A stretch of DNA of 64,000 bases from the NCBI RefSeq assembly GCF_022828475.1, contig NZ_CP059557.1, positions 5,751,470 to 5,815,469 of the forward strand, given 5' to 3'. The notes under the pieces were generated by a model that was not told the DNA's origin, did no database searches, and saw nothing but the letters and a program-made list of their open reading frames with translations. This DNA comes from Saccharopolyspora gloriosae. GTDB taxonomy: Bacteria; Actinomycetota; Actinomycetes; Mycobacteriales; Pseudonocardiaceae. Positions within the stretch are counted from its first letter, which is position 1, and every line of letters starts with the position of its first letter. Shown piece by piece: positions 1 through 64,000 of this stretch. Position numbers and translations under genes: made by a program.

Positions 1-160
1 TCCAAGATGAGGCCACCCCGATCTGGGGTTTCGCGAAGTCGGCATCTCGCATGCCCACCGCCCGCAGCATGCCGCGGGCCGGGGAACGTTCGATCCCGTC
101 GGTGACCTCGTGGCTGCGAGGTTTCAAGTTCCGTGGTCCGGTGTGCTCGCCGCTAGTCAT
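1..160 (-). CDS. ilvD: Dihydroxy-acid dehydratase, N-terminal part (3' end outside window)
   Basis: Translating the minus strand from an ATG at 160-158 gives about 53 residues that match the start of IlvD, including the segment [18 protein letters not shown]. This is the conserved region of dihydroxy-acid dehydratase, the Fe-S enzyme that makes 2-oxo acids in valine, leucine and isoleucine synthesis. The frame stays open to the window edge, so the gene continues to the left. It lies 104 bp downstream of the rRNA operon terminator on the same strand. No clear ribosome binding site precedes the ATG. Identity rests on the motif only, but the motif is highly characteristic. Confidence 0.85.
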
Positions 161-263
161 CTGGTCGACTGTAACCCCGTCGACCCGGTCCGACACCACA
201 ACGACGACTTGGTCGGCCGTTCTCCCTGGGAATGCAGGAACGCTCCATGAGCCCCCGAGCATG

Positions 264-303
264 CAGAAACGCCCCACGACCATTCGGTCGTGGGGCGTTT
301 CTG
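264..303 (-). terminator. Strong intrinsic terminator hairpin of the rRNA operon
   Basis: An 18-bp perfect stem (264-281 with 286-303) closes a 4-nt loop. The arms read CAGAAACGCCCCACGACC and its complement. It lies just beyond the 3' end of 5S rRNA in the direction of transcription. The U-tract is short (TTT inside the arm), as is usual for actinobacterial terminators. Confidence 0.8.
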
Positions 304-312
304 GATGAGTAT

Positions 313-432
313 TGTCGGCGGTGTCCTACTCTCCCACACCCTATCGAGTGCAGTACCATCGGCGCTGGAGGGCTTAGCTTCCGGGTTCGGAATGGGACCG
401 GGCGTTCCCCGCTCCGCTAAAACCACCGACAA
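313..432 (-). rRNA. rrf: 5S ribosomal RNA
   Basis: On the minus strand the segment begins TTGTCGGTGGTTTTAGCGGA and ends in ACACCGCCGACAA. Its first and last bases pair to form helix I. The length of about 120 nt and the internal GAACCCGGAAGCTAAG are typical of actinobacterial 5S rRNA. It is the last gene of the 16S-23S-5S operon. Ends are accurate to a few bases. Confidence 0.93.
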
Positions 433-564
433 ACCACATACACCACACCCACAAACCATGAACCCATGATCACCGGGCAGGTGAAACCTTTATTCTGATA
501 TCAACAACAATCCAGGTTGCTGTTTCAGATACCGTATAGTGGATGCGTAGCAATCTTTGTGAAC

Positions 565-3637
<3,073 letters not shown>

Positions 3638-3852
3638 GGCCACAAAGATGCTCGCATCCACTATACAGTTCTCAAACAACAACCGAAAAAACACACACGT
3701 GTGTTCTCTCAGACACCCAACAGCGAACCGATGACAGAAAACAGAATGGCATTTCCACTAATCCTATGAGCACTCAGAGCACGAGAACATGCGCCTCATC
3801 AACCCTGAACACCCCACAACCCGGTCACCCAGACTGCGGAAGTGAGCTAGCT

Positions 3853-5377
<1,525 letters not shown>

Positions 5378-5491
5378 ATGTTTTAGAGTAATCCTGCCCC
5401 GAAATAAACGAGGCACCCCAGCAATCCCAAAGAATCGCCGAGGCAAAAATTTATCTAGATGAGTTTACCACTCACCATCATCGGCACGCTG

Positions 5492-5510
5492 TTGAGTTCT
5501 CAAAGAACAC
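5492..5510 (-). promoter_or_regulatory. boxA antitermination element in the rRNA leader
   Basis: The complement reads GTGTTCTTTGAGAACTCAA, the form of the Nus-factor boxA seen in actinobacterial rRNA leaders. It lies about 115 nt upstream of 16S. NusB/NusE loading here normally makes rRNA transcription resistant to Rho. Confidence 0.7.
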
Positions 5511-5594
5511 ACCCACACCATCACCCACAACCCCACACTCAGGGCCGCGAACTCCGGGGAGTCGTTTTCGTCTTTCGTTCTTGCGATGTTCCAA

Positions 5595-5714
5595 ACTCTA
5601 GCAGGCCCGATTTTCGGCCGTTTCAGGGGGGTCAACCTCGCGGTCACCCGCACCCCACAAACCGAAACCACCCGGCCCGCATTTTGAGTTTTGAATTCAG
5701 AGCCACCCACTCTA
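5595..5714 (-). promoter_or_regulatory. Candidate rRNA operon promoters (two TAGAGT boxes)
   Basis: Two TAGAGT hexamers on the minus strand (5600-5595 and 5714-5709) resemble actinobacterial rrn -10 boxes. A TTGACC lies upstream of the proximal box at 5635-5630, but the 29-nt gap is too long for an ordinary -35/-10 pair. The pairing, and which box is used, are therefore uncertain. The stretch 5378-6006 otherwise contains only leader and promoter sequence, with no convincing gene. Confidence 0.4.
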
Positions 5715-6006
5715 CCAGAACTACCCGGAAGCTTGGTCCGACCCCCACCGCACCCGGCCCGATTCGTTTTCGGCCCGTTCCGTGCTGGCAGAAAGAAATC
5801 TACATGGCCCTCACAAGCCCTTGAACACCACCCCCCTTTAACGCGAAAACACCAGGTCACCACCCGTCACTCAGATGGCGGCTTGTGCCGACCCCTTCGT
5901 TCGGCGGTCGACGGGCGATCTCCTTCGGGTGATCACCGTGCGTTTCACGGGTCCGGGCGGCGGGCCGCCGGTAGCCTGCTCGCCGACAAGGAGGCAGGGG
6001 GTAACA

Positions 6007-6210
6007 GTGGACTCGACACCGATCTACACCGAGTTGCAGCAGAAGCTGATCGACCCGGAGGCGAACAACTGGGGCCTGAGCGCCCCACCCGAGTTCGCCG
6101 CGGCGTTGACCGAGACGGCCGAATCGGCGGCAGCCGAACCCGTGGCCGTCGCGCAACAAGGCGACTCCGGCGGCCGTGCGAAAGGACGCAGGCACCGCGC
6201 GGCGGACTGA
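6007..6210 (+). CDS. Small acidic hypothetical protein (67 aa)
   Basis: A GTG start at 6007 follows AAGGAGG (5988-5994) with a long 12-nt spacer, and the frame ends in TGA before an intrinsic terminator. The protein begins VDSTPIYTELQQKLIDPE, is rich in Ala and Glu, and ends in a basic tail (KGRRHRAAD). There is no membrane segment or recognisable domain. It is transcribed away from the rRNA operon. The good start signal and the terminator after the stop support a real gene. Function is not recognised. Confidence 0.6.
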   Translation: MDSTPIYTELQQKLIDPEANNWGLSAPPEFAAALTETAESAAAEPVAVAQQGDSGGRAKGRRHRAAD

Positions 6211-6290
6211 AGTCCCGACTCGTTCCGCGCGCGGGGAGGCGCAAGCGGCTGACGACGTCAGGACACGACATCGATCGACCCGTGAACATG

Positions 6291-6326
6291 AAGAACCGCA
6301 TCGCGGATAACCACGATGCGGTTCTT
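6291..6326 (+). terminator. Intrinsic terminator
   Basis: A 13-bp perfect stem (AAGAACCGCATCG at 6291-6303 with 6314-6326) is followed by TTTTGCG. It ends the small gene at 6007-6210 and may also serve the minus-strand gene that ends at 6466. Confidence 0.8.
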
Positions 6327-6465
6327 TTGCGCTTGGTGCCCAGTCGAGGCGGAAAGTCGTCGCGGTCCGGGTCTCTCGGCTGCCGGCTCTCCGCCACGGC
6401 TCGCGGAGTACGGCACCGTCCACCGGTACCGGGACCAGTGGCCCGCCGGGACCACCGCCACCGGA

Positions 6466-6939
6466 TCAGTCCACAGCGGACGAGAATTGCGGCAGCGATA
6501 CCGAGGGAACGGTGGAGCTCTGCCGATCCTCGAGCTGTTCGGAACGTTGCTCGGAGATCGCCGGATCGAGTACCGGGTGTTCGGGCTGGGACGCCGGCTC
6601 TTCGGGCGCCGATTCGGCCGCGGGTTCCGGATCCTGCTGCTTGCTGACCCGATCCTTACTGCGTTGCGCGGCGCCGCGAATCTGCTCGGTCAGCTGCCGG
6701 TTCGCCTGCCGGGCATCGCGTTCATCCCGTTCCTGGCGCTTTGCGGCGGCCGCCGACTGCTCCCGCTCGGGAGCGCGCGCACGCTCGATGTATCGAGCGA
6801 ACACCCCGCGCAGACGCTGCGCGTGCCGTTCACTCAAGTCGATTTCGTAGGTCACACCGTCCAGCGCAAAAGTGACGGTCTGCTGGGCTGGCGACCCGTC
6901 TATGTCGTCGACGAGTTCGACCTGAATCCGCTCGGCCAT
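6466..6939 (-). CDS. Lsr2-like protein lacking the DNA-binding domain
   Basis: The 157-aa product starts MAERIQVELVDDIDGSPAQQ, closely matching the N-terminal oligomerisation domain of Lsr2, the actinobacterial H-NS analogue. Residues 1-55 align well with the full-length Lsr2 encoded next door (7342-7686). The remainder is different: a charged, Glu/Arg/Gln-rich, probably helical stretch (about 55-110), then a Pro/Glu-rich disordered tail ending in SSAVD. The WAREQG and RGR motifs of the Lsr2 C-terminal AT-hook-like domain are absent. The ATG at 6939-6937 is preceded by ACAGGTG. By inference it could form mixed oligomers with Lsr2 and modulate it without binding DNA. This has not been shown. 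Confidence 0.75.
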   Translation of the reverse strand: MAERIQVELVDDIDGSPAQQTVTFALDGVTYEIDLSERHAQRLRGVFARYIERARAPEREQSAAAAKRQERDERDARQANRQLTEQIRGAAQRSKDRVSKQQDPEPAAESAPEEPASQPEHPVLDPAISEQRSEQLEDRQSSTVPSVSLPQFSSAVD

Positions 6940-7341
6940 GATCACCTGTCTCGGGAACGTGCCCCGTCTCGATCCGCGACACCTTGCAGGCGAGACTCCT
7001 GCGACCCTGACCCACGTTGTAGCACGCGGCATCGCTGTTGTCTCGCGTCAACGATAGAACAGCACCACCGACGGTTGAGAACCGCCGTGCGGGGGCACCG
7101 TCGACCCACGATGCCGGGTCACCGGGGGAACCACCCACGACCCACCGTAGCCGATCGACAGCGAAATCGAGAAAGTAATGTGCCGCACAACGGAGGACTC
7201 TCCGTCGGATCGGACCTCCGTCGCAGTGCTCACCAGACCCAGGGTGGCACATTTTCGCAACAACGGTTTATTGTTCTGAACGTTCTTCGTACGCTCTTGC
7301 ACGAAGGCCAGCAATAACGAACCGGAATCGAGGGTTTTCCA
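6940..7341. promoter_or_regulatory. Shared promoter gap between two divergent Lsr2-type genes
   Basis: This 402-bp gap has no gene. It is locally AT-richer than its surroundings between 7150 and 7320, and holds an AACAA-N7-TTGTT inverted repeat at 7258-7274. Lsr2 is known to bind AT-rich DNA, so autoregulation here is plausible but inferred. Confidence 0.4.
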
Positions 7342-7686
7342 GTGGCGCAGAAGGTCACCGTGCAGCTCGTCGACGACGTCGACGGGTCGGAAGCAGAGTC
7401 GACGGTCGAGTTCAGCCTCGACGGGGTCGACTACACCATCGACCTGTCCTCCGACAACGCCGCCAAACTGCGGGACTCGCTGGCGTCGTACGTCTCCAGC
7501 GCCCGCCGGACGGGTGGCCGCAAGCGCGCCGCGGGCAAGGCCAACAAGGCCGCGGCCGCACCGACGGCTGCCGATCGGGAACGCAACCAGGCCATTCGGG
7601 AATGGGCTCGGGAGCAGGGCATGCAGGTGTCGGATCGGGGACGCATTCCCTCGGAGATCGTGGACGCCTACGACAAGGCCAAGTGA
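7342..7686 (+). CDS. lsr2: Lsr2, H-NS-like nucleoid-associated protein
   Basis: The 114-aa product has the canonical two-domain Lsr2 plan. An N-terminal beta-sheet dimerisation domain ([20 protein letters not shown], residues 1-60) is joined by a basic, Ala/Lys-rich linker (64-85) to a C-terminal domain with IREWAREQG and [14 protein letters not shown]. The RGR is the AT-hook-like minor-groove binding motif. Lsr2 bridges DNA and silences AT-rich, often horizontally acquired genes. The GTG start follows TCGAGGG with a 7-nt spacer. A hairpin at 7719-7743 ends the gene against the convergent ribokinase gene. Confidence 0.95.
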
Positions 7687-7718
7687 GTCGATCGGGATGT
7701 CGCGCGGCGCCGTCCACG

Positions 7719-7743
7719 CGAGACCGGACATTTTCCGGCTCGA
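7719..7743. terminator. Terminator hairpin between lsr2 and the ribokinase gene
   Basis: CGAG-A-CCGGA pairs with TCCGG-CTCG around CATTT, giving a 9-bp stem with one bulge between two convergent genes. Confidence 0.5.
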
Positions 7744-7790
7744 TCGCGACGACGCTTCGCGACATTCCCGTTCCGCCGTCCGCAGAGCAC

Positions 7791-8702
7791 TCAGCGTTCT
7801 GCGTCGCGGAACTCCCTGATCTCCTGATCCGTCGGCATCGCCGACATGGCGCCGTTGCGCCCCACGGTCAAGGCCGACGCGGCCGAGGCCCGCTGCATCG
7901 CCTCCTCGATCTCGCCGCCCGCCGCACGCGTGGCCGCGAGCACTCCGACGAAGGTGTCGCCCGCCGCCGTCGTGTCCACCGCGCGCACCGGATGCGCGGG
8001 AACCTCCATGATGTCGCCCGCTCGATTCCCGTAGAGCGATCCGGTCGCACCGAGCGTGATGACGACCTCCGGCACCAGATTCACCAATTTCCGCAACGCC
8101 GCTCGCGGATCATCGGAACCGGTCAGTACCGCTGCCTCGTGTTCGTTGGGCACCAACATGTCCACGTTCGCGAGCAACGCTTCCGGAAGTTCCGCCGCCG
8201 GTGCGGGCGTGAGAATCACCGGAACGCCCGCTTCACGAGCGGCGACCGCGGCGGATTCGACGCCGGAGAACGGGATCTCGAGCTGCAACAGCAACGCTCC
8301 GCAACCCGCGATCAGTTCCGCGTCACCGGGCGCGAGTGAATCCATCGCCGCATTGGCTCCCGGCACCACGACGATCGCGTTTCCGCCGTCGTCATCGACC
8401 ACGATATGCGCGGTACCGCTGTTTCCGGTCACTGTGCGCAACCCATCGGTATTCACGCCGTATTCGGTCAATGCGGTCTGCAACCGCTCTCCCAGTTCAT
8501 CGTCGCCGACCGCTCCGATGAACCGCGTGGGAGCACCTGCTCGCGCGGCGGCGACCGCCTGATTCGCCCCTTTTCCTCCCGGTGCAGTGCGGAATTCGCG
8601 TCCGAGCACGGTTTCACCGCGTCGGGGCGCGATTCCGACATAGGCCACCAGATCCATATTGCAACTGCCGAACACGGCCACCGTCGTCGTCACGCGACCC
8701 AT
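7791..8702 (-). CDS. rbsK: Ribokinase (PfkB family sugar kinase)
   Basis: The 303-aa product is a PfkB-family kinase that phosphorylates D-ribose to ribose-5-phosphate in the cytoplasm. The N-terminus carries the substrate loop GSCNMDLVAY and the first PfkB signature APGGKGANQAVAAARAG (around residues 40-55). The second signature, DTTAAGDTFVGVLAA, with the catalytic Asp, lies near residue 255. The length is normal for RbsK. The ATG at 8702-8700 is chosen to give the usual short N-terminus, although the upstream GGGGAT is a weak ribosome binding site. No ribose transporter or RbsR is adjacent, so the true sugar could differ. Confidence 0.85.
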   Translation of the reverse strand: MGRVTTTVAVFGSCNMDLVAYVGIAPRRGETVLGREFRTAPGGKGANQAVAAARAGAPTRFIGAVGDDELGERLQTALTEYGVNTDGLRTVTGNSGTAHIVVDDDGGNAIVVVPGANAAMDSLAPGDAELIAGCGALLLQLEIPFSGVESAAVAAREAGVPVILTPAPAAELPEALLANVDMLVPNEHEAAVLTGSDDPRAALRKLVNLVPEVVITLGATGSLYGNRAGDIMEVPAHPVRAVDTTAAGDTFVGVLAATRAAGGEIEEAMQRASAASALTVGRNGAMSAMPTDQEIREFRDAER

Positions 8703-8794
8703 GATCCCCGATGAGCCCTGGCGACACAGGCGGCTCACCGTGGCAGGCGACCCGTAACATGCCGTGCATCCAGGGAAGGAGAGGGCGAGCAGCG

Positions 8795-9877
8795 GTGGAA
8801 TACGTGGTGACGGCGGAACTCGAACCGCCGGTGACGGCACAGGGGCTCGACGAACTGCAGCAGCAGGGCGTGGTGGCGCTGCTGGATCGCAGGCTCGCAC
8901 TCGTGGAAGGGGTCACCGACCCGGATCAGGCCGACATCGACGTGCTGGACTACCGGATCTCGCCGAGCGCGGACCGCGCCAACGTCGTTCTCGTGCTGGA
9001 CGCGCCCTCCCTGGTCTCGGCGGAGTGGGCGGCGGCAACGGTGCTCGACGAGCTGCTCGGCGAGATCGAGCTGCTCAACGGGTGGTCGGTGGCGGACTCG
9101 AAGGTGCGCATCACCGAGGACGAGTTCAACTTGAGCCTGGCCGCGGCGGACGTGCGCACCCCGGACGACTCCAGCGCCCTGGAAGCAGCCGTGGAGGAGG
9201 CGCTGGAGTCCTCCTCGGTCGAGCCCGCGCTGGAGACGAAGCACTGGCGGGAGACGCTGCTGCAGTGCTCGACGCGGCTGCGCGCGTTCGGTGCGGACGC
9301 GTTCGCCGCGGAGGGCGCGACCGAATCGGCCGGGCGGCTCGCGGCGGGGGCGTTGATCCACGCGGTGTGGGTGGTGACGGACGAGATCTTCTACGACGAG
9401 CTGTCGCTGTCGATCAACAACGCCACGGTGGACGAGGCGCAGGGGCTGTTGGTGCTGGAGGAGTTGCCGCCCTGCTACGACGACCGCTACGACTCCGCGT
9501 TCGCCCGCGCGTTCCTGCTGGCTTCGGCCGCGGTGGCGACTCGGCTGTCGGAGGAGGTGTGGACACCTCCCCGGTGCGTAGCCGAGGCGTTGGCGCTGCG
9601 GCTGATGATGCACGAGGCGCAGGTCCTGCTGGAGGCCGCTGACCTGCTGGGGTGGGCGGAGAGCACGCCGATCTTCGCGAAGTTCACCGCCGCCGCGTTC
9701 ACCGACACCGCGCACGAGGAGCTCTACGAGGTCGACATCCGGCTCGACGAGAACTCGACGGAGCCGTTGCTCTCCGAGCTGGAGACGGGGTTGCGGGATC
9801 GCGGGCTGGCGTTCGAGCAGTGGTTCGGCAGGCGCGACGGCGCCCCCGGGCTGCATCCGTATTTGCAGTTCCTGTGA
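8795..9877 (+). CDS. Hypothetical actinobacterial protein, all-alpha (360 aa)
   Basis: A GTG start at 8795 follows GGAAGGAGAG (8774-8783). The protein is acidic and soluble, with no signal peptide or membrane helix. The first 90 residues alternate beta and alpha (ADIDVLDYRISPSADRANVV, then LVLDAP), and the rest is rich in Ala/Leu/Glu helices. I do not recognise a family or a catalytic motif. The gene stands alone, with a strong bidirectional terminator after it, and diverges from rbsK. Codon use and GC match neighbouring real genes. Confidence 0.8.
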   Translation: MEYVVTAELEPPVTAQGLDELQQQGVVALLDRRLALVEGVTDPDQADIDVLDYRISPSADRANVVLVLDAPSLVSAEWAAATVLDELLGEIELLNGWSVADSKVRITEDEFNLSLAAADVRTPDDSSALEAAVEEALESSSVEPALETKHWRETLLQCSTRLRAFGADAFAAEGATESAGRLAAGALIHAVWVVTDEIFYDELSLSINNATVDEAQGLLVLEELPPCYDDRYDSAFARAFLLASAAVATRLSEEVWTPPRCVAEALALRLMMHEAQVLLEAADLLGWAESTPIFAKFTAAAFTDTAHEELYEVDIRLDENSTEPLLSELETGLRDRGLAFEQWFGRRDGAPGLHPYLQFL

Positions 9878-9898
9878 ACTGAGGCGCCGAACAGCGAA

Positions 9899-9932
9899 AA
9901 AGCCCGCCGGATCGAGTGGTCCGGCGGGCTTT
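9899..9932. terminator. Bidirectional intrinsic terminator
   Basis: A 13-bp perfect stem, AAAGCCCGCCGGA with TCCGGCGGGCTTT, encloses an 8-nt loop. A and T runs sit at its outer ends, so it can work in both directions between two convergent genes. Confidence 0.85.
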
Positions 9933-9952
9933 CGCTCGTTCTGGTGGTGGCT

Positions 9953-10825
9953 TCAGTCTTGGTTGCGCACCGAGAACGGTGGCACCGTGCAGCCGATGAG
10001 GCTGGCGTCGTCGATGGTGCGCGGCTGGTATTCGCTGCTCGGCAGGTTCTCCAGCATCAGGTTCGTCGGGTCGTCGACCGGTTCGGCGCGGCCGAACAGG
10101 AACGCCCACTCGTGCTCGTCGGAGCCGAAGTAGGTGACGGATTCGAACACCGAACGGAACCGGTTGTAGGCGCGGATCAGCGTCTCGTTGCGCCACACCG
10201 TGGGGCAGCCGGCCTGGAACGCGACCACCCCGCCCGGCGCGAGCACCGTCTGGCAGCGCTGCAGGAACTCCAGGCCGTAGAGCCGGTTGTGCTGGCCGTC
10301 GGCGTCGTCGGCGCGTTCGTCGGGCAGGTCCACGACGACGAGGTCGTAGCCTTCCGGCGGGGCCTGGTCGAGGAAACCGATACCGTCGGCGTAGTGCAGG
10401 GTGATCGGCCCGTCGCCGCGTTCCAGCGCGGGCAGTTCCTCGGTCGTGTAGCCGTAGGGCAGGTGTTCGGCGCAGATCCGGACGCATTCCTCGTCGATGT
10501 CGACGTGGTCCACGCGGGTCGCTCCGGCAGCGACGGCGAGCTTGCCGGCGACGCCTTCGCTGGAGCCGATGATGAGCACCCGGTCCAGGTTCGCGGCCAG
10601 CAGGAAGCCGGGGACCAACATGGCCTCGTGGTAGACCAGCTGGGAAAACTCGGTGCTCTGCCTGTCGTCGTCGCAGAACAGCGAGACGCCCTGCGAGGTG
10701 CGGCCGATGAGCACGTGCTGGTAGGCGGTGTCGCCTTCCCACACCACCTCGTCGACCCGCCACAGCCGCCGCATGTCGGCGCCCAGGGGCTCACTGACCC
10801 AACGCTGCCCGTCGATTTCGATCAA
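9953..10825 (-). CDS. speE: Spermidine synthase-like aminopropyltransferase
   Basis: The 290-aa product fits the spermine/spermidine synthase family, which transfers the aminopropyl group of decarboxylated SAM to putrescine. It shows the Rossmann nucleotide loop VLIIGSSEGVAGK (about residues 85-97), the acidic VDIDEECV motif and DLVVVDLPDE with the catalytic Asp region. The start is TTG at 10825-10823 behind an excellent CGAGGAGGAACACCG ribosome binding site. It is the last gene of a three-gene polyamine operon (ODC, speD, speE), with 106 bp separating it from speD. The substrate amine cannot be fixed from sequence. Confidence 0.85.
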   Translation of the reverse strand: MIEIDGQRWVSEPLGADMRRLWRVDEVVWEGDTAYQHVLIGRTSQGVSLFCDDDRQSTEFSQLVYHEAMLVPGFLLAANLDRVLIIGSSEGVAGKLAVAAGATRVDHVDIDEECVRICAEHLPYGYTTEELPALERGDGPITLHYADGIGFLDQAPPEGYDLVVVDLPDERADDADGQHNRLYGLEFLQRCQTVLAPGGVVAFQAGCPTVWRNETLIRAYNRFRSVFESVTYFGSDEHEWAFLFGRAEPVDDPTNLMLENLPSSEYQPRTIDDASLIGCTVPPFSVRNQD

Positions 10826-10931
10826 CGGTGTTCCTCCTCGAAACGTCGCCCTCGATGGGCGGAAGAACGCACTTGAGTGTCCATTGTGGAGGGGATCCCG
10901 CCGGCCCGCGGCCCGCGAGCCGACGGGCCGG

Positions 10932-11333
10932 TCACGACACCAGTTCGGGGTCGTAGTCCCGTCCCCGGCGGATCGTGCGGGTGTTCACCGACCCGGGCCG
11001 CAGTGCCTCGGCCAGCAGCTCGACCGCGCGTTCCGGCTGCGCGGTGTTCCCGCAGGTGAACACATCGATGAAAATCGATCCCACTTCAGGGTAAGTGTGC
11101 AGCGACGCGTGGGATTCCGACAACAATGCCAGCACGGTGACGCCTTGCGGCTCGAACCGTTCGGCGATCACTTGGCACACCGTGGCCTGCGAGCGGCTCA
11201 ACGCGCTGTGCAAGGTGTCCCGCAGGAACTGCTCGTCGTCGAGCAGCTCCGCGTCCACGCCGTCGAGCTCGGCGAGTACGTGCTGCCCGGTGAACAGACC
11301 GACGGGTTGCAGGGTTCCGGCATCAATCGACAT
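10932..11333 (-). CDS. speD: S-adenosylmethionine decarboxylase proenzyme
   Basis: The 133-aa product is a class 1B bacterial SAM decarboxylase, which supplies the aminopropyl donor for SpeE. The self-cleavage site is LSESHASLHTYPE. Cleavage before Ser74 would create the pyruvoyl cofactor, with His79 and Cys94 (VFTCGN) as the other processing and catalytic residues. Length matches the small SpeH-type enzymes. The gene lies between the ODC gene (96 bp upstream) and speE on the same strand, as expected for a spermidine operon. Confidence 0.92.
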   Translation of the reverse strand: MSIDAGTLQPVGLFTGQHVLAELDGVDAELLDDEQFLRDTLHSALSRSQATVCQVIAERFEPQGVTVLALLSESHASLHTYPEVGSIFIDVFTCGNTAQPERAVELLAEALRPGSVNTRTIRRGRDYDPELVS

Positions 11334-11429
11334 CTATCGACCTCCCAACATTTCGCAGATTTCGCTGAGAACGTTCTCGTTCGCGCCGACTGGCGCACCG
11401 CTGCGGCGGAATCCGCCCTGCCGCAGCGG

Positions 11430-12650
11430 TCAGGGTCGCTCGTGCCCGTCGATGCAATAGGTCGGCAGCGGCGGGAAGCCGTTGAAGCCGACCGAGGCGT
11501 AGCTGGCCGTGTACGCGCCGGCGCTGAGCAGGTCCACGGTGTCGCCCGCACGCAGCGTGAGCGGCAGCTCGTAGTGGGTGTGCTGGTAGATCACGTCGTC
11601 GCCGTCGCACGTGGGTCCGGCGAGCACGACCGGCCCGACCGGGTCGCCGTCGCGGGAAGTGCGCAGCCGGTAGGTGATCGCTTCGCCCTCGGTTTCGGCG
11701 AGCCCGTTGTAGCGGCCCACGTCGAGGTAGATCCAACGCCGGTCGCTGCCGGTCTCGGGCGTGGTGAGCACGACTTCGCTGTGCAGCACGCCCGCGTCGC
11801 CGACGAGGCGGCGACCCGGCTCGATGAGCAGTTCCGGGCGTTCGGCGCCGAATTCGCGGTCGAGCGCCTGCTCGATGCGGCCGGTGTAGTCGGTCAGCGG
11901 CGGTGCGGATTCGGTGTACTGCGCGGGAAGTCCGCCACCGAGGTTCACCATACGCGGCCGGACGCCGTGTTCGGCGGCGCCGCGGAACACCTCGTGCGCT
12001 GCGCGGATTCCGTGTTCCCATGCGGCGGCGTCGTGTTGCTGCGATCCGATGTGGAACGACACGCCGTAGGGGTCGAGGCCGAGTTCGGCGGCGCGGGTCA
12101 GCAGTCGCACCGCGGTCTGCGGTGGACAGCCGAACTTCCGGCCGAACGGGGTGCGGGATCCCTTGTTGTCCACCAGGACTCGGCAGAAGACTCGCGATCC
12201 GGGGGCCGCTTCGGCGATCGTCGTGAGGTCCGCTTCGCTGTCGGTCGCGAACAGGCGCACGCCCTGTTCGAAGGCGCGGGCGATGTCGGCGCGCTTCTTG
12301 ATGGTGTTGCCGTAGGAGATCGAGTCCGGTTCGGCGCCTTGTTCCAGGCACAGGTCGATCTCGCCGGGGCTCGCCACGTCGAACGAGGAACCGAGTGCCG
12401 CGAGCGCGGCGACGACCTCGGGCATGGGATTGGCCTTGACCGCGTAGCAGATGCGCGCGTCCGGCAGCGCGGTTCGCAGTTGCGCGTAGCGTTCGCGAAC
12501 CACCGTCAGGTCCATCACCAGGCAGGGTGTGCCGGGTACCGCGCGATCCAGGAAGTCCTGGATGCGTTCAGCGGAACGTGCCGCGGTTCCGGCGACGTTT
12601 CCGTCGCTCGGGCGGTCCGTCACACCGGTGGTGGCGGACTGATCGGTCAA
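11430..12650 (-). CDS. Ornithine decarboxylase, PLP fold type III
   Basis: The 406-aa product belongs to the Orn/Lys/Arg decarboxylase class II (alanine-racemase fold) family. The PLP lysine is Lys72 in YAVKANP. SFHIGSQ and the GGGLPAQY loop bind the phosphate, and the C-terminal GPTCDGDD supplies the active-site Cys from the partner subunit. It probably makes putrescine for the downstream speD and speE. A DapA-type or lysine substrate preference cannot be excluded. The TTG start at 12650 is chosen because GGAGGT (12663-12658) sits 7 nt upstream. The N-terminal 28 residues are Ala/Thr-rich and probably disordered. Confidence 0.88.
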   Translation of the reverse strand: MTDQSATTGVTDRPSDGNVAGTAARSAERIQDFLDRAVPGTPCLVMDLTVVRERYAQLRTALPDARICYAVKANPMPEVVAALAALGSSFDVASPGEIDLCLEQGAEPDSISYGNTIKKRADIARAFEQGVRLFATDSEADLTTIAEAAPGSRVFCRVLVDNKGSRTPFGRKFGCPPQTAVRLLTRAAELGLDPYGVSFHIGSQQHDAAAWEHGIRAAHEVFRGAAEHGVRPRMVNLGGGLPAQYTESAPPLTDYTGRIEQALDREFGAERPELLIEPGRRLVGDAGVLHSEVVLTTPETGSDRRWIYLDVGRYNGLAETEGEAITYRLRTSRDGDPVGPVVLAGPTCDGDDVIYQHTHYELPLTLRAGDTVDLLSAGAYTASYASVGFNGFPPLPTYCIDGHERP

Positions 12651-12828
12651 TCCCGTTACCTCCGTGTTCTGCGCGGCCTCGCGTGGGGTTCACCGTCGGG
12701 CCACCGTGCGGGCGGCCGAGTGCCGACCAAGCACGGTACCGGTCAACGCAGTGGATTACGAACCGATCGGGTGAAACGACCGGGGCTGCGGAGGCGATTG
12801 TGACTACTCCCACGACCGAGGGGCGCGC

Positions 12829-14322
12829 TTACGACTGCCGGTCGTCGATGAGTTGCAGTGCGAGATGAAAGTCAACGCGGGCGGCGAGATTTCCCAGCTC
12901 TCGCCCGGTGATCTGCTCGATCCGGCCGATGCGATAGCGCAACGTGTTCACGTGCAAGTGCAATCGTGCTGCACAGCGCGACCACGAACCGGAACATTCC
13001 AGGAAGACCCGCAAGGTGTTCAGCAGGTCGGTGGCGTGCGCCTCGTCGTAGCCGATGAGCGGTCCGAGCAGTTTGTCCCGATAGGACCGGCGCAGCTCCT
13101 CCGGCACGGACGCCAGCAGAACCTGATGCGAAGCGAGCGCATCCGCCGTCACCACCGCCGACCGCGGGTCGTGCTCGGCGAGGCGCCGGGCGTGGCCCGC
13201 CTCCTCCAACGCGGAACGCAAACCATCGGCGGTGCCGATGTCGCTGATCCCGGCGCACAACCGGGCCGTGCTCCCGGCGAGCGCGGCGAACTCCCGGAAC
13301 CGGTCCGGCAACGTCGACAGCTGCCCTTCGTCGTCGGCGAACACGGCCGCGGCCGCCTCCCCCAGCGGTGCCGCGACCGAGGGAAGCCCGGTCGCGGCCG
13401 CGAGCTCACGCAAGACCGTGACGGCCAAAGCCGAGCCGCCCGGCCTCTCGCGGGTCACCGACAGCTGCACGACGCGCAACGGCTCGCCTGCGGGGAGCCC
13501 CACGGTGTCCAGACGTGCGGCGACCTCCGTCGCGCTGGAAGTGCCATCGAGCAGCCTGCGCAGCGCCGACTCCACCGAGCGGCCCGCGATGTTGCGGGCC
13601 TGGTCGACTCGGCTGCGCACGAGCGCGACCACGGTCGCGAGCTCGGCCAACGCCTCCGGTGACGCCTCGCGCAGCACCACGAACCACTGGGCGATGCGCG
13701 GATCGGCGCCACCGCCGACCACGTGGAACCGGCAGGCTCCCCGCGTGGTGCGCACAGTGCCGGACGTGGCGTTCGAATCGTGCAAACCGTGCACCAGTTC
13801 CTCGTGCGCGGGTGCGCCCGGGGTGCCGGCCAGCACCGCACCCGTGCCGGAGACCACCCAGCAGCCGGTACCGAGTTCGGCCGCGGCAAGCTCCAGCACC
13901 TCATCGAGGTCAGCGCCCGCGGCGAGCGCCGAGACCCACTCCCGGCCCGCCGCCCGGTGCGCCGCCATGACCCGTTCGGACAGCGTGCCGAAGCTCAGAG
14001 CTACCGGGACCTCCACCAGCGGGATGCCGTGCTTCCGGCAGGCTTCGACGAGATCGTCCGGGGTGCTGCCGAGCCACGCGGTGCCCGCCGCGACCGCCGC
14101 CACGCCTGCCTCGGCGAGCGCGGCGACGAACTCCGTCGAATCCGCCGGATCGGTGCGCCACATCAGGCCCGTGAGCACCAGCTCGCCGCCGCGCAGGTAG
14201 CGGCGGGGGTCGAGCAGGTCGGTGATGTAGACGCCGTGCACGACGCGGTCGGAGGAGCCGGTGAGCAGCGTCAGGCCCAAGGCCGGGTCGGCGACCAGTT
14301 CACTCAGCTGCACGGCGCTCAC
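12829..14322 (-). CDS. pucR: PucR-family transcriptional regulator
   Basis: The 497-aa product has the PucR layout. An N-terminal PucR sensory domain (QLSELVADPALGLTLLTGSS, about residues 5-125) precedes a middle region with GGDEF-like remnants. The C-terminal HTH_30 domain reads CAARLHLHVNTLRYRIGRIE. The GTG at 14322 is preferred because it follows GAGGGTGCA and gives the normal N-terminus. The open frame continues upstream only because it crosses three palindromic repeats. It diverges from the xanthine dehydrogenase operon, so it is probably its purine- or allantoin-responsive regulator, acting in the 14323-14827 gap. Confidence 0.9.
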   Translation of the reverse strand: MSAVQLSELVADPALGLTLLTGSSDRVVHGVYITDLLDPRRYLRGGELVLTGLMWRTDPADSTEFVAALAEAGVAAVAAGTAWLGSTPDDLVEACRKHGIPLVEVPVALSFGTLSERVMAAHRAAGREWVSALAAGADLDEVLELAAAELGTGCWVVSGTGAVLAGTPGAPAHEELVHGLHDSNATSGTVRTTRGACRFHVVGGGADPRIAQWFVVLREASPEALAELATVVALVRSRVDQARNIAGRSVESALRRLLDGTSSATEVAARLDTVGLPAGEPLRVVQLSVTRERPGGSALAVTVLRELAAATGLPSVAAPLGEAAAAVFADDEGQLSTLPDRFREFAALAGSTARLCAGISDIGTADGLRSALEEAGHARRLAEHDPRSAVVTADALASHQVLLASVPEELRRSYRDKLLGPLIGYDEAHATDLLNTLRVFLECSGSWSRCAARLHLHVNTLRYRIGRIEQITGRELGNLAARVDFHLALQLIDDRQS

Positions 14323-14373
14323 TCTGCACCCTCGGAGGGGTGCTGCGGGAGTGCTGGGGGTTGCGGGGTGGGT

Positions 14374-14428
14374 TGGAGTGAACGGACCGCTCGTCCCATC
14401 CCCTCGGACCAACAGGCCGTTCACTCCA
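14374..14428. repeat. Palindromic element copy 1 (degenerate arms)
   Basis: The left arm is GAGTGAACGGACCGCTCGTC and the loop is about 9 nt. The right arm ends GGCCGTTCACTCCA and has about four mismatches to a perfect stem. This is the first of three copies in the pucR/xdh gap. The spacer after it (GACGAGGCGGCACCGCGAA) recurs after copy 2. Confidence 0.85.
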
Positions 14429-14470
14429 CCCCCACCCCCCGACGAGGCGGCACCGCGAACGAGCGGATCT

Positions 14471-14523
14471 GAGTGAACGGACCGCTCGTCCCATCCCCTT
14501 GGACCAACAGGCCGTTCACTCCA
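14471..14523. repeat. Palindromic element copy 2 (degenerate arms)
   Basis: Nearly identical to copy 1, including the same arm mismatches. The interval from copy 1 is 97 bp and shares flanking sequence, so the two arose by tandem duplication after the arms had diverged. Confidence 0.85.
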
Positions 14524-14563
14524 CCCCACCCCCGACGACGCGGCACCGCGAACAAGCGGATCT

Positions 14564-14616
14564 GAGTGAACGGACCGTTCGTCCGATCCCGTTGGACCAA
14601 CGGTCCGTTCACTCCA
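14564..14616. repeat. Palindromic element copy 3
   Basis: The left arm is GTGAACGGACCGTTCGTCC and the right arm pairs with one mismatch around GATCCCGTT. It is closest to the operon start at 14828. The remaining 14617-14827 is the candidate control region of the xanthine dehydrogenase operon and has no gene. Confidence 0.9.
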
Positions 14617-14827
14617 CTCCCGTCCGGGCGGCGCCGCGGGTGGGTGGGGTGGGTTTGTAGGAATGTACGAACTGCGGCCGTTCACCCGTCTGGCATTTCG
14701 GGTTTTCCACCGCTGGTCAACGTGGGTTCACCGGTTGTGTACTGGAACAACGGCCCGGCGGTGAGCTCCGCGAGTGATGTGGCGCTCGGCGACTCGGCCG
14801 ACCGAACCCCGACAGAGAGAAGGCGCC

Positions 14828-15709
14828 GTGGACTTCCTGCGTCCGACCTCGTGGCGCGAGGCCCTGGAGCTCAGGGCGGCCCGCCCGGAGGCGACCGTGC
14901 TGGCGGGCGGCACGGATGTGCTCGTGGAGGTCAATTTCGGGCATCGCAGCCCGGAGGCCTTGCTGGATCTCACGAACATCTCCGAACTCCAGGACTGGTC
15001 CGAGTCCGGCGGGCTGGTGCGCATCGGTGCGGGCCTGCCGTACACGCGGCTGATCGACGAGCTGGGCGATCGGCTGCCGGGACTCGCGATGGCGTCCCGG
15101 ACGGTGGGCTCACCGCAGATCCGCAACCGGGGCACGCTCGGCGGCAACCTCGGCTCGGCCTCTCCGGCCGGGGACGCGCATCCGGCGTTGCTGGCCTCGG
15201 ACGCGGAGATCGAGGTGGCATCGGTGCGCGGCACCCGGTTGCTGCCGATCACCGAGTTCTTCACCGGACCCAAGCGCAACGCGCTCGCCGCCGACGAGTT
15301 GATCGCGGCAGTGCACCTGGCACCGGCATCGGGGCCGCAGCAGTTCGCGAAGGTGGGCACCCGGAACGCGATGGTGATCGCGGTCTGCACCTTCGCGATC
15401 GCGTTGCACCCGCAGCGGCGGCAGGTCGGCACCGGGGTCGGTTCGGCCGCGCCCACCCCGTTCCGGGCGCGAGCCGCCGAGGACTTCCTCGCCACCGAAC
15501 TCACCGACACCGACCAGTGGGAACACCCCCGCGCCCTGCCGGACCTGGCGGCGAACCGGTTCGGCGAACTCGTCGCGGCCGCGGCGAGCCCGATCGACGA
15601 CGTGCGCGGCACCGCCGGCTACCGGCGGCACGCGCTGGGCGTGCTGGCCCGGCGCACGGTGCACCGCGTGTGGGACGAACACCGCACCTGGAGGCGGCAA
15701 TGCGCGTGA
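14828..15709 (+). CDS. Xanthine dehydrogenase FAD-binding subunit
   Basis: The 293-aa product is a CoxM/FAD_binding_5 subunit. It starts MDFLRPTSWREALEL and carries the flavin-binding loops TVLAGGTDVLVE (about residue 25) and TLGGNLGSASPAGD (about residue 100). It would pass electrons from the 2Fe-2S subunit to NAD or another acceptor. The GTG start follows GAGAGAAGG. The stop overlaps the next gene by 10 bp, showing tight coupling in a FAD / 2Fe-2S / deaminase / molybdenum-subunit operon. The C-terminal CO_deh_flav domain is present, so the gene is complete. Confidence 0.9.
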   Translation: MDFLRPTSWREALELRAARPEATVLAGGTDVLVEVNFGHRSPEALLDLTNISELQDWSESGGLVRIGAGLPYTRLIDELGDRLPGLAMASRTVGSPQIRNRGTLGGNLGSASPAGDAHPALLASDAEIEVASVRGTRLLPITEFFTGPKRNALAADELIAAVHLAPASGPQQFAKVGTRNAMVIAVCTFAIALHPQRRQVGTGVGSAAPTPFRARAAEDFLATELTDTDQWEHPRALPDLAANRFGELVAAAASPIDDVRGTAGYRRHALGVLARRTVHRVWDEHRTWRRQCA

Positions 15710-16173
15710 ACTTCACCGTCAACGGCCGGGCGCAGCAGGCCGACAACGTGTGGGAAGGCGAAAGCCTGCTCTACGTGCTGCGGGAGCGGCTCGGGCTGCC
15801 CGGTTCGAAGAACGCCTGCGAACAGGGCGAGTGCGGTTCGTGCACGGTCACCCTGGACGGTGTCGCGGTGTGCGCGTGCCTGGTCGCGGCCGGGCAGGCC
15901 GAGGGCCGTGAAGTGGGCACCGTGGAAGGTCTCGCCGACGGGGACCGGCTCAGCGACGTGCAGCAGGCGTTCCTCGACGCGGGTGCCGTGCAGTGCGGTT
16001 TCTGCACGCCGGGACTGCTGGTGCAGGCGACGGACCTGCTGGACAAGCAGGCCGAGCCCTCGGACGTGGAGATCCGGGAGGCGCTGGCGGGCAACCTGTG
16101 CCGCTGCACCGGTTACGAGAAGATCATGGACGCGGTGCGGCTGGCCGCCGGGCGGAAGTCGGGTCATGCCTGA
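15700..16173 (+). CDS. Xanthine dehydrogenase 2Fe-2S subunit
   Basis: The 157-aa product has the two [2Fe-2S] clusters of the CoxS/XdhC-type small subunit. The plant-ferredoxin-like site is CEQGECGSC, followed by the Cys in GVAVCAC. The second site is CGFCTPG with CRCTGY in the helical C-terminal domain. It relays electrons between the molybdenum centre and FAD. The ATG at 15700 lies inside the end of the FAD subunit gene and has GGAGGCGG just upstream. Its stop overlaps the next start by 8 bp. Confidence 0.93.
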   Translation: MRVNFTVNGRAQQADNVWEGESLLYVLRERLGLPGSKNACEQGECGSCTVTLDGVAVCACLVAAGQAEGREVGTVEGLADGDRLSDVQQAFLDAGAVQCGFCTPGLLVQATDLLDKQAEPSDVEIREALAGNLCRCTGYEKIMDAVRLAAGRKSGHA

Positions 16174-17548
16174 GCCGGCGGCCCGGTTCGTGCTCGACGG
16201 CGCCGCGATCGCCACCGTCGATGGCCCGGAGCACGCCGAAGGCCACGTCGTCGTCGAAGGTGACCGCATCGTTGAGGTCTCACCCGGGCGGGCGGACTCG
16301 TCGCAGGGCGAGCGGATCGACGTGAGCGGCTGCTTGATCACTCCCGGACTGGTCAACACCCACCACCACCTGTACCAGTGGGCGACGCGCGGTCATGCGG
16401 CCGATTCGCCGCTGTTCGACTGGCTGACGCGGCTCTACCCGGTGTGGGCGGGGCTGGACGAGGACGGCACGCACGCCGCGGCCGCCGCCGGACTGGCCAG
16501 GCTCGCGTTGTCGGGGGCGACCACGGTCGCCGACCACCACTACGTCTTCCCCCGCGACGGCGGCGACGTGTTCGGCGCGGTCGTCTCGGCCGCCGGGAGC
16601 ATCGGGGTGCGGCTGCACGCGGTGCGCGGCTCGATGGATCGCGGCCGGTCCCGCGGCGGGCTGCCGCCGGACTCCTTGGTGGAGGACCTCGACACGGCGC
16701 TGGCCCGAACGGACGAGGCGATCCGCCGGTTCCACGATCCGGCTCCCGGTTCGGCGGTGCGGGTCGCGGTGGGTCCGTGTTCGCCGTTCAGCGTCAGCGA
16801 ACAGCTGATGCGGGAGAGCGCGGAGCTGGCGCGGGCGCGCGGGGTGCGGCTGCACACCCATCTCGCGGAGACCGCCGACGAGCAGCGGCAATGCCTCGCG
16901 GAGTTCGGGCGCACCCCCGTGGAGTACGCCGACGACTTGGGCTGGCTGGGGCCGGACGTGTGGCTCGCGCACACCGTGCACTTGGCGGAACCGGCCGTGG
17001 CTCGGCTCGCCGAGACCGGCACCGGCTCGGCGCACTGCCCCAGTTCCAACGGGAGGCTCGGCGCGGGCGTCGCGCCGGTGCGGGCGCTGCTGGACGCGGG
17101 CGTGCCGGTGGGGCTCGGGGTGGACGGTGTCGCCTCGAACGAGGCGGGCGGGCTCGGTGAGGAGATGCGCCAGGCGTTGCTGACGGCCCGCGCTCAGCAC
17201 GGTGCGGCGGCGTTGTCGGTGCGGGAGGCGTTGTTCGCCGCCACCCTCGGCGGCGCACGCTGCCTGGGCAGGCAGGACGAGATCGGCTCGCTGCGGCCCG
17301 GCAAGCTCGCCGACCTCGCGGTGTGGCGCCTCGACGGGCTGGGGCACGCGGGAATCGAAGATCCGATCGCCGCGCTGGTGCTGGGTCCGTTGCCGCCGCT
17401 GCGGTTGCTGCTGTGCGGTGGGCGCGGCGTCGTGCGGGACGGCCTGCTGAGCTCGATGTCCGAAGTGGACTTGGCGCGGGATCTGCGCGCCGCGAGCACC
17501 GGAATCCGTGCTCGATCCGAACGACTCGACGGGGAGGTGGCCCGATGA
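16166..17548 (+). CDS. 8-oxoguanine deaminase-like amidohydrolase
   Basis: The 460-aa product belongs to the TrzN/AtzA/SsnA amidohydrolase family and most resembles 8-oxoguanine deaminase, which turns 8-oxoguanine into urate. It shows the metal site GLVNTHHHLYQ (about residue 63), HTHLAETADEQ with the catalytic Glu, LAHTVHL, and the DGVASNE Asp motif. It sits inside the xanthine dehydrogenase operon, overlapping the genes on both sides (ATGA with the next). Both this enzyme and XDH would yield urate. Guanine deaminase or another aromatic deaminase remains an alternative. Confidence 0.85.
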   Translation: MPEPAARFVLDGAAIATVDGPEHAEGHVVVEGDRIVEVSPGRADSSQGERIDVSGCLITPGLVNTHHHLYQWATRGHAADSPLFDWLTRLYPVWAGLDEDGTHAAAAAGLARLALSGATTVADHHYVFPRDGGDVFGAVVSAAGSIGVRLHAVRGSMDRGRSRGGLPPDSLVEDLDTALARTDEAIRRFHDPAPGSAVRVAVGPCSPFSVSEQLMRESAELARARGVRLHTHLAETADEQRQCLAEFGRTPVEYADDLGWLGPDVWLAHTVHLAEPAVARLAETGTGSAHCPSSNGRLGAGVAPVRALLDAGVPVGLGVDGVASNEAGGLGEEMRQALLTARAQHGAAALSVREALFAATLGGARCLGRQDEIGSLRPGKLADLAVWRLDGLGHAGIEDPIAALVLGPLPPLRLLLCGGRGVVRDGLLSSMSEVDLARDLRAASTGIRARSERLDGEVAR

Positions 17549-19839
17549 GCGGCCCGACGCGCACTCCGCAGGACCTCGACACCGGCATCGCGGGCGGCAT
17601 CGGGGAATCCCCGTTGCGCCCCGACGGCACGTTGAAGGTGCGCGGTGAATTCGCCTACTCCTCCGACCTGTGGGCGGAGGACATGCTGTGGGGCGCGACG
17701 TTGCGCAGCCCGCACCCGTACGCGCGGATCACGTCCCTCGACGTGGGTCCGGCACTGCGGCTGCCCGGTGTGCACGCGGTGCTCACCGCCGACGACGTGC
17801 CCGGGGCCAACCGGTACGGCTTGAAGGCGCAGGACCAGCCGGTGCTCGCCGAGGACGTGGTGCGCTACCGAGGTGAGGCGGTCGCGCTGATCGCCGCCGA
17901 TCACCCGGAGACGGCCCGCCGGGCGCTGGAGCGCGTCGAGGTCGGCTACGAGGTGCTGTCGCCCGTCACCGACGCCGAACTCGCCGCGCACGACACGTCG
18001 TTGCCAAAGCTGCACGAGAACGGCAACGTGGTGCGCCACCAGGTGGTCCGCAAAGGCGACCCGGAAGCCGCGGCCGACGTCGTGGTGTCCGGCGTGTACA
18101 CGGTCGGCATGCAGGACCAGGCTTTTCTCGGCCCTGAGTCGGGGCTCGCGCTGCCCGCCGAGGACGGCGGTGTCGACCTGTACCTCGCTACGCAGGACCT
18201 GCACTCCGACCGCAAGCAGACCGCGGCCGCGCTGGGACTTCCGCAGGACAAGGTGCGCCTGACGCTGTCCGGGGTCGGGGGCGCGTTCGGCGGCCGGGAG
18301 GACCTGTCCATCCAGGTGCACGTCTGCCTGCTGGCGTTGCGCACCGGGAAACCGGTGAAGATGGTCTACGGCAGGGAGGAGTCGTTCTACGGCCACGTGC
18401 ACCGGCATCCGGCGAAGATGTACTACGAGCACGGCGCGACCCGCGACGGCGACCTCGTGTACGTGCGGGCGCGGCAGTACTTCGACGGCGGCGCATACGC
18501 GTCGAAAACCCCGGTCGTGGTGGGAAACGCGTCGACGCTCGGCGTCGGCCCGTACCGCGTGCCGAACGTTGACCTCGAATCTTGGGGCCTGTACACGAAC
18601 AATCCGCCGTGCGGGGCGATGCGCGGGCTCGGAGCGGTGCAGCCGACATTCGCCTACGAGTCCCAGATGGACAAGCTCGCCGCCGCGCTCGACGTGGACC
18701 CGGCGCAGCTGCGCATCCGCAACGCCGTCGCGCAGGGCGACGAGATTCCCACCGGGCAGGTGCTGGACTTCCCCGCCCCGGTCGCCGAACTGCTGGAGCG
18801 GCTCAAGGAGATTCCGCTGCCGCCGCAACGGGAAAGCCGCGACATCCGCGACCTGCCCGGCGGTGCCTCCAACACGACGCACGGCGAGGGCGTGGTGCGC
18901 GGCGTCGGTTACGGCGTGACCATCAAGAACATCTGCTACTCCGAAGGTGCCGACGACTACTCCACCGCGCGGGTCCGGCTCGAACTCGTCGGCGGTGAAC
19001 CGATCGCCGAAGTGCACACCGCCGCCGCCGAGGTCGGCCAGGGCCTGGTGACGGTGCAACAGCAGATCGCCCGCACCGAGCTCGGCGTTGAACGAGTCAC
19101 CATCCATCCCAACGACACTTCCGTCGGCGCCGCCGGATCGAGCTCCGCGTCCCGGCAGACCTACGTCACCGGCGGAGCCGTGCAGACGGCTTGCGGCGCC
19201 GTGCGGGACGCGGTGCTGCACCGGGCCGCCGAACTGCACGGTGCCGCACCGGCCGCATTGTCGTTGCACGGCGGGAAAATCGTGTCCGCGACCGCCGGTG
19301 TGCTCGCCGACCTTGCCGAGGTTCTCGGCGACGGCCCCATCGAGCGGACCAGGGAATACCACCACCGGCAGACCTTCCCCATGGACGAGACCGGAGTCGG
19401 CGAGCTCGTCCAGGTGCAGCACGCGTTCTCCGCGCACCGCGCCATCGTCGACGTCGACACCGAACTCGGCCTGGTCAAAGTGGTGCGGCTGGACTGCGTG
19501 CAGGATGTGGGCAAAGCGGTGAACCCAGACGCCATCATCGGTCAGATCCAAGGCGGCAGCGCTCAAGGGCTCGGGCTCGCCGTGATGGAGGAGATCCAGG
19601 TTTCCGGGGGCGAGATGCGCAACGCCTCGTTCACCGACTACCTCATCCCCACCATCCTCGACATGCCGCCGATGGAGATCGACATCATCGAGCGCGGCGA
19701 CCCCAACGCGCCCTACGGGGTGCGCGGCGTCGGCGAGCCGCCGACGATCTCCACCACTCCCGCCGTCGTCGCCGCGATCCGCGCCGCCACCGGCAAACCG
19801 CTCACCCACGTGCCCGTCGCGCCGCACGACATCATCTGA
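17545..19839 (+). CDS. Xanthine dehydrogenase molybdopterin-binding subunit
   Basis: The 764-aa product is the large molybdenum subunit (Ald_Xan_dh_C plus MoCoBD) that hydroxylates hypoxanthine and xanthine. Visible signatures are DLWAEDMLWGATLRSPHP near the start, GGAFGGRED (about residue 250), PPCGAMRGLGAVQPT, AAAEVGQGLVTV, and the C-terminal GVRGVGEPPT with the catalytic Glu. It completes a three-polypeptide XDH. The start ATG overlaps the previous stop (ATGA). It is full length with no frameshift. Confidence 0.93.
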   Translation: MSGPTRTPQDLDTGIAGGIGESPLRPDGTLKVRGEFAYSSDLWAEDMLWGATLRSPHPYARITSLDVGPALRLPGVHAVLTADDVPGANRYGLKAQDQPVLAEDVVRYRGEAVALIAADHPETARRALERVEVGYEVLSPVTDAELAAHDTSLPKLHENGNVVRHQVVRKGDPEAAADVVVSGVYTVGMQDQAFLGPESGLALPAEDGGVDLYLATQDLHSDRKQTAAALGLPQDKVRLTLSGVGGAFGGREDLSIQVHVCLLALRTGKPVKMVYGREESFYGHVHRHPAKMYYEHGATRDGDLVYVRARQYFDGGAYASKTPVVVGNASTLGVGPYRVPNVDLESWGLYTNNPPCGAMRGLGAVQPTFAYESQMDKLAAALDVDPAQLRIRNAVAQGDEIPTGQVLDFPAPVAELLERLKEIPLPPQRESRDIRDLPGGASNTTHGEGVVRGVGYGVTIKNICYSEGADDYSTARVRLELVGGEPIAEVHTAAAEVGQGLVTVQQQIARTELGVERVTIHPNDTSVGAAGSSSASRQTYVTGGAVQTACGAVRDAVLHRAAELHGAAPAALSLHGGKIVSATAGVLADLAEVLGDGPIERTREYHHRQTFPMDETGVGELVQVQHAFSAHRAIVDVDTELGLVKVVRLDCVQDVGKAVNPDAIIGQIQGGSAQGLGLAVMEEIQVSGGEMRNASFTDYLIPTILDMPPMEIDIIERGDPNAPYGVRGVGEPPTISTTPAVVAAIRAATGKPLTHVPVAPHDII

Positions 19840-19913
19840 ACCCGGCTACGGCCCGCGTTCCCGAACCGCCCGAGCGATACCCGCTGATTCCCCTATCCGG
19901 CTGGAGATTCCAC

Positions 19914-20408
19914 GTGTCCACCGAAACCGACTCCCCCGCCACGACCGAGGCCCGCTGGGTCGCGGAAGCCGTCGCACTGGCCACCGGCAGCGTCGACGAC
20001 GGCGGCGGCCCCTTCGGCGCCCTGGTGTTGCGCGACGACCGGCTCATCGCCACCGGTACGAACCTCGTCACCTCCGACCTCGACCCCACCGCGCACGCCG
20101 AAGTGACCGCCATCCGCCGCGCATGCCTGCGACTCGACACGTTCAGCCTCGACGGCTGCGTGCTCATCAGCTCCTGCGAGCCGTGCCCGATGTGCCTCGG
20201 CGCCGCCCTGTGGTCACGAGTGGACCGCGTCGTCTACGCCGCAGGCCGGGAAGACGCCGCACGCGGCGGATTCGACGACCGCGCGTTCCACGACCTGTTC
20301 CGCAACCCCGACCAGCCCTGGCCCACCGCGGTGCAGCAGATCGAACTCGCGGACCGCAACGCGCCGTTCGATCGGTGGCGCGCGAAACCCGACCGCGTGG
20401 ATTACTGA
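19914..20408 (+). CDS. Guanine deaminase-like nucleoside deaminase
   Basis: The 164-aa product is a cytidine-deaminase-superfamily enzyme with the zinc and proton-shuttle motif AHAEVTAIRRA (about residue 62) and the second zinc motif SCEPCPMCLGA (about residue 83). Gene neighbours argue for guanine deaminase (guanine to xanthine) rather than tRNA adenosine deaminase. The C-terminus DRNAPFDRWRAKPDRVDY is typical of the Bacillus GuaD type. The GTG start at 19914 follows GGAG. A hairpin lies just after the stop. Confidence 0.85.
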   Translation: MSTETDSPATTEARWVAEAVALATGSVDDGGGPFGALVLRDDRLIATGTNLVTSDLDPTAHAEVTAIRRACLRLDTFSLDGCVLISSCEPCPMCLGAALWSRVDRVVYAAGREDAARGGFDDRAFHDLFRNPDQPWPTAVQQIELADRNAPFDRWRAKPDRVDY

Positions 20409-20415
20409 GACGGCC

Positions 20416-20448
20416 CCGCTGCCGAGTTGCTCGGCTGTGCGGCAGCGG
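20416..20448 (+). terminator. Hairpin after the deaminase gene
   Basis: CCGCTGCCG pairs with CGGCAGCGG (9 bp) around AGTTGCTCGGCTGTG. There is no T-tract, so it may be a weak terminator or attenuator. The rest of the 324-bp gap to 20732 shows nothing I recognise. Confidence 0.5.
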
Positions 20449-20732
20449 GAACCTCAGACGCCTTCTCGCCGTGCGCCCGGCCGGTCCGCTTCCCCCATGG
20501 CTCCGCCGCGAGGGACGGTGCCGTCCTCGCGAGACGGCTCAGAACCCCATACCGATCGGGTGGTTCACCACCGGCAAGACAAAGCTCATTCGCCCGATGA
20601 CACACCGGTTCTGATCCGAACCTGACCGCCGCGCCCGAAACGGGTGCCGAACTCCCCTGCCTGAAACCACCCGCGCGTCCCGGCGCACTCGTCCCTCGCG
20701 AGTGCCCGCGACCTCGCGCGCCCGGAGGCCAC

Positions 20733-22169
20733 ATGTCCGAGCCCACCACTCTCGACCGGCCCAACGCCCTCGACCGGTACTTCCGCATCACCGCCCGCGG
20801 CTCCACGCTGAGCCGGGAAATCCGCGGCGGCCTCACCACGTTCGTCGCCATGTCCTACATCGTGCTGCTCAACCCGCTGATCCTCGGCGCCGCCGCCGAC
20901 AGCACCGGTGCCACGCTCACCACCACCCAGCTCACCACCGCGACCGCGCTGTCGGCGGGAGTGATGACGGTGCTGATGGGCGTCGTCGGCAACGCCCCGC
21001 TCGCCATGGCCGCCGGACTCGGCGTGATCCCCGTGGTCGCGTTCACCATCGCGCCCGCCATGACCTGGCCGCAGGCGTTCGGGCTCGTCGTGCTCGAAGG
21101 CCTGGCGATCGTGGTGCTCGCCGCCAGCGGGGTGCGGCAACGCATCATCCGGGCCATTCCCGAACCGCTGAAAGTCGCGCTGACCGTGGGAATCGGGCTC
21201 TACATCGCGCTCGTCGGTCTCGTCAGCGCCGGATTCGTCACCCGCAAACCCGACGCCGCCGACACCACGGTGCCCGTGCAACTGGGCTCCGACGGAAACC
21301 TGACCGGATGGCCCGTCGCGCTGTTCTGCGTCACGGTGCTGCTGATGATCGTGCTGGTCACCCGGCAGGTACCCGGGGCGATCCTGATCAGCATCGCGAC
21401 CGGCACCGTGCTGTCGCTCGGTGTGCAGGCGTTATGGCCGCTGCCCGAACAACAGTGGGGCGTGGTCACCCCGGAGCTCCCGGACAGCGTGATCTCCGCG
21501 CCGGACCTGAGCCTGCTCGGACACGTCGACCTGTTCGGCGGGTTCGGCTCCGCCGGGGCCGTGGCCTGCGCGGCGTTCCTGTTCACCCTCATCCTGTCCG
21601 GGTTCTTCGACGCCATGGGCACGATCACCAGCGTCAGCCGCGAAGCCGGACTCAGCTCCCCCGACGGGGACGGCACCGATGTGCCCGGCATGGGGCGCAT
21701 CCTCGTCGTCGACGGCATCGGCGCCGTCGCGGGCGGTTTCAGCGGGAGCTCACCGAACACCGTGTTCCTCGAATCCGCCGCCGGAGTCGGTGAAGGCGCC
21801 CGCACCGGATTCGCCAGCGTCATCACCGGGCTCCTGTTCGCCGCGACCACCCTGTTCACCCCGCTCGCCGCCGTGGTGCCCGCGCAGGCCGCCGCGCCTG
21901 CGCTCGTGCTCGTGGGCGGGATGATGATGGCGCAATGCAGGCACATCCCGTGGCAGGACCAGAGCTACGTGCTGCCCGTGTTCCTCACCGTCGCCGTCAT
22001 CCCCTTCACGTACTCGATCACCAACGGCATCGGCGCCGGGCTCATCGCCTACTGCGCGATCCGGATCTGCCAGGGGAAGGCGGGCGAACTCGGCGGGCTG
22101 CTGATCGCGCTGGCCGGTGTGTTCGCGCTGTACTTCGGCATCGCAGGCATCGAAGCCCTCTTCGGCTGA
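20733..22169 (+). CDS. NCS2-family purine permease (AzgA/PbuG type)
   Basis: The 478-aa product has 12 or more hydrophobic segments and the AzgA-subfamily N-terminus DRYFRITARGSTLSREIRGG followed by TTFVAMSYIVLLNP. Conserved loops include NAPLAMAAGLGV and the substrate-site region LSGFFDAMGTITSV, then GAVAGGFSGSSPNTVFLES. This subfamily imports adenine, guanine and hypoxanthine with protons, which fits delivery of substrate to the upstream purine-degrading enzymes. The ATG follows CGGAGG. It is probably regulated with the XDH operon, although a hairpin separates them. Confidence 0.9.
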   Translation: MSEPTTLDRPNALDRYFRITARGSTLSREIRGGLTTFVAMSYIVLLNPLILGAAADSTGATLTTTQLTTATALSAGVMTVLMGVVGNAPLAMAAGLGVIPVVAFTIAPAMTWPQAFGLVVLEGLAIVVLAASGVRQRIIRAIPEPLKVALTVGIGLYIALVGLVSAGFVTRKPDAADTTVPVQLGSDGNLTGWPVALFCVTVLLMIVLVTRQVPGAILISIATGTVLSLGVQALWPLPEQQWGVVTPELPDSVISAPDLSLLGHVDLFGGFGSAGAVACAAFLFTLILSGFFDAMGTITSVSREAGLSSPDGDGTDVPGMGRILVVDGIGAVAGGFSGSSPNTVFLESAAGVGEGARTGFASVITGLLFAATTLFTPLAAVVPAQAAAPALVLVGGMMMAQCRHIPWQDQSYVLPVFLTVAVIPFTYSITNGIGAGLIAYCAIRICQGKAGELGGLLIALAGVFALYFGIAGIEALFG

Positions 22170-22180
22170 GCCGCTTTCGA

Positions 22181-22232
22181 AGTGAACGGACCGTTCGCCC
22201 AACAAGACTGGACGAACGGTCCGTTCACTCCA
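22181..22232. repeat. Palindromic element copy 4
   Basis: Arms are AGTGAACGGACCGTTCGCCC and its complement with one wobble position. The loop is AACAAGACT. It begins 11 bp after the permease stop and could also act as a terminator. Confidence 0.9.
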
Positions 22233-22286
22233 TCCCGTCCCCGTGCGCCGGTGCGGTGGTGGACGCCGGTTGGTCGATCCGGAAGT

Positions 22287-22338
22287 GAGTGAACGGACCG
22301 TTCGTCCCATGGGATTGGGCGAACGGTCCGTTCACTCC
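22287..22338. repeat. Palindromic element copy 5
   Basis: Arms GTGAACGGACCGTTCGTCC and GGGCGAACGGTCCGTTCAC have one wobble around CATGGGATT. It lies 50 bp before the MobA-like gene, and its GTG is in frame with that gene. Confidence 0.9.
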
Positions 22339-22387
22339 TGTCGCCTTGCTGGGGTCGGCGGGGGCTGTGGGCTGGGTAGGCTCGGGG

Positions 22388-22963
22388 GTGCGGGTTGCGG
22401 GGGTGGTGTTGGCGGCTGGTGCGGGGCGGCGGTTCGGGAAGCCGAAGGCGCTCGTGGACTACCGCGGCACTCTGCTGGTGGACCGGGCGGCGCGTGTGCT
22501 CACCGAGGGTGGCTGCGATCCCGTGTTCGTGGTGCTCGGCGCGGCCGCGGACGAGGTGCGGGCGAAAGCCGAACTGCGCGACGTCACCGTGGTGTCCAAT
22601 CCGGACTGGAACAGCGGGATGGGTTCCTCGTTCCGAGCTGGTCTCGCCGCCCTCGCCACCGAATCTGAGGACGTCGCCGCGGCCTTGGTCCTGCCCGTCG
22701 ACATGCCCGGCGTGACCGCCGAAGCGGTGCGCAGGGTCGCCACGCACGCCGCCCCGGAAGCGCTCGCCGCCGCCTCACTCGAGCAACAACGCAGTCACCC
22801 TGTGTTGCTGGGCCGTGCGCACTGGAGAGGGGCTGCGGCGGACGCGCTCGGAGATGCGGGTGCGCGCCGTTACCTTCGTGATCATGAGGTCACCCTGGTG
22901 AGGTGCGACGGCGTCTCGGAAGGTTTCGATATCGACCGTCCCGCAGACCTCGGCAGTGGCTAA
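22388..22963 (+). CDS. MobA-like nucleotidyltransferase (MoCo cytidylyltransferase type)
   Basis: The 191-aa product has the nucleotidyltransferase signature VVLAAGAGRRFGKPKALVDY at its N-terminus, the GMGSSFRAG motif near residue 80 and the metal-binding LPVDMPG near residue 105. This NTP_transf_3 group includes MocA, which attaches CMP to molybdopterin to make the cytosine dinucleotide used by XDH-family enzymes. The neighbouring XDH genes support that role. The GTG start gives the normal family N-terminus but has no good ribosome binding site. The frame is open further upstream, through palindromic copy 5. Confidence 0.8.
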   Translation: MRVAGVVLAAGAGRRFGKPKALVDYRGTLLVDRAARVLTEGGCDPVFVVLGAAADEVRAKAELRDVTVVSNPDWNSGMGSSFRAGLAALATESEDVAAALVLPVDMPGVTAEAVRRVATHAAPEALAAASLEQQRSHPVLLGRAHWRGAAADALGDAGARRYLRDHEVTLVRCDGVSEGFDIDRPADLGSG

Positions 22964-23098
22964 CCCGTAGAGTCGTCAGTCACGCGTGAGGTGACGCCTA
23001 GCGACACCGTCCGCGGCTGCGACGCCCGCCAGGCAGGCGTGCCGACCCGGGCGGTGCACGCGTCACCGGGACGCAAACAGCGCCGACGGGGAGGCAAC

Positions 23099-23404
23099 AT
23101 GGCAATCGGACACATCACCGCCAACTACGTGCCGGACGGCGATGACTGGTCGGTGACCGTCTCAACCGGACAGGACACCCGTACCGCCCGCGCACCCGGC
23201 CTCATCGCGGCCAGAGATCAGGCGGACCAGCTCATCGAGCACTTGGCGCCGAACCCCAGCGGCCGGGTCGTGATCCACTTGCTCAACGGGGACGGATTCG
23301 CGTTCAGCACCGCGTACCTGCAGGCCCGGCACGGCCTGTCCGACGAAGCGACCCGCCAGGCCGCTGCCGCCGCCGACACCGCCAGCGCGCACGCCGCCAG
23401 ATGA
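23099..23404 (+). CDS. Small hypothetical protein, HicB-like fold suspected (101 aa)
   Basis: The ATG at 23099 follows GGGGAGG. The first half (MAIGHITANYVPDGDDWSVT, then VSTGQDTRTARAPGL) looks like alternating strands and a helix, as in HicB-type or DUF1902-type proteins (a Trp-x-Val pattern, then ARDQADQLI). The second half is an Ala-rich helical tail. No HicA-like toxin is adjacent, so a toxin-antitoxin role is not supported. A TCACGCGTGA palindrome lies upstream at 22980-22989. Function is unknown. Confidence 0.65.
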   Translation: MAIGHITANYVPDGDDWSVTVSTGQDTRTARAPGLIAARDQADQLIEHLAPNPSGRVVIHLLNGDGFAFSTAYLQARHGLSDEATRQAAAAADTASAHAAR

Positions 23405-23504
23405 CCCCGCCACCGGGGCGGAACACCGCGCCCGGGAACGGAGGAAAACCCGAAAAGAGCGGCGAGAACCACGCCGCCCGCACTCTCTCTCTAGGATGGT
23501 CGCC

Positions 23505-24128
23505 GTGAACGCACCGACCAGCAGCTTGCCCGACGGGACCAACCGGTCCCCCGGACGTGGCCGGCCACGGGACGCCACACGAGACACCGCTCTGCGCACC
23601 GCAGCGATGGAAGTGCTCGCCGACGTCGGATACCGCGCCCTGACCATGGACGCCGTCGCCGCGCGCGCCCGCGCAGGCAAGGCCACGATCTACCGGCGTT
23701 GGGAATCGAAACTCGACCTGGTCATCGACACCTGCAACGAGCTGGTGCAGCGCAACATCCCGGAGCCCGACCTGGGCAGCGTGCCCGCGGACCTCGGCGA
23801 GTTCCTGCGCGCGTTCGCCGCGTTCCTCACCGGTCCGGTGGGCAAAGCGGCGCAGGCGCTCGTCGGTGAACTCCCCCACGAGCGCGAGCTGGCCGACGCG
23901 TTCCGCGAATCCTTCCTGTTGCCGCAGCGCAACGTGCTGCGGCGCATCGTGGAACGCGGCATCGAGCGCGGTGAGATCACCCCGCAGGCACCGACGGACA
24001 CCGTGGTCGAACTCGCCGGGGCAGCACTGCTGCATCGGCTCATGCTCACCGGCGAACCGCTGGACAACCGGTTCGTCGACCGGCTGCTGCACGACGCGCT
24101 CCTGCCGTTGCTGCGCCGCGAAAACTGA
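23505..24128 (+). CDS. TetR/AcrR-family transcriptional regulator
   Basis: The roughly 207-aa product has an N-terminal TetR helix-turn-helix (ALRTAAMEVLADVGYRALTM, then DAVAARARAGKATIYRRW) and an all-helical C-terminal ligand domain of the TetR_C_16 kind (FAAFLTGPVGKAAQALVGEL). The GTG at 23505 is favoured because AGGA sits 8 nt upstream. An in-frame ATG at 23496 has no spaced ribosome binding site. The MOSC gene follows 69 bp downstream on the same strand and could be a target. The effector is unknown. Confidence 0.88.
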   Translation: MNAPTSSLPDGTNRSPGRGRPRDATRDTALRTAAMEVLADVGYRALTMDAVAARARAGKATIYRRWESKLDLVIDTCNELVQRNIPEPDLGSVPADLGEFLRAFAAFLTGPVGKAAQALVGELPHERELADAFRESFLLPQRNVLRRIVERGIERGEITPQAPTDTVVELAGAALLHRLMLTGEPLDNRFVDRLLHDALLPLLRREN

Positions 24129-24197
24129 ATTCCGGCTCGTGGGGCGTGCTGCAGCACCATCCGGCTAGGCGGTTCGGAGCGAGTGGAGGTCGCAGTC

Positions 24198-24926
24198 GTG
24201 CAAGGAACCATCGCCGAGCTGTACCGATGGCCGGTGAAGTCGCTACGCGGCGAGTCCGTCACCGCTGCTCGTTTCGATGAGCGCGGGATGGTGGGCGATC
24301 GTGCGCACGTGCTCATCGATGAGCGGACGAAGCGCGCCGGGTCGGTGCTCACCGTCCGACAGAATCCGACGCTGCTGCACTGGGCGGGTGACTACGGCGG
24401 CGACATCAGCGAACCGGCCGGGGAGCCGACGTTGCACGGGCCGGACGGCTCGGCGTGGAAGTGGGACGACCCGGAGCTGCCCGGGGCGCTCGCGGACTCG
24501 CTGGGCATCCCGCTGAGCCTGCGCAGCGAAGCCGGGAACCAGGATCGCGGCCCGACGGTTCTCGTCACCTTGCAGGCCACAGTGGACGCGCTCAGCGCGG
24601 ACATGGGCGAGCGGGTCGACCTGCTGCGGTTCCGGCCGAACCTGCACCTGAACCTTGATGTGGCGCCGTTCGCCGAGCTCGATTGGGAGCCGGGGACGAC
24701 GATCACCACCGGGGACCTGACGCTGGAGATCGTCGGGGCGAACTCGGGAGCCTGCGTTCGCTGCGTCGTGCCCAGCTGGAACACCGGCGGCACGACGCGC
24801 TGGAAGGAACTGCAAAGCCGGCTGATCGACCGCTACGACAACAAGTTCGGCACCATCATGCGCGCCACTCGCAGCGGCACCGCTCGACGCGGTGAAGCCG
24901 CGGTCGTGCGCCCAGCAGGGTCATGA
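24198..24926 (+). CDS. MOSC domain protein
   Basis: The 242-aa product pairs an MOSC N-terminal beta-barrel (GTIAELYRWPVKSLRGE, residues 1-90) with a MOSC domain. The likely molybdenum-binding Cys is in ANSGACVRCVVPSWNTGG (about residue 190). MOSC proteins move sulfur on molybdenum cofactor or form amidoxime-reducing enzymes such as YcbX. The start GTG 24198 is chosen for the GGAGGT 7 nt upstream; GTG 24183 is an alternative. Proximity to the molybdenum hydroxylase cluster may be meaningful, but the genes are 2 kb apart. Confidence 0.85.
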   Translation: MQGTIAELYRWPVKSLRGESVTAARFDERGMVGDRAHVLIDERTKRAGSVLTVRQNPTLLHWAGDYGGDISEPAGEPTLHGPDGSAWKWDDPELPGALADSLGIPLSLRSEAGNQDRGPTVLVTLQATVDALSADMGERVDLLRFRPNLHLNLDVAPFAELDWEPGTTITTGDLTLEIVGANSGACVRCVVPSWNTGGTTRWKELQSRLIDRYDNKFGTIMRATRSGTARRGEAAVVRPAGS

Positions 24927-24950
24927 CCCCGCGGACGCACGCCGCGCGGC

Positions 24951-25172
24951 TCAGCGGAAGATCTTGCGCACGACGATGACGGCGACGAGCGCACCGACAC
25001 CGATCATCGCGTAACGGACCCTCGGGTCGTTCAACTTGTCCTGCACGCTGGCCTTACCGGACTCCACGAACCGTTTCGGGTCCGCCTTGGTGCTCAACTC
25101 GTCCAGTGTCACGGCCAGCGAGTCACGAGCCTTCTCGATATCGCGCTGAATGGCGTCCGGATCACGAGCCAC
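24951..25172 (-). CDS. DUF3618 small membrane protein
   Basis: The 73-aa product begins MARDPDAIQRDIEKARDSLA, the DUF3618 signature found next to phage-holin-like proteins in actinobacteria. An amphipathic helix is followed by one C-terminal transmembrane helix (YAMIGVGALVAVIVVRKIFR). The GTG at 25172 is chosen because AGGAGG lies 6 nt upstream; an ATG 15 nt earlier overlaps that site. It converges on the MOSC gene. Function of the family is unknown. Confidence 0.85.
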   Translation of the reverse strand: MARDPDAIQRDIEKARDSLAVTLDELSTKADPKRFVESGKASVQDKLNDPRVRYAMIGVGALVAVIVVRKIFR

Positions 25173-25329
25173 GCCGTCCTCCTCCATGTTCACCTGACTG
25201 GTGCCACCGTAGATCACACGCTCGGCTCGGACCCACCGACCAGTCCCTGAGTCGAGGCACGCAACGCGCGCCGAACCACCCGGCCGGGGACACAACGGAC
25301 ATCACCACCCGTTAGGCTGGTCCGCACTG

Positions 25330-25405
25330 GGGGCCGTAGCCCAATTGGCAGAGGCACTAGGTTTAGGTCCTAGCCAGTGCGGGTTCGAGTCCCGCCGGCC
25401 TCACC
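25330..25405 (+). tRNA. tRNA with UAG anticodon (Leu), class I variable loop
   Basis: A complete cloverleaf folds by eye. The acceptor stem is GGGGCCG (25330-25336) with CGGCCTC (25396-25402). The D-arm has GCC/GGC, the anticodon stem is CTAGG/CCTAG around loop TTTAGGT, and the T-arm is GCGGG-TTCGAGT-CCCGC. The anticodon is TAG at 25364-25366, decoding CUA (Leu), and the discriminator base is A. The variable region is only 5 nt (CCAGT), whereas bacterial tRNA-Leu normally has a long class II arm. CCA is encoded only as CC. See the separate finding. Confidence 0.88.
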
Positions 25406-25558
25406 GATTTCGACGCTCGGCGTTGTCCCGTTCCGGTCCCGCAATGCCGAACGCGGGCCGGATTCGATCGTCGCGGCCGCTCCGCCCTCCCCGACGGCTG
25501 TTGCCGGTCCTGCTGTTCAAGGCGCAACGGCGCTTTCCTCGGGGTAGGTGATGCGGGC

Positions 25559-26155
25559 TCAGTGGTCGGCGTGAGTGAGGCCGCCGATGGTGAGGGATTT
25601 GCGGCGCTGGTGGACCGTCAGGTAGCGCAGGCCCGCTTCGCCCGCGATGAATTCGCGGCGGGAGCGCTTCGGCAGCCAGAGCAGAGCGCCCGGGGCTAGT
25701 TCGACGGCGCCGCCTTCGGTGCGCAGCGTTCCCGACCCGTGCAGCACGTGGATCAGCACGTCCAGGTCCGGTCCGGCGTGCGCGTCGATCTTCCCGTCCG
25801 CAGGCAGTTGGATGACGTTGGAGTCGAGGTCCCGGTCGCGGACCGGCAGCGCCCACACCGCCCCCGCCGCGTCGGGGTCGCCGCCGAGGTCGCCGGTGTC
25901 GCAGAGGATCCGGGGCAGCGGCGTCGAGTGCAGCCTGCCGATTCGGATGCGCCATTCCTGCGGTCCCGGCTCCACGGTTTCCCAGCTGAATCCGCCGGGC
26001 AGCTCCGCTTCGAACTCGTCGTGCAGGTGCTTCGGATCGTGGTCGTTGACCAGGACGAACGTTTCGCCGACGGCGAGCGCGTGGAAGACACCGAAGATCG
26101 CGGGGTGCTTGTCCTGCTTCGGCAGCGGGCGGACGTCGAGCTCTTGCTCGGGCAT
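25559..26155 (-). CDS. DUF2249-cupin fusion protein
   Basis: The 198-aa product has an N-terminal DUF2249 domain (HPAIFGVFHALAVGETFVLV, then NDHDPKHLHDEF, residues 17-75) fused to a C-terminal cupin (DVLIHVLHGSGTLRTEGG, with PGALLWLPKRSRREF, residues 125-185). DUF2249 proteins often sit beside nitric-oxide and denitrification genes. The cupin lacks a full HxH-E-H metal set, so it may be a small-molecule sensor. The ATG has AGGAGGACAC directly upstream. It diverges from an HTH regulator with clustered cysteines at 26299. Confidence 0.82.
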   Translation of the reverse strand: MPEQELDVRPLPKQDKHPAIFGVFHALAVGETFVLVNDHDPKHLHDEFEAELPGGFSWETVEPGPQEWRIRIGRLHSTPLPRILCDTGDLGGDPDAAGAVWALPVRDRDLDSNVIQLPADGKIDAHAGPDLDVLIHVLHGSGTLRTEGGAVELAPGALLWLPKRSRREFIAGEAGLRYLTVHQRRKSLTIGGLTHADH

Positions 26156-26298
26156 GTGTCCTCCTGGACCCTGTTTTCACAATTCGCGGTTGTATAAACT
26201 CTACGTCCGGACGGTCGGCGGAAACCAGGGCGCCTCCCGGCTCGTGCGCCCCCGGGTCGCGGGGTTCGCTCGTCCACCGCACAAGGAGGTCGATCGTC

Positions 26299-26961
26299 AT
26301 GGGTGGGAACTCGACTCCGGGAACGTCCGGGCGGCGGCACGAGGTGCTGGCCGTGCTCCGGGAATCCGGCACCGCATTGGACGTCAACGAGATCGCGCGG
26401 CGGCTCGCGGTACACCCGAACACGGTCCGCTTCCACCTGGACGCCCTGGTCGGCAACGAGCAGGTCGAGCGCGTCGACGCTCGGCGGTCCGGCCCCGGCC
26501 GGCCGCCGCTGCTGTTCCGCGCCCGCCCCGGTATGGACCCGACCGGTCCGCGCAACTACCGGCTGCTCGCGGGCATCCTCGTCGGCGAAGTCGCGCAGGC
26601 GGCGGACCCGGTGCGCAGCGCGGGAGACGCCGGGCGGCGCTGGGGTGCACGGCTCGCCGCCCCCGGCGACTCCCCCCGCCCCACCCGCACGCAGGCCGTC
26701 GGGCACCTGACCGGGCTGCTCGACGAGCTCGGGTTCCGCCCTGAATCCCGTGCGGGGGGCGATGAGATCGGGCTGCGGCACTGCCCCTTCCTCGAACTGG
26801 CCGAGGCGCAACGGCAGGTCGTGTGCCAAGTGCACCTCGGGCTCATGCAGGGCGTCACGACGGCGTTGAACGCTCCCGTGACCGTCGACCGGCTCGACGC
26901 GTTCGTGGAACCCGACCTGTGCGTGGCGCACCTCGTCACCGGCGCCGAGGACCCGAGCTGA
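26299..26961 (+). CDS. HTH regulator with conserved cysteines (COG2345, SufR-like)
   Basis: The 220-aa product has an N-terminal winged helix (ALDVNEIARRLAVHPNTVRF). Its C-terminal domain holds CPFLELAEAQRQVVC and a third Cys in DLCVAHL, spaced as in predicted Fe-S or metal-binding regulators of the SufR/COG2345 type. A redox or nitric-oxide sensing role is inferred, supported by the divergent DUF2249 gene. The ATG follows AAGGAGG at 26283. Its stop overlaps the possible start of the next membrane-protein gene. Confidence 0.8.
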   Translation: MGGNSTPGTSGRRHEVLAVLRESGTALDVNEIARRLAVHPNTVRFHLDALVGNEQVERVDARRSGPGRPPLLFRARPGMDPTGPRNYRLLAGILVGEVAQAADPVRSAGDAGRRWGARLAAPGDSPRPTRTQAVGHLTGLLDELGFRPESRAGGDEIGLRHCPFLELAEAQRQVVCQVHLGLMQGVTTALNAPVTVDRLDAFVEPDLCVAHLVTGAEDPS

Positions 26962-27380
26962 CCGCGTGGCCGGTCGCGGTCGCCGTGACCTTCACCTGGG
27001 TCGGCATGGTGCTCGCGATCTCCTTCGTGGAGGCCCCGCTGAAGTTCCGCGCGCCCGGTGTGACGGTGCGGATCGGCCTGGGCATCGGGCGGTTGGTGTT
27101 CCGCGCGCTCAACGCGGTCGAGCTGGTGTTCGCGCTGCTCCTGCTGAGCTGCTTCGCCCCCCAGGCGCCACCGCTCGCGGCAGGGATCGCGCTGGGAATC
27201 GCCCTCGCGTCGCTGGCGGCGCAGCTGCTGCTGGTGCGGCCGATGCTGAACCGCCGCACCCGCGCGGTGCTCGCCGGGCAGATCCCGCCGCGCTCGCACG
27301 CCCACCTCTCCTACGTCGCGTTGGAGTTCGGCAAACTGGCCGCGCTGCTGGCCGGCGGCGTCCTGCTTCTCATGGCCTGA
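26958..27380 (+). CDS. Four-helix integral membrane protein
   Basis: The frame encodes four hydrophobic segments: around VAVAVTFTWVGMVLAISF, LNAVELVFALLLLSCF, GIALGIALASLAAQLLL and LEFGKLAALLAGGVLLL. The conserved-looking FVEAPLKF lies after the first helix. The start is unclear. CTG at 26958 overlaps the upstream stop (CTGA) with GAGGA 6 nt before it, while GTG 26985 and ATG 27006 are alternatives. Coupling to the HTH gene and the cupin gene 10 bp downstream suggests one operon. The family is not recognised with certainty. Confidence 0.7.
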   Translation: MTAWPVAVAVTFTWVGMVLAISFVEAPLKFRAPGVTVRIGLGIGRLVFRALNAVELVFALLLLSCFAPQAPPLAAGIALGIALASLAAQLLLVRPMLNRRTRAVLAGQIPPRSHAHLSYVALEFGKLAALLAGGVLLLMA

Positions 27381-27390
27381 AGGAGAAACG

Positions 27391-27729
27391 TTGGAAACGA
27401 CATCGCTGACCGAGCTCGCCGCCGAACGACTGTCCGCGGCCAAGCGGTCCCGCGCCGGCCGGGCGACCAGCACCGTCCACGGCGGATCGGAAGCCTCGTT
27501 GCGGCAGGTGCTGCTCGCGTTCACCGCGGGGCACGCGCTCGCCGAGCACGAACGCCCCGGCGAAGCCACGTTGCAGGTGCTCCGAGGTTCGGTCCGGGTC
27601 ACCACACCCACCGGCTCCCTGGAGGCGGAGGAAGGCGATCACTTGGTCCTGCCGTTCGAACGGCACGGTTTGACCGCGGTCAGCGACGCCGTCGTGCTGC
27701 TGACGGTCAGCCTCCCCCGCACGTCCTGA
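27391..27729 (+). CDS. Small cupin-domain protein
   Basis: The 112-aa product is a single cupin barrel (AFTAGHALAEHERPGEATLQ, then VLRGSVRVTTPTG, with EEGDHLVLPFERHGL). It has His residues in the two cupin motifs, so metal binding is possible. The TTG start follows AAGGAG with a good spacer. It is the third gene of the HTH / membrane protein / cupin operon and may sense the same signal as the divergent DUF2249-cupin protein. Confidence 0.8.
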   Translation: METTSLTELAAERLSAAKRSRAGRATSTVHGGSEASLRQVLLAFTAGHALAEHERPGEATLQVLRGSVRVTTPTGSLEAEEGDHLVLPFERHGLTAVSDAVVLLTVSLPRTS

Positions 27730-27757
27730 TCGGACTTCCGCCCCGAACGGCCCGGCC

Positions 27758-28390
27758 CTACCGGCGGATGAGTCCGCGGTCGACGGCGACGGCCACCGCC
27801 GCGGTGCGGGAATCGACGCCGAGCTTGCCGTAGATGTGCACCAGGTGGGATTTCACCGTGGCCTGGCTGAGGAACAGCCGCTTGCTGATCCGCTGGTTCG
27901 ACAGGCCGTCCGCGACGAGTTCCAACACCTCCGTCTCACGGCGGCTCAGCGCGGTGCCCGGAGTGCGCATCCGGTCCATCAGGCGGTGCGCGATGGTCGG
28001 CGCCAGCGCGGACTGGCCGGCGGCGGCGGTGCGCACGGCCGCGGCGAGCTCCTCCGGTGGCGCGTCCTTGAGCAGGTAGCCGGTGGCGCCTGCTTCGACG
28101 GCGGCGAGGATGTCGGCGTCGGTGTCGTAGGTGGTCAGCACCAGTACGCGGGGCGCGTCGGGCAGCGCGGTGATGGCGGCGGTCGCGTCCGAACCGTGCA
28201 TGCCCGCGCCGAACTGGAGGTCCATCAGGACCACGTCGACCGCTTCGGTGGTGGCGAGTTCGACGGCGCGTTCGGCGCTGACGGCCTCGGCGACCACTTC
28301 GAAGTCCGGTTCGGTGTCGAGCACGGCGCGCAGGCCGGTGCGCACCACCGGGTGGTCGTCGGCCAGCAGCAACCGAATGATCCCGCTCAT
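27758..28390 (-). CDS. NarL/FixJ-type response regulator
   Basis: The 210-aa product has a receiver domain (RLLLADDHPVVRTGL, phospho-acceptor Asp57 in VLMDLQF, Lys in YLLKDAP) and a C-terminal LuxR helix-turn-helix (TEVLELVADGLSNQRISKRL). Its ATG overlaps the stop of the sensor kinase gene (ATGA), so the two are translated together. The likely targets are the divergent ABC exporter genes at 29771-31545, by analogy with similarly arranged actinobacterial systems. Confidence 0.93.
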   Translation of the reverse strand: MSGIIRLLLADDHPVVRTGLRAVLDTEPDFEVVAEAVSAERAVELATTEAVDVVLMDLQFGAGMHGSDATAAITALPDAPRVLVLTTYDTDADILAAVEAGATGYLLKDAPPEELAAAVRTAAAGQSALAPTIAHRLMDRMRTPGTALSRRETEVLELVADGLSNQRISKRLFLSQATVKSHLVHIYGKLGVDSRTAAVAVAVDRGLIRR

Positions 28391-29592
28391 CACTCCTGCC
28401 CTTCCGCAGTGGGCCTGCGCGGGAAGCTCACCGCGAGCGCGGTGCCCTGCTCCGGCGCCGATTCCACGCTCAACGTGCCACCGAGCGCACGGGTGCGCGC
28501 CCGCATCGCGGCCAGCCCGAATCCGCCGTCGACGCGATCCGAGTTCGGCGCCGCGGCCGGGTCGAAGCCGATTCCGTCGTCCACCAGGTCGAGTGCGACG
28601 CGAGTGTCCATGTAGGTCAGCGTCATCTCGGCCGCTTCGGCTTGCGCGTGCCGGACGGTGTTGGCCAGCGCGGACTGCGCGATGCGCAGCAGCGCCACCT
28701 CGTACGGGGTGGGGATCGGGGCCGGCTCGCCGTCCAGGTGAAACCGCACGGTGTACCCGGAATGCGCGGAAGTGGTGGCGCACAACCGTTCCAGCGCCGC
28801 CGGAAGCGATCCGCCTTCCAGGTCGGGCGGGGTCAGGGCGTGCACGAAGCGCCGGGCCTCAGCCAGGTTGTCCTGTGCTTCACCCCGCGCCCGCAACACG
28901 TGATCCGCGGCCAGTCCGGGCCGGTCGGGCAGGGCACGTTCGGCGGCGCGCAGCAGCAACTGGATGCTGGAGAGGCCTTGTGCGAGCGTGTCGTGGATCT
29001 CCTTGGCCAACCGTTCCCGTTCGGCGAGCACGCCTGCGGACCGTTCGGCGATGGCGAGGTCGTGTCGTGTCGCGGTGAGTTCCTCGATGAGCCGGCGGCG
29101 TTGCTCGCTCTCCCGGTACAGGGCCTGGTATCCGAGCACGACCGCGATCGCGACGGCCGCCCCGAGCGCCGGACCGAGTGCCGCGGCCGGGGTGAATCCG
29201 CCCTGGTGCCAGGCGTAACCGGCGATCGCGAACACCGTCGTGAGCAGCACCACCGGCAGCCCTGAGCGGCCGGACAGCAGGTGCAGTTGCAGGAAGAACA
29301 GCGGGAACGCCAGCCACACCCCGTCGGGAGTGAGCCCCAGCAGCACCAGCCACACCGCGCCGAGCAGGCCCAGCCACGCCGCCGCGCCCCACTTCGACCG
29401 GCTCACCCGCGGCAGCAGTGGACCCGCGGCGTACACGCCGGCCATGGCGACCGCCGCGGCGATCACCGCCGCCGGGCGTGGCAGCTCGTTGGTCACGGCG
29501 TGCACGGCGGCCAGCGCGAGCAGGCCCGCCATCAGCAGGTGCAGGCACAGGCGCAGCGCGCGCAGCGGTCGGGTGAGCGTCATGGGATCCAC
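28390..29592 (-). CDS. Two-component sensor histidine kinase (NarL type)
   Basis: The 400-aa product has five or six N-terminal membrane helices (residues 15-155), a HisKA_3 dimerisation domain with phospho-His200 in KEIHDTLAQGLSS, and a HATPase domain with NTVRHAQA and DDGIGFD. The short extracellular loops suggest an intramembrane-sensing kinase responding to envelope stress or an antibiotic. The GTG start has GGGGA upstream; ATG at 29583 is possible. It pairs with the overlapping response regulator and is divergent from an ABC permease. Confidence 0.92.
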   Translation of the reverse strand: MDPMTLTRPLRALRLCLHLLMAGLLALAAVHAVTNELPRPAAVIAAAVAMAGVYAAGPLLPRVSRSKWGAAAWLGLLGAVWLVLLGLTPDGVWLAFPLFFLQLHLLSGRSGLPVVLLTTVFAIAGYAWHQGGFTPAAALGPALGAAVAIAVVLGYQALYRESEQRRRLIEELTATRHDLAIAERSAGVLAERERLAKEIHDTLAQGLSSIQLLLRAAERALPDRPGLAADHVLRARGEAQDNLAEARRFVHALTPPDLEGGSLPAALERLCATTSAHSGYTVRFHLDGEPAPIPTPYEVALLRIAQSALANTVRHAQAEAAEMTLTYMDTRVALDLVDDGIGFDPAAAPNSDRVDGGFGLAAMRARTRALGGTLSVESAPEQGTALAVSFPRRPTAEGQE

Positions 29593-29770
29593 GGTTTCCC
29601 CAGGCTACGTGCTGGTCACAGCGGTGCATCGATCGAAAGGTTGATTCGCTCCCGCACCTTTTGACAGCGCGGATGCGATCCGTGGCGCGATGTCGCGAGG
29701 CGGTCGCGGGACGAGGGTTGCCACCGTGCCGGGACGACCCGGCGGGAACGTGAGAGAAAGGCACTCGACC

Positions 29771-30841
29771 GTGTTCGTCGCCACTAGAGATCTTCGGTTC
29801 GCGAAGGGGCGGTTCGCCCTGATGGGGACCGTCATCGTCCTGATGACCCTGCTCGTCGGGCTGCTGTCCGGGCTGACCGCGGGCCTGGGCCGGGAGAGCA
29901 CCTCGGCCATCACCGACCTGCCCGCCGACCACGTGGTGTTCTCCGCTCCGGCCGAGGGACAGCAGCCGACCTTCACCGAGTCCGAAGTGGACCGTCAGCA
30001 GTGGCTGCAGTGGCGGGAAGTTCCCGGAGTGCGTGGGGCGGATCCACTGGGCATCAACACCGCCAAGGCGCAGTCCGGCACGAACAGCACCTCGCTGGCC
30101 ACGTTCGGCGTCGAACCGGATTCCGCGCTGGTGCCCGCGGGCGGACGGGTCGGCGCCGGTGAGGTGGTGTTGTCCGAGGGTGCGGCCGAGGACCTCAACG
30201 CGCGTGCCGGGGACTCCATCACCGTTTCGGGCCGGGAGTTGACGGTCACCGCCGTGTCCGGCGACGCCTCCTACAGCCACAACCCGGTCGTCTGGACGAG
30301 CCTCGCCGAATGGCAGAGCCTATCGCCCGGATCGGATCAGCAGGCGACCGTGATCGCGTTGAACAGCGACGACGGCGCGGACCTGGCTGCGGCCGACGCG
30401 CGGCTGCACACCAGCACCGCGACCACCTCCGGGGCGCTGTCGGCGATCAGCTCGTACAGCTCGGAGAACGGTTCGCTGCAACTGATGCAGGCGTTCCTGT
30501 TCGCGATCTCCGCGCTGGTCATCGGCGCCTTCTTCACCGTGTGGACCATTCAGCGCAGCGGCGACATCGCGGTGCTCAAGGCGCTCGGCGCCACCACCCG
30601 TTACCTGCTGCGGGACGCGCTCGGGCAGGCCGTGGTGCTGCTCGTCGGCGGCACCGTCGCAGGCACCGGTCTCGCCGCGGCCATCGGCGCGGTCGCCGTG
30701 GGCACCGTCCCGTTCGTGCTGGAACTCGGCACGGTGCTGCTGCCCGCGGCCGTGATGGTCGTGCTCGGCGCGCTCGGCGCGGCGCTGTCCGTCCGGCGCA
30801 TCACCGCGGTCGATCCGCTGACCGCCCTGTCCACCCGCTGA
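29771..30841 (+). CDS. FtsX-family ABC transporter permease
   Basis: The 356-aa product has a MacB/FtsX layout. One N-terminal helix (MGTVIVLMTLLVGLLSGLTA) is followed by a large extracytoplasmic domain (about residues 45-235) and three C-terminal helices beginning at LFAISALVIGAFFTVWTI. The GTG at 29771 is preferred because the product then starts MFVATRDLRFAKGRF, as expected, with AAAGG upstream. It works with the ATPase gene 23 bp downstream, probably exporting a toxic peptide or lipid. Control by the divergent kinase/regulator pair is likely. Confidence 0.88.
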   Translation: MFVATRDLRFAKGRFALMGTVIVLMTLLVGLLSGLTAGLGRESTSAITDLPADHVVFSAPAEGQQPTFTESEVDRQQWLQWREVPGVRGADPLGINTAKAQSGTNSTSLATFGVEPDSALVPAGGRVGAGEVVLSEGAAEDLNARAGDSITVSGRELTVTAVSGDASYSHNPVVWTSLAEWQSLSPGSDQQATVIALNSDDGADLAAADARLHTSTATTSGALSAISSYSSENGSLQLMQAFLFAISALVIGAFFTVWTIQRSGDIAVLKALGATTRYLLRDALGQAVVLLVGGTVAGTGLAAAIGAVAVGTVPFVLELGTVLLPAAVMVVLGALGAALSVRRITAVDPLTALSTR

Positions 30842-30864
30842 TCACCCCGAGCAAGGAGTCCCTC

Positions 30865-31545
30865 ATGAGTTTGCAGTTGCGCGACATCACCCTCACCTAC
30901 CCCGACGGCGATTCGCGGCTCACCGCCGTGGACCGCGCGGACCTGCAGGTGCCCGCCGGTTCGGTGACGGCCGTGATCGGCCCGTCCGGCTCGGGCAAGT
31001 CCAGCCTGCTCGCCGTCGCCGCCGCGCTGGTCACACCCGATTCCGGTCAGGTCGTCGTGGACGGCACCACCGTCACGGGCATGAGCCAGGCGCAGCGGAC
31101 CGCGGTGCGGCGGGAGAAGATCGGCATCATCTTCCAGCAGCCGAACCTGATCGCGTCGCTGACCGCGGCCGAGCAGTTGCAGGTCATGGCGCACCTCGAT
31201 GGCCGTTCGGCGCGGGAGGCGCGGGGCCGGGCGGTGGAGCTGCTGGACGCGGTCGGGTTGTCGGACAAGAAGGACCGCAGGCCGCACCAGCTCTCCGGTG
31301 GGCAGCGGCAGCGCGTCAACATCGCCCGCGCCCTCATGAACGACCCGGCGGTGCTGCTGGTGGACGAGCCGACCAGCGCGCTCGACCACGAGCGCGGGGC
31401 CGCGGTGATCGAGCTGCTCACCACGCTGACGCATCGTCGAGCCACGGCGACCGTGCTGGTCACCCACGACACCACGCACCTCGGCGGGGTCGACCAGGTC
31501 GCGGAGGTCCTCGACGGCCGCGTCCGCGTTCCCGCAGCGAACTGA
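30865..31545 (+). CDS. ABC transporter ATP-binding protein (LolD/MacB type)
   Basis: The 226-aa product shows Walker A GPSGSGKSS (about residue 39), the Q-loop FQQPNLIAS, signature LSGGQRQRV, Walker B VLLVDEPTSALD and the switch His in LVTHDT. It belongs to the MacB-like ATPases that partner FtsX-type permeases. The ATG follows AAGGAG. It forms a two-gene exporter operon with the preceding permease. Confidence 0.95.
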   Translation: MSLQLRDITLTYPDGDSRLTAVDRADLQVPAGSVTAVIGPSGSGKSSLLAVAAALVTPDSGQVVVDGTTVTGMSQAQRTAVRREKIGIIFQQPNLIASLTAAEQLQVMAHLDGRSAREARGRAVELLDAVGLSDKKDRRPHQLSGGQRQRVNIARALMNDPAVLLVDEPTSALDHERGAAVIELLTTLTHRRATATVLVTHDTTHLGGVDQVAEVLDGRVRVPAAN

Positions 31546-31588
31546 CGGGACCGGGAAGCGGGGCTACCGGCACTGCGGGCTGCTCCCG

Positions 31589-31639
31589 GAGTGAACGGAC
31601 CGTTCGACCAATCACCTTGGACGAACAGTCCGCTCACTC
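31589..31639. repeat. Palindromic element copy 6
   Basis: The left arm GTGAACGGACCGTTCGACC pairs with the right arm with about three mismatches. It begins 44 bp after the ATPase stop. It is the first of three copies spaced 94-95 bp apart in the 613-bp gap before the methyltransferase. Confidence 0.88.
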
Positions 31640-31683
31640 GGAAACGCCCCCGCCAAGCGGCGCACAGTGCACTGCCCGGCAAT

Positions 31684-31734
31684 GAGTGAACGGACCGTTC
31701 GACCAATCTGCTTGGACGAACGGTCCGCTCACTC
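31684..31734. repeat. Palindromic element copy 7
   Basis: Arms GTGAACGGACCGTTCGACC and GGACGAACGGTCCGCTCAC have two mismatches around AATCTGCTT. Confidence 0.88.
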
Positions 31735-31777
31735 CGAACCCGAACCTGCAGCCGCGGGGGCGATGACTGATCGAGAT

Positions 31778-31828
31778 GAGTGAGCGGACCGTTCGTCCGA
31801 TGAGATGGGACGAACGGTCCGTTCACTC
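31778..31828. repeat. Palindromic element copy 8
   Basis: Arms GTGAGCGGACCGTTCGTCC and GGACGAACGGTCCGTTCAC have one wobble around GATGAGATG. The remaining 31829-32158 holds only a short CAAGATC-ATC-GATCTTG inverted repeat (32103-32119) and no gene. Confidence 0.88.
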
Positions 31829-32158
31829 CGATCGTCGCGGTGCGAAGCTGGGCCGGGTGCGGCTCGCGTGTTCAGGTGGGTCAGCGCCGCGAGGACTCGG
31901 CGGTGGGCCGATTTCGCCGGCGGGCGGGCCGAGTTCTTGGACAGATCCCGCAAGCGGGCCGCGGGGTGGTGCTCCGGCGCTGCGCCGGATATCGCAGCAG
32001 GCGATCAGCCGGGTGACGAGCCGCCGCTGCGCTCAGCGGCCGATTTCGCCGCCCACCGCATCGGAACGCTCGTCACGCACCGCGAGCGGCGCTACCCTCG
32101 ATCAAGATCATCGATCTTGCCCGCGCCTGCCGCCCCGCCACGAGGAGCCACGACGAAG

Positions 32159-33016
32159 ATGACCGACGAGCAGCTCCGCGATCCGCTGGCGCTCCCGCCC
32201 GAGGTCGACACCTCGGTGCCCAGCGTGGCCCGGATCTACGACTACGCGGTCGGCGGCAAGGACAACTTCCGCGTGGACCGCGACGCGACGCACGCGATGC
32301 TCGACGGCGTGCCGGACATCATCGCCACAGCGCGCGCCAACCGCGCCTTCCTCGGCCGCGGCGTCCGCTACCTGGCCCGCGAAGCGGGGATCCGGCAGTT
32401 CATCGACTTCGGTAGCGGCCTGCCCACGCAGCTCAACGTGCACCAGGTGGCGCAGGCGGAGAACCCGGACGGCCGGGTCGTCTACGTGGACAACGACCCC
32501 GTGGTGCTCGCGCACGGCCGAGCGCTGCTGTCCGAGGACCAGCGGACCACGGTCATCCAGGCCGACATGGCGCAGCCCACCGCGGTGCTGGAGAGCCCGG
32601 CGACGCGGCGGCTCATCAACTTCGCGGAACCGGTCGGAGTGCTCTACCTGTCGGTGCTGCACTGCCTGCCCGACGAGGCGCGGCCGGACCTGGCCGTCGC
32701 CGCCATGCTCGACGCCGTTCCCGCAGGCAGCCACCTGATGATGTCGCACCTGGTCAGCGACGACGCGGACGCCGCGGAGTTCCTCACCCGCTTCATGACC
32801 GAGCAGACCACGTGGGGCCGCGTCCGCACCGAGGCGGAGGTCACCGCCTACTTCGACGGCCTGGACGCCGTGGAACCCGGACTGGTCGACATCACCCGGT
32901 GGCGGCCCGAGCAGCAGCCGACGGACACCGGGACACCGTTCGACCACGACATCCCGTCCCGCCCGGAGCTGGAAGGCAAGATCTGGGAGTTCGGCGGCAT
33001 CGCCCGGAAGCCCTGA
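32159..33016 (+). CDS. SAM-dependent methyltransferase, DUF574/PF04672 family
   Basis: The 285-aa product matches the actinobacterial S-adenosyl methyltransferase family. Hallmarks are SVARIYDYAVGGKDNF (residues 20-35), RYLAREAGIRQFIDFGSGLP with the SAM-binding loop, VVYVDNDPVVLAHG and PVGVLYLSVLHCLPDE. The family is abundant in Pseudonocardiales and Streptomyces, usually as orphan genes of unknown substrate. The ATG has GAGGAG 11 nt upstream. It precedes lysS on the same strand, but 145 bp apart. Confidence 0.92.
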   Translation: MTDEQLRDPLALPPEVDTSVPSVARIYDYAVGGKDNFRVDRDATHAMLDGVPDIIATARANRAFLGRGVRYLAREAGIRQFIDFGSGLPTQLNVHQVAQAENPDGRVVYVDNDPVVLAHGRALLSEDQRTTVIQADMAQPTAVLESPATRRLINFAEPVGVLYLSVLHCLPDEARPDLAVAAMLDAVPAGSHLMMSHLVSDDADAAEFLTRFMTEQTTWGRVRTEAEVTAYFDGLDAVEPGLVDITRWRPEQQPTDTGTPFDHDIPSRPELEGKIWEFGGIARKP

Positions 33017-33161
33017 CCGGCGGCACAGGCTGTCGATCCCCCGCGTTCAGGAGCCTGCCCGGACGACTTCGACCTGCACCGCGCGGCGGGAGCCGACCGA
33101 GCCCCAACGCCCGAGCCGACACCCCGGCAAGGCTGGTGAGCTGGGCCGATACCATGGCCCG

Positions 33162-34661
33162 GTGAGTGAAGCGGTGGACGAGAATCACGAGGACCTCCCG
33201 GAGCAGATGCGCATCCGGCGGGAGAAGCTGGACCGGCTGCGGGAGAACGGAGTCGACCCCTACCCGGTCGGCTACCCCCGGACCACCGCGATCGGTCCCG
33301 TCCGCGAGAAACACGACGGGCTCGAAGCCGACGTGGCCACCGGAGACCGGGTGTCGGTCACCGGCCGGGTGCTGCTGTACCGCACGGGCGGCAAGCTGTG
33401 CTTCGCCACCATCCGCGACGACAGCGGCTCCATCCAGATCATGCTGGCGCTGGACAAGGTCGGCGCCGAAGCGCTGGAGGCGTGGAAGGCCGATGTGGAT
33501 CTCGGCGACCACGTGGGCATCACCGGCGAGGTGATCACTTCCAAGCGCGGCGAGCTTTCGATCATGGCGGACGAGTGGACGCTGACCTCGAAGTGCCTGC
33601 GCCCGCTGCCGGAAAAGCACAAGGGGCTCACCGATCCCGAGGCGCGGGTGCGGCAGCGCTACGTCGACCTGATCGTCAACCCCGAGTCGCGCCAGCTCGT
33701 GCAGCAGCGCGGCAAGGCCGTGCAGGCGTTGCGTTCGGTGCTGCTGGACCGCGACTACCTCGAAGTCGAGACCCCGATGCTGCAGCAGGTGCACGGCGGA
33801 GCCACGGCCCGGCCGTTCACCACGCACATCAACGCCTACGACCTGGACCTGTACCTGCGCATCGCGCCCGAGCTGTACTTGAAGCGGCTCGTCGTCGGTG
33901 GTGTGGAGCGGGTTTTCGAGATCAACCGCAACTTCCGCAACGAGGGCGCGGACTCCACGCACAACCCCGAGTTCACGATGCTGGAGTTCTACGAGGCCTA
34001 CGGCGACTACGACACGGCCGCCGAGCTCACCGCGGAACTCATCCGGCAGGCCGCCAAGGCCGTGTTCGGCGACTTCGTGGTGCGCCACCCCGAACACGGG
34101 GACATCGACCTCGGCGGGGAGTGGCCGTCGATCACGCTCTACGGCTCCGTCGGCGAGGCCCTCGGCACGGAGATCACCCCGCGGACTCCGGTCGAGTCGC
34201 TGCGTGAGCTGGCCGACGCGAAGGAGATCGCGTGGGACCCGTCGTGGGGTCCGGGCAAGCTGGTGGAGCACCTGTTCGAGGAGCTCGTCGAGCACACCCT
34301 GGTGGTCCCCACGTTCGTCCGGGACTTCCCGTTGGAGACCAGCCCGCTCACCCGCCAGCACCGGGACGATCCGCTGCTGACCGAGAAGTGGGACCTGATC
34401 GGGTTCGGCATGGAGCTCGGCACCGGGTTCTCCGAGCTGGTCGACCCGGTGGAGCAGCGACGCAGGCTCACCGAGCAGTCGCTGATGGCCGCAGGCGGCG
34501 ACGCCGAAGCGATGCAGCTCGACGAGGACTTCCTGCGCGCCCTCGAGTACGGCATGCCGCCCACCGGCGGCGTGGGCATCGGCATCGACCGGATGCTGAT
34601 GGCGTTCACCGGCAAGGGAATCCGGGACACCATCCTGTTCCCGATGGTCAAGCCGAACTGA
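33162..34661 (+). CDS. lysS: Lysyl-tRNA synthetase, class II
   Basis: The 499-aa product has the full LysRS plan. An N-terminal OB-fold anticodon domain (TGRVLLYRTGGKLCFATI) precedes a class II catalytic core with motif 2 FEINRNFRNEGADSTHNPEF and motif 3 GIGIDRMLMAFTGK. Length is normal. The GTG start is chosen for the typical N-terminus (SEAVDENHEDLPEQMRIRRE). A 12-bp stem hairpin follows the stop. It is an essential housekeeping gene without unusual features. Confidence 0.96.
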   Translation: MSEAVDENHEDLPEQMRIRREKLDRLRENGVDPYPVGYPRTTAIGPVREKHDGLEADVATGDRVSVTGRVLLYRTGGKLCFATIRDDSGSIQIMLALDKVGAEALEAWKADVDLGDHVGITGEVITSKRGELSIMADEWTLTSKCLRPLPEKHKGLTDPEARVRQRYVDLIVNPESRQLVQQRGKAVQALRSVLLDRDYLEVETPMLQQVHGGATARPFTTHINAYDLDLYLRIAPELYLKRLVVGGVERVFEINRNFRNEGADSTHNPEFTMLEFYEAYGDYDTAAELTAELIRQAAKAVFGDFVVRHPEHGDIDLGGEWPSITLYGSVGEALGTEITPRTPVESLRELADAKEIAWDPSWGPGKLVEHLFEELVEHTLVVPTFVRDFPLETSPLTRQHRDDPLLTEKWDLIGFGMELGTGFSELVDPVEQRRRLTEQSLMAAGGDAEAMQLDEDFLRALEYGMPPTGGVGIGIDRMLMAFTGKGIRDTILFPMVKPN

Positions 34662-34674
34662 CCCCCACCCGCGT

Positions 34675-34713
34675 CGAGGCGGTGCGCGCGTTTCCCGGCA
34701 CCGCACCGCCTCG
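34675..34713. terminator. Hairpin between lysS and the VanZ gene
   Basis: CGAGGCGGTGCG (34675-34686) pairs perfectly with CGCACCGCCTCG (34702-34713). The genes on either side converge. There is no T-run, as is usual in this genome. Confidence 0.65.
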
Positions 34714-34763
34714 CCGCGAGTGCGTCCGCCGGGCCGACACGAGTGGCCGACCCGGCAGGCGCC

Positions 34764-35933
34764 TCAGTTCTGCGGGTTCTTGACGAGTTCGGTCTGCTCC
34801 AGGTCCGTTCGGGCGTCGGCGATCCGCAATCCGGCGAACTTGTAGGACAGGCCGCGGTGCTGCGCCGTGGTGAACAAGCCGATCAAGGAGACCAGCGCCA
34901 ACAGCTGCGCCAAGCTGGAGCACGCCTCCAGCGCGGGCACGTCGGCGGACGCGTCACCGAGCTGCGCCAGCAGGAAGTAGCCACCGGTTCCGGTCAAGCT
35001 GCGCAGCAAACGCGCCCCGGTGCCGGGCGCAGCCCCGTCGGCGGTCGTCGCCTTCAACTGCACGATCCGCTGTCCGAGGCTGGTCGAGCTGCCCACCAAC
35101 GGCAGCACGATCGCGAGGACGAACCACGGCAACCAGACGCCGAACAGCCCGGCCGCCCAGGATCCGGGGATGTCCTCGGTGCGCGGAGCGGTGCCATGGA
35201 ACAGCATTCCTTGCGCCGCCATCAGCACGAGCAGGCCACCGGAGCTGCCCAGGGCGCTGAGCATCGTGTAGGCCGTCATGTCGCAGAGGGCCGCCAGCAG
35301 CCGCCTGGACCTGGTGACCGGGCGGGGCGCCCCCGGCAGAGCGGTGATCCGCTGGCCGGGCACGGCCCGCAGCACCGGCGCTGCCCAGGCCCCCGCCAAC
35401 GCCCCCGCCGTGTTCATGATCAGGTCGTCGACGTCGAACAGCCGGTAGGCGCACGGGTACGCGAACCAGATGCCGGTTCCTTGCGTGACCTCGATCAGCA
35501 GCGAGACGCCCAGTCCGATCGCCGTGGTGACCAACACGCCGCGGCCGAACAGGTGCCGGACGAACATCCCCAACGGGACGAACAGGCCCACGTTCAGCAT
35601 CACCTGCATCAACGCCGGATTGCGCAGGGTCGCCAGCACACTGCTGTCGGTGGCTTCCTTCTTCATGTCGTTGAGGAAGTTGAACGGAAGCCACTGCGGG
35701 CCGCCCATTCCCGACGTGGCGCAGAAATCAGGAGTCAGCTGCGGGAACGGCAAGAGCACGTAGGCGACCAGGGAGACGCCGTACACCACGGCGGCGAGCG
35801 CCAGCGCGAGGTTGCCCATGCCGAGTTCGCCACGTCTGCGGTATTGCCGGGCGATGTACGGAACGAACAGCACCGCGGCCAGCAGCACGCCGACCAAGAT
35901 CCCGATGAACGCCGGTACCAGCCGGGTACTCAC
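34764..35933 (-). CDS. VanZ-RDD fusion membrane protein
   Basis: The 389-aa product joins a VanZ-like domain (LNVGLFVPLGMFVRHLFG and VSLLIEVTQGTGI, DVDDLIMNTAG, residues 40-185) to a C-terminal RDD domain (LCDMTAYTMLSALGSSGGLL, residues 215-370). About eight membrane helices are expected. VanZ proteins are linked to low-level teicoplanin resistance and cell-envelope physiology. The fusion is common in actinobacteria but without defined function. The GTG start follows GGAAGGAAG. It converges on lysS. Confidence 0.85.
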   Translation of the reverse strand: MSTRLVPAFIGILVGVLLAAVLFVPYIARQYRRRGELGMGNLALALAAVVYGVSLVAYVLLPFPQLTPDFCATSGMGGPQWLPFNFLNDMKKEATDSSVLATLRNPALMQVMLNVGLFVPLGMFVRHLFGRGVLVTTAIGLGVSLLIEVTQGTGIWFAYPCAYRLFDVDDLIMNTAGALAGAWAAPVLRAVPGQRITALPGAPRPVTRSRRLLAALCDMTAYTMLSALGSSGGLLVLMAAQGMLFHGTAPRTEDIPGSWAAGLFGVWLPWFVLAIVLPLVGSSTSLGQRIVQLKATTADGAAPGTGARLLRSLTGTGGYFLLAQLGDASADVPALEACSSLAQLLALVSLIGLFTTAQHRGLSYKFAGLRIADARTDLEQTELVKNPQN

Positions 35934-36036
35934 TATGATCTTCCTTCCTTCGAATCAGCACTTGTCAACACGTCCTGTTGAGACGGCATCAGGCTCGTCG
36001 GCGGGCGAGCACCGGGGGCGCCTGCGGTGAAGAGGA

Positions 36037-37032
36037 TCAGATCGCGGTGAGCACGGCGTTAACGATCAGCAGCGCGCACACGCCGAAGTTCACCACCCGG
36101 TGATCCAGGAAGATCGCCACGAACTCGCGGATCGTCGCGCTCGGCCAGAAGTAGCGCGCGGTCGGCGACCCGATCACGTGCGCCTCCACCTTCTCCTTGC
36201 GGGCGATCCGGGCGGCCCGCATCACGTGGAAGTTGTTCGTCACCACCAGGGCGCGGTGATCCGGCCGGTGCTCCCGCATGATGACGTCGCTGAACCGCAG
36301 GTTCTCCTCCGTGCTGCGCGACCGGTCCTCGACCAGGATGCGGTCTGCCGGCGCCCCTTTGGAGATCAGGTAGTCGGCCATGGCGCGCGCCTCGGGAACG
36401 TCCTCCCCCGGTCCCTGGCCGCCGGAGGTCACCAGCATCGGGTCGCGGCCCTTCTCGCGTTCCTTGTGGAACGCGGCCAAACCCTTGTCGAGCCGGCTCG
36501 CGAGCAGCGGCGGCACCCTCGAACCGAGCAGCCCCGAGCCGAGCATCACGATGAAATCGACCTGGCGGCGATGCGGCATCACGCCGTAGACCAGCGAGTA
36601 GAGCAGGAAGCAGACGAACAGCACCGACACGTATCCGATCACCTTGCCCGCGGCGTCCATCGCCACTTCCAGCGGCAACCACCGGGTTCCGTTGGCCACC
36701 ACCCGCAACACCACGAACGCGACGATCCCGGCACCGGCGGCCAACGACAACAAGTTCGCGAGCCGTTTACCTTCCCGCCGAAGCATCGTCACGCCGTTGA
36801 TGATCAGGAACACCGCGAGCACCAGCGTGGTCAGCGGGATCATCAGCACCAGCACGATCAACGTGAACGCCGCGGCCGCCTCCGAGTACGTGGCCAGCCA
36901 GAGCAGCAGTCCGCCGACCAGGAACAGGCAGGCGAGGAAGAGGTAGATACCGTTGCGGACCAGCCGCCGGTCGTAGGCGAAGCTGACTGCGAACACCGCG
37001 AACAGAACAACGGCGGGAATTAGGAAAAACAC
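36037..37032 (-). CDS. YdcF/ElyC-family membrane protein (DUF218)
   Basis: The 331-aa product has four or five N-terminal membrane helices and a C-terminal DUF218 domain. Its features are DFIVMLGSGLLGSRVPPLLA, LVTSGGQGPGEDVPEARAMA and RSRSTEENLRFS followed by VVTNNFHVMRAARIARK. In enterobacteria, ElyC of this family supports peptidoglycan precursor use. The GTG start overlaps no neighbour. The final helix (VCALLIVNAVLTAI) is at the extreme C-terminus. Confidence 0.88.
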   Translation of the reverse strand: MFFLIPAVVLFAVFAVSFAYDRRLVRNGIYLFLACLFLVGGLLLWLATYSEAAAAFTLIVLVLMIPLTTLVLAVFLIINGVTMLRREGKRLANLLSLAAGAGIVAFVVLRVVANGTRWLPLEVAMDAAGKVIGYVSVLFVCFLLYSLVYGVMPHRRQVDFIVMLGSGLLGSRVPPLLASRLDKGLAAFHKEREKGRDPMLVTSGGQGPGEDVPEARAMADYLISKGAPADRILVEDRSRSTEENLRFSDVIMREHRPDHRALVVTNNFHVMRAARIARKEKVEAHVIGSPTARYFWPSATIREFVAIFLDHRVVNFGVCALLIVNAVLTAI

Positions 37033-37190
37033 GCGCAGGAGCCTAATCGGGCACGTGCCGGCACTGGACGCCTACCCTGACACCGTCTCAACGGGAGGGT
37101 GCGAACTCGCCGAAAAGCGTGCAGCGGAAATGAACCCGCGACGACGGCCCGTTCACGACATCACCGAGGACGCCCCGGTCGTGCGGGCCG

Positions 37191-38858
37191 TCACTTCGGC
37201 TGCGGAGCAGGCGGGACGTCCTCACCGCAGGCAACGCCTTGGCAGCCCTGGAGTTCGTCGAGCCGCGCGTCCAGGAACGCGCGCACCTCTGCGTAGCGGA
37301 CGTCCTCGTGCTTCGACGCGAGTTCGTGCGGGTCGATCGCCAGGTCGTAGAGCTCGTGGGCGCCACTGACGTAGCGGATGTAGAGGTAGCGCCCGGTGCG
37401 GATCGCCTCGTAAGCCGCGTCGAGCACCTGGCTGTGGTCGTCGCGCGGTTTGCCCGGGCCGGGCGAGGCGGTGCCGTCCTGGTCGAGGTCACCGGCTCCC
37501 GCCGCGAGCCCGACCGACACGTCCTCCGCCGACGCCCCGGAATCGCCCGGCGCACCAGGCCGCACCGGCGTCCGGAACGCGCCCTCCCCGGCTTCGTGCA
37601 ACAACGGCCGCCCGGTTCGCAGCCGCGGGTCCTGCGCGAACGGCAGCAGGGACCTCCCGTCCAACGGCAGCGTCGGCTCCGCCTGCCCGATGTCAACGAT
37701 GGTCGCGGTGAGATCGGTGTTCGCGCTCAGTTCCCGCGCGTGCATGCCCGCTTCGAGGCCGGGGCCGCGGATCAGCAGCGGCACGTGCGCGGAGGCTTCG
37801 TGCGGCAAGAACTTACCCGTCGGCACCCGGTGCTGGCCGAAGAAGAACCCGTTGTCCGAGGCGAACAGCAAGTAGGTATTCTCCAGCTGCCCGTTCGCCC
37901 GCAGGGCATCGACGAGCCGCTGCACCGCTTCGTCCACCGCGAGCAGCGACTCCAGCCGGAGCCGGTAGCTCTCGGTGATCTCGGTGTCGGTGTTCGCGGC
38001 GATCGCCGGGTAGTCCCGCAAGAACTGCGGCTTGTCGCTCATGTCGGCCTCGTCGTAGGACGGGTCGTTCGGCACCTGCTCCGCGGAGAACGCGCCCTGG
38101 TGCCGCAGCGCGGGGCGAGGTCCGCGGCCGACGCGGAAGAAGTCGCCGTTGTCCGGGGCGCCGTGCACGTTCTCCCCGTGCGGGGCGAGGAAGGCGAGGC
38201 TGAGGAAGAACGGCTTGCCCTCCGCCGAGCGCCGGTTGATGAAGTCGATGCCTTTGTCCCGGTACACGTCGGTCTGGTACAGGTTCGGGTCCTGCACCCA
38301 CGAATCTCCGTAGGTGCGCATCGTGCCGTTCTCGTTGAGCCGGTAGCCGTACATGTCGTAGGTGGTCGGATCCACCGAACCGCGCCACTCGTCCCACCCC
38401 GGCGGGACGTGCGTCTCGTCGCTCTTGCCGTAGCCGTTGGGGTATTTGCCGATGTGCGAGGTGACGTATCCGGCGCGCTGCATCCAGACGGGCAGCGTGT
38501 TGTCCTCGTCGAGCTTGTCGTAGCCGCCCAGCGGGGCCGCGTTGTGCCGGACACCGTTGTTGTGCGCCAACTGTCCACTGAGGAACGTCGAACGGGACGG
38601 GCAGCACAGCGGGAACGACGCGTAGTACCGGTCGAAGGTCACGCCGCCGAGCCCGAGGATCCGCTGCACGTTCGGCATGAACCGCATGCTGTCGAGCCAC
38701 TGGTCGTCGGTCATCACCATGACGACGTTCGGTTTGCCCGCCTGCACCCGAGGTTGCGCTGCGGGTTTCGTGGCGGTGCAAGCGGCCGGCACCGCTCCGA
38801 TGATCAGCAGCAATGCCAGCGCTCGAGACGTTCCGGAGATGCGGCGGAAACGTGCCAT
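37191..38858 (-). CDS. Sulfatase-family lipoprotein
   Basis: The 555-aa product begins with a lipoprotein signal (ALALLLIIGAVPAACTA, lipid Cys27). It then has the sulfatase core: VVMVMTDDQW with metal-binding Asp residues, and LCCPSRSTFLSGQ, whose Cys86 in CPSR would be converted to formylglycine. HIGKYPNGYG and FASDNGFFFGQH follow. It probably removes sulfate from a glycan or sulfate ester outside the cell. The ATG at 38858 gives the expected signal peptide. No sulfatase-modifying enzyme is in the window. Confidence 0.88.
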   Translation of the reverse strand: MARFRRISGTSRALALLLIIGAVPAACTATKPAAQPRVQAGKPNVVMVMTDDQWLDSMRFMPNVQRILGLGGVTFDRYYASFPLCCPSRSTFLSGQLAHNNGVRHNAAPLGGYDKLDEDNTLPVWMQRAGYVTSHIGKYPNGYGKSDETHVPPGWDEWRGSVDPTTYDMYGYRLNENGTMRTYGDSWVQDPNLYQTDVYRDKGIDFINRRSAEGKPFFLSLAFLAPHGENVHGAPDNGDFFRVGRGPRPALRHQGAFSAEQVPNDPSYDEADMSDKPQFLRDYPAIAANTDTEITESYRLRLESLLAVDEAVQRLVDALRANGQLENTYLLFASDNGFFFGQHRVPTGKFLPHEASAHVPLLIRGPGLEAGMHARELSANTDLTATIVDIGQAEPTLPLDGRSLLPFAQDPRLRTGRPLLHEAGEGAFRTPVRPGAPGDSGASAEDVSVGLAAGAGDLDQDGTASPGPGKPRDDHSQVLDAAYEAIRTGRYLYIRYVSGAHELYDLAIDPHELASKHEDVRYAEVRAFLDARLDELQGCQGVACGEDVPPAPQPK

Positions 38859-39002
38859 GCTCTTGTTTTCCACGGCAGGCCGCGGAGAAGTCAAGATTCC
38901 GACCGGACTAGGACACGTTCAGGCGCATCTAATCGGGTAATCCTGCCGGGTTGAATCGATCCGGCGCGGCGCGTTCGCCCGTTGAACGCGCGGCCGGGAA
39001 AA

Positions 39003-39395
39003 TCAGTAGCCGTCCCCGCCGAAGAAGGTTTCCTCCAGGTGGTCGGCCGTGTCGGCGACCAACTGCAACGGGTCCACGAACTCGTTGATGTCCAGGTTCA
39101 GCAATGGCAACGAATGCCGCAGGACCACGTGCTCGCCCATGACCACGGCGCCGCACACCACGGAGGTCTCCCCGATCTCCTTGAGCAGCAGGTGCAGGTC
39201 AATGTCGGCGACCAGGCCGCAGACCGAGGCGACCTGGACCCACTCCTCGCGTTGGTCCAGGACTTCGCGGCAGACCATGATGACCTGGCTTCGATCGTCC
39301 TCGTATTCGATGAGAATCCGGATCTCGTCACCGGTGTCCTCGATGACTCGATATTCGGAACGGACAAAAGCGGAGATATCGCCCCACGTGGCCAA
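39003..39395 (-). CDS. YbjN-like hypothetical protein (130 aa)
   Basis: The product starts MATWGDISAFVRSEYRVIED and has a YbjN/type III-chaperone-like pattern: two strands (IRILIEYEDDRSQVIMVCRE), then WVQVASVCGLV and LRHSLPLLNLDINEFVDPL, then a final helix with acidic residues. Members are soluble and of uncertain role. The start is TTG at 39395 behind a G-rich GGGGGG stretch. It is the only gene between the sulfatase gene and a cluster of palindromic repeats. Confidence 0.75.
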   Translation of the reverse strand: MATWGDISAFVRSEYRVIEDTGDEIRILIEYEDDRSQVIMVCREVLDQREEWVQVASVCGLVADIDLHLLLKEIGETSVVCGAVVMGEHVVLRHSLPLLNLDINEFVDPLQLVADTADHLEETFFGGDGY

Positions 39396-39568
39396 GGTGC
39401 CCCCAAGGTCGTCGATTGTGCCGCCGCGAGACTAGTGCACGCGAACACCGCCCCGGAACACCACGACTGCATGATCCGGCTGCGCCGAATGCCTTGCCAT
39501 GCCGACGTTTCCGGCACTTCGAGCAACCGCACCGACACGACGGCACCACCGCCCGCCTGATTTCGCCG

Positions 39569-39615
39569 GTGAACGGACCGTTCGTCCGATCCGCTTGGAC
39601 GAACGGTCCGTTCAC
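39569..39615. repeat. Palindromic element copy 9
   Basis: A perfect 19-bp stem (GTGAACGGACCGTTCGTCC and its complement) surrounds GATCCGCTT. The 39396-39882 gap contains three copies and no gene. Confidence 0.92.
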
Positions 39616-39675
39616 ACCGATCCGTCGCCGTGGCGGTGAGCACGGATCCGCCGCGCACCGGGAGCGGTTTCGCGA

Positions 39676-39722
39676 GTGAACGGACCGTTCGCCCAACAGG
39701 ATCGGACGAACGGTCCGTTCAC
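39676..39722. repeat. Palindromic element copy 10
   Basis: Arms GTGAACGGACCGTTCGCCC and GGACGAACGGTCCGTTCAC have one mismatch or wobble around AACAGGATC. Confidence 0.9.
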
Positions 39723-39788
39723 CCTCGGAGAAATCCCGCTGAGTCTGCCGGCGCGTGGGCGTGTCGGCCCGACGGCTCGAAGCGGGGG

Positions 39789-39843
39789 TGGAGTGAACGG
39801 ACCGTTCGCCCAACTAGATGGGACGAACGGTCCGTTCACTCCA
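39789..39843. repeat. Palindromic element copy 11 (longest stem)
   Basis: The stem covers GTGGAGTGAACGGACCGTTC on one side and its exact complement on the other, extended by three more pairs, around AACTAGAT. It lies 40 bp beyond the stop of the penicillin-acylase-family gene and could terminate its transcription. Confidence 0.92.
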
Positions 39844-39882
39844 CCCCGCAGTGCACCTGACCCCTGCTCGGGTGAGCTCGCG

Positions 39883-42882
39883 TCAGCGGTGTGACGGGAA
39901 CTCGACGACCTGTTGGTAGGTGGGGCGGTTCTGCCAGCTGATGGGGTCGTGGGCGATGCCGCCGATCTTGTTCTGGATGATCGCGTCGGCGCACCACTGG
40001 TCGCCGGGCTCGCAGTCCGCGTCGCCGGGGTAGGTCTGCTCGGCCGGGGTCGCGTCGGCCGCGGCGAGGCTGTCGACCAGTGCCTGACGGCAGGCGCCGA
40101 GATCCCCGTCGCCGCACAACGAGTTGCCCGGTCGCGGGTCGCCCTGCCCGAATCCGCCGGGAACGTCCTCGCCGAGCGCGCCGCGCAGGTTCTTCGACAC
40201 CTGCCCGTACCAGCCGACCAGGAACGCCGAGCCCTGGTGCGCTTGCCCGACGTGTTCGCCGGGTTCCTCGTTCTGCCAGCCCGACGGCGACTCGTTGATC
40301 TGCGCCGCCCCGGTCAGCGCCCGGTAGGTGTCCGGCCCGAGCGCGGGTTCGAACGTGCCGCGCACCAGCAGCGGCCACCAGGCGTCCAGAAGCTCGATCG
40401 CCTCGGCGTGGGCGTATTCGCGGCTGCCCGGTTCGGTCTCGGTACGCAGCCCGCCGTCGTGGAGCCAGTCGCGCAACAGCTTGATCCGGGCGGCGAGCTC
40501 CGGGTCGTCGCTCGGCGCGCTGTCGAGCACCCGCAGCAGGTCCGGCAGCACCCGCTCGGCGCGCAGGTCGGCCAGCCCGGCCTCCTCCATCGCCCGAGTC
40601 AGGTCGGCCCGGTTCACGCCGCCCTCGGCGACGAGACCGCGAACGCGGGAGTCGAGCAGGTCGCCGCGCTGCACGGCGCCCTTGCTCCAGTCCGCGCCGC
40701 TGGTACCGGGAGCCTGCTTGTTGTTCCAGCTGACGAAGTAGTCCTGGTCCACCGCCCGCGGATGCTCCTCGAACGGTGCGTAGTCCGCGGTGTTCCCGTC
40801 CGGGTTCCAGCCCCGCCACTCGAACTCGGGGTCGGAGACCACCGGCATGCTCGGGTCCACTTCGGGGTTGCGGACGACGTTGTCGCCGGAGTTGAAGTGC
40901 GCGGTGTGCTCGGAGTCGGCGTAGAACCAGTTGAACGTGTAGTTCACGTCCTCGGCGGCGCGCTGGAACGCCTCCGGCGAGGTGATCTCGGCGGGGTCGT
41001 TGAAGCGCTGGAAACCGATGATCGAGTCGACTTCGTGCTGGAAGGTCGAGCGCACCGAGGCGTAGGCGACGGGTTTGCCGTCGACGGTGGCGCGGTGCGT
41101 CACCGGCCCGTACCGCGTGCGGAACGAGACCAGCCGGTACGAGCCGGCCGGGGTGTCGTCGCCCAGGTTGGGCTCCCAGGAGTTGCGCCGCTCGACCTGC
41201 TGCATCGGCAGGCATTCGCCGCGGAACAGGTAGTGGTCGGATTCCCTGGTGACCGGCCCGCCGTCGGGTGCGCACAGTTCCACCGCGTAGGTGTCGATGA
41301 TGTCCTGCGCAGCCGTGGTGGCGCTCCACGAGTAGTCCTGGCCGCGCCCCAGCAAGGTGTAGAAGCTCAGGCCCGCGAACGACGCGCCCTTCGACGAGAT
41401 CCCCGGCCCTTGGAGCTCCTGCAAGGTCAGCAGCTGCGGGGCGAAGTAGCCGGTCTGCGGGCCGAACACGGCGATCGGGTTGCCGCTGTCGGTGTGTTCG
41501 CCGGAGACCATCAGCGCGTTCGACATGCCGCGCGGTTCGGCCATGTCGGCGGGCACGACGCCGTCGTTGAAGATGCCGCGCAGCGCTTCCGCTTGGGCGG
41601 GCTTGTCGTTCGAGTCCGGCTGGGCGTTGTTCGGCTTTGTCACCGGTGTCTGACGCTGCTGCGGGCTCTGCTCCGGGTCGGCGGCGGAGCCGGTGGGGTC
41701 GAACACGAGCTGCTGCTCGGTCACCGAACCCGGATCGGGCATCGCCGCGCCTTTCGGGTTCTCCGGGGACACCGCGTACGGGAACGAGCCGTTGTGCACG
41801 GTGGGGATCGACTCGGGGTCGTTCTCGGCGCGGAAGGTGCGCCACACCTGCTCGCCGCGTTCGGGGCCGAATCGCTCGTGCAGTGACATCCGCGCCACCG
41901 CCTGCTGCACCTCGTTACCGCCGCCGCCACCGAACTGGGCGCCGACCAGCGAGGCGAGCACAACGAGGTCGGCGAGCTTGAACGGCTCGATCTCGCCTGC
42001 GTTGGTGATCGCGTCCACGTGCCCGGTCGCCACGTACTCGCCGGGGAAGTAGCGACCCTCGTGCGCCTGGCGGATGTAGGTGTTGATCCCGTCCACATAG
42101 GACGTCGCGTCGGCGAGCGCCTGCTCGCCGCGCGGCCCCGCCGACCGAGCGACCTCGATCTGCTGCTCCAGCTCCTGCTCGGTGTAGGGGGAGGTGGCGA
42201 AGAAGTCCTGTTCCAGTTCGCGGTTGGCGGGTGCGCCGCCCGCGAACGAGCTGACCTCGCCGCGACCGGCCCGGCGCAGCGCGTCCATCAGGAACAACTT
42301 GTCCTCGGCGGTCGTGAAGCCTGCGCCGAAGGTGGTGCCGTCGCGGGTGTCGCCGTAGATGTGCGGAATGCCCGCGGTCTTGTCCCGGACCACGGTGACG
42401 TCTTCGCGCGGCCGGTAGGTGCGTTCCACGTCATCGGGCCGGACGCCGAAGGAATCGTCGTTGAAGAACTCGTTGATGGTGCCGGTGGTGAGCTCCGAGT
42501 ATCCGGTGGCGAGCTCGGCGTAGGGCTTGGTCTGGTCGGCCGCGTGCGGCGGTGTGGTGCCGAGCAGCAGGTGCCCGGCGAGCTCGGCGAGCGTGGCGTT
42601 GCCGTTCTGGCCCGGCGGCAGGATGTGGTGGCACTGCCCGCCGCAGTAGTCCGGCACCTGCGGCACGTCCGGCACGGGTGAGCTCGATGCGAGTGCGTCC
42701 GGCACAGGTGCGTGCGGCGGGGGTGCGCCCGGCGCGGGTGCGCCCGGCGCGAGTGCGCCCGGCGCGAGTGCGCCCGGCGCGGGTGCGTGCGGTGCGGGGA
42801 CCGCGGCGGCCGCGGGAGTGAGGATCAAGGCGCCGACGACGGCCCCGACGCTGAGTGCGGCCACGATCCGCTGCCCTGTCAT
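39883..42882 (-). CDS. Secreted penicillin acylase-family (S45) Ntn-hydrolase
   Basis: The 999-aa product is a pre-pro-enzyme. It has a signal peptide (residues 1-27), a low-complexity Ala-Pro-Gly linker (about 28-70), an alpha chain and then the beta chain. The beta chain would be released by cleavage before Ser454 in GMSNALMVSGEH, the N-terminal nucleophile. EWRGWNPDGN and NYTFNWFYAD are further family segments. Relatives include penicillin, cephalosporin and acyl-homoserine-lactone (quorum-quenching) acylases. The substrate cannot be told from sequence. The ATG follows GAGAGGAC. The linker is encoded by 15-bp tandem repeats. Confidence 0.88.
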   Translation of the reverse strand: MTGQRIVAALSVGAVVGALILTPAAAAVPAPHAPAPGALAPGALAPGAPAPGAPPPHAPVPDALASSSPVPDVPQVPDYCGGQCHHILPPGQNGNATLAELAGHLLLGTTPPHAADQTKPYAELATGYSELTTGTINEFFNDDSFGVRPDDVERTYRPREDVTVVRDKTAGIPHIYGDTRDGTTFGAGFTTAEDKLFLMDALRRAGRGEVSSFAGGAPANRELEQDFFATSPYTEQELEQQIEVARSAGPRGEQALADATSYVDGINTYIRQAHEGRYFPGEYVATGHVDAITNAGEIEPFKLADLVVLASLVGAQFGGGGGNEVQQAVARMSLHERFGPERGEQVWRTFRAENDPESIPTVHNGSFPYAVSPENPKGAAMPDPGSVTEQQLVFDPTGSAADPEQSPQQRQTPVTKPNNAQPDSNDKPAQAEALRGIFNDGVVPADMAEPRGMSNALMVSGEHTDSGNPIAVFGPQTGYFAPQLLTLQELQGPGISSKGASFAGLSFYTLLGRGQDYSWSATTAAQDIIDTYAVELCAPDGGPVTRESDHYLFRGECLPMQQVERRNSWEPNLGDDTPAGSYRLVSFRTRYGPVTHRATVDGKPVAYASVRSTFQHEVDSIIGFQRFNDPAEITSPEAFQRAAEDVNYTFNWFYADSEHTAHFNSGDNVVRNPEVDPSMPVVSDPEFEWRGWNPDGNTADYAPFEEHPRAVDQDYFVSWNNKQAPGTSGADWSKGAVQRGDLLDSRVRGLVAEGGVNRADLTRAMEEAGLADLRAERVLPDLLRVLDSAPSDDPELAARIKLLRDWLHDGGLRTETEPGSREYAHAEAIELLDAWWPLLVRGTFEPALGPDTYRALTGAAQINESPSGWQNEEPGEHVGQAHQGSAFLVGWYGQVSKNLRGALGEDVPGGFGQGDPRPGNSLCGDGDLGACRQALVDSLAAADATPAEQTYPGDADCEPGDQWCADAIIQNKIGGIAHDPISWQNRPTYQQVVEFPSHR
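42676..42795 (-). repeat. 15-bp tandem repeat in the acylase linker
   Basis: About eight units of GGGTGCGCCCGGCGC and variants run in frame. They encode the pentapeptides A-P-G-A-L/P between signal peptide and mature enzyme. The central five units (42721-42795) are nearly identical, so copy number could vary between strains. Confidence 0.9.
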
Positions 42883-43048
42883 CTGCCAGTCCTCTCGATC
42901 GACGTCGAGGCCGGACGCTAATCGAACACCAGCGAAAATGAAATCAATTCACGTTCTCCGAAGGGCAGGATTGGGCCGTCCGAGTGAGCCGGACGCCCTG
43001 AATGCTCACGTGCATGACAAAGATCGCTGGGCGCAACGGCGCACCGGA

Positions 43049-43975
43049 TCATCCGGCATCCGGCCGCAGCACCGCGTCGTCGGCACTCACCGGCTTCCCG
43101 CCCATCGGCTGCGGCGCCTGCCGCATCGGCTCGACCAGCCGCAGCCCTCGTCGAGTACGGCGTTCCCGTCGCGATTCGGCGACCTCCCGCGCCATCACCG
43201 CGATCCCGTGCGGCAGCAGGTCGGAGCCGCGCCGCACCAGCCACGGCACACCCCGGAACACCAGCCAGGCCAGGTGGTGCCACGCCGTGATCCGGACACC
43301 GCCGGAACACCTCAGGCTCACCGATTCCGGCACCCGGCAACCCGCCGCCGCCAACCGCTCCCCCATCGCCCGCGCCAGCCGCCGATGCCCCAGCTCCGAG
43401 GGATGCAGCCGATCCACCGACCAGGTGCCGAGCTCGTAAGCACCGGGCAGCGCGTCGAGGTCCACGCACTGTGCGCCGTGCCGGGCGACCACTTCGTCGA
43501 GCACCGCGTTCACCTGGTCGATCCGCTTGCGCAGTGCGCGCCGCAGCGGCGCGGGCAACCGGAACACTCGGCCGTGATCGTGGTAGCGCGCGGTCACCAC
43601 CACGGCCCCGGCCCTGGTCAGCTCGCCGACCACCACGTCCAGCCGCCGCAGCAGCAGCACCGGGTCGAAGTCCGAGCGCAGCGTGTCGTTCATGCCCACC
43701 ACCAGCACCGCCGCGTCCGGCCGCAGCCGCATCGCGGCGGGAAGTTGCACGTCGTGCACGTCGCGCACCCGCGCTCCTGAGGTGGACAGGTTCGCGAACC
43801 GGATCCGGCCGGGTCCGCCCAGCGCGTCCGCGAGCAGCCGGGCGAAGCCGCGCCACCCGCCACCGGGCACGCGATCACCCATGCCGAGGGTCGTCGAATC
43901 GCCCAGCGCGACCAGGCTGCGCACCGGTCGCCCGGCCACGGCTCGGACTCTGCGCTCACTCACGCGCAACACCAT
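43049..43975 (-). CDS. SGNH/GDSL-family hydrolase
   Basis: The 308-aa product has the four SGNH blocks: LVALGDSTTLGMGD (nucleophile Ser in GDS, about residue 26), block II Gly, VLVVGMNDTLR (block III Asn) and VDRLHPSELGHRRLA (Asp and His of block V). It resembles actinobacterial lipase/esterase or acetyl-xylan-esterase-like proteins without a signal peptide. A basic C-terminal extension follows the domain. Several starts are close together (GTG 43978, ATG 43975, GTG 43972); ATG is listed. Confidence 0.88.
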   Translation of the reverse strand: MVLRVSERRVRAVAGRPVRSLVALGDSTTLGMGDRVPGGGWRGFARLLADALGGPGRIRFANLSTSGARVRDVHDVQLPAAMRLRPDAAVLVVGMNDTLRSDFDPVLLLRRLDVVVGELTRAGAVVVTARYHDHGRVFRLPAPLRRALRKRIDQVNAVLDEVVARHGAQCVDLDALPGAYELGTWSVDRLHPSELGHRRLARAMGERLAAAGCRVPESVSLRCSGGVRITAWHHLAWLVFRGVPWLVRRGSDLLPHGIAVMAREVAESRRERRTRRGLRLVEPMRQAPQPMGGKPVSADDAVLRPDAG

Positions 43976-44094
43976 CACCGCTGCGGACTCACCCGCGGTG
44001 AGGAATCGGTGGCGCGACGAAGACGACTTGGCGAACTGTCGGGAGTCGACGTTCTTGTTCCGACCTGGCCGCGCGGATCCTCCCAGGACGACTG

Positions 44095-45165
44095 TCAATC
44101 CACAGTGGACGATTCTGATCGGCTCTCGTTCCACTCGGAGTGCCGCGTGGCGAGCGCCTCCCACAGCCGGTTCAGCGGATGCGATCCGTCGTGCTGTTCG
44201 CGTTCCCCGCGCCTGGCGAAGGCGCCTACCAGCACCTCCAGCTTCGGCTCCAGATCACCGAGCACGTCCAGCGTGCGCAGACCGCGGCCGTCGGGCAGCC
44301 GCCCGTCCATCGCCGCCTCCGCGACACCGCGGGTGACCAGCATGCAGCCGTGCAGCAGGCCCGAACTGAGCAGTTCGAACCCGTAGCGCACGTCGTCCAC
44401 CTCGCCCGCCACGTTGAGCGCACTCCGGTAGTCCGCGCCGAACCAGCCGCGCAGGAACTCCGCGACGAGTCCGCTGCCCGGGATGACCAGCGGCAACCTC
44501 GGCAACGACGCGGCCCGCACCGCGGGTCCTGCCACCAGGCGCCGATCGAGGTTCGTGACCAGGGTGAGCCCGCTGCGGCGCCACTCCAGCACGTCCAGCC
44601 CGTCCGGGTCGGCGCCGACATGGGTGAGGGTGCTGCCGCAGACCAGGTCGACTTCGTTGGCGCGCAACGCTTCCAGCAGGTTCCGGGTCCGCAGGTGCAC
44701 CACTTTCAGATCCACCCCATCGGCCCGGAAGTCCGCCGCGACCCGCTCCACCGCGGGCGTGAGGAAGCCGAGCGTGAACCTGGTGGTGCCCACCCGCAAC
44801 GACCCGCCGACGCGGCGCCGGGAATCGGTGACGACCTCCAGCCAGTCGTCCAAGGTGTCCCGCGCCCGTTCGACCAGTGCCTCACCGGTCGCGGTGAACC
44901 GCGCGTCCTTGCCTCTGCCCTGCTTCAGCACGAGCGGTTCCCCGCACAGTTCCCGGAAGTTGCGGTTCAGCGTGTCCAGCTGCTTCTGCACGCTGGACTG
45001 CTCGCGCCCGAGCAGCCGGGCCGCGGCCAGCGCGGTGCCCGTTTCGTGCACGACCACCAGCGTCCGCAGCTGGTCCAGGGTGGTGTCCAGCAGCGGTTGC
45101 GGGGCCTGCACGCGCCGGTGCTTGCCTTCGGCCACTGCGATCTCGGAAGATCCGGGTAACGGCAT
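44095..45165 (-). CDS. LysR-type transcriptional regulator
   Basis: The 356-aa product has an N-terminal winged helix (LDQLRTLVVVHETGTALAAA, then RLLGREQSSVQKQLDTL) and a LysR substrate-binding domain (LRVGTTRFTLGFLTPAVERV). The C-terminal 30 residues are an extra polar tail. The ATG at 45165 has GGAAGGA just upstream. A perfect CATGGC-GT-GCCATG operator-like palindrome lies 32 bp upstream. No metabolic operon is adjacent, so the target is unknown. Confidence 0.88.
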   Translation of the reverse strand: MPLPGSSEIAVAEGKHRRVQAPQPLLDTTLDQLRTLVVVHETGTALAAARLLGREQSSVQKQLDTLNRNFRELCGEPLVLKQGRGKDARFTATGEALVERARDTLDDWLEVVTDSRRRVGGSLRVGTTRFTLGFLTPAVERVAADFRADGVDLKVVHLRTRNLLEALRANEVDLVCGSTLTHVGADPDGLDVLEWRRSGLTLVTNLDRRLVAGPAVRAASLPRLPLVIPGSGLVAEFLRGWFGADYRSALNVAGEVDDVRYGFELLSSGLLHGCMLVTRGVAEAAMDGRLPDGRGLRTLDVLGDLEPKLEVLVGAFARRGEREQHDGSHPLNRLWEALATRHSEWNESRSESSTVD

Positions 45166-45196
45166 GTGTCCTTCCACATGTGCGGTGTCGCCCGCT

Positions 45197-45210
45197 CATG
45201 GCGTGCCATG
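45197..45210. promoter_or_regulatory. Operator-like palindrome upstream of the LysR gene
   Basis: CATGGC-GT-GCCATG is a perfect 6-2-6 inverted repeat, 32 bp before the LysR start codon. Its position fits autoregulation, although it is not a classic T-N11-A site. Confidence 0.35.
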
Positions 45211-45433
45211 GCGTGATTCGACCGCTGCGCGCGCTGGGCCGATGACGACCTGGGCGACTGACGGCCCTCCCCGGAGCGAGTGTATCCCCGGGAACTGATC
45301 TCGACTGCACGCCACATGTTCCGCGGGATTGTTCGCCGATTCACTGGAAACGGGTCGTCCGGTCGTGCCAACCTGATCACAGCGGCGCGGGGGAACGCCG
45401 TGAGGCATCCGGGGGTCGGATGACCTGGGGGAG

Positions 45434-45460
45434 GCGGGGACCCGGATTCCGGGTCCCCGC
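45434..45460. terminator. Strong 12-bp hairpin in a divergent intergenic gap
   Basis: GCGGGGACCCGG and CCGGGTCCCCGC form a perfect stem with loop ATT. The 455-bp gap (45166-45620) between the LysR and XRE genes has no coding frame. A terminator-grade hairpin between divergent genes is unusual. It may end an unannotated short transcript or act as an attenuator. Confidence 0.5.
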
Positions 45461-45620
45461 AACATCATTTCACCGGATCGGCGCAGTGCGAGCGGGGTTC
45501 TCGGGTTCTCCGCGCGAGCCGGATCTTCCTGCGGCGTCGCGAATATGCCGCTGTTCGGGCAGATCACGACTACCTGATCGAGCGACGATTTTTCCGCTCT
45601 CGCACCATATTCTGACGCTC

Positions 45621-46475
45621 ATGTCGAACTCTCCCCGCGCCCGAGCGTTAGCGGCCGAGGTCCGCAAGGTGCGCAAAGACAAAGGGATGTCCCAGGGAGT
45701 GCTCGCCGAACAGCTCGGCTGGAGCATCGCGAAGATCAGCCGGATCGAAACAGCGCAACGCGGCATCGGCGGACCGGATCTCGCGGCGGTGCTGGCGGCG
45801 CTGCGAGTGCGCGGCAAGCGCCGCGAGCAGTTGCTGACGATGGCCGAGGAACTGGGCAGACCGTCGTGGTGGGAGGCGATGTCCGGGCTTTCGGCGCACA
45901 CCCGCGCCTGCATCGACGCGGAGCAGCGCGCGACGCGACTCACCGAACTCAGCCTCGGCTACGTGCCGGTGCTGTTGCAGACTCGCGGCTACGCCACGGC
46001 GGTCTGCGCGGTTTCCGGTGGCAGCACCGGGGAAATCGATGAGCGGGTCAACGTTCGCCAGGTGCGGCAAGGGATCCTGCACAAGGCCAGCCCGGTCGAA
46101 CTCGCCGCCTACCTCGACGAGTCGGTGCTGACCCGTCCCGTCGGCGGCGCCGCCGTGACCGGCGGCCAGCTGCGGCACCTGCTGCGCTGCGCCCAGGAAC
46201 CGAACATCACCGTGCGGGTGCTGCCCACGGACCTAGGAGTGCACGCGGGGCTCGGCGGCCCGTTCACGTTCATCGAGTTCAGCCATGACGTCGCGACGGT
46301 CCTGCTGGAAAGCCAGGACTGCGGCCTGCTGCTGGACGGCCCGGAACGAGTCGAGTCGTTCCGCGACGCGGTCGACGACCTCAATCGCGTAGCCCTCGAC
46401 GCGGCCGAATCCAGAGCCCTCATCGCCGGTTATGCCGCGAAGTTCGAGGACCACTCCGTTCACCAGCCCACCTGA
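45621..46475 (+). CDS. XRE-family regulator with DUF5753 domain
   Basis: The 284-aa product pairs an N-terminal Cro/CI helix-turn-helix (MSQGVLAEQLGWSIAKISRI) with the DUF5753 sensor domain (LQTRGYATAV, LDESVLTRPVGG, VRVLPTDLGVHAGLGGPFTF). Such regulators in actinomycetes usually work with a small DUF397 protein, but none follows here. The ATG has no ribosome binding site. A CATATT box lies within 15 nt upstream, so the mRNA may be leaderless. A hairpin ends the gene at 46488-46511. Confidence 0.92.
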   Translation: MSNSPRARALAAEVRKVRKDKGMSQGVLAEQLGWSIAKISRIETAQRGIGGPDLAAVLAALRVRGKRREQLLTMAEELGRPSWWEAMSGLSAHTRACIDAEQRATRLTELSLGYVPVLLQTRGYATAVCAVSGGSTGEIDERVNVRQVRQGILHKASPVELAAYLDESVLTRPVGGAAVTGGQLRHLLRCAQEPNITVRVLPTDLGVHAGLGGPFTFIEFSHDVATVLLESQDCGLLLDGPERVESFRDAVDDLNRVALDAAESRALIAGYAAKFEDHSVHQPT

Positions 46476-46487
46476 ACAACGCGAAGC

Positions 46488-46511
46488 GGGGCGGCCCACA
46501 TGGACCGCCCC
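46488..46511 (+). terminator. Intrinsic terminator of the XRE gene
   Basis: GGGGCGG pairs with CCGCCCC, extended by two GC pairs inside, 13 bp after the stop codon. No T-run follows. Confidence 0.6.
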
Positions 46512-46610
46512 ACCTCACGAACTCCCGGCCAACGGCGAACCCGTGCCGTGCGGCCGAAGGCCCTGCCTGTAGCGGATAGCCCACGTACGCAGGCCGACCA
46601 CCGGCGGGTT

Positions 46611-46695
46611 CTCAGCGGCCTTCTCGCGAGGACAGCAATTTCCCTCGTGGCGGAGCCACTGGCGAGATTGATCCCGCAGCGAGAAGGCCGCTGAG
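46611..46695. other. 85-nt branched inverted repeat (cloverleaf-like)
   Basis: CTCAGCGGCCTTCTCGC (46611-46627) and its exact complement (46679-46695) form a 17-bp outer stem. The interior can fold into small hairpins: CGAGG/CCTCG (46627-46631 with 46643-46647), TGGC/GCCA (46648-46651 with 46655-46658) and GCG/CGC (46662-46664 with 46675-46677). It sits between convergent genes. It could be a structured RNA, a miniature element or a complex terminator; nothing known to me matches. Confidence 0.55.
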
Positions 46696-46732
46696 GTTTC
46701 CGCTACCCGGACACCTCAGGCAAAAGACCGAA

Positions 46733-47527
46733 TCAGCTGTTGATCTGCTCGGTCAGCACGTCGTTGTAAGCGCCGACGCGGGCGTAAACGCCGGGCTTGC
46801 CGGGGCGGGCGCAGCCTTCGCCCCAGGAGGTGACGCCGATGAGGCGGCCGGCGGCCACGATCGGGCCACCGGAGTCGCCCTGGCAGGCGTCAACGCCGCC
46901 GTCGGGCAGACCGGCGCAGACCATCGACTCGGGGCTGTACTCGGGGTAGCCCGCCGAGCAGTCCGCGTCGGAGCTGACCGGCACGGTGGCCTGCTGGAGC
47001 TTGTCGGAGGTGGAGCCGCCCTCACTGGTGGTGCCCCAGCCGAGGATGGTGGCTTCGGTGCCGGGCTCGTAGCCGGCGTCGTCGGCCGTGGCGAGCTCGA
47101 CGGGCGCTTCCTGGACCGGCGCGGCGAGCGTCAGCACGGAGACGTCGAAGCCCTGCGTCGCGTCGGTGTACTCGGGGTGCACCCACACGTCGTTGACCTC
47201 GGAGACGGTGCCGCCGGTGCCGCTGATCTCCGTCTGCCCGCTGAGAACGTTGATCTCGCTGGGCTGCGAGCCGGTGGTGCAGTGCGCGGCGGTGACGACC
47301 TTGGTCTCGGAGACCAGGGAGCCGCCACAGAACTGCTGACCGTCCGGGGTCAGGAGGGCGACGACGAACGGGCTGTCGGCGATGTCGGCGTCCTGGCCGC
47401 CGACGATGTACGGGGTGACGTCGGCCGGCTCGGCCTGCGCGGCCGAGACGCCGACGGTGGCGGCGGCCGAGAGGGCGACGGCGACGGCTCCGGCGAGCCG
47501 GGCCATGCGACGGGGGGCAGCGACCAT
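46733..47527 (-). CDS. Secreted trypsin-like serine protease (S1)
   Basis: The 264-aa product has a signal peptide (to about AQA at residue 32), a short propeptide and the mature N-terminus IVGG at 41. The catalytic triad is His82 (VTAAHC), Asp128 (GFDVSVL) and Ser219 (CQGDSGGP). Asp213, six residues before the Ser, gives trypsin-like preference for Arg/Lys. Six cysteines fit three disulfides. The ATG at 47527 follows GAGGAG. It resembles Streptomyces trypsin-like enzymes. Confidence 0.94.
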
Positions 47528-48422
47528 CTTGATCTCCTCGATCTCGCGTCCGGAGCGATGGGGCGGCCCGGACGTCGTCGGTTTTCGGGGGTGAACCGGA
47601 GCGCGCCGATTCGGTCCCGGGTCCTCCACGAAACGGGCCGGTGCCCGCCCCGCTGCCAAGAGGAAACTGTTCGCACCATAAGCGGAACGGCATTCGGCCC
47701 AAAAGTGCCGGTATTTGCCGTTTTCACAGTGCATTGCCGGTTTCGCCAGGCGCGTCGGAGAATCCGCGATTCGCCCGGTCGGCGGTTTTCCGCGGATGCG
47801 TCGGCGTGCGGAATGGAACGGACACGAGCCGGTGCCCCACTGGGAAGATGCGGGGAAACCGGTCCGCGGCCCCGGCACGCCCCGAACGCACCGAGGCCGC
47901 GGACCGTACCGCGACCAGAACTCCCGCCGGTCGCGGCTCAACCACCGGTCCCCGGACCGTGGCGAGCGCGCCCACCTGGCCCCGACTGCCACTGCGGCGA
48001 GCGCGCTGGTTCCGGTGTACCGAACGACCGATGGAATATTCCAGGCCCGTTCGGGGGAGCCTGTCCGGCAGTCCGTTGAACTACTCGGGCTAGAGCGGCG
48101 CTGACCAGGCACTTTGACTCAGATCACAGATCGGTTGCAACCCTCGCGCGGCGAGCCTTCGCACCTGCGGGACACGGTTCGCCAGGAGCATCCACCCCTG
48201 CACCCACAGTCGGGCCGTCAAGCCCGGACGACCGCCCGGCACTGGCACAGCACATCCAGTGGATTCCCTTGAAAAATTGATCGGAAAAACTGGAAAGAAT
48301 ACTGATCAAACGAGCTATCGAACGAATCACTGAAATCGAGATGACGAGGAAAACAATAGTCCTTTCACTTTTTCGGACACCCGTTGCACCAGTGGACGCC
48401 GGCTCGGTGGCGCTGAGCAGGT
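47528..48422. other. Long intergenic region without a convincing gene
   Basis: No frame here has family-like sequence or a good start signal. The part 48240-48365 is clearly AT-richer than the rest of the window and contains A-runs. It could be the protease promoter plus remnants of lost or transferred DNA. Confidence 0.5.
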
Positions 48423-48475
48423 GGAGTGAACGGACCGTTCGCCCAATCCCGTTGGACGAACGGTCCGTTCACTCC
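48423..48475. repeat. Palindromic element copy 12 (single copy cluster)
   Basis: Arms GTGAACGGACCGTTCGCCC and GGACGAACGGTCCGTTCAC have one wobble around AATCCCGTT. It lies 20 bp beyond the stop of the SMP-30 gene. It is the only cluster in the window with a single copy. Confidence 0.9.
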
Positions 48476-48494
48476 GGTTGCGGTCGGTGTCGCC

Positions 48495-49343
48495 TCAGCC
48501 TGTGAAGGGGTGGGAGCGGAGGCCGGTTCCGGCGTTGGGCAGGACCAGGACCGCGCCGTCGGCCGAGGTGGGGTCGGCGACGCCTTCGCGGGCGGTGGTG
48601 ATGTACAGATCGGTGAGGTCCTCACCACCGAAGCAGCAGCCCGTCGGCCGCCGCGACGGCAACGGCACCGTCCGGTCCAGGCGACCGTCCGGCGTGTAGC
48701 GACGCACCTCGCCGCTGTCCCGCACGGCGATCCACACGCAGCCCTCGACGTCGGTGCACAATCCCGCGGGCTCCCCGGCCACCTCGAACACCGGGCGCCG
48801 GTCGGAGGCCGCACCGGACACGGGGTCGACGGTGAGCGCATCGACGCGCCGGGTCGCGCTGTCGGCGAAGTACAAGACGGTGTCGTCGGGGCTCCACGCC
48901 AGCCCGTTGCCCGCGCCGATCCCGTTGAGCACCACGCTCGCCGCACCTGCCGCATCGACCCGGATCAGCCAGCCGTCGCCGCGCTCGCCCTCGGGAACGG
49001 TGTGCGCCCACACCCGCCCGCAGGAGTCGACGGTGGTCTCACCGCCCCGGACCCCGTCGCGCGCCCAGAAGGTGAGCCAGGTGCGCCGTTCGCCGTCCGG
49101 GGCGTAGAGCGCGACGCCTTCGTCGAAATGCAGCAGCAGCCCGCCGCGCGACCGCGGTTTCGCGGCGCTGACCTGCTGCGGAACCTCCATGGAGTGGTCG
49201 GTGTCGTCGGGCGCGTAGCGGTGCACGGTGCGGGACCGGAGATCGGTCCACAACAGGCTCGCGGTCCCCGCATCCCAGGTGGGACCGTGCCCGAACAGCG
49301 CGTCGGCTAGCACGGCCTGCTCGGCCCGTGCGGTGGTGTGCAC
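48495..49343 (-). CDS. SMP-30/gluconolactonase-family protein
   Basis: The 282-aa product is a six-bladed beta-propeller of the SMP-30/regucalcin type. It has FGHGPTWDAGTASLLWTDL with the first metal-ligand Glu replaced by His/Pro context, then GNGLAWSPDDTVLYFADS with the conserved Asn and Asp, and GCVWIAVRDSGEVRRY. Relatives hydrolyse sugar lactones. The GTG start follows GGAGGTATGAGCG. No sugar dehydrogenase is adjacent, so the lactone substrate is unknown. Confidence 0.87.
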   Translation of the reverse strand: MHTTARAEQAVLADALFGHGPTWDAGTASLLWTDLRSRTVHRYAPDDTDHSMEVPQQVSAAKPRSRGGLLLHFDEGVALYAPDGERRTWLTFWARDGVRGGETTVDSCGRVWAHTVPEGERGDGWLIRVDAAGAASVVLNGIGAGNGLAWSPDDTVLYFADSATRRVDALTVDPVSGAASDRRPVFEVAGEPAGLCTDVEGCVWIAVRDSGEVRRYTPDGRLDRTVPLPSRRPTGCCFGGEDLTDLYITTAREGVADPTSADGAVLVLPNAGTGLRSHPFTG

Positions 49344-49455
49344 CGCTCATACCTCCAGTGCTCAGGTTCGACGGTGCGGCAGCTTAGCTGGCGCCGATTA
49401 CGGTTCCGGGTCATCCCCGAGTCAGCGCTCCCCTGATCCGCGTAACCTCGAAAAG

Positions 49456-50085
49456 GTGACGAATCAGCCAGAACGGCAGCGACCGCGCGTCCTCCCGCAA
49501 CGACCGGTTCGCGCGGCGGTGCAGATGACGTTCATGGTGGCGGTGCTGTGGGCTCTTGAGCTCTGGGATCAGCTGAACGGGGAGCAGCTGGACCAGTACG
49601 GGATCGTGCCGCACCAAGTCGACGGCCTGGACGGCGTCCTGTGGGCGCCGCTGCTGCACGGCGATATCCCGCACCTGATGTCGAACACGGTTCCGCTGCT
49701 GGTGCTGGGCTGGTTGCTGCTGGCCAACGGAGTGCGCCAATTCGTGGCGGTGACGGCGACGGTGTGGATCGTCGCGGGTCTCGGGACTTGGCTGATCGCG
49801 TCCGGCTCCACGGTCCACATCGGCGCGTCGGGCGTCGCCTTCGGCTGGATGGTGTTCCTGCTGGTGCGCGGTTTCTTCGTGCGCAGCTTCGCGCAGATCC
49901 TGGTGGCCGTGGTGCTGTTCTTCTACTGGGGCGGGATGTTGTGGGGCGTGCTGCCCACCCAGCCGCTGATCTCCTGGCAGGGTCACCTGTGCGGCGCGCT
50001 CGGCGGACTGTTCGCGGCGTGGCTGGTGGCGCGCAGCACTCGTGACGGAGCGGAGAAGGCCGCGCCTGGCACACTGTCGGCGTGA
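49456..50085 (+). CDS. Rhomboid-family intramembrane serine protease
   Basis: The 209-aa product has six membrane segments and the rhomboid catalytic features: GASGVAFG with the Ser (about residue 120), the C-terminal His in [11 protein letters not shown], and [10 protein letters not shown] with the conserved Asn. It would cleave membrane proteins within the bilayer. The GTG at 49456 is listed; the first 25 residues are polar. It overlaps the murI start by 4 bp and matches the position of the rhomboid gene Rv1337 in the mycobacterial murI cluster. Confidence 0.9.
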
Positions 50086-50897
50086 CGAACGCGCCGATCG
50101 GGATCTTCGACTCCGGAGTCGGCGGGCTGACCGTCGCCAGGGCCGTGATGGACCAGTTGCCGGGCGAAGCGATCCGCTACGTGGGGGACACGGCGAACGC
50201 CCCGTACGGTCCGATGCCGCTGGCCGAGATCCGCGCCCGCACCCTCGCCATCACCGATTCACTCGTCGAGGACGGGGTGAAAGCACTGGTCATCGCCTGC
50301 AACACCGCTTCGGCGGCGTGCTTGCGCGATGCCCGTGAGCGCTACGACGTCCCGGTGATCGAAGTGGTGCTGCCCGCGGTGCGCCGCGCCGTCGCCACCA
50401 CTCGCAACAACCGGGTCGGGGTGATCGGCACCCAGGCCACGATCCGGTCCCGCGCCTACGACGACGCGTTCACCGCCGCGCCCCAGGTGCAGTTGGCCAC
50501 GGCCGCCTGCCCGCGGTTCGCGGACTTCGTGGAGCGCGGCATCACCAGTGGCCGCCAGGTCCTCGGCCTGGCACAGGGTTATCTGGATCCGTTGCAGCGG
50601 GCGAATGTGGACACGCTGGTGCTGGGATGCACCCATTACCCGATGCTCACCGGGGTGCTGCAGATCGCGATGGGCGATCAGGTGACGTTGGTGTCCAGCG
50701 CGGAGGAGACCGCGAAGGACGTGGTCCGAGTACTCACCGAACAGGACCTGTTCAGCGGGCAACCCGATCCGACGCACGAATTCAGCGCAACGGGTGAGCC
50801 GGAACGTTTCGGGAAGCTGGCATCTCGCTTCTTGGGTGGCCCGATCTCGATAACTGCGTCCGTGAAGCCCTTCCTCATGTCAGGCTCATCGGTGTGA
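50082..50897 (+). CDS. murI: Glutamate racemase
   Basis: The 271-aa product converts L- to D-glutamate for peptidoglycan. The two catalytic cysteines are visible: Cys73 in IACNTAS and Cys183 in LGCTHYPML. The N-terminal [14 protein letters not shown] and GDTANAPYG are also diagnostic. The GTG start overlaps the rhomboid stop, and its stop overlaps the next start (GTGTGA), so translation is coupled along the cluster. Confidence 0.96.
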
Positions 50898-51661
50898 AGC
50901 TGACGATTCTGGGGTGCTCGGGCAGCTTGCCTCGTCCTGACTCACCCGCCTCCGGTTACCTCGTCGAAGCCGATGGGACACGGATCGCACTCGATCTCGG
51001 CAACGGCACGGTCGGCGCGCTGCAACGCCACCTGGATCCGTTCGACCTGAACGGTCTGTTCCTGAGCCATCTGCATCCGGACCACTGCTCGGATTTCGGG
51101 GCGCTCACGGTGCTGCGCCGATACCGCCCGGACCCGCCGTACGACCCGGCGCAACACCGGTTGCCGGTGTTCGGCCCGCCGGAGACGCAGGACCGGCTGA
51201 CCCGGCTGTACGCGCCCAACGCCGCCGAGCTCGCCGACACCGACCTCACCGACGTGTACGACTTCGCGGGTTTCGACGAGCCTGCCGAGGTGGGACCGTT
51301 CCGAGTGACGGCGCTACCGGTGGACCACCTGTGCCCGGCCTGGGGTTTCCGGGTGGAGGCCGGCGGCAAGGTGCTCGCCTACACCGGCGACACCGGGCCG
51401 TGCGCGGCGGTGGAGGAGTTGGCCCGCGACGTGGACGTGCTGCTGGCGGAGGCGTCTTGGCCCGACTCCCCGGACCGGCCCGACGGGGTGCACTTGTCGG
51501 GCAGGCAGGCCGCGCGCGTCGCGAAACGCGCCGGGGCGCGGCAGCTGCTGCTGACCCACCTGCAACCGTGGACGGACCCGCAGGAGATCCTTCGGGAGGC
51601 GACCGAGGAGTTCGACGGGCCGGTGGAGGTCGTCGAAGCCGGTCAGAGCCATCCGATCTGA
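50894..51661 (+). CDS. MBL-fold phosphodiesterase-like protein (Rv1339 type)
   Basis: The 255-aa product has the metallo-beta-lactamase motif [14 protein letters not shown] (about residue 57), with further metal ligands in [20 protein letters not shown] and LLLTHLQPW. The mycobacterial orthologue Rv1339, in the same gene order, has been reported to hydrolyse cAMP. That is family knowledge, not shown here. The GTG start overlaps murI by 4 bp. Confidence 0.88.
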
Positions 51662-51694
51662 ACCAGCGCGGCGTTCGCGGTGAAAGGGGAAACG

Positions 51695-52114
51695 ATGACG
51701 ATCACTGCGGTGTGGTCGATCGCGTCGGCGGCGGACGCGAACGCGGGCGACGGGCTCAGCGTCACCGAACCGGGAGAGGTCGACGACCTGATCCGGCGGC
51801 TGGCTGAGCCGAACGCGGGTCCGGCGACGATCTGGCACGAAGGCAGGGACCTGGCCGACCCGGCCACCGGCATGCTCGATCACGACGTGGTCGCCGCCGT
51901 GTCCGGGGGTTACGGCTACCTGAGCCACGTCGACGCCGACCACGACTTCGCCGTTCTCGACGGCGACCCGTCCTCCCCCGCCTTCGCCGGTGAGGACGCC
52001 GAGTTCCCCGCGGGCAGCGGGGTCGACCCGGCGGTGCTCGCGGCGGCACTACGGGACTTCCTGGAGACGGGGCGGCGCCCGAAGGTAGTGGAGTGGCGCG
52101 ACATCGACTGGTAG
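51695..52114 (+). CDS. Imm1-like immunity protein
   Basis: The 139-aa product resembles the Imm1 family (MTITAVWSIASAADANAG, DDLIRRLAEP, GYGYLSHVDAD, with a C-terminal VVEWRDIDW). Imm1 proteins protect against polymorphic toxins, though many actinobacterial copies are orphans. The ATG follows AAAGGGGA. It stands between the MBL and rph genes, breaking an otherwise conserved order. No toxin gene is adjacent. Confidence 0.75.
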   Translation: MTITAVWSIASAADANAGDGLSVTEPGEVDDLIRRLAEPNAGPATIWHEGRDLADPATGMLDHDVVAAVSGGYGYLSHVDADHDFAVLDGDPSSPAFAGEDAEFPAGSGVDPAVLAAALRDFLETGRRPKVVEWRDIDW

Positions 52115-52210
52115 CGCCCGCGCCCCGGCCGACGTCGTGGTCAATCCGACGGCCCCGTCGGCCAACCCCTGTGCAGAACATGATCGAAGACCGGCAGTTA
52201 GGGTGAGCGC

Positions 52211-52966
52211 GTGGCGAGAGCGGACGGGCGGAGCGACGACGAGCTCCGGGAAGTGCGAATCACCCGCGGCTATCAGGATTGGCCCGCCGGGTCGGTCCTG
52301 GTGGAGTTCGGGCGGACACGCGTGTTGTGCGCGGCGAGCGTGCAGGACGGGGTGCCGCGCTGGCGCTCCGGTTCCGGCCTCGGCTGGGTCACCGCCGAGT
52401 ACGCGATGCTGCCCTCGGCGACGAACACCCGAGGGGTGCGCGAGTCCGTGAAGGGCCGCATCGGCGGCCGCACCCACGAGATCAGCAGGCTCATCGGCCG
52501 TTCGCTGCGCGCCTGCATCGACTTGGCGGCGCTGGGCGAGAACACCATCGCCCTGGACTGCGACGTCATCCAGGCCGACGGCGGCACCCGCACGGCGGCG
52601 ATCACCGGCGCGTACGTGGCTCTCGCGGACGCCATCACGTGGCTGAGCTCGGCGGGCAAGCTGTCCGACCCGAAGCCGCTGTCGTGTTCCATCGCCGCCG
52701 TCAGCGTCGGTGTGGTGGACGGCCGGGTGCGGCTGGATCTGCCTTACGAGGAGGATTCGCGCGCCGAGGTCGACATGAACGTGGTCGCCACCGACCACGG
52801 CACCCTCGTCGAGGTGCAGGGCACCGGCGAAGGAGCCACGTTCACCCGCTCCACGCTCGACACGATGGTCGATTTCGCGTTGAACGGCTGCACAGAGCTG
52901 GCCCGCAAGCAGACCGAGGCGCTGGCCGCTCCCTACCCCGGCGAGCTTCCCGGCGGCGCCCGGTGA
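52211..52966 (+). CDS. rph: Ribonuclease PH
   Basis: The 251-aa product is a phosphorolytic 3' exoribonuclease that trims tRNA precursors. Key segments are [57 protein letters not shown] (the RNA-binding Arg region) and [20 protein letters not shown] (active site). The GTG start is used. Its stop overlaps the next start (GTGA). Confidence 0.96.
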
Positions 52967-53571
52967 GTCGTGTCCTGCTCGCCACCCGCAACGCCAAGAA
53001 GCTCGTCGAACTGCGCCGCATCCTCGAAGCCGAGGGCGTGACCGGCGTGGAGGTCATCGGCCTCAACGAGGTTCCGGAGTTCCCGGAGGCTCCCGAGACG
53101 GGCGCGACTTTCGAGTCCAACGCCCTCGCCAAGGCCGCTGACGCGGCCCGCGCGACCGGGCTGCCCGCGGTCGCCGACGATTCCGGTCTCGCCGTGGACG
53201 CGCTCAACGGCATGCCCGGGGTGCTCTCGGCTCGCTGGTCCGGCAAACACGGCGACGACCAGGCCAACCTGGACCTGCTGCTCGGCCAGATCCACGACGT
53301 TCCCGACGAGCGCCGCGGCGGCGCGTTCGTATCGGCGGCGGCCCTGGTGCTGCCGGACGGCACCGAGACCGTGGTGCGCGGCGAATGGCCGGGGACCCTC
53401 GCCCGGGCGGAACGCGGCACGAACGGATTCGGTTACGACCCGATCTTCGTCCCGGACGGCGAAACCCGGACGGCGGCGGAACTGTCGGCGGAGGAGAAGG
53501 ACGCCGACTCCCACCGCGGGCGCGCGCTTCGCCTGCTGCTGCCGCGACTGCGGGAGCTGGCGGGTCAGTAG
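52963..53571 (+). CDS. rdgB: XTP/dITP pyrophosphatase
   Basis: The 202-aa Ham1/RdgB protein hydrolyses non-canonical purine nucleotides. It begins [20 protein letters not shown] and carries [34 protein letters not shown] and [15 protein letters not shown], all classic Ham1 signatures. The start overlaps rph by 4 bp. It closes the rhomboid-murI-MBL-rph-rdgB cluster. Confidence 0.95.
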
Positions 53572-53628
53572 CGGTAGGCGAGACGGGCGGATTTCCGACC
53601 TCGTTCCGGGGAGTCGCGGGCCGACTTC

Positions 53629-53848
53629 CTACGGTCGACCGCCCAGGGGGGATACCCGGTCTCCTCCGGCTTCCGACGCAGATCCCCGCTGTCCACGCAC
53701 GCTCAAGCCGCCGAAGCGCAGCGCGATGAGCTCCGTCAGCTCCGCGCCGCGGTGGTCGTCCGCTCTGCGGCGGGTCGAGTCAGGCGCGGACGACCTGCGT
53801 CACGACGGCGTTGCCCGCTTTCAGCGCGGCGCTCTCCAGCCCGGCCAC
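53629..53848 (-). pseudogene. Decayed N-terminal remnant of a NACHT-type protein
   Basis: A GTG at 53848-53846 has a very good ribosome binding site (GAGGAGAAT, 6 nt spacer). It opens a reading frame VAGLESAALKAGNAVVTQVV that stops after 22 codons. Shifting frame just there restores sequence (ADDHRGAELTELIALRFGGL) up to a TAG at 53629. This order (MAGLE-like start, then ELTELI-x-x-RF) resembles the helical N-terminus of actinobacterial NACHT/STAND NTPases. The rest of such a gene is absent. I read this as a truncated, frameshifted relic. The family assignment is from memory and inferential. Confidence 0.4.
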
Positions 53849-54409
53849 CGATTCTCCTCGTTTCGGAAGCCTTGATCTTCACCAGAAGATCTTCAGGAAG
53901 AGCCCTCGACGCACGGGTTCGGCGCCGTGTCATTCGAATGCCGCACTCATTCGGCGGATTCGGGGAACCGCGGCGTAGCGCCGGGGGGATCGCGCGGCGA
54001 CCGATCGACACAAGCCACGCCGCATCGGCGGTCGGGCACGACGCGTTACCGATTTGTGGGCTCCGTGACCTGCGGGGAAGATCTTCGAAGCCAGGCGTAA
54101 CGACAGTGCGTGATCAGGCGAATTGTCGTGTGGGCTCGGAAATCGGGACCGTGCCCCGAACATCTGTGGTCGAGGCGGACACGGTTATGACGAACGCGGT
54201 GCGGCGATCGCGGCGCCCTGTTCGCAGCCCCGCCGCCGCGGGATCACCGACCTCACCAGTCCGAGATCCCCGACGTACGTCCCCCGCCAGGCCGGTCATG
54301 TGGCCGAGGGGGCGAATGCGTCCGCTCTCGACCTAGACCCGACCGGACGAACCGCTCCACCCCCGTGGTCCGTCCGGCCCGACCAAGCTCGCGTTGAAGG
54401 AGATCTTTG
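53849..54409. other. Intergenic region with two GAAGATCTTC palindromes
   Basis: No convincing gene was found. The 10-bp palindrome GAAGATCTTC occurs at 53885-53894 and 54077-54086. The first is part of a larger GATCTTCACCAGAAGATC inverted repeat just upstream of the NACHT-like remnant start. These may be operator sites. The right end carries the promoter and ribosome binding site of the gene at 54410. Confidence 0.4.
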
Positions 54410-54613
54410 ATGAAGCCTTGGCTCGTGTGCGTGTCCGTCGGTGTCACCTCCGCCGCGGTCACCTTCAGCGTCCTCACGGCGCTGCACGTCGCGAACTCGC
54501 TCGGCGCTCCCCCGCCACGCAGGCACACCTCCCCCGGTGATCCGGTCTACGGCGGCGAAATGGCGATGCAGGAGTCGTTGCACGATGCACTGCTTGCTTC
54601 GGCGCGTGGCTGA
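54410..54613 (+). CDS. Small exported or membrane-anchored protein (67 aa)
   Basis: The ATG follows GAAGGAGATCTTTG. The product has an N-terminal hydrophobic segment (WLVCVSVGVTSAAVTFSVLT) and a polar C-terminal half (RRHTSPGDPVYGG, then MAMQESLHDALLASA). It could be a single-pass membrane protein or have an uncleaved signal. No family is recognised. A similar small hydrophobic gene is encoded at 59565-59726. Confidence 0.65.
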   Translation: MKPWLVCVSVGVTSAAVTFSVLTALHVANSLGAPPPRRHTSPGDPVYGGEMAMQESLHDALLASARG

Positions 54614-54699
54614 CGGACACCGGCCCCGATCGCAGATCCTGCTGTGACGGCAGTCGCCTCGATGCACGGTGAACGGGCGGTGGCGGTTAGGTTCCGCTG

Positions 54700-55458
54700 G
54701 TGTTCAGCGAATGGATCGAGCCGGTGGTGCTGGTCGTCGTCGGATTCCTGTCCGGCGCGATCAACGCCGTGGCCGGTGGTGGCTCGCTGCTGGTGTTCCC
54801 GGCGCTGCTCGCCACCGGCATGCCGCCGCTGGTCGCGAACGTCACGAACTCGGTAGCGCAAGGACCGGGCTTCGTCGGCGCCGCGATCAGCCAGCGCGAG
54901 GACCTGAAGGGGACGCAGCGACGGCTGCTGTGGACGTCGATCGCGGCGGGCGTCGGCTCCGTGCTCGGTTGCGTGCTGCTGCTGGTGCTGCCCGGCGAGG
55001 TGTTCGACGCGGTGGTTCCCGCACTGGTGGGACTGTCCGCAGTGCTGATGGCGTTCCAGAACACGATCAAGCGATGGCTAGGCCACCCGGACGAGGGTGG
55101 GCCGGACCGGACGATGTGGCTCACCGTAGGGATCTTCTTCGCCTCGATCTACGGCGGCTACTTCGGCGGCGCTCGCAGCGTCATCCTCATCGCGATCCTG
55201 GTGCTCGCGGTGAACGACTCGATGCGCAGGCTCAACGCGCTCAAGAGCTGGCTCGGACTGATCGGCAGCGCCGTGACGTTCGTGGTGTACGCGCTGATCG
55301 CACCGGTCGACTGGACCGCGGTGCTGATGCTGGTGCCCACGACGGTGCTCGGCGGCTTCGTCGGCGGCAAGATCGCCCAACGGCTGCCCGCCACGCTGCT
55401 GCGCTACCTGGTCGTGATCATCGCCGCCGGAGTAGCCATCTACCTCGTCCTCGACTGA
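54700..55458 (+). CDS. TSUP-family (TauE/SafE) transporter
   Basis: The 252-aa product has seven or eight membrane segments and the TSUP repeats: GAINAVAGGGSLLVFPALLA near the N-terminus and FFASIYGGYFGGARSVILI in the second half. Family members export sulfite or other organosulfur anions. The substrate cannot be assigned. The GTG start gives the standard N-terminus. An IS110-type element follows immediately after its stop. Confidence 0.9.
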   Translation: MFSEWIEPVVLVVVGFLSGAINAVAGGGSLLVFPALLATGMPPLVANVTNSVAQGPGFVGAAISQREDLKGTQRRLLWTSIAAGVGSVLGCVLLLVLPGEVFDAVVPALVGLSAVLMAFQNTIKRWLGHPDEGGPDRTMWLTVGIFFASIYGGYFGGARSVILIAILVLAVNDSMRRLNALKSWLGLIGSAVTFVVYALIAPVDWTAVLMLVPTTVLGGFVGGKIAQRLPATLLRYLVVIIAAGVAIYLVLD

Positions 55459-55469
55459 CAGTGATGATG

Positions 55470-55681
55470 TTCGTGGTGACGTTTCCGGTGGGTCTGACCC
55501 TTCGACTGACTGACGTTTCGACTGTCTGGTTTGGGATTTGTCGGCCCGCCGGGTGCCACCATGCACGCGGCCGGACGGGTGTTTGTGACTTCATAGGAGC
55601 TTGGCCAGAAGCCCCGTCACTGTCTTGTCCACCCGCCCGACCGGCGCGTGCCGCCCTCGGAACGGACACGCAAGGACGGAC
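55470..55681 (+). ncRNA. Possible bridge RNA region of the IS110 element
   Basis: IS110-group elements transcribe a structured bridge RNA from the non-coding left end, upstream of the transposase. This 212-nt stretch is the only place for it. I cannot fix its boundaries, loops or promoter from sequence alone, so this is inference from the family. Confidence 0.4.
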
Positions 55682-56767
55682 ATGACCAGCATGACCCATG
55701 ATGGCCCGAAAATCACCGGCGGAGTCGACACCCACGGCTTGACCCACCACGCGGCCGTGATCGACTCCGTCGGCCGGCACCTGGCTGACCGGGAATTTCC
55801 CGCCACAGTCCACGGCTACCGCGACCTGCTGCACTGGATGCGTGGTCACGGCACCTTGGTCACGGTCGGCGTCGAGGGAACCGGCGCCTACGGAGCCGAG
55901 CTGGCCCGGGTTCTCGCGGCGGCCGGGGTCGCGGTCACCGATGTCGACCGCCCGGACCGCAAGATCCGCCGGATGCAAGGCAAATCCGATCCGATCGACG
56001 CCTACGCCGCCGCCACCGCCGTGCTCTCCGGGCGCGCGACAGGCACCCCGAAAAGCCGGGACGGCGTGATCGAGTCGGTGCGCGTGTTACGAGTCGCACG
56101 CCGCAGTGCCGTCAAGGCCCGCACCCAGGCGATGAACCAAATCCGCGGCCTGCTGGTGTCGGCACCCGCGATGCTGCGCGCACAGGTCGCGGGACTGGAC
56201 CGGGCCACGCTGCTGCGCACCCTGGCCCGGCTACGGCCCGGCGACGACCTCGGACACCCGCTGGCGGCGACCCGGGCGGCACTACGACGCCTGGCGCGGC
56301 GCCACCAAGCAATGGACATCGAGATCACCGAACTCGACGCCGAACTCAGCCCCCTCACCCGGCAGGCCGCACCCCAGCTGCTGGAACTATTCGGCGTCGG
56401 CCCTGACACCGCCGGCCAGCTCCTGACCACAGCCGGGGACAACCCCGAACGACTACGCTCCGAAGCCTCGTTCGCGCACCTGACCGGCGTCGCACCAATC
56501 CCGGCATCCTCCGGTCGCACCCACCGCCACCGCCTCAACCGCGGCGGCGACCGGGCCGCGAACAACGCCCTGCACACCATCGTCCTGGTCCGCATGCGCT
56601 ACGACGAACGCACCCGCACCTACGTCGAACGCCGCACCAAAGAAAGACTATCCAAAAAGGACATTATGCGCTGCCTCAAACGATTCGTCGCCCGCGAAAT
56701 CCACCGCACCCTGACCAGCACACCCACCAGATCAACCAGGCAAAACGACCTCACTCCAGCGGCTTGA
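55682..56767 (+). CDS. IS110-family transposase
   Basis: The 361-aa product has the N-terminal DEDD_Tnp_IS110 RuvC-like domain (Asp16 in GVDTHGL, Glu65 in GVEGTGAYG, then KSDPIDAYAA with the Asp pair) and the C-terminal Transposase_20 domain. The latter has LFGVGPDTAGQLL, GVAPIPASSGRT with the catalytic Ser, and NRGGDRAANNALH. The ATG follows AAGGACGG. Length is normal and no frameshift is present, so the enzyme may be active. Confidence 0.94.
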   Translation: MTSMTHDGPKITGGVDTHGLTHHAAVIDSVGRHLADREFPATVHGYRDLLHWMRGHGTLVTVGVEGTGAYGAELARVLAAAGVAVTDVDRPDRKIRRMQGKSDPIDAYAAATAVLSGRATGTPKSRDGVIESVRVLRVARRSAVKARTQAMNQIRGLLVSAPAMLRAQVAGLDRATLLRTLARLRPGDDLGHPLAATRAALRRLARRHQAMDIEITELDAELSPLTRQAAPQLLELFGVGPDTAGQLLTTAGDNPERLRSEASFAHLTGVAPIPASSGRTHRHRLNRGGDRAANNALHTIVLVRMRYDERTRTYVERRTKERLSKKDIMRCLKRFVAREIHRTLTSTPTRSTRQNDLTPAA

Positions 56768-56797
56768 CATCTATAGGAGCATCCCCGCAGCTACCGA

Positions 56798-56846
56798 AGT
56801 GAACGGACCGCTCGTCCAACAAGACTAGGCAAACGGTCCGTTCACT
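56798..56846. repeat. Palindromic element copy 13 (121-bp tandem unit 1)
   Basis: The left arm is AGTGAACGGACCGCTCGTCC. The right arm GGCAAACGGTCCGTTCACT has lost pairing near the loop (AACAAGACTA). It starts about 30 bp after the transposase stop. Confidence 0.88.
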
Positions 56847-56918
56847 CCAAAAACCTCTCGTCCCGCGGCGCGCGCCGCAGCACCACGCCTTCCTCACCCG
56901 GCCCGCGCGGCGATGGAG

Positions 56919-56967
56919 AGTGAACGGACCGCTCGTCCAACAAGACTAGGCAAACGGTCCGTTCACT
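56919..56967. repeat. Palindromic element copy 14 (121-bp tandem unit 2)
   Basis: Identical to copy 13 in the arms and loop, exactly 121 bp away. The intervening spacer is nearly the same, so the whole unit was duplicated. Confidence 0.88.
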
Positions 56968-57039
56968 CCAAAAACCTCTCGTCCCGCGGCAGGCGTCGCA
57001 GCACCGCGCCTTCCTCGCCCAGCCCGCGCGGCGATGGAG

Positions 57040-57088
57040 AGTGAACGGACCGCTCGTCCAACAAGACTAGGCAAACGGTCCGTTCACT
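57040..57088. repeat. Palindromic element copy 15 (121-bp tandem unit 3)
   Basis: Third copy of the 121-bp unit with the same arm mutations. The following spacer is shortened before copy 16. Confidence 0.88.
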
Positions 57089-57150
57089 CCAGAAACCTCT
57101 TGTCCTGCGGCGCAGCACCGCGCTTTCCTCGCCCGGCCGCGGCGATGGAG

Positions 57151-57205
57151 TGAAGTGAACGGACCGTTCGTCCCACGAGATTGGACGAACGGTCCGTTCA
57201 CTTCA
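57151..57205. repeat. Palindromic element copy 16
   Basis: A near-perfect stem (GAAGTGAACGGACCGTTCGT and its complement) surrounds CCCACGAGAT. It has intact arms, unlike the three tandem copies beside it. The gap 56768-57303 has no gene. Confidence 0.92.
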
Positions 57206-57303
57206 TCGGAAGTCGCTGGCGCGTGGCAGTGTCGGGCGGGGGCGTTGACCAGTGCGAATGATTGCGGCGGGCGGCGGGGCGTGGGTGCTTTGGGCCGAGG
57301 TGG

Positions 57304-57927
57304 TCATCGTCGGTCGGGTGCGGGTTGGTGTCCGCGGATTCCGGCCAGGAGGTAAGTGGTGCGGCGGTCGTAGTCGGCCCGCGGTGGCCGGGTGCCGTGC
57401 TTGAGGGCGAGGGCGTTGTCGACGACGAGTGCGTGGAGATCGCCCGCCGTGAACTCCGGCCGCAATGCGCCGGAGGGCCGTGCCGCTGCGACGAGTTCGT
57501 CGTTGGCCTCGCTCCCGGCCCGGCAGATCTCCATGAGCTGCGGGGAGTGCGGATATGTCTGCAGCAGGACGTCGTTGACGGCGGGCTGGCGGTACTGGAG
57601 GTCGCGCAGCGCGGTGAGGTAGTGGGCGATCCGCTCGTCGACGTCCTCGATGCTCCGGGTGTGGTCGATGACGGCGAGCAGCTCCGCCGCGACGACCTCT
57701 TCGATGACGGCCTCGATGAGGCCGACCCGGCCGCCGAACCGGTTGAAGATCGTGGCCTTGCTGACCCCTGCCGCTTTGGCGACCTCTTCCAGGGGCACCG
57801 TCAGGCCTCGCCCTTGGAAGGCGCCGATCGCGGCGGAGCGGATCTGCTCGGAATTGCGCCTGGCGTCGGCGCGCAGCCCGGCTTCCGGAGGCACTGCACC
57901 GGCCAAGGTCCTCACCGTCTCCCACAC
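57304..57927 (-). CDS. TetR-family regulator of the divergent oxidoreductase
   Basis: The 207-aa product has a TetR helix-turn-helix (VPLEEVAKAAGVSKATIFNR) after a polar 25-residue leader, and a helical ligand domain of the SCO1403-like type (PEFTAGDLHALVVDNALALK). Two near-identical 15-bp palindromes (57934-57948 and 57980-57994) lie between it and the divergent NmrA-like gene. The first is only 7 bp from its GTG start. It likely represses both genes and responds to a small electrophile or quinone. The ligand is unknown. Confidence 0.9.
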   Translation of the reverse strand: MWETVRTLAGAVPPEAGLRADARRNSEQIRSAAIGAFQGRGLTVPLEEVAKAAGVSKATIFNRFGGRVGLIEAVIEEVVAAELLAVIDHTRSIEDVDERIAHYLTALRDLQYRQPAVNDVLLQTYPHSPQLMEICRAGSEANDELVAAARPSGALRPEFTAGDLHALVVDNALALKHGTRPPRADYDRRTTYLLAGIRGHQPAPDRR

Positions 57928-57933
57928 CGAATT

Positions 57934-57948
57934 TGACTACCCGAGTCA
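57934..57948. promoter_or_regulatory. Candidate TetR operator 1
   Basis: TGACTACCCGAGTCA has TGACT/AGTCA half-sites and lies directly upstream of the TetR start codon. Confidence 0.6.
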
Positions 57949-57979
57949 GCTTACCTACGGTTGCCGACACATACGAAAC

Positions 57980-57994
57980 TGACTAGCCAGGTCA
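57980..57994. promoter_or_regulatory. Candidate TetR operator 2
   Basis: TGACTAGCCAGGTCA shares the half-sites of operator 1 and is centred 46 bp away, towards the oxidoreductase gene. Confidence 0.6.
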
Positions 57995-58045
57995 ATTTAT
58001 GCTTCCGTCCGCTACCAGGACGAATGCAGGGGAGAGGACGCGAAC

Positions 58046-58900
58046 ATGATCGTTGTCACCGGCGCCACCGGCGCCCTGAACGGGGCGACCGTCGAGCACC
58101 TGCTCACACGCCTACCGGCCGACCGAATCGGCGTCAGCGTCCGCGATGTCACCAAGGCGCAGCACTTCGCCGACCGCGGCGTCCGCGTGCGGCACGGCTC
58201 CTACGACGATCCTGCCGCGCTGCGCGACTCCTTCGCCGGCGCCGAGCAGGTGCTTCTCGTGTCCGGCAACGACCCGACGGCCGACCTGACCGGCCTGCAC
58301 CGCAATGCCATCGAGGCCGCCGTCGAAGCCGGCTCCCAGCGGATCCTCTACACGAGCCAGCAGGCCGCCGTCCCCGGCAATCCGTACCGGCCGTCGGACA
58401 TCCACGTCGCCACCGAGGAGCTCCTCGCCGAATCCGGAGTCGCCTGGACCGCACTGCGCAGTGGCGCCTACGGCCCGCTGGACCTGGTGCTCGGCCCGTG
58501 GCAGCAGACGGGGGAGATCGCCCAGCCGGAAGACGGCCCCGTCCCGTACACCCTCCGTGCCGACGTGGCCGAGGCCGTTGCGATCATCCTCGCCGGCGAC
58601 CGCTCCTTCGACGGCCCGGTCACCCTCACCGCACCGACCGCCGTCACCTTCGACGACGTGGCCGAGATCGCCTCCGACCTCACCGGGCGCACCATCAAGC
58701 GCATCGTCGTGGACGACGAACAGTGGGTCGCCGACCAGGTCACGAACGGCGTCCCGGAGCAGATGGCCCGGCTCATGCTCACCTGGTACCAAGCCGGTCG
58801 CGCCGGATACTTCGCGGAGGCCGACCCGCTGCTGACCGAACTCCTCGGCCGCGAGCCGAAGGGCGTCGCCGACCGGCTGGCCGCCCACATCGCGGCTTGA
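58046..58900 (+). CDS. NmrA-like NAD(P)H-binding oxidoreductase (QorB type)
   Basis: The 284-aa product has a Rossmann start IVVTGATGALNGATVEHLL, the motif VLLVSGNDPTADLTGLHRNA and QRILYTSQQAA. It lacks the usual YxxxK pair, as in NmrA and QorB quinone reductases. An NADPH:quinone reductase or redox sensor function is likely. The ATG follows GGGGAGAGG. It is divergent from, and probably controlled by, the TetR regulator through two operators. A strong terminator follows. Confidence 0.87.
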   Translation: MIVVTGATGALNGATVEHLLTRLPADRIGVSVRDVTKAQHFADRGVRVRHGSYDDPAALRDSFAGAEQVLLVSGNDPTADLTGLHRNAIEAAVEAGSQRILYTSQQAAVPGNPYRPSDIHVATEELLAESGVAWTALRSGAYGPLDLVLGPWQQTGEIAQPEDGPVPYTLRADVAEAVAIILAGDRSFDGPVTLTAPTAVTFDDVAEIASDLTGRTIKRIVVDDEQWVADQVTNGVPEQMARLMLTWYQAGRAGYFAEADPLLTELLGREPKGVADRLAAHIAA

Positions 58901-58978
58901 CGTGCTTTTCCCTCATCCGGCCCCGAGGAGCGGTCCGCCGAGCCGCACATCCCGAGCCGTGCCGCACAGGGCATGAAA

Positions 58979-59012
58979 AAAGGGGACGTCTCCGAGCGGA
59001 GACGTCCCCTTT
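58979..59012. terminator. Bidirectional intrinsic terminator
   Basis: A 14-bp perfect stem (AAAGGGGACGTCTC with GAGACGTCCCCTTT) encloses a 6-nt loop. A and T runs flank it, between convergent genes. Confidence 0.88.
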
Positions 59013-59021
59013 CATCGAGTG

Positions 59022-59495
59022 TCACACGTTGAGGTCTTTGCGGAGCCGTTCGACGTGGCCGGTGGCCTTGACGTTGTACAGCGCCTTGCCGATCTTGCCG
59101 TCGGGGCCGACGACGAAGGTCGAGCGGATCACGCCCTGCACGACCTTGCCGTAGTTCTTCTTCTCCCCGAACGCGCCCCACGCGGTCATCACCGATTTGT
59201 CCACATCGGACAGCAGCGGGAAGGTGAGTCCTTCGGCGTCGCGGAACTTCGCCAGCTTCTCCGGCTTGTCGGGGGAGATGCCGACCACGTCGAATCCCGC
59301 GTCGTCCAGCTCCGCGAGGCTGTCCCGGAAGTCGCAGGCCTCCTTGGTGCAGCCCGGAGTGCTCGCCGCGGGGTAGAAGTAGACCACCAGGGACCGGCCC
59401 TGGTAGTCGGCCAACGCCACGGTCTTGCCGTCGGCGTCCGGCAGGGAGAAATCGGGCGCGGCGTCGCCCGGTGAGAGTCGCTGCTGTTCGCTCAT
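59022..59495 (-). CDS. bcp: Thioredoxin-dependent thiol peroxidase (BCP)
   Basis: The 157-aa peroxiredoxin reduces hydroperoxides in the cytoplasm. The peroxidatic Cys49 and resolving Cys54 are in ASTPGCTKEACDFRD, the spacing of the atypical 2-Cys Bcp class. GDAAPDFSLPDADGKTVALA and FGEKKNYGK are further signatures. The ATG start is standard. It is separated from the oxidoreductase gene by a bidirectional terminator. Confidence 0.95.
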   Translation of the reverse strand: MSEQQRLSPGDAAPDFSLPDADGKTVALADYQGRSLVVYFYPAASTPGCTKEACDFRDSLAELDDAGFDVVGISPDKPEKLAKFRDAEGLTFPLLSDVDKSVMTAWGAFGEKKNYGKVVQGVIRSTFVVGPDGKIGKALYNVKATGHVERLRKDLNV

Positions 59496-59564
59496 GACTC
59501 GACGTTAGTGCACCGCGGAGGACCCGTTCGCCTGGGCGGCCACCGACCGCCCAGGCCGCGCGGG

Positions 59565-59726
59565 TCAGGGCAACCGAGCAGCGGTCTCCGGCACTGTCTG
59601 CGAGACGGTGTTCACGGAAACGGCCTCTTCCTGATCGCCCGAGGCGATGAACCCACCGAAGAACAACCCGGCCAAGGCCGAGGCGGTCACGGACAGCGCG
59701 CAAACGGTGTAAAGGCGCAGGCTCAC
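59565..59726 (-). CDS. Small exported or membrane protein (53 aa)
   Basis: On the minus strand a GTG at 59726-59724 follows GGAAGGAAAAAACG and opens a 53-codon frame ending in TGA. The product begins VSLRLYTVCALSVTASALA, continues through a hydrophobic GLFFGGFIASG segment and ends in a polar tail rich in Thr, Val and Glu. It fits a single membrane helix with an exposed tail. The start signal and amino-acid content support a real gene. No family is recognised. Confidence 0.65.
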   Translation of the reverse strand: MSLRLYTVCALSVTASALAGLFFGGFIASGDQEEAVSVNTVSQTVPETAARLP

Positions 59727-59982
59727 CGTTTTTTCCTTCCATGAAGGGGTTTTCGAGGAACACGTCGACGTCGACTACAGAGTGATCGTCGGCTGAGCGA
59801 AAGACGTTACCCCCTTCCCTCGAACGTGCGGTGAACACGGCGATACGGATCGCACCGGTCTCCGAATCCGCCGAGATCGGAGCCCGCCGACTCCCCGCTT
59901 CACCGGCCGAACGGTGAAGTTGCGGCCCGGTACCGCCCCGCGTAGACGGGAGGAACCAGCATCCGACGACCGAGGAGAGCAC

Positions 59983-61716
59983 ATGCCGACCGTGGCCGAC
60001 CAGTTCATCGAAGTGCTCGTGCAGGCAGGAGTGCAACGGATCTACGGGATCGTCGGAGACAGCCTCAACCCGGTGGTGGACGCGGTCCGCCGCACCGAGG
60101 GCATCGAATGGGTGCACGTCCGGCACGAGGAGGCTGCTGCCTTCGCCGCGAGCGCCGAAGCCCAGGTCACCGGGAGGCTGGCGGTCTGCGCGGGCAGCTG
60201 CGGGCCGGGCAACCTGCACTTGATCAACGGCCTTTACGACGCTCACCGCAGCAGTGCACCGGTGCTCGCACTGGCCTCGCACATTCCTTCGGAGCAGATC
60301 GGCACCGGCTTCTTCCAGGAGACCCACCCGGAGGAGCTGTTCAACGAGTGCAGCCACTTCTGCGAGCTGATGTCCCAGCCGGAGCAGATGCCGCGGCTGC
60401 TGCGCAGCGCGATCCAGACCGCCGCCGGGCGCCGCGGGGTCTCGGTGCTGGTGCTGCCGGGCGACATCGCGCACAAGTCGGCCGCGCGCCCCACCAGCAG
60501 CGGCACGGTGCACTCCGAGCCGCCGACGGTGGTGCCCTCGCCCGCGCAGGTGGACCGGCTCGCCGAGTCGCTGAACTCCGCGGAACGCGTGATGTTGTTC
60601 TGCGGGGCCGGAACCCGCGGCGCGCACCGCGAGGTGATGGAACTGGCCGGCACCGTGCACGCCCCGGTCGGGCACGCGCTGCGCGGCAAGGAGTGGATCC
60701 AGTACGACAACCCCTACGACGTCGGCATGAGCGGCCTGCTCGGCTACGGCGCCTGCCATCAGGCGATGCAGAAGGCGGACCGCGTGGTACTGCTGGGCAC
60801 CGACTTCCCGTACGACAACTTCCTCCCGCAGGCGAACACGGTGCAGGTCGACATCGACCCGACGCATCTGGGCAGGCGAACGGTGCTGGACTTGGCGGTG
60901 CAGGGCGATGTGCGGGAGACGATCCGCGCGGTGCTGCCGAAGCTGCGCCAGAAGTCCGACCGCAGCTTCCTGGACCGGATGCTGCGCGAACACGCGGACC
61001 AGCTGGAGCAGGTCGTCGAGTCCTACACCACGAACGTCGAGGACCAGGTGCCGATCCACCCCGAGTACGTCGCCGACGTGCTCGACGATCTGGCCGCCGA
61101 GGACGCGGTGTTCACCGTGGACACCGGGATGTGCAACGTGTGGGCGGCCCGGTACATCTCGCCGAACGCGCACCGCCGGGTGCTGGGTTCGTTCGTGCAC
61201 GGGTCGATGGCCAACGCGTTGCCGCAGGCGATCGGCGCTCAGGTGGTCGATCCGAGCAGGCAGGTCATCTCGATGTCGGGCGACGGCGGGTTGTCCATGC
61301 TGCTGGGGGAGCTGTTCACGCTCCGAACGCATCGGCTGCCGGTGAAGCTGGTGGTGTTCAACAACTCTTCGCTGGGCATGGTGAAGCTGGAGATGCTGGT
61401 GGACGGGCTGCCGGATTTCGGCACCGACCACGATTCGATCGATTTCGCCGCCATCGCCGCGGCGGCGGGAATCCATTCGGTGCGGGTGGACAAGCCCGGT
61501 CAGGTGCGCGACGCCATGGCGGGGGCGCTGGCGTATCCGGGTCCTGCGCTCATCGACGTGGTCACCGACCCGAACGCGCTGTCGATCCCGCCGAAGATCA
61601 CCGGTACGCAGGTGAAGGGCTTCGCGCTGGCCGTGAGCCGGACCGTGCTCTCCGGCGGGGTGGGCAAGATGGTGCAGCTGGCGCGCAGCAACCTGCGCAA
61701 CATTCCCCGTCCGTGA
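59983..61716 (+). CDS. poxB: Pyruvate dehydrogenase (quinone)/pyruvate oxidase, PoxB type
   Basis: The 577-aa TPP enzyme has YGIVGDSLNPVVDAVRR at the N-terminus, the cofactor-activating Glu in HVRHEEAAAFAA (49-50), GSCGPGNLHLINGLYDA and FQETHPEELF. Its TPP/Mg site is SGDGGLSMLLGELFT with VVFNNSSLGM. PoxB oxidatively decarboxylates pyruvate to acetate and feeds electrons to the quinone pool. The C-terminal membrane-binding tail is present but not strongly amphipathic. The ATG at 59983 follows GAGGAGAG. Confidence 0.92.
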   Translation: MPTVADQFIEVLVQAGVQRIYGIVGDSLNPVVDAVRRTEGIEWVHVRHEEAAAFAASAEAQVTGRLAVCAGSCGPGNLHLINGLYDAHRSSAPVLALASHIPSEQIGTGFFQETHPEELFNECSHFCELMSQPEQMPRLLRSAIQTAAGRRGVSVLVLPGDIAHKSAARPTSSGTVHSEPPTVVPSPAQVDRLAESLNSAERVMLFCGAGTRGAHREVMELAGTVHAPVGHALRGKEWIQYDNPYDVGMSGLLGYGACHQAMQKADRVVLLGTDFPYDNFLPQANTVQVDIDPTHLGRRTVLDLAVQGDVRETIRAVLPKLRQKSDRSFLDRMLREHADQLEQVVESYTTNVEDQVPIHPEYVADVLDDLAAEDAVFTVDTGMCNVWAARYISPNAHRRVLGSFVHGSMANALPQAIGAQVVDPSRQVISMSGDGGLSMLLGELFTLRTHRLPVKLVVFNNSSLGMVKLEMLVDGLPDFGTDHDSIDFAAIAAAAGIHSVRVDKPGQVRDAMAGALAYPGPALIDVVTDPNALSIPPKITGTQVKGFALAVSRTVLSGGVGKMVQLARSNLRNIPRP

Positions 61717-62070
61717 ACGGTGGCGGAGGGGCGGGCTTCACTCGTCTCAGGATGTCGGCATCGCCCTTCTGCCCCGGTTCGTCGCTCAGAGTGAACAATC
61801 CCGCGTGGCTGCGGGGCGGTCGGAGGTGTCGACGCGGCCGGTGTCCGCTGATCGCCTGAATCGGATCTCCGCGACGGAAATCCAGGTCTCGCACCAGGAC
61901 CGGCCGCCGAGACCACACCGGCCACTTCCCGGAATCGGCCACCGGACTGCCGATCCGGGCGGCTCGGAGGGCCGGTGCGCGGACTCGGCACGGTCTCAAA
62001 TCCGCCGTCGTGGATGTCGGTTGGGTGACGCGATGGTGACGCTCGGTTCGCAGGGTGGACACTGATCTAC
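61717..62070 (+). other. Intergenic gap with no recognisable gene
   Basis: The 354 bp between poxB and the XRE gene shows no family-like frame on either strand and no strong hairpin. It presumably holds the promoter of the XRE gene. Confidence 0.4.
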
Positions 62071-62919
62071 ATGACAGTGAGTCCCACGGTGCGCCGTCGC
62101 CGCCTCGCCGCAGAGCTGCGCAGGCTTCGAGGACTGGCGGAGGTAACCCAGCAGCAGGCCGCCACCCACCTCGGTTGCACACAGGCGAAAATCGGCAGAT
62201 TCGAAACGGCGAAGCGCTCTCCCTCCATCGGCGATGTCAGCGCTCTGCTGGACTTCTACGCGGTCAACGGCTCCGAACGCGAACAGTTGATCAACCTGGC
62301 CAGGGACGCCCGCAAGCGCGGCTGGTGGCACTCCTACAGCGACGTGCTGCCCGAGTGGTACGAGACGTACGTCGGCCTGGAGGCCGAGGCTTCGTCGATG
62401 CACACCTGGGAGTCGGAGGCCATCCCCGGACTGCTGCAGACCGCGGAATACGCCTACGCCATCACCAGGTCCACCCTGATCCGGGCGAACGAGCCGGAGA
62501 TCGGCCGCCGCGTGGAGCTGCGGATGCAGCGCCAGGACCGGATCACCGGGTCTCAGCCCTTGGACTTGTGGGCGGTGATCGGCGAAACCGCGTTGCGGCG
62601 CGGAGTGGGCGGATCGGCCGTACTGCGCCGCCAGTTGGAGCACTTGCTCACTTTGGCGGAACTGCCCAACGTGACGCTGCAGGTCATGCCACTGGATGCC
62701 GGCGCGCATCCGGCTCAGGCAGGTCCATTCGTCATCTTGCGCTACTCCAATCACGTGGATCCGGATGTCGTCTATCTGGAAACCCACGTTGGCGGGCTTT
62801 ACCTCGAACGAGATAACGAGCTGTCCAAATACGTGACGATGATGGACCATCTACGCGCACACGCGATCGACCCGGAAGGGTCTATTCAAGTGATTCACGA
62901 GCGCATAGGAGAGCTGTAG
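62071..62919 (+). CDS. XRE-family regulator with DUF5753 domain
   Basis: The 282-aa product has an N-terminal helix-turn-helix (EVTQQQAATHLGCTQAKIGR) and DUF5753 (AIPGLLQTAEYAYAI, VIGETALRRGVGGSAVLRRQ, LPNVTLQVMPLDAGAHPAQA). In Streptomyces the WhiJ-type proteins of this class act with small DUF397 partners in development. The stop TAG is directly followed by the ATG of a DUF397 gene, so the pair is translationally linked. Confidence 0.94.
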   Translation: MTVSPTVRRRRLAAELRRLRGLAEVTQQQAATHLGCTQAKIGRFETAKRSPSIGDVSALLDFYAVNGSEREQLINLARDARKRGWWHSYSDVLPEWYETYVGLEAEASSMHTWESEAIPGLLQTAEYAYAITRSTLIRANEPEIGRRVELRMQRQDRITGSQPLDLWAVIGETALRRGVGGSAVLRRQLEHLLTLAELPNVTLQVMPLDAGAHPAQAGPFVILRYSNHVDPDVVYLETHVGGLYLERDNELSKYVTMMDHLRAHAIDPEGSIQVIHERIGEL

Positions 62920-63111
62920 ATGGAATATCTCACGGGTTGGCGGACCAGCACCCGTAGCACGCACCAAGGACAATGCGTGGAGGTCGGCTTCGGGGTCGCG
63001 CGCGTCGGCGTGCGCGACACGAAGGACCGGCCGGGTGGCTACTTCGCCGTTGACCCCGCGCGGTGGCAGGACTTCCTCGGAGTCCTCAAGCGCGGCGAGT
63101 TCGACCGCTGA
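62920..63111 (+). CDS. DUF397 protein, partner of the XRE regulator
   Basis: The 63-aa product has the DUF397 pattern: GWRTSTRSTHQGQCVEVGFG, VGVRDTKDRPGGYFAVD and WQDFLGVLKRGEFDR. It starts with zero intergenic bases after the XRE stop. DUF397 proteins modulate their cognate XRE partner in Streptomyces. A terminator-like hairpin follows at 63168-63199. Confidence 0.95.
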   Translation: MEYLTGWRTSTRSTHQGQCVEVGFGVARVGVRDTKDRPGGYFAVDPARWQDFLGVLKRGEFDR

Positions 63112-63167
63112 CCCTGGCTTGACCGCGGCCGTCGCGCACCGGCCGCGTCGCGGAACCAACTGAAGAA

Positions 63168-63199
63168 CCGAGCGGGTGGCACGATCCGCACCCGCTCGG
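63168..63199. terminator. Terminator hairpin between convergent genes
   Basis: CCGAGCGGGTG pairs with CACCCGCTCGG (11 bp) around GCACGATCCG. It follows the DUF397 gene and faces the bPH2 gene. Confidence 0.65.
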
Positions 63200-63312
63200 C
63201 CCCGATTTCAATAGTTGGATTAATCCACTAATTGATCTACAGTTCGCATCCTTTTCCGGTCGCCCCCTGGTCACATCCGGATCAATGCGAAACGCATCTC
63301 ACCCGAATGGCC

Positions 63313-64000
63313 CTATCTGTCGCCCGTATTAATCGCGGGCACGGGTTCGAGGAATGGCGCGAGCAGCTCCGGTACCGCGGCGTCCGCGAACACGAGACCG
63401 TCCCCGGTACGCACGTCCGGAACCGCGTAGCGACCGGAACCCGCGGCGGTGGTGGCGACCACGTCCATCAGCCCGGACCGGCGCTGGAACACCGACTGCT
63501 CGAACCGCCAGCCGATGATCCCGCCGCGCTGCAACGCGACGGTCCGCCGCACCGCGGTGCCGCGCCTGCTGAGCAGGTACCTGCCGTGCAGCCGATGCCC
63601 CAGGTTCCGGTAGGCGTCGATGCCGAACGCGACGGCGATCACCGCGCTCAACACCACCACCGCCACGGCCAGGCCGACCGGAATCCAGCCCAGCGCCGCG
63701 AACACGATCGCCGCCGCCGCGAACGGCAGCGCCGCCAGCAGCGCCCACGTGATCCGCCTGCGCAGCGCGGCGCGCGGATGCCCGGCGAACCCGTCGCCGG
63801 GGAAGCGGTCCTCCCCCAGGACCTCGGCGGCGACCCGCCGGGCCTCTCCACGCGGCGCGGGCGGCAGCAGCGTCTTCGAGTCCGGCTGGCTGCCGTCCTT
63901 GTTGTCGCTGAGCCCCGTGGCGACCGCGTTGGTGCGGGCACCGCGCGTCCAGCGCAGCAGCAGCGGCTCGGAGAGTTCAACACCGCGAAGTCGCTTCTCC
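63313..64000 (-). CDS. bPH2-domain membrane protein (YdbT-like), start outside window
   Basis: The minus-strand frame is open from the right edge to a TAG at 63313. The visible part reads EKRLRGVELSEPLLLRWTRG, then a polar linker (GSQPDSKTLLPPAP), two membrane helices (WALLAALPFAAAAIVFAAL and VGLAVAVVVLSAVIAV) and a C-terminal bacterial PH-like domain (HGRYLLSRRGTAVRRTVALQ, with IIGWRFEQSVFQRRSGLMDV). This is the C-terminal half of a YdbT/YdbS-type protein (DUF304). Its function is unknown, and about half the gene is missing at the left of the protein. Confidence 0.87.
   Translation of the reverse strand, partial: EKRLRGVELSEPLLLRWTRGARTNAVATGLSDNKDGSQPDSKTLLPPAPRGEARRVAAEVLGEDRFPGDGFAGHPRAALRRRITWALLAALPFAAAAIVFAALGWIPVGLAVAVVVLSAVIAVAFGIDAYRNLGHRLHGRYLLSRRGTAVRRTVALQRGGIIGWRFEQSVFQRRSGLMDVVATTAAGSGRYAVPDVRTGDGLVFADAAVPELLAPFLEPVPAINTGDR

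Follow-up and report, generated by a model that had tools for sequence, protein, structure and literature searches.

REPIN-like hairpin elements arrayed past gene ends in Saccharopolyspora gloriosae and related Pseudonocardiaceae

MITEs are short, non-autonomous, dispersed elements with inverted repeats, and Rickettsia palindromic elements (RPEs) are palindromes that can lie inside coding sequences, are larger than the elements described here and are not known to be arranged in such arrays. RPEs are named in PMC3733652, which in its passages on REP/BIME sequences describes palindromes of 20–40 bp that are often paired in opposite orientation, lie mostly between tandem and convergent genes, behind coding regions, and in some cases lie in genes. 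REPINs are REP doublets that form hairpins (Bertels and Rainey 2011, PMC3116915; PMC8049555). As characterized in parts of these two papers, they pair two short palindromic units in inverted orientation around a spacer, are high in copy number and extragenic, form clusters attributed to local amplification and persist for a long time, and each of these traits has a counterpart in the elements of S. gloriosae. In the relevant part of one survey, the Actinobacteridae sampled had only subclass 1.1 (IS200-type) TnpA-Y1 enzymes (PMC6006769).

The window analysed here, a stretch of 64,000 nt, contains 32 arm matches at ≤ 3 mismatches, while 100 dinucleotide shuffles of it gave a mean of 0.08 and a maximum of 2. 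The matches form 16 complete elements between 14378 and 57201, which is the number of copies given in the initial annotation. Each element is 47 bp long from arm to arm, with arm starts offset by 28 bp and a loop of 9 nt, and is built of a near-palindromic 19-mer that is present twice, in inverted orientation. The arm is itself internally palindromic, as had been noted (GAACGG-A-CCGTTC, with GAACGGACCGTTC within each arm), so that a palindromic REP-like unit recurs in inverted orientation to form one hairpin. The actinobacterial LexA box, which we take to be GAAC-N4-GTTC, was rejected as an identity by inspection, because the spacing here is N5. The often perfect pairing that had been described needed correction: only two of the 16 elements (39569 and 57155) match the consensus exactly in both 19-bp arms, and the remaining 14 carry 1–4 arm mismatches to the consensus in total. 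The elements also differ from REPINs in size: they measure 47–55 bp, whereas the doublets of P. fluorescens SBW25 have spacings of 71 and 110 bp. Unlike the GTAG- and CGTC-tagged REPs in the REP/BIME passages of PMC3733652, they have neither tag at their outer ends in counts of flanking bases, where GA before and TC after the element are commonest.

The 16 elements lie in six intergenic arrays of 3, 2, 3, 3, 1 and 4 elements, five of which hold elements repeated in tandem every 93–121 bp or so, and not single scattered copies. Array 1 (14378..14612; elements at 14378..14424, with arms 14378–14396 and 14406–14424, 14473..14519 and 14566..14612) lies between divergent genes for a PucR-type regulator (12829–14322, − strand) and a FAD-binding molybdopterin dehydrogenase subunit (14828–15709, + strand). 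Array 2 (22182..22335; elements at 22182..22228 and 22289..22335) begins 13 bp past the stop of a permease gene (20733–22169, + strand) and precedes a MobA-like gene (22403, + strand), and array 3 (31591..31826; elements at 31591..31637, 31686..31732 and 31780..31826) begins 46 bp past the stop of an ABC-transporter ATPase gene (30871–31545, + strand). Two arrays follow genes on the − strand: array 4 (39569..39839; elements at 39569..39615, 39676..39722 and 39793..39839) is 44 bp past the stop of a penicillin-amidase-type gene (39883–42675), and the single element of array 5 (48426..48472) is 23 bp past that of an SMP-30-type gene (48495–49343). Array 6 (56799..57201; elements at 56799..56845, 56920..56966, 57041..57087 and 57155..57201) lies between convergent genes for an IS110-type transposase (55682–56767, + strand) and a TetR-type protein (57304–57927, − strand). 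The two elements with exact arms have predicted RNA folds of −38.9 kcal/mol (39569..39615; z −7.8) and −36.0 kcal/mol (57155..57201; z −7.4). Rfam matches in the window at the gathering threshold were limited to 5S, 16S, 23S and a single tRNA, with nothing at the elements, and a described RNA family was therefore rejected as their identity.

The S. gloriosae genome spans 6.88 Mb; the gene at position 31 codes for a protein that looks DnaA-like by eye, and the skew changes sign near 3.5 Mb. The whole-genome search for the 19-mer arm proposed in the initial annotation found 391 arms at ≤ 2 mismatches and none with the reversed control; the family is thus genome-wide, and these counts, together with those of the window, exclude a chance origin. 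The claim that the elements are confined to intergenic space also held, since in the stretches fetched from this genome none of 77 arrays overlapped a codon-bias-called gene by > 15 bp; as with REPINs, the copy number is high in extragenic space. Arrays occupied 33 tandem, 30 convergent and only 4 divergent gaps (4 of 67), compared with 417, 132 and 197 gaps overall, a placement like that described for REPs (PMC3733652). The median distance to stop codons was 43 bp (n = 93) and that to starts 174 bp (n = 41), and 29 of the 33 arrays in tandem gaps were closer to the stop. A role in marking the replication origin or terminus was rejected, as the region dense in elements lies at neither.

Placement past stop codons would suit hairpins selected by the host at gene 3′ ends, serving as bidirectional terminators, insulators or protectors of mRNA 3′ ends, and the seven elements folded, at −19 to −46 kcal/mol, agree with such a role. 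We nevertheless consider this explanation rather unlikely. Base counts in the 3′ flanks of 160 elements revealed no T run of the kind that marks an intrinsic terminator, and a few arrays lie between divergent genes. In the transcript sense, G–U was preferred over A–C 59 to 36 in this genome (stem pairs 1–19, 77 unique tandem elements), but this preference was not repeated in relatives (31 to 35; 44 unique elements), and therefore selection on an RNA hairpin at the transcript level was rejected and is not claimed.

Elements are present in all six genomes of the window's genus (g1). In comparisons with five congeners at 81–89% identity, all 19 comparable gaps were occupied by an array; neither excision nor insertion was observed in this genus, and no gap stood empty. 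Orthologous arms were 0.900 alike, while the spacers were 0.553 alike and shuffled spacers 0.513. The sequences indicate that the elements undergo concerted turnover in this genus, because same-locus copies in different species were no more alike (0.850) than copies at other loci (0.842). Full occupancy, which a host function would also predict, counts in favour of the 3′-end hairpins and against a replicating element. Also against replicating hairpins, outer-stem pairing in the S. gloriosae genome did not exceed what arms varying independently would produce, with 2792 Watson–Crick pairs observed and 2876 expected (148 unique elements, 23 pairs).

The core dyad occurs almost exclusively in one family, which we infer to be the Pseudonocardiaceae: G082, from the family of the window, and the genome of Actinokineospora sp. 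NBRC 105648, whose genus belongs to the Pseudonocardiaceae, have an identical match at an identical contig position. The REPIN-like architecture recurs in another genus, g16, as hairpins of 53 bp. We regard the g16 and g1 elements as probably one family, a kinship read from the shared dyad and its spacing (30 bp in g1, about 30 bp in g16) and not from a phylogeny. At one orthologous g16 gap, nine species carried nine spellings and 13 of 24 pairs had changed on both sides, while the outer hairpin was 95.4% paired across the nine; both sides differed in 29 cells and a single side in 2, and 10 were unpaired, counts for which the shuffle control treats the species as unrelated. The ten unpaired cells show that not all between-species changes were compensated. 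Three other g16 species have no element at this gap and thus manage without it, which argues against the 3′-end hairpins, and presence/absence of elements was seen at two loci in this genus. The proposed comparison of orthologous gaps thus found none empty in g1, but both empty and filled ones in g16. Although the elements are short, dispersed and inverted-repeat like MITEs, inspection by eye showed no target-site duplication at the three empty g16 gaps, and no parent transposon turned up in a non-systematic search.

One g16 genome (G125) had an arm identity of 0.997 (99.7%) across 16 fetched loci with unrelated flanks, the copies having been chosen by similarity to the element of another g16 genome (G156); 24 of 24 outer pairs were kept in 15 of the 16 loci, and the loop was read in both orientations. 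G156 has 19 doublet loci, of which 13 lie in convergent gaps; in 10 of those the doublets take up the gap and leave ≤ 13 bp to each stop, a fit to gene ends that again favours host-selected hairpins. Against them, some g16 copies lie within called genes: an element-like copy was found inside a called coding gene in four of six compared species, and the copy in a called gene of G156 recalls the palindromic RPEs that may sit in coding sequence.

An alternative is that the arrays are clustered sites for a dimeric DNA-binding protein, such as a nucleoid organiser, a roadblock factor or a global regulator, that reads the odd-centred TGAACGG-N-CCGTTCA. In two further genera, g22 and g27, the arrays are built of the single dyad, as many as 23 of them in one array at ≤ 4 mismatches; their half-sites vary nearly independently, the centre is free, and Watson–Crick counts are near expectation at most positions, the exceptions being ±8 in g22 (59 versus 43.3) and ±3 in g27 (21 versus 26.8). 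In g27, T stands at −3 in 18 of 54 and A at +3 in 20 of 54, whereas −2 and +2 are each altered in 1 of 54, a pattern not explained by simple CpG decay. The common dyad spacing in g1 and g16 would also suit bound dimers. Binding sites remain quite improbable as the explanation, however, since divergent promoters are avoided, no candidate protein was found, and the number of exact dyads is patchy within genera: 41 in G156 versus 0–8 in the other 24 sampled g16 genomes, by a count that misses other spellings. Moreover, the dyad core changes between g16 species (GAACGG, GAAAGG and others) while outer pairing is mostly kept, and the regulatory or nucleoid binding site offered in the initial annotation fits such paired changes less well. 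The idea that lone sites in other genera make up a conserved regulon was dropped, as some of these sites lay inside called genes (L239, L241) and others in gaps unrelated to one another.

The initial annotation had also proposed a Y1 (RAYT) transposase as mobiliser. Pfam PF01797 had no match in the whole S. gloriosae genome, whereas 5 of 14 control genomes were positive; the proposal is not supported, no RAYT can be linked to this REP-like class in that genome, and whatever enzyme mobilises the elements is no Y1/RAYT transposase that this profile can detect. Among 22 tested family genomes, 17 lacked a match (including G003–G005, G156, G125, G026, G063 and G246), and matches were found in G001, G002, G274, G279 and G030. 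The elements differ from the REPINs described in the parts of PMC3116915 and PMC8049555 cited above in this lack of a Y1/RAYT match, in their actinobacterial family and in the differently spelled versions at one g16 gap.

Taken together, we hold it to be somewhat probable that the elements are a RAYT-independent, REPIN-like family of non-autonomous hairpin replicators. The REPIN or MITE reading first put forward is thereby partly upheld, by the architecture, copy number and intergenic 3′-end location and by the presence/absence and near-identical dispersed copies in the related genus, but not in its RAYT mobiliser. Copies would be made via a single-stranded hairpin intermediate, would multiply locally into tandem arrays, and would be tolerated mainly past gene 3′ ends, where they do not strike a promoter. 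Resident copies would be continually homogenized to the current master sequence, presumably by overwriting in place, so that the spelling at a locus would change although the locus stays filled. The hairpin constraint would act mainly on the replicating masters and less on each resident; residents would gather uncompensated single changes, and successive between-species versions would differ mostly by paired changes.

We recognized no description of these repeats, or of such a gene-end signal in this family, in open-licence PMC text, and the portion of PMC3610266 (on Saccharopolyspora) covered does not mention them. It is possible, though doubtful, that hairpin replicators of the Pseudonocardiaceae spread without Y1/RAYT and overwrite residents in place; 50-bp palindromes would then home by replacement and would leave 3′ ends hairpin-marked for the lifetime of a genus while the sequences drift in concert, mostly by paired changes. 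REPIN biology rests on the REPIN–RAYT pair; a RAYT-less REPIN-like population, if true, would mean that copying of such hairpins can be carried out by a different enzyme or by the replication machinery itself. The near-identical copies, the empty and filled gap and the many spellings in g16 make repeat homogenization in bacteria directly testable. If the hairpins instead work for the host, they would amount to a signal at gene ends for which our searches of open-licence PMC text turned up no description in this family.

A search of the window with the 19-base arm (at most 3 mismatches) gave 32 matches, 16 each of left and right arms; dinucleotide-preserving shuffles (n = 100) gave 0.08 on average. 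This confirms the 16 palindromes listed in the initial annotation. The left-to-right offset was constant at 28 bases, and the elements form six arrays of 3, 2, 3, 3, 1 and 4 copies. As had been described, each arm is near-palindromic and contains the odd-centred dyad GAACGG-A-CCGTTC, an element's two dyads standing 30 bases apart. The frequent perfect pairing reported was borne out in part, with 2 of the 16 copies exact in both 19-base arms. Among 160 own-genome elements that had the standard length and no more than 6 mismatches over the two arms together, positions 6, 8 and 10 were invariant in both arms, and positions 5, 15 and 17 were the most variable. The predicted RNA folding energy of five window elements was -19 to -39 kcal/mol. 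The family is not confined to the window, since the own genome (one contig, 6.88 Mb) contains 391 arms at up to 2 mismatches and none of the reversed pattern, and all six genomes of the genus carry 93 to 307 arms each (at most 1 mismatch). The own-genome stretches analysed, selected partly via exact arm matches, contain 170 elements.

Within the window, the arrays (14378-57201) are spaced 7.8-9.4 kb from one to the next. The surrounding region of the genome (5.65-5.83 Mb) holds 21 arrays in the 176 kb sampled (best copy with at most 5 mismatches). The expectation is 0.76, since 58 samples of 20 kb taken at even intervals over the rest of the genome had 5 arrays in all; this comparison is post hoc, and several dense stretches were chosen for holding copies. 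The two regularly placed samples that fall within the region held 3 such arrays in 40 kb. The syntenic regions sampled from congeners carry 6 to 16 arrays in 80-120 kb.

The location between genes noted earlier held in the own-genome stretches analysed, where none of 77 arrays covered a gene called from codon bias by more than 15 bases. Among the 69 arrays whose best copy had at most 4 mismatches, 67 were classifiable and occupied 33 tandem, 30 convergent and 4 divergent gaps, versus 417, 132 and 197 in the background of all called gaps of at least 150 bases in the same stretches, those with arrays counted in (chi-square p = 5e-8). The median distance was 43 bases to stop codons (n = 93) and 174 bases to start codons (n = 41), and the stop was the nearer gene end for 29 of the 33 tandem arrays. 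PMC3733652 describes the same placement for REPs.

Syntenic regions of five congeners (81 to 89% DNA identity) were then compared with the window, and all 19 comparable gaps were occupied by an array: 6/6 in G003, 6/6 in G004, 4/4 in G005, 2/2 in G001 and 1/1 in G002. By our reading of the alignments, 8 of the 19 comparisons (arrays 1, 2 and 4) had identical surroundings on both sides, and 11 (arrays 3, 5 and 6) had gene gain or loss on one side, orthology being assigned there from the remaining side or the wider gap. The array 6 gap held degenerate copies in G001 and G002, and array 4 numbered 3 copies in the window, 6 in G003, 4 in G005, 4 in G004 and 2 in G001. In orthologous arrays, identity was 0.900 for best-matching arms (n = 54), 0.553 for best spacers (n = 27; 0.513 when shuffled) and 0.622 for the 40-base outer flanks. 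Copies from different species were 0.850 identical at the same locus versus 0.842 at different loci; inside one species the values were 0.860 for different loci and 0.897 within one array. An array's locus persists between species and its sequence hardly does, the arrays turning over in concert. Positional conservation of this kind is what a host role at gene ends would produce; we rank this explanation second and consider it rather unlikely.

An IS110-type transposase gene (55682-56767; PF01548, PF02371) ends 32 bases ahead of array 6; at the syntenic position, G003, G004 and G005 each have an array and lack the transposase stretch. REP palindromes are targets of some IS110 elements, according to PMC1525189. 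A putative lysyl-tRNA synthetase (33162-34661) is, among the matches listed, 75-80% identical to Nocardiopsis proteins and 62-64% to Pseudonocardia, Actinokineospora and Actinophytocola MAG proteins, and this higher Nocardiopsis identity hints at horizontal transfer.

Of 297 genomes in the window's family, taken to be Pseudonocardiaceae, 88 carried the exact dyad and 3 the reversed control, in a census where one match is about background and other spellings escape the count. Outside the family it occurred in 9 of 294 genomes (a class sample of 296 minus two from the window's family), at most once each, with the reversed control again in 3. Three genomes of genus g22 carried 51, 58 and 76 exact dyads and G156 of genus g16 carried 41; counts were lower in g27, g26 and g23, and the distribution was patchy inside genera. 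The unit of the g22 and g27 arrays is a single dyad, TGAACGG-N-CCGTTCA (at most 4 mismatches), repeated up to 23 times per array. Its halves varied nearly independently; the clearest departures were at ±8 in g22, where matched pairs exceeded expectation (59 vs 43.3), and at ±3 in g27, where they fell short of it (21 vs 26.8). For the repeat family as a whole, arrays of sites for a DNA-binding protein are the reading we rank third and regard as improbable. One g22 array of about 800 bases (L184:9671-10469; 18 copies of the strict pattern) lies between two genes that we take, from their protein sequences by eye, to be ftsW and murG. Four of the five independent g27 loci (L186/L188, L189, L190, L191) have arrays that flank a putative TetR-type regulator gene, recognised by inspection; at three of the four they lie 18-27 bases behind its stop.

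Dyads in G156 are mostly 55-base doublets, TGTTATGAACGGWCCGTTCATAACA twice with 5 bases between; 30 of the 41 sites were retrieved and gave 22 loci, 19 of them doublets. With a gene caller trained on the window's genome, 13 doublets fell in convergent gaps, 3 in tandem gaps and 2 within called genes, and 1 was left unclassified. Ten of the 13 convergent doublets occupy the whole gap, with at most 13 bases to either stop, and a tight fit of this kind is also what a gene-end function would leave. Departing from the doublet pattern, L247:1488-1528 of G156 holds a lone dyad embedded in an extended perfect palindrome, CCCTGAAG-TGTTATGAACGG-A-CCGTTCATAACA-CTTCAGGG. In G125, 16 loci chosen for similarity to the G156 element were practically identical: their arms averaged 0.997 identity, their flanks were unrelated and the loop occurred in both orientations. 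G156 loci were 0.941 alike to each other and 0.784 to G125 loci. In the orthologous gap L248 (G156)/L284 (G125), the two elements were 0.818 alike. Each was closer to the other loci of its own genome, at 0.998 for the L284 element within G125 and 0.932 for the L248 element within G156. Five loci of G598 showed several spellings coexisting in one genome.

Across 15 genomes, the L248/L284 gap held element-like sequence in 12 (poor in G594 and G109) and no element in G592, G141 and G593. Among the nine equal-length elements, pairing of the outer hairpin reached 95.4%, compared with 37.5 to 49.7% in slid controls, and two-sided change occurred at 13 of 24 pairs. Counted by cell, 29 changes were two-sided and 2 one-sided, and 10 cells were unpaired. 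The covariation score was reached by 0 of 500 shuffles, a control that takes no account of relatedness. Support for the two inner dyads was weaker (87.4% paired, 10 of 22 pairs). Because two-sided cells exceed one-sided or broken ones 29 to 12, the pattern suggests that much of the change was whole-unit replacement or arm-to-arm templating. At a second g16 locus, within a called coding gene, G156, G020, G182 and G125 had element-like sequence and the other two of the six genomes, G088 and G592, unrelated sequence instead; total lengths were nearly equal, so insertion and substitution of other sequence both fit.

Resident own-genome copies showed no compensation. The outer stems of 148 unique elements had 2792 Watson-Crick cells versus 2876 expected for independent arms, and over 19 arm pairs double changes were below expectation at paired positions (19 vs 31.1) and above it at unpaired position pairs (162 vs 125.9).

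The initial annotation proposed a REPIN- or MITE-type element, possibly mobilised by a RAYT, or a nucleoid or regulatory binding site. Architecture and placement are indeed those of REPINs, but the own-genome family differs in having neither a RAYT match nor a terminal tag. The proposed mobiliser found no support: the Y1_Tnp profile (PF01797) had no match in the window's genome and was positive in 5 of 14 control genomes. Within the family, 5 of 22 genomes matched (G001, G002, G274, G279 and G030); G000 (the window's genome), G003-G005, G156, G282, G125, G088, G204, G026, G063, G246, G091, G161, G068, G115 and G092 gave no PF01797 match. A published survey assigns the TnpA-Y1 enzymes of the Actinobacteridae in its sample to subclass 1.1 (IS200-type) only (PMC6006769). 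We rank a REPIN-like replicator first and hold it, by a modest measure, to be the probable explanation. A hairpin-replicator population would yield the observed combination of uncompensated residents and mostly paired differences between species if copying depends on pairing more than residence does. Replication of this kind and a function at gene ends may both be true together.
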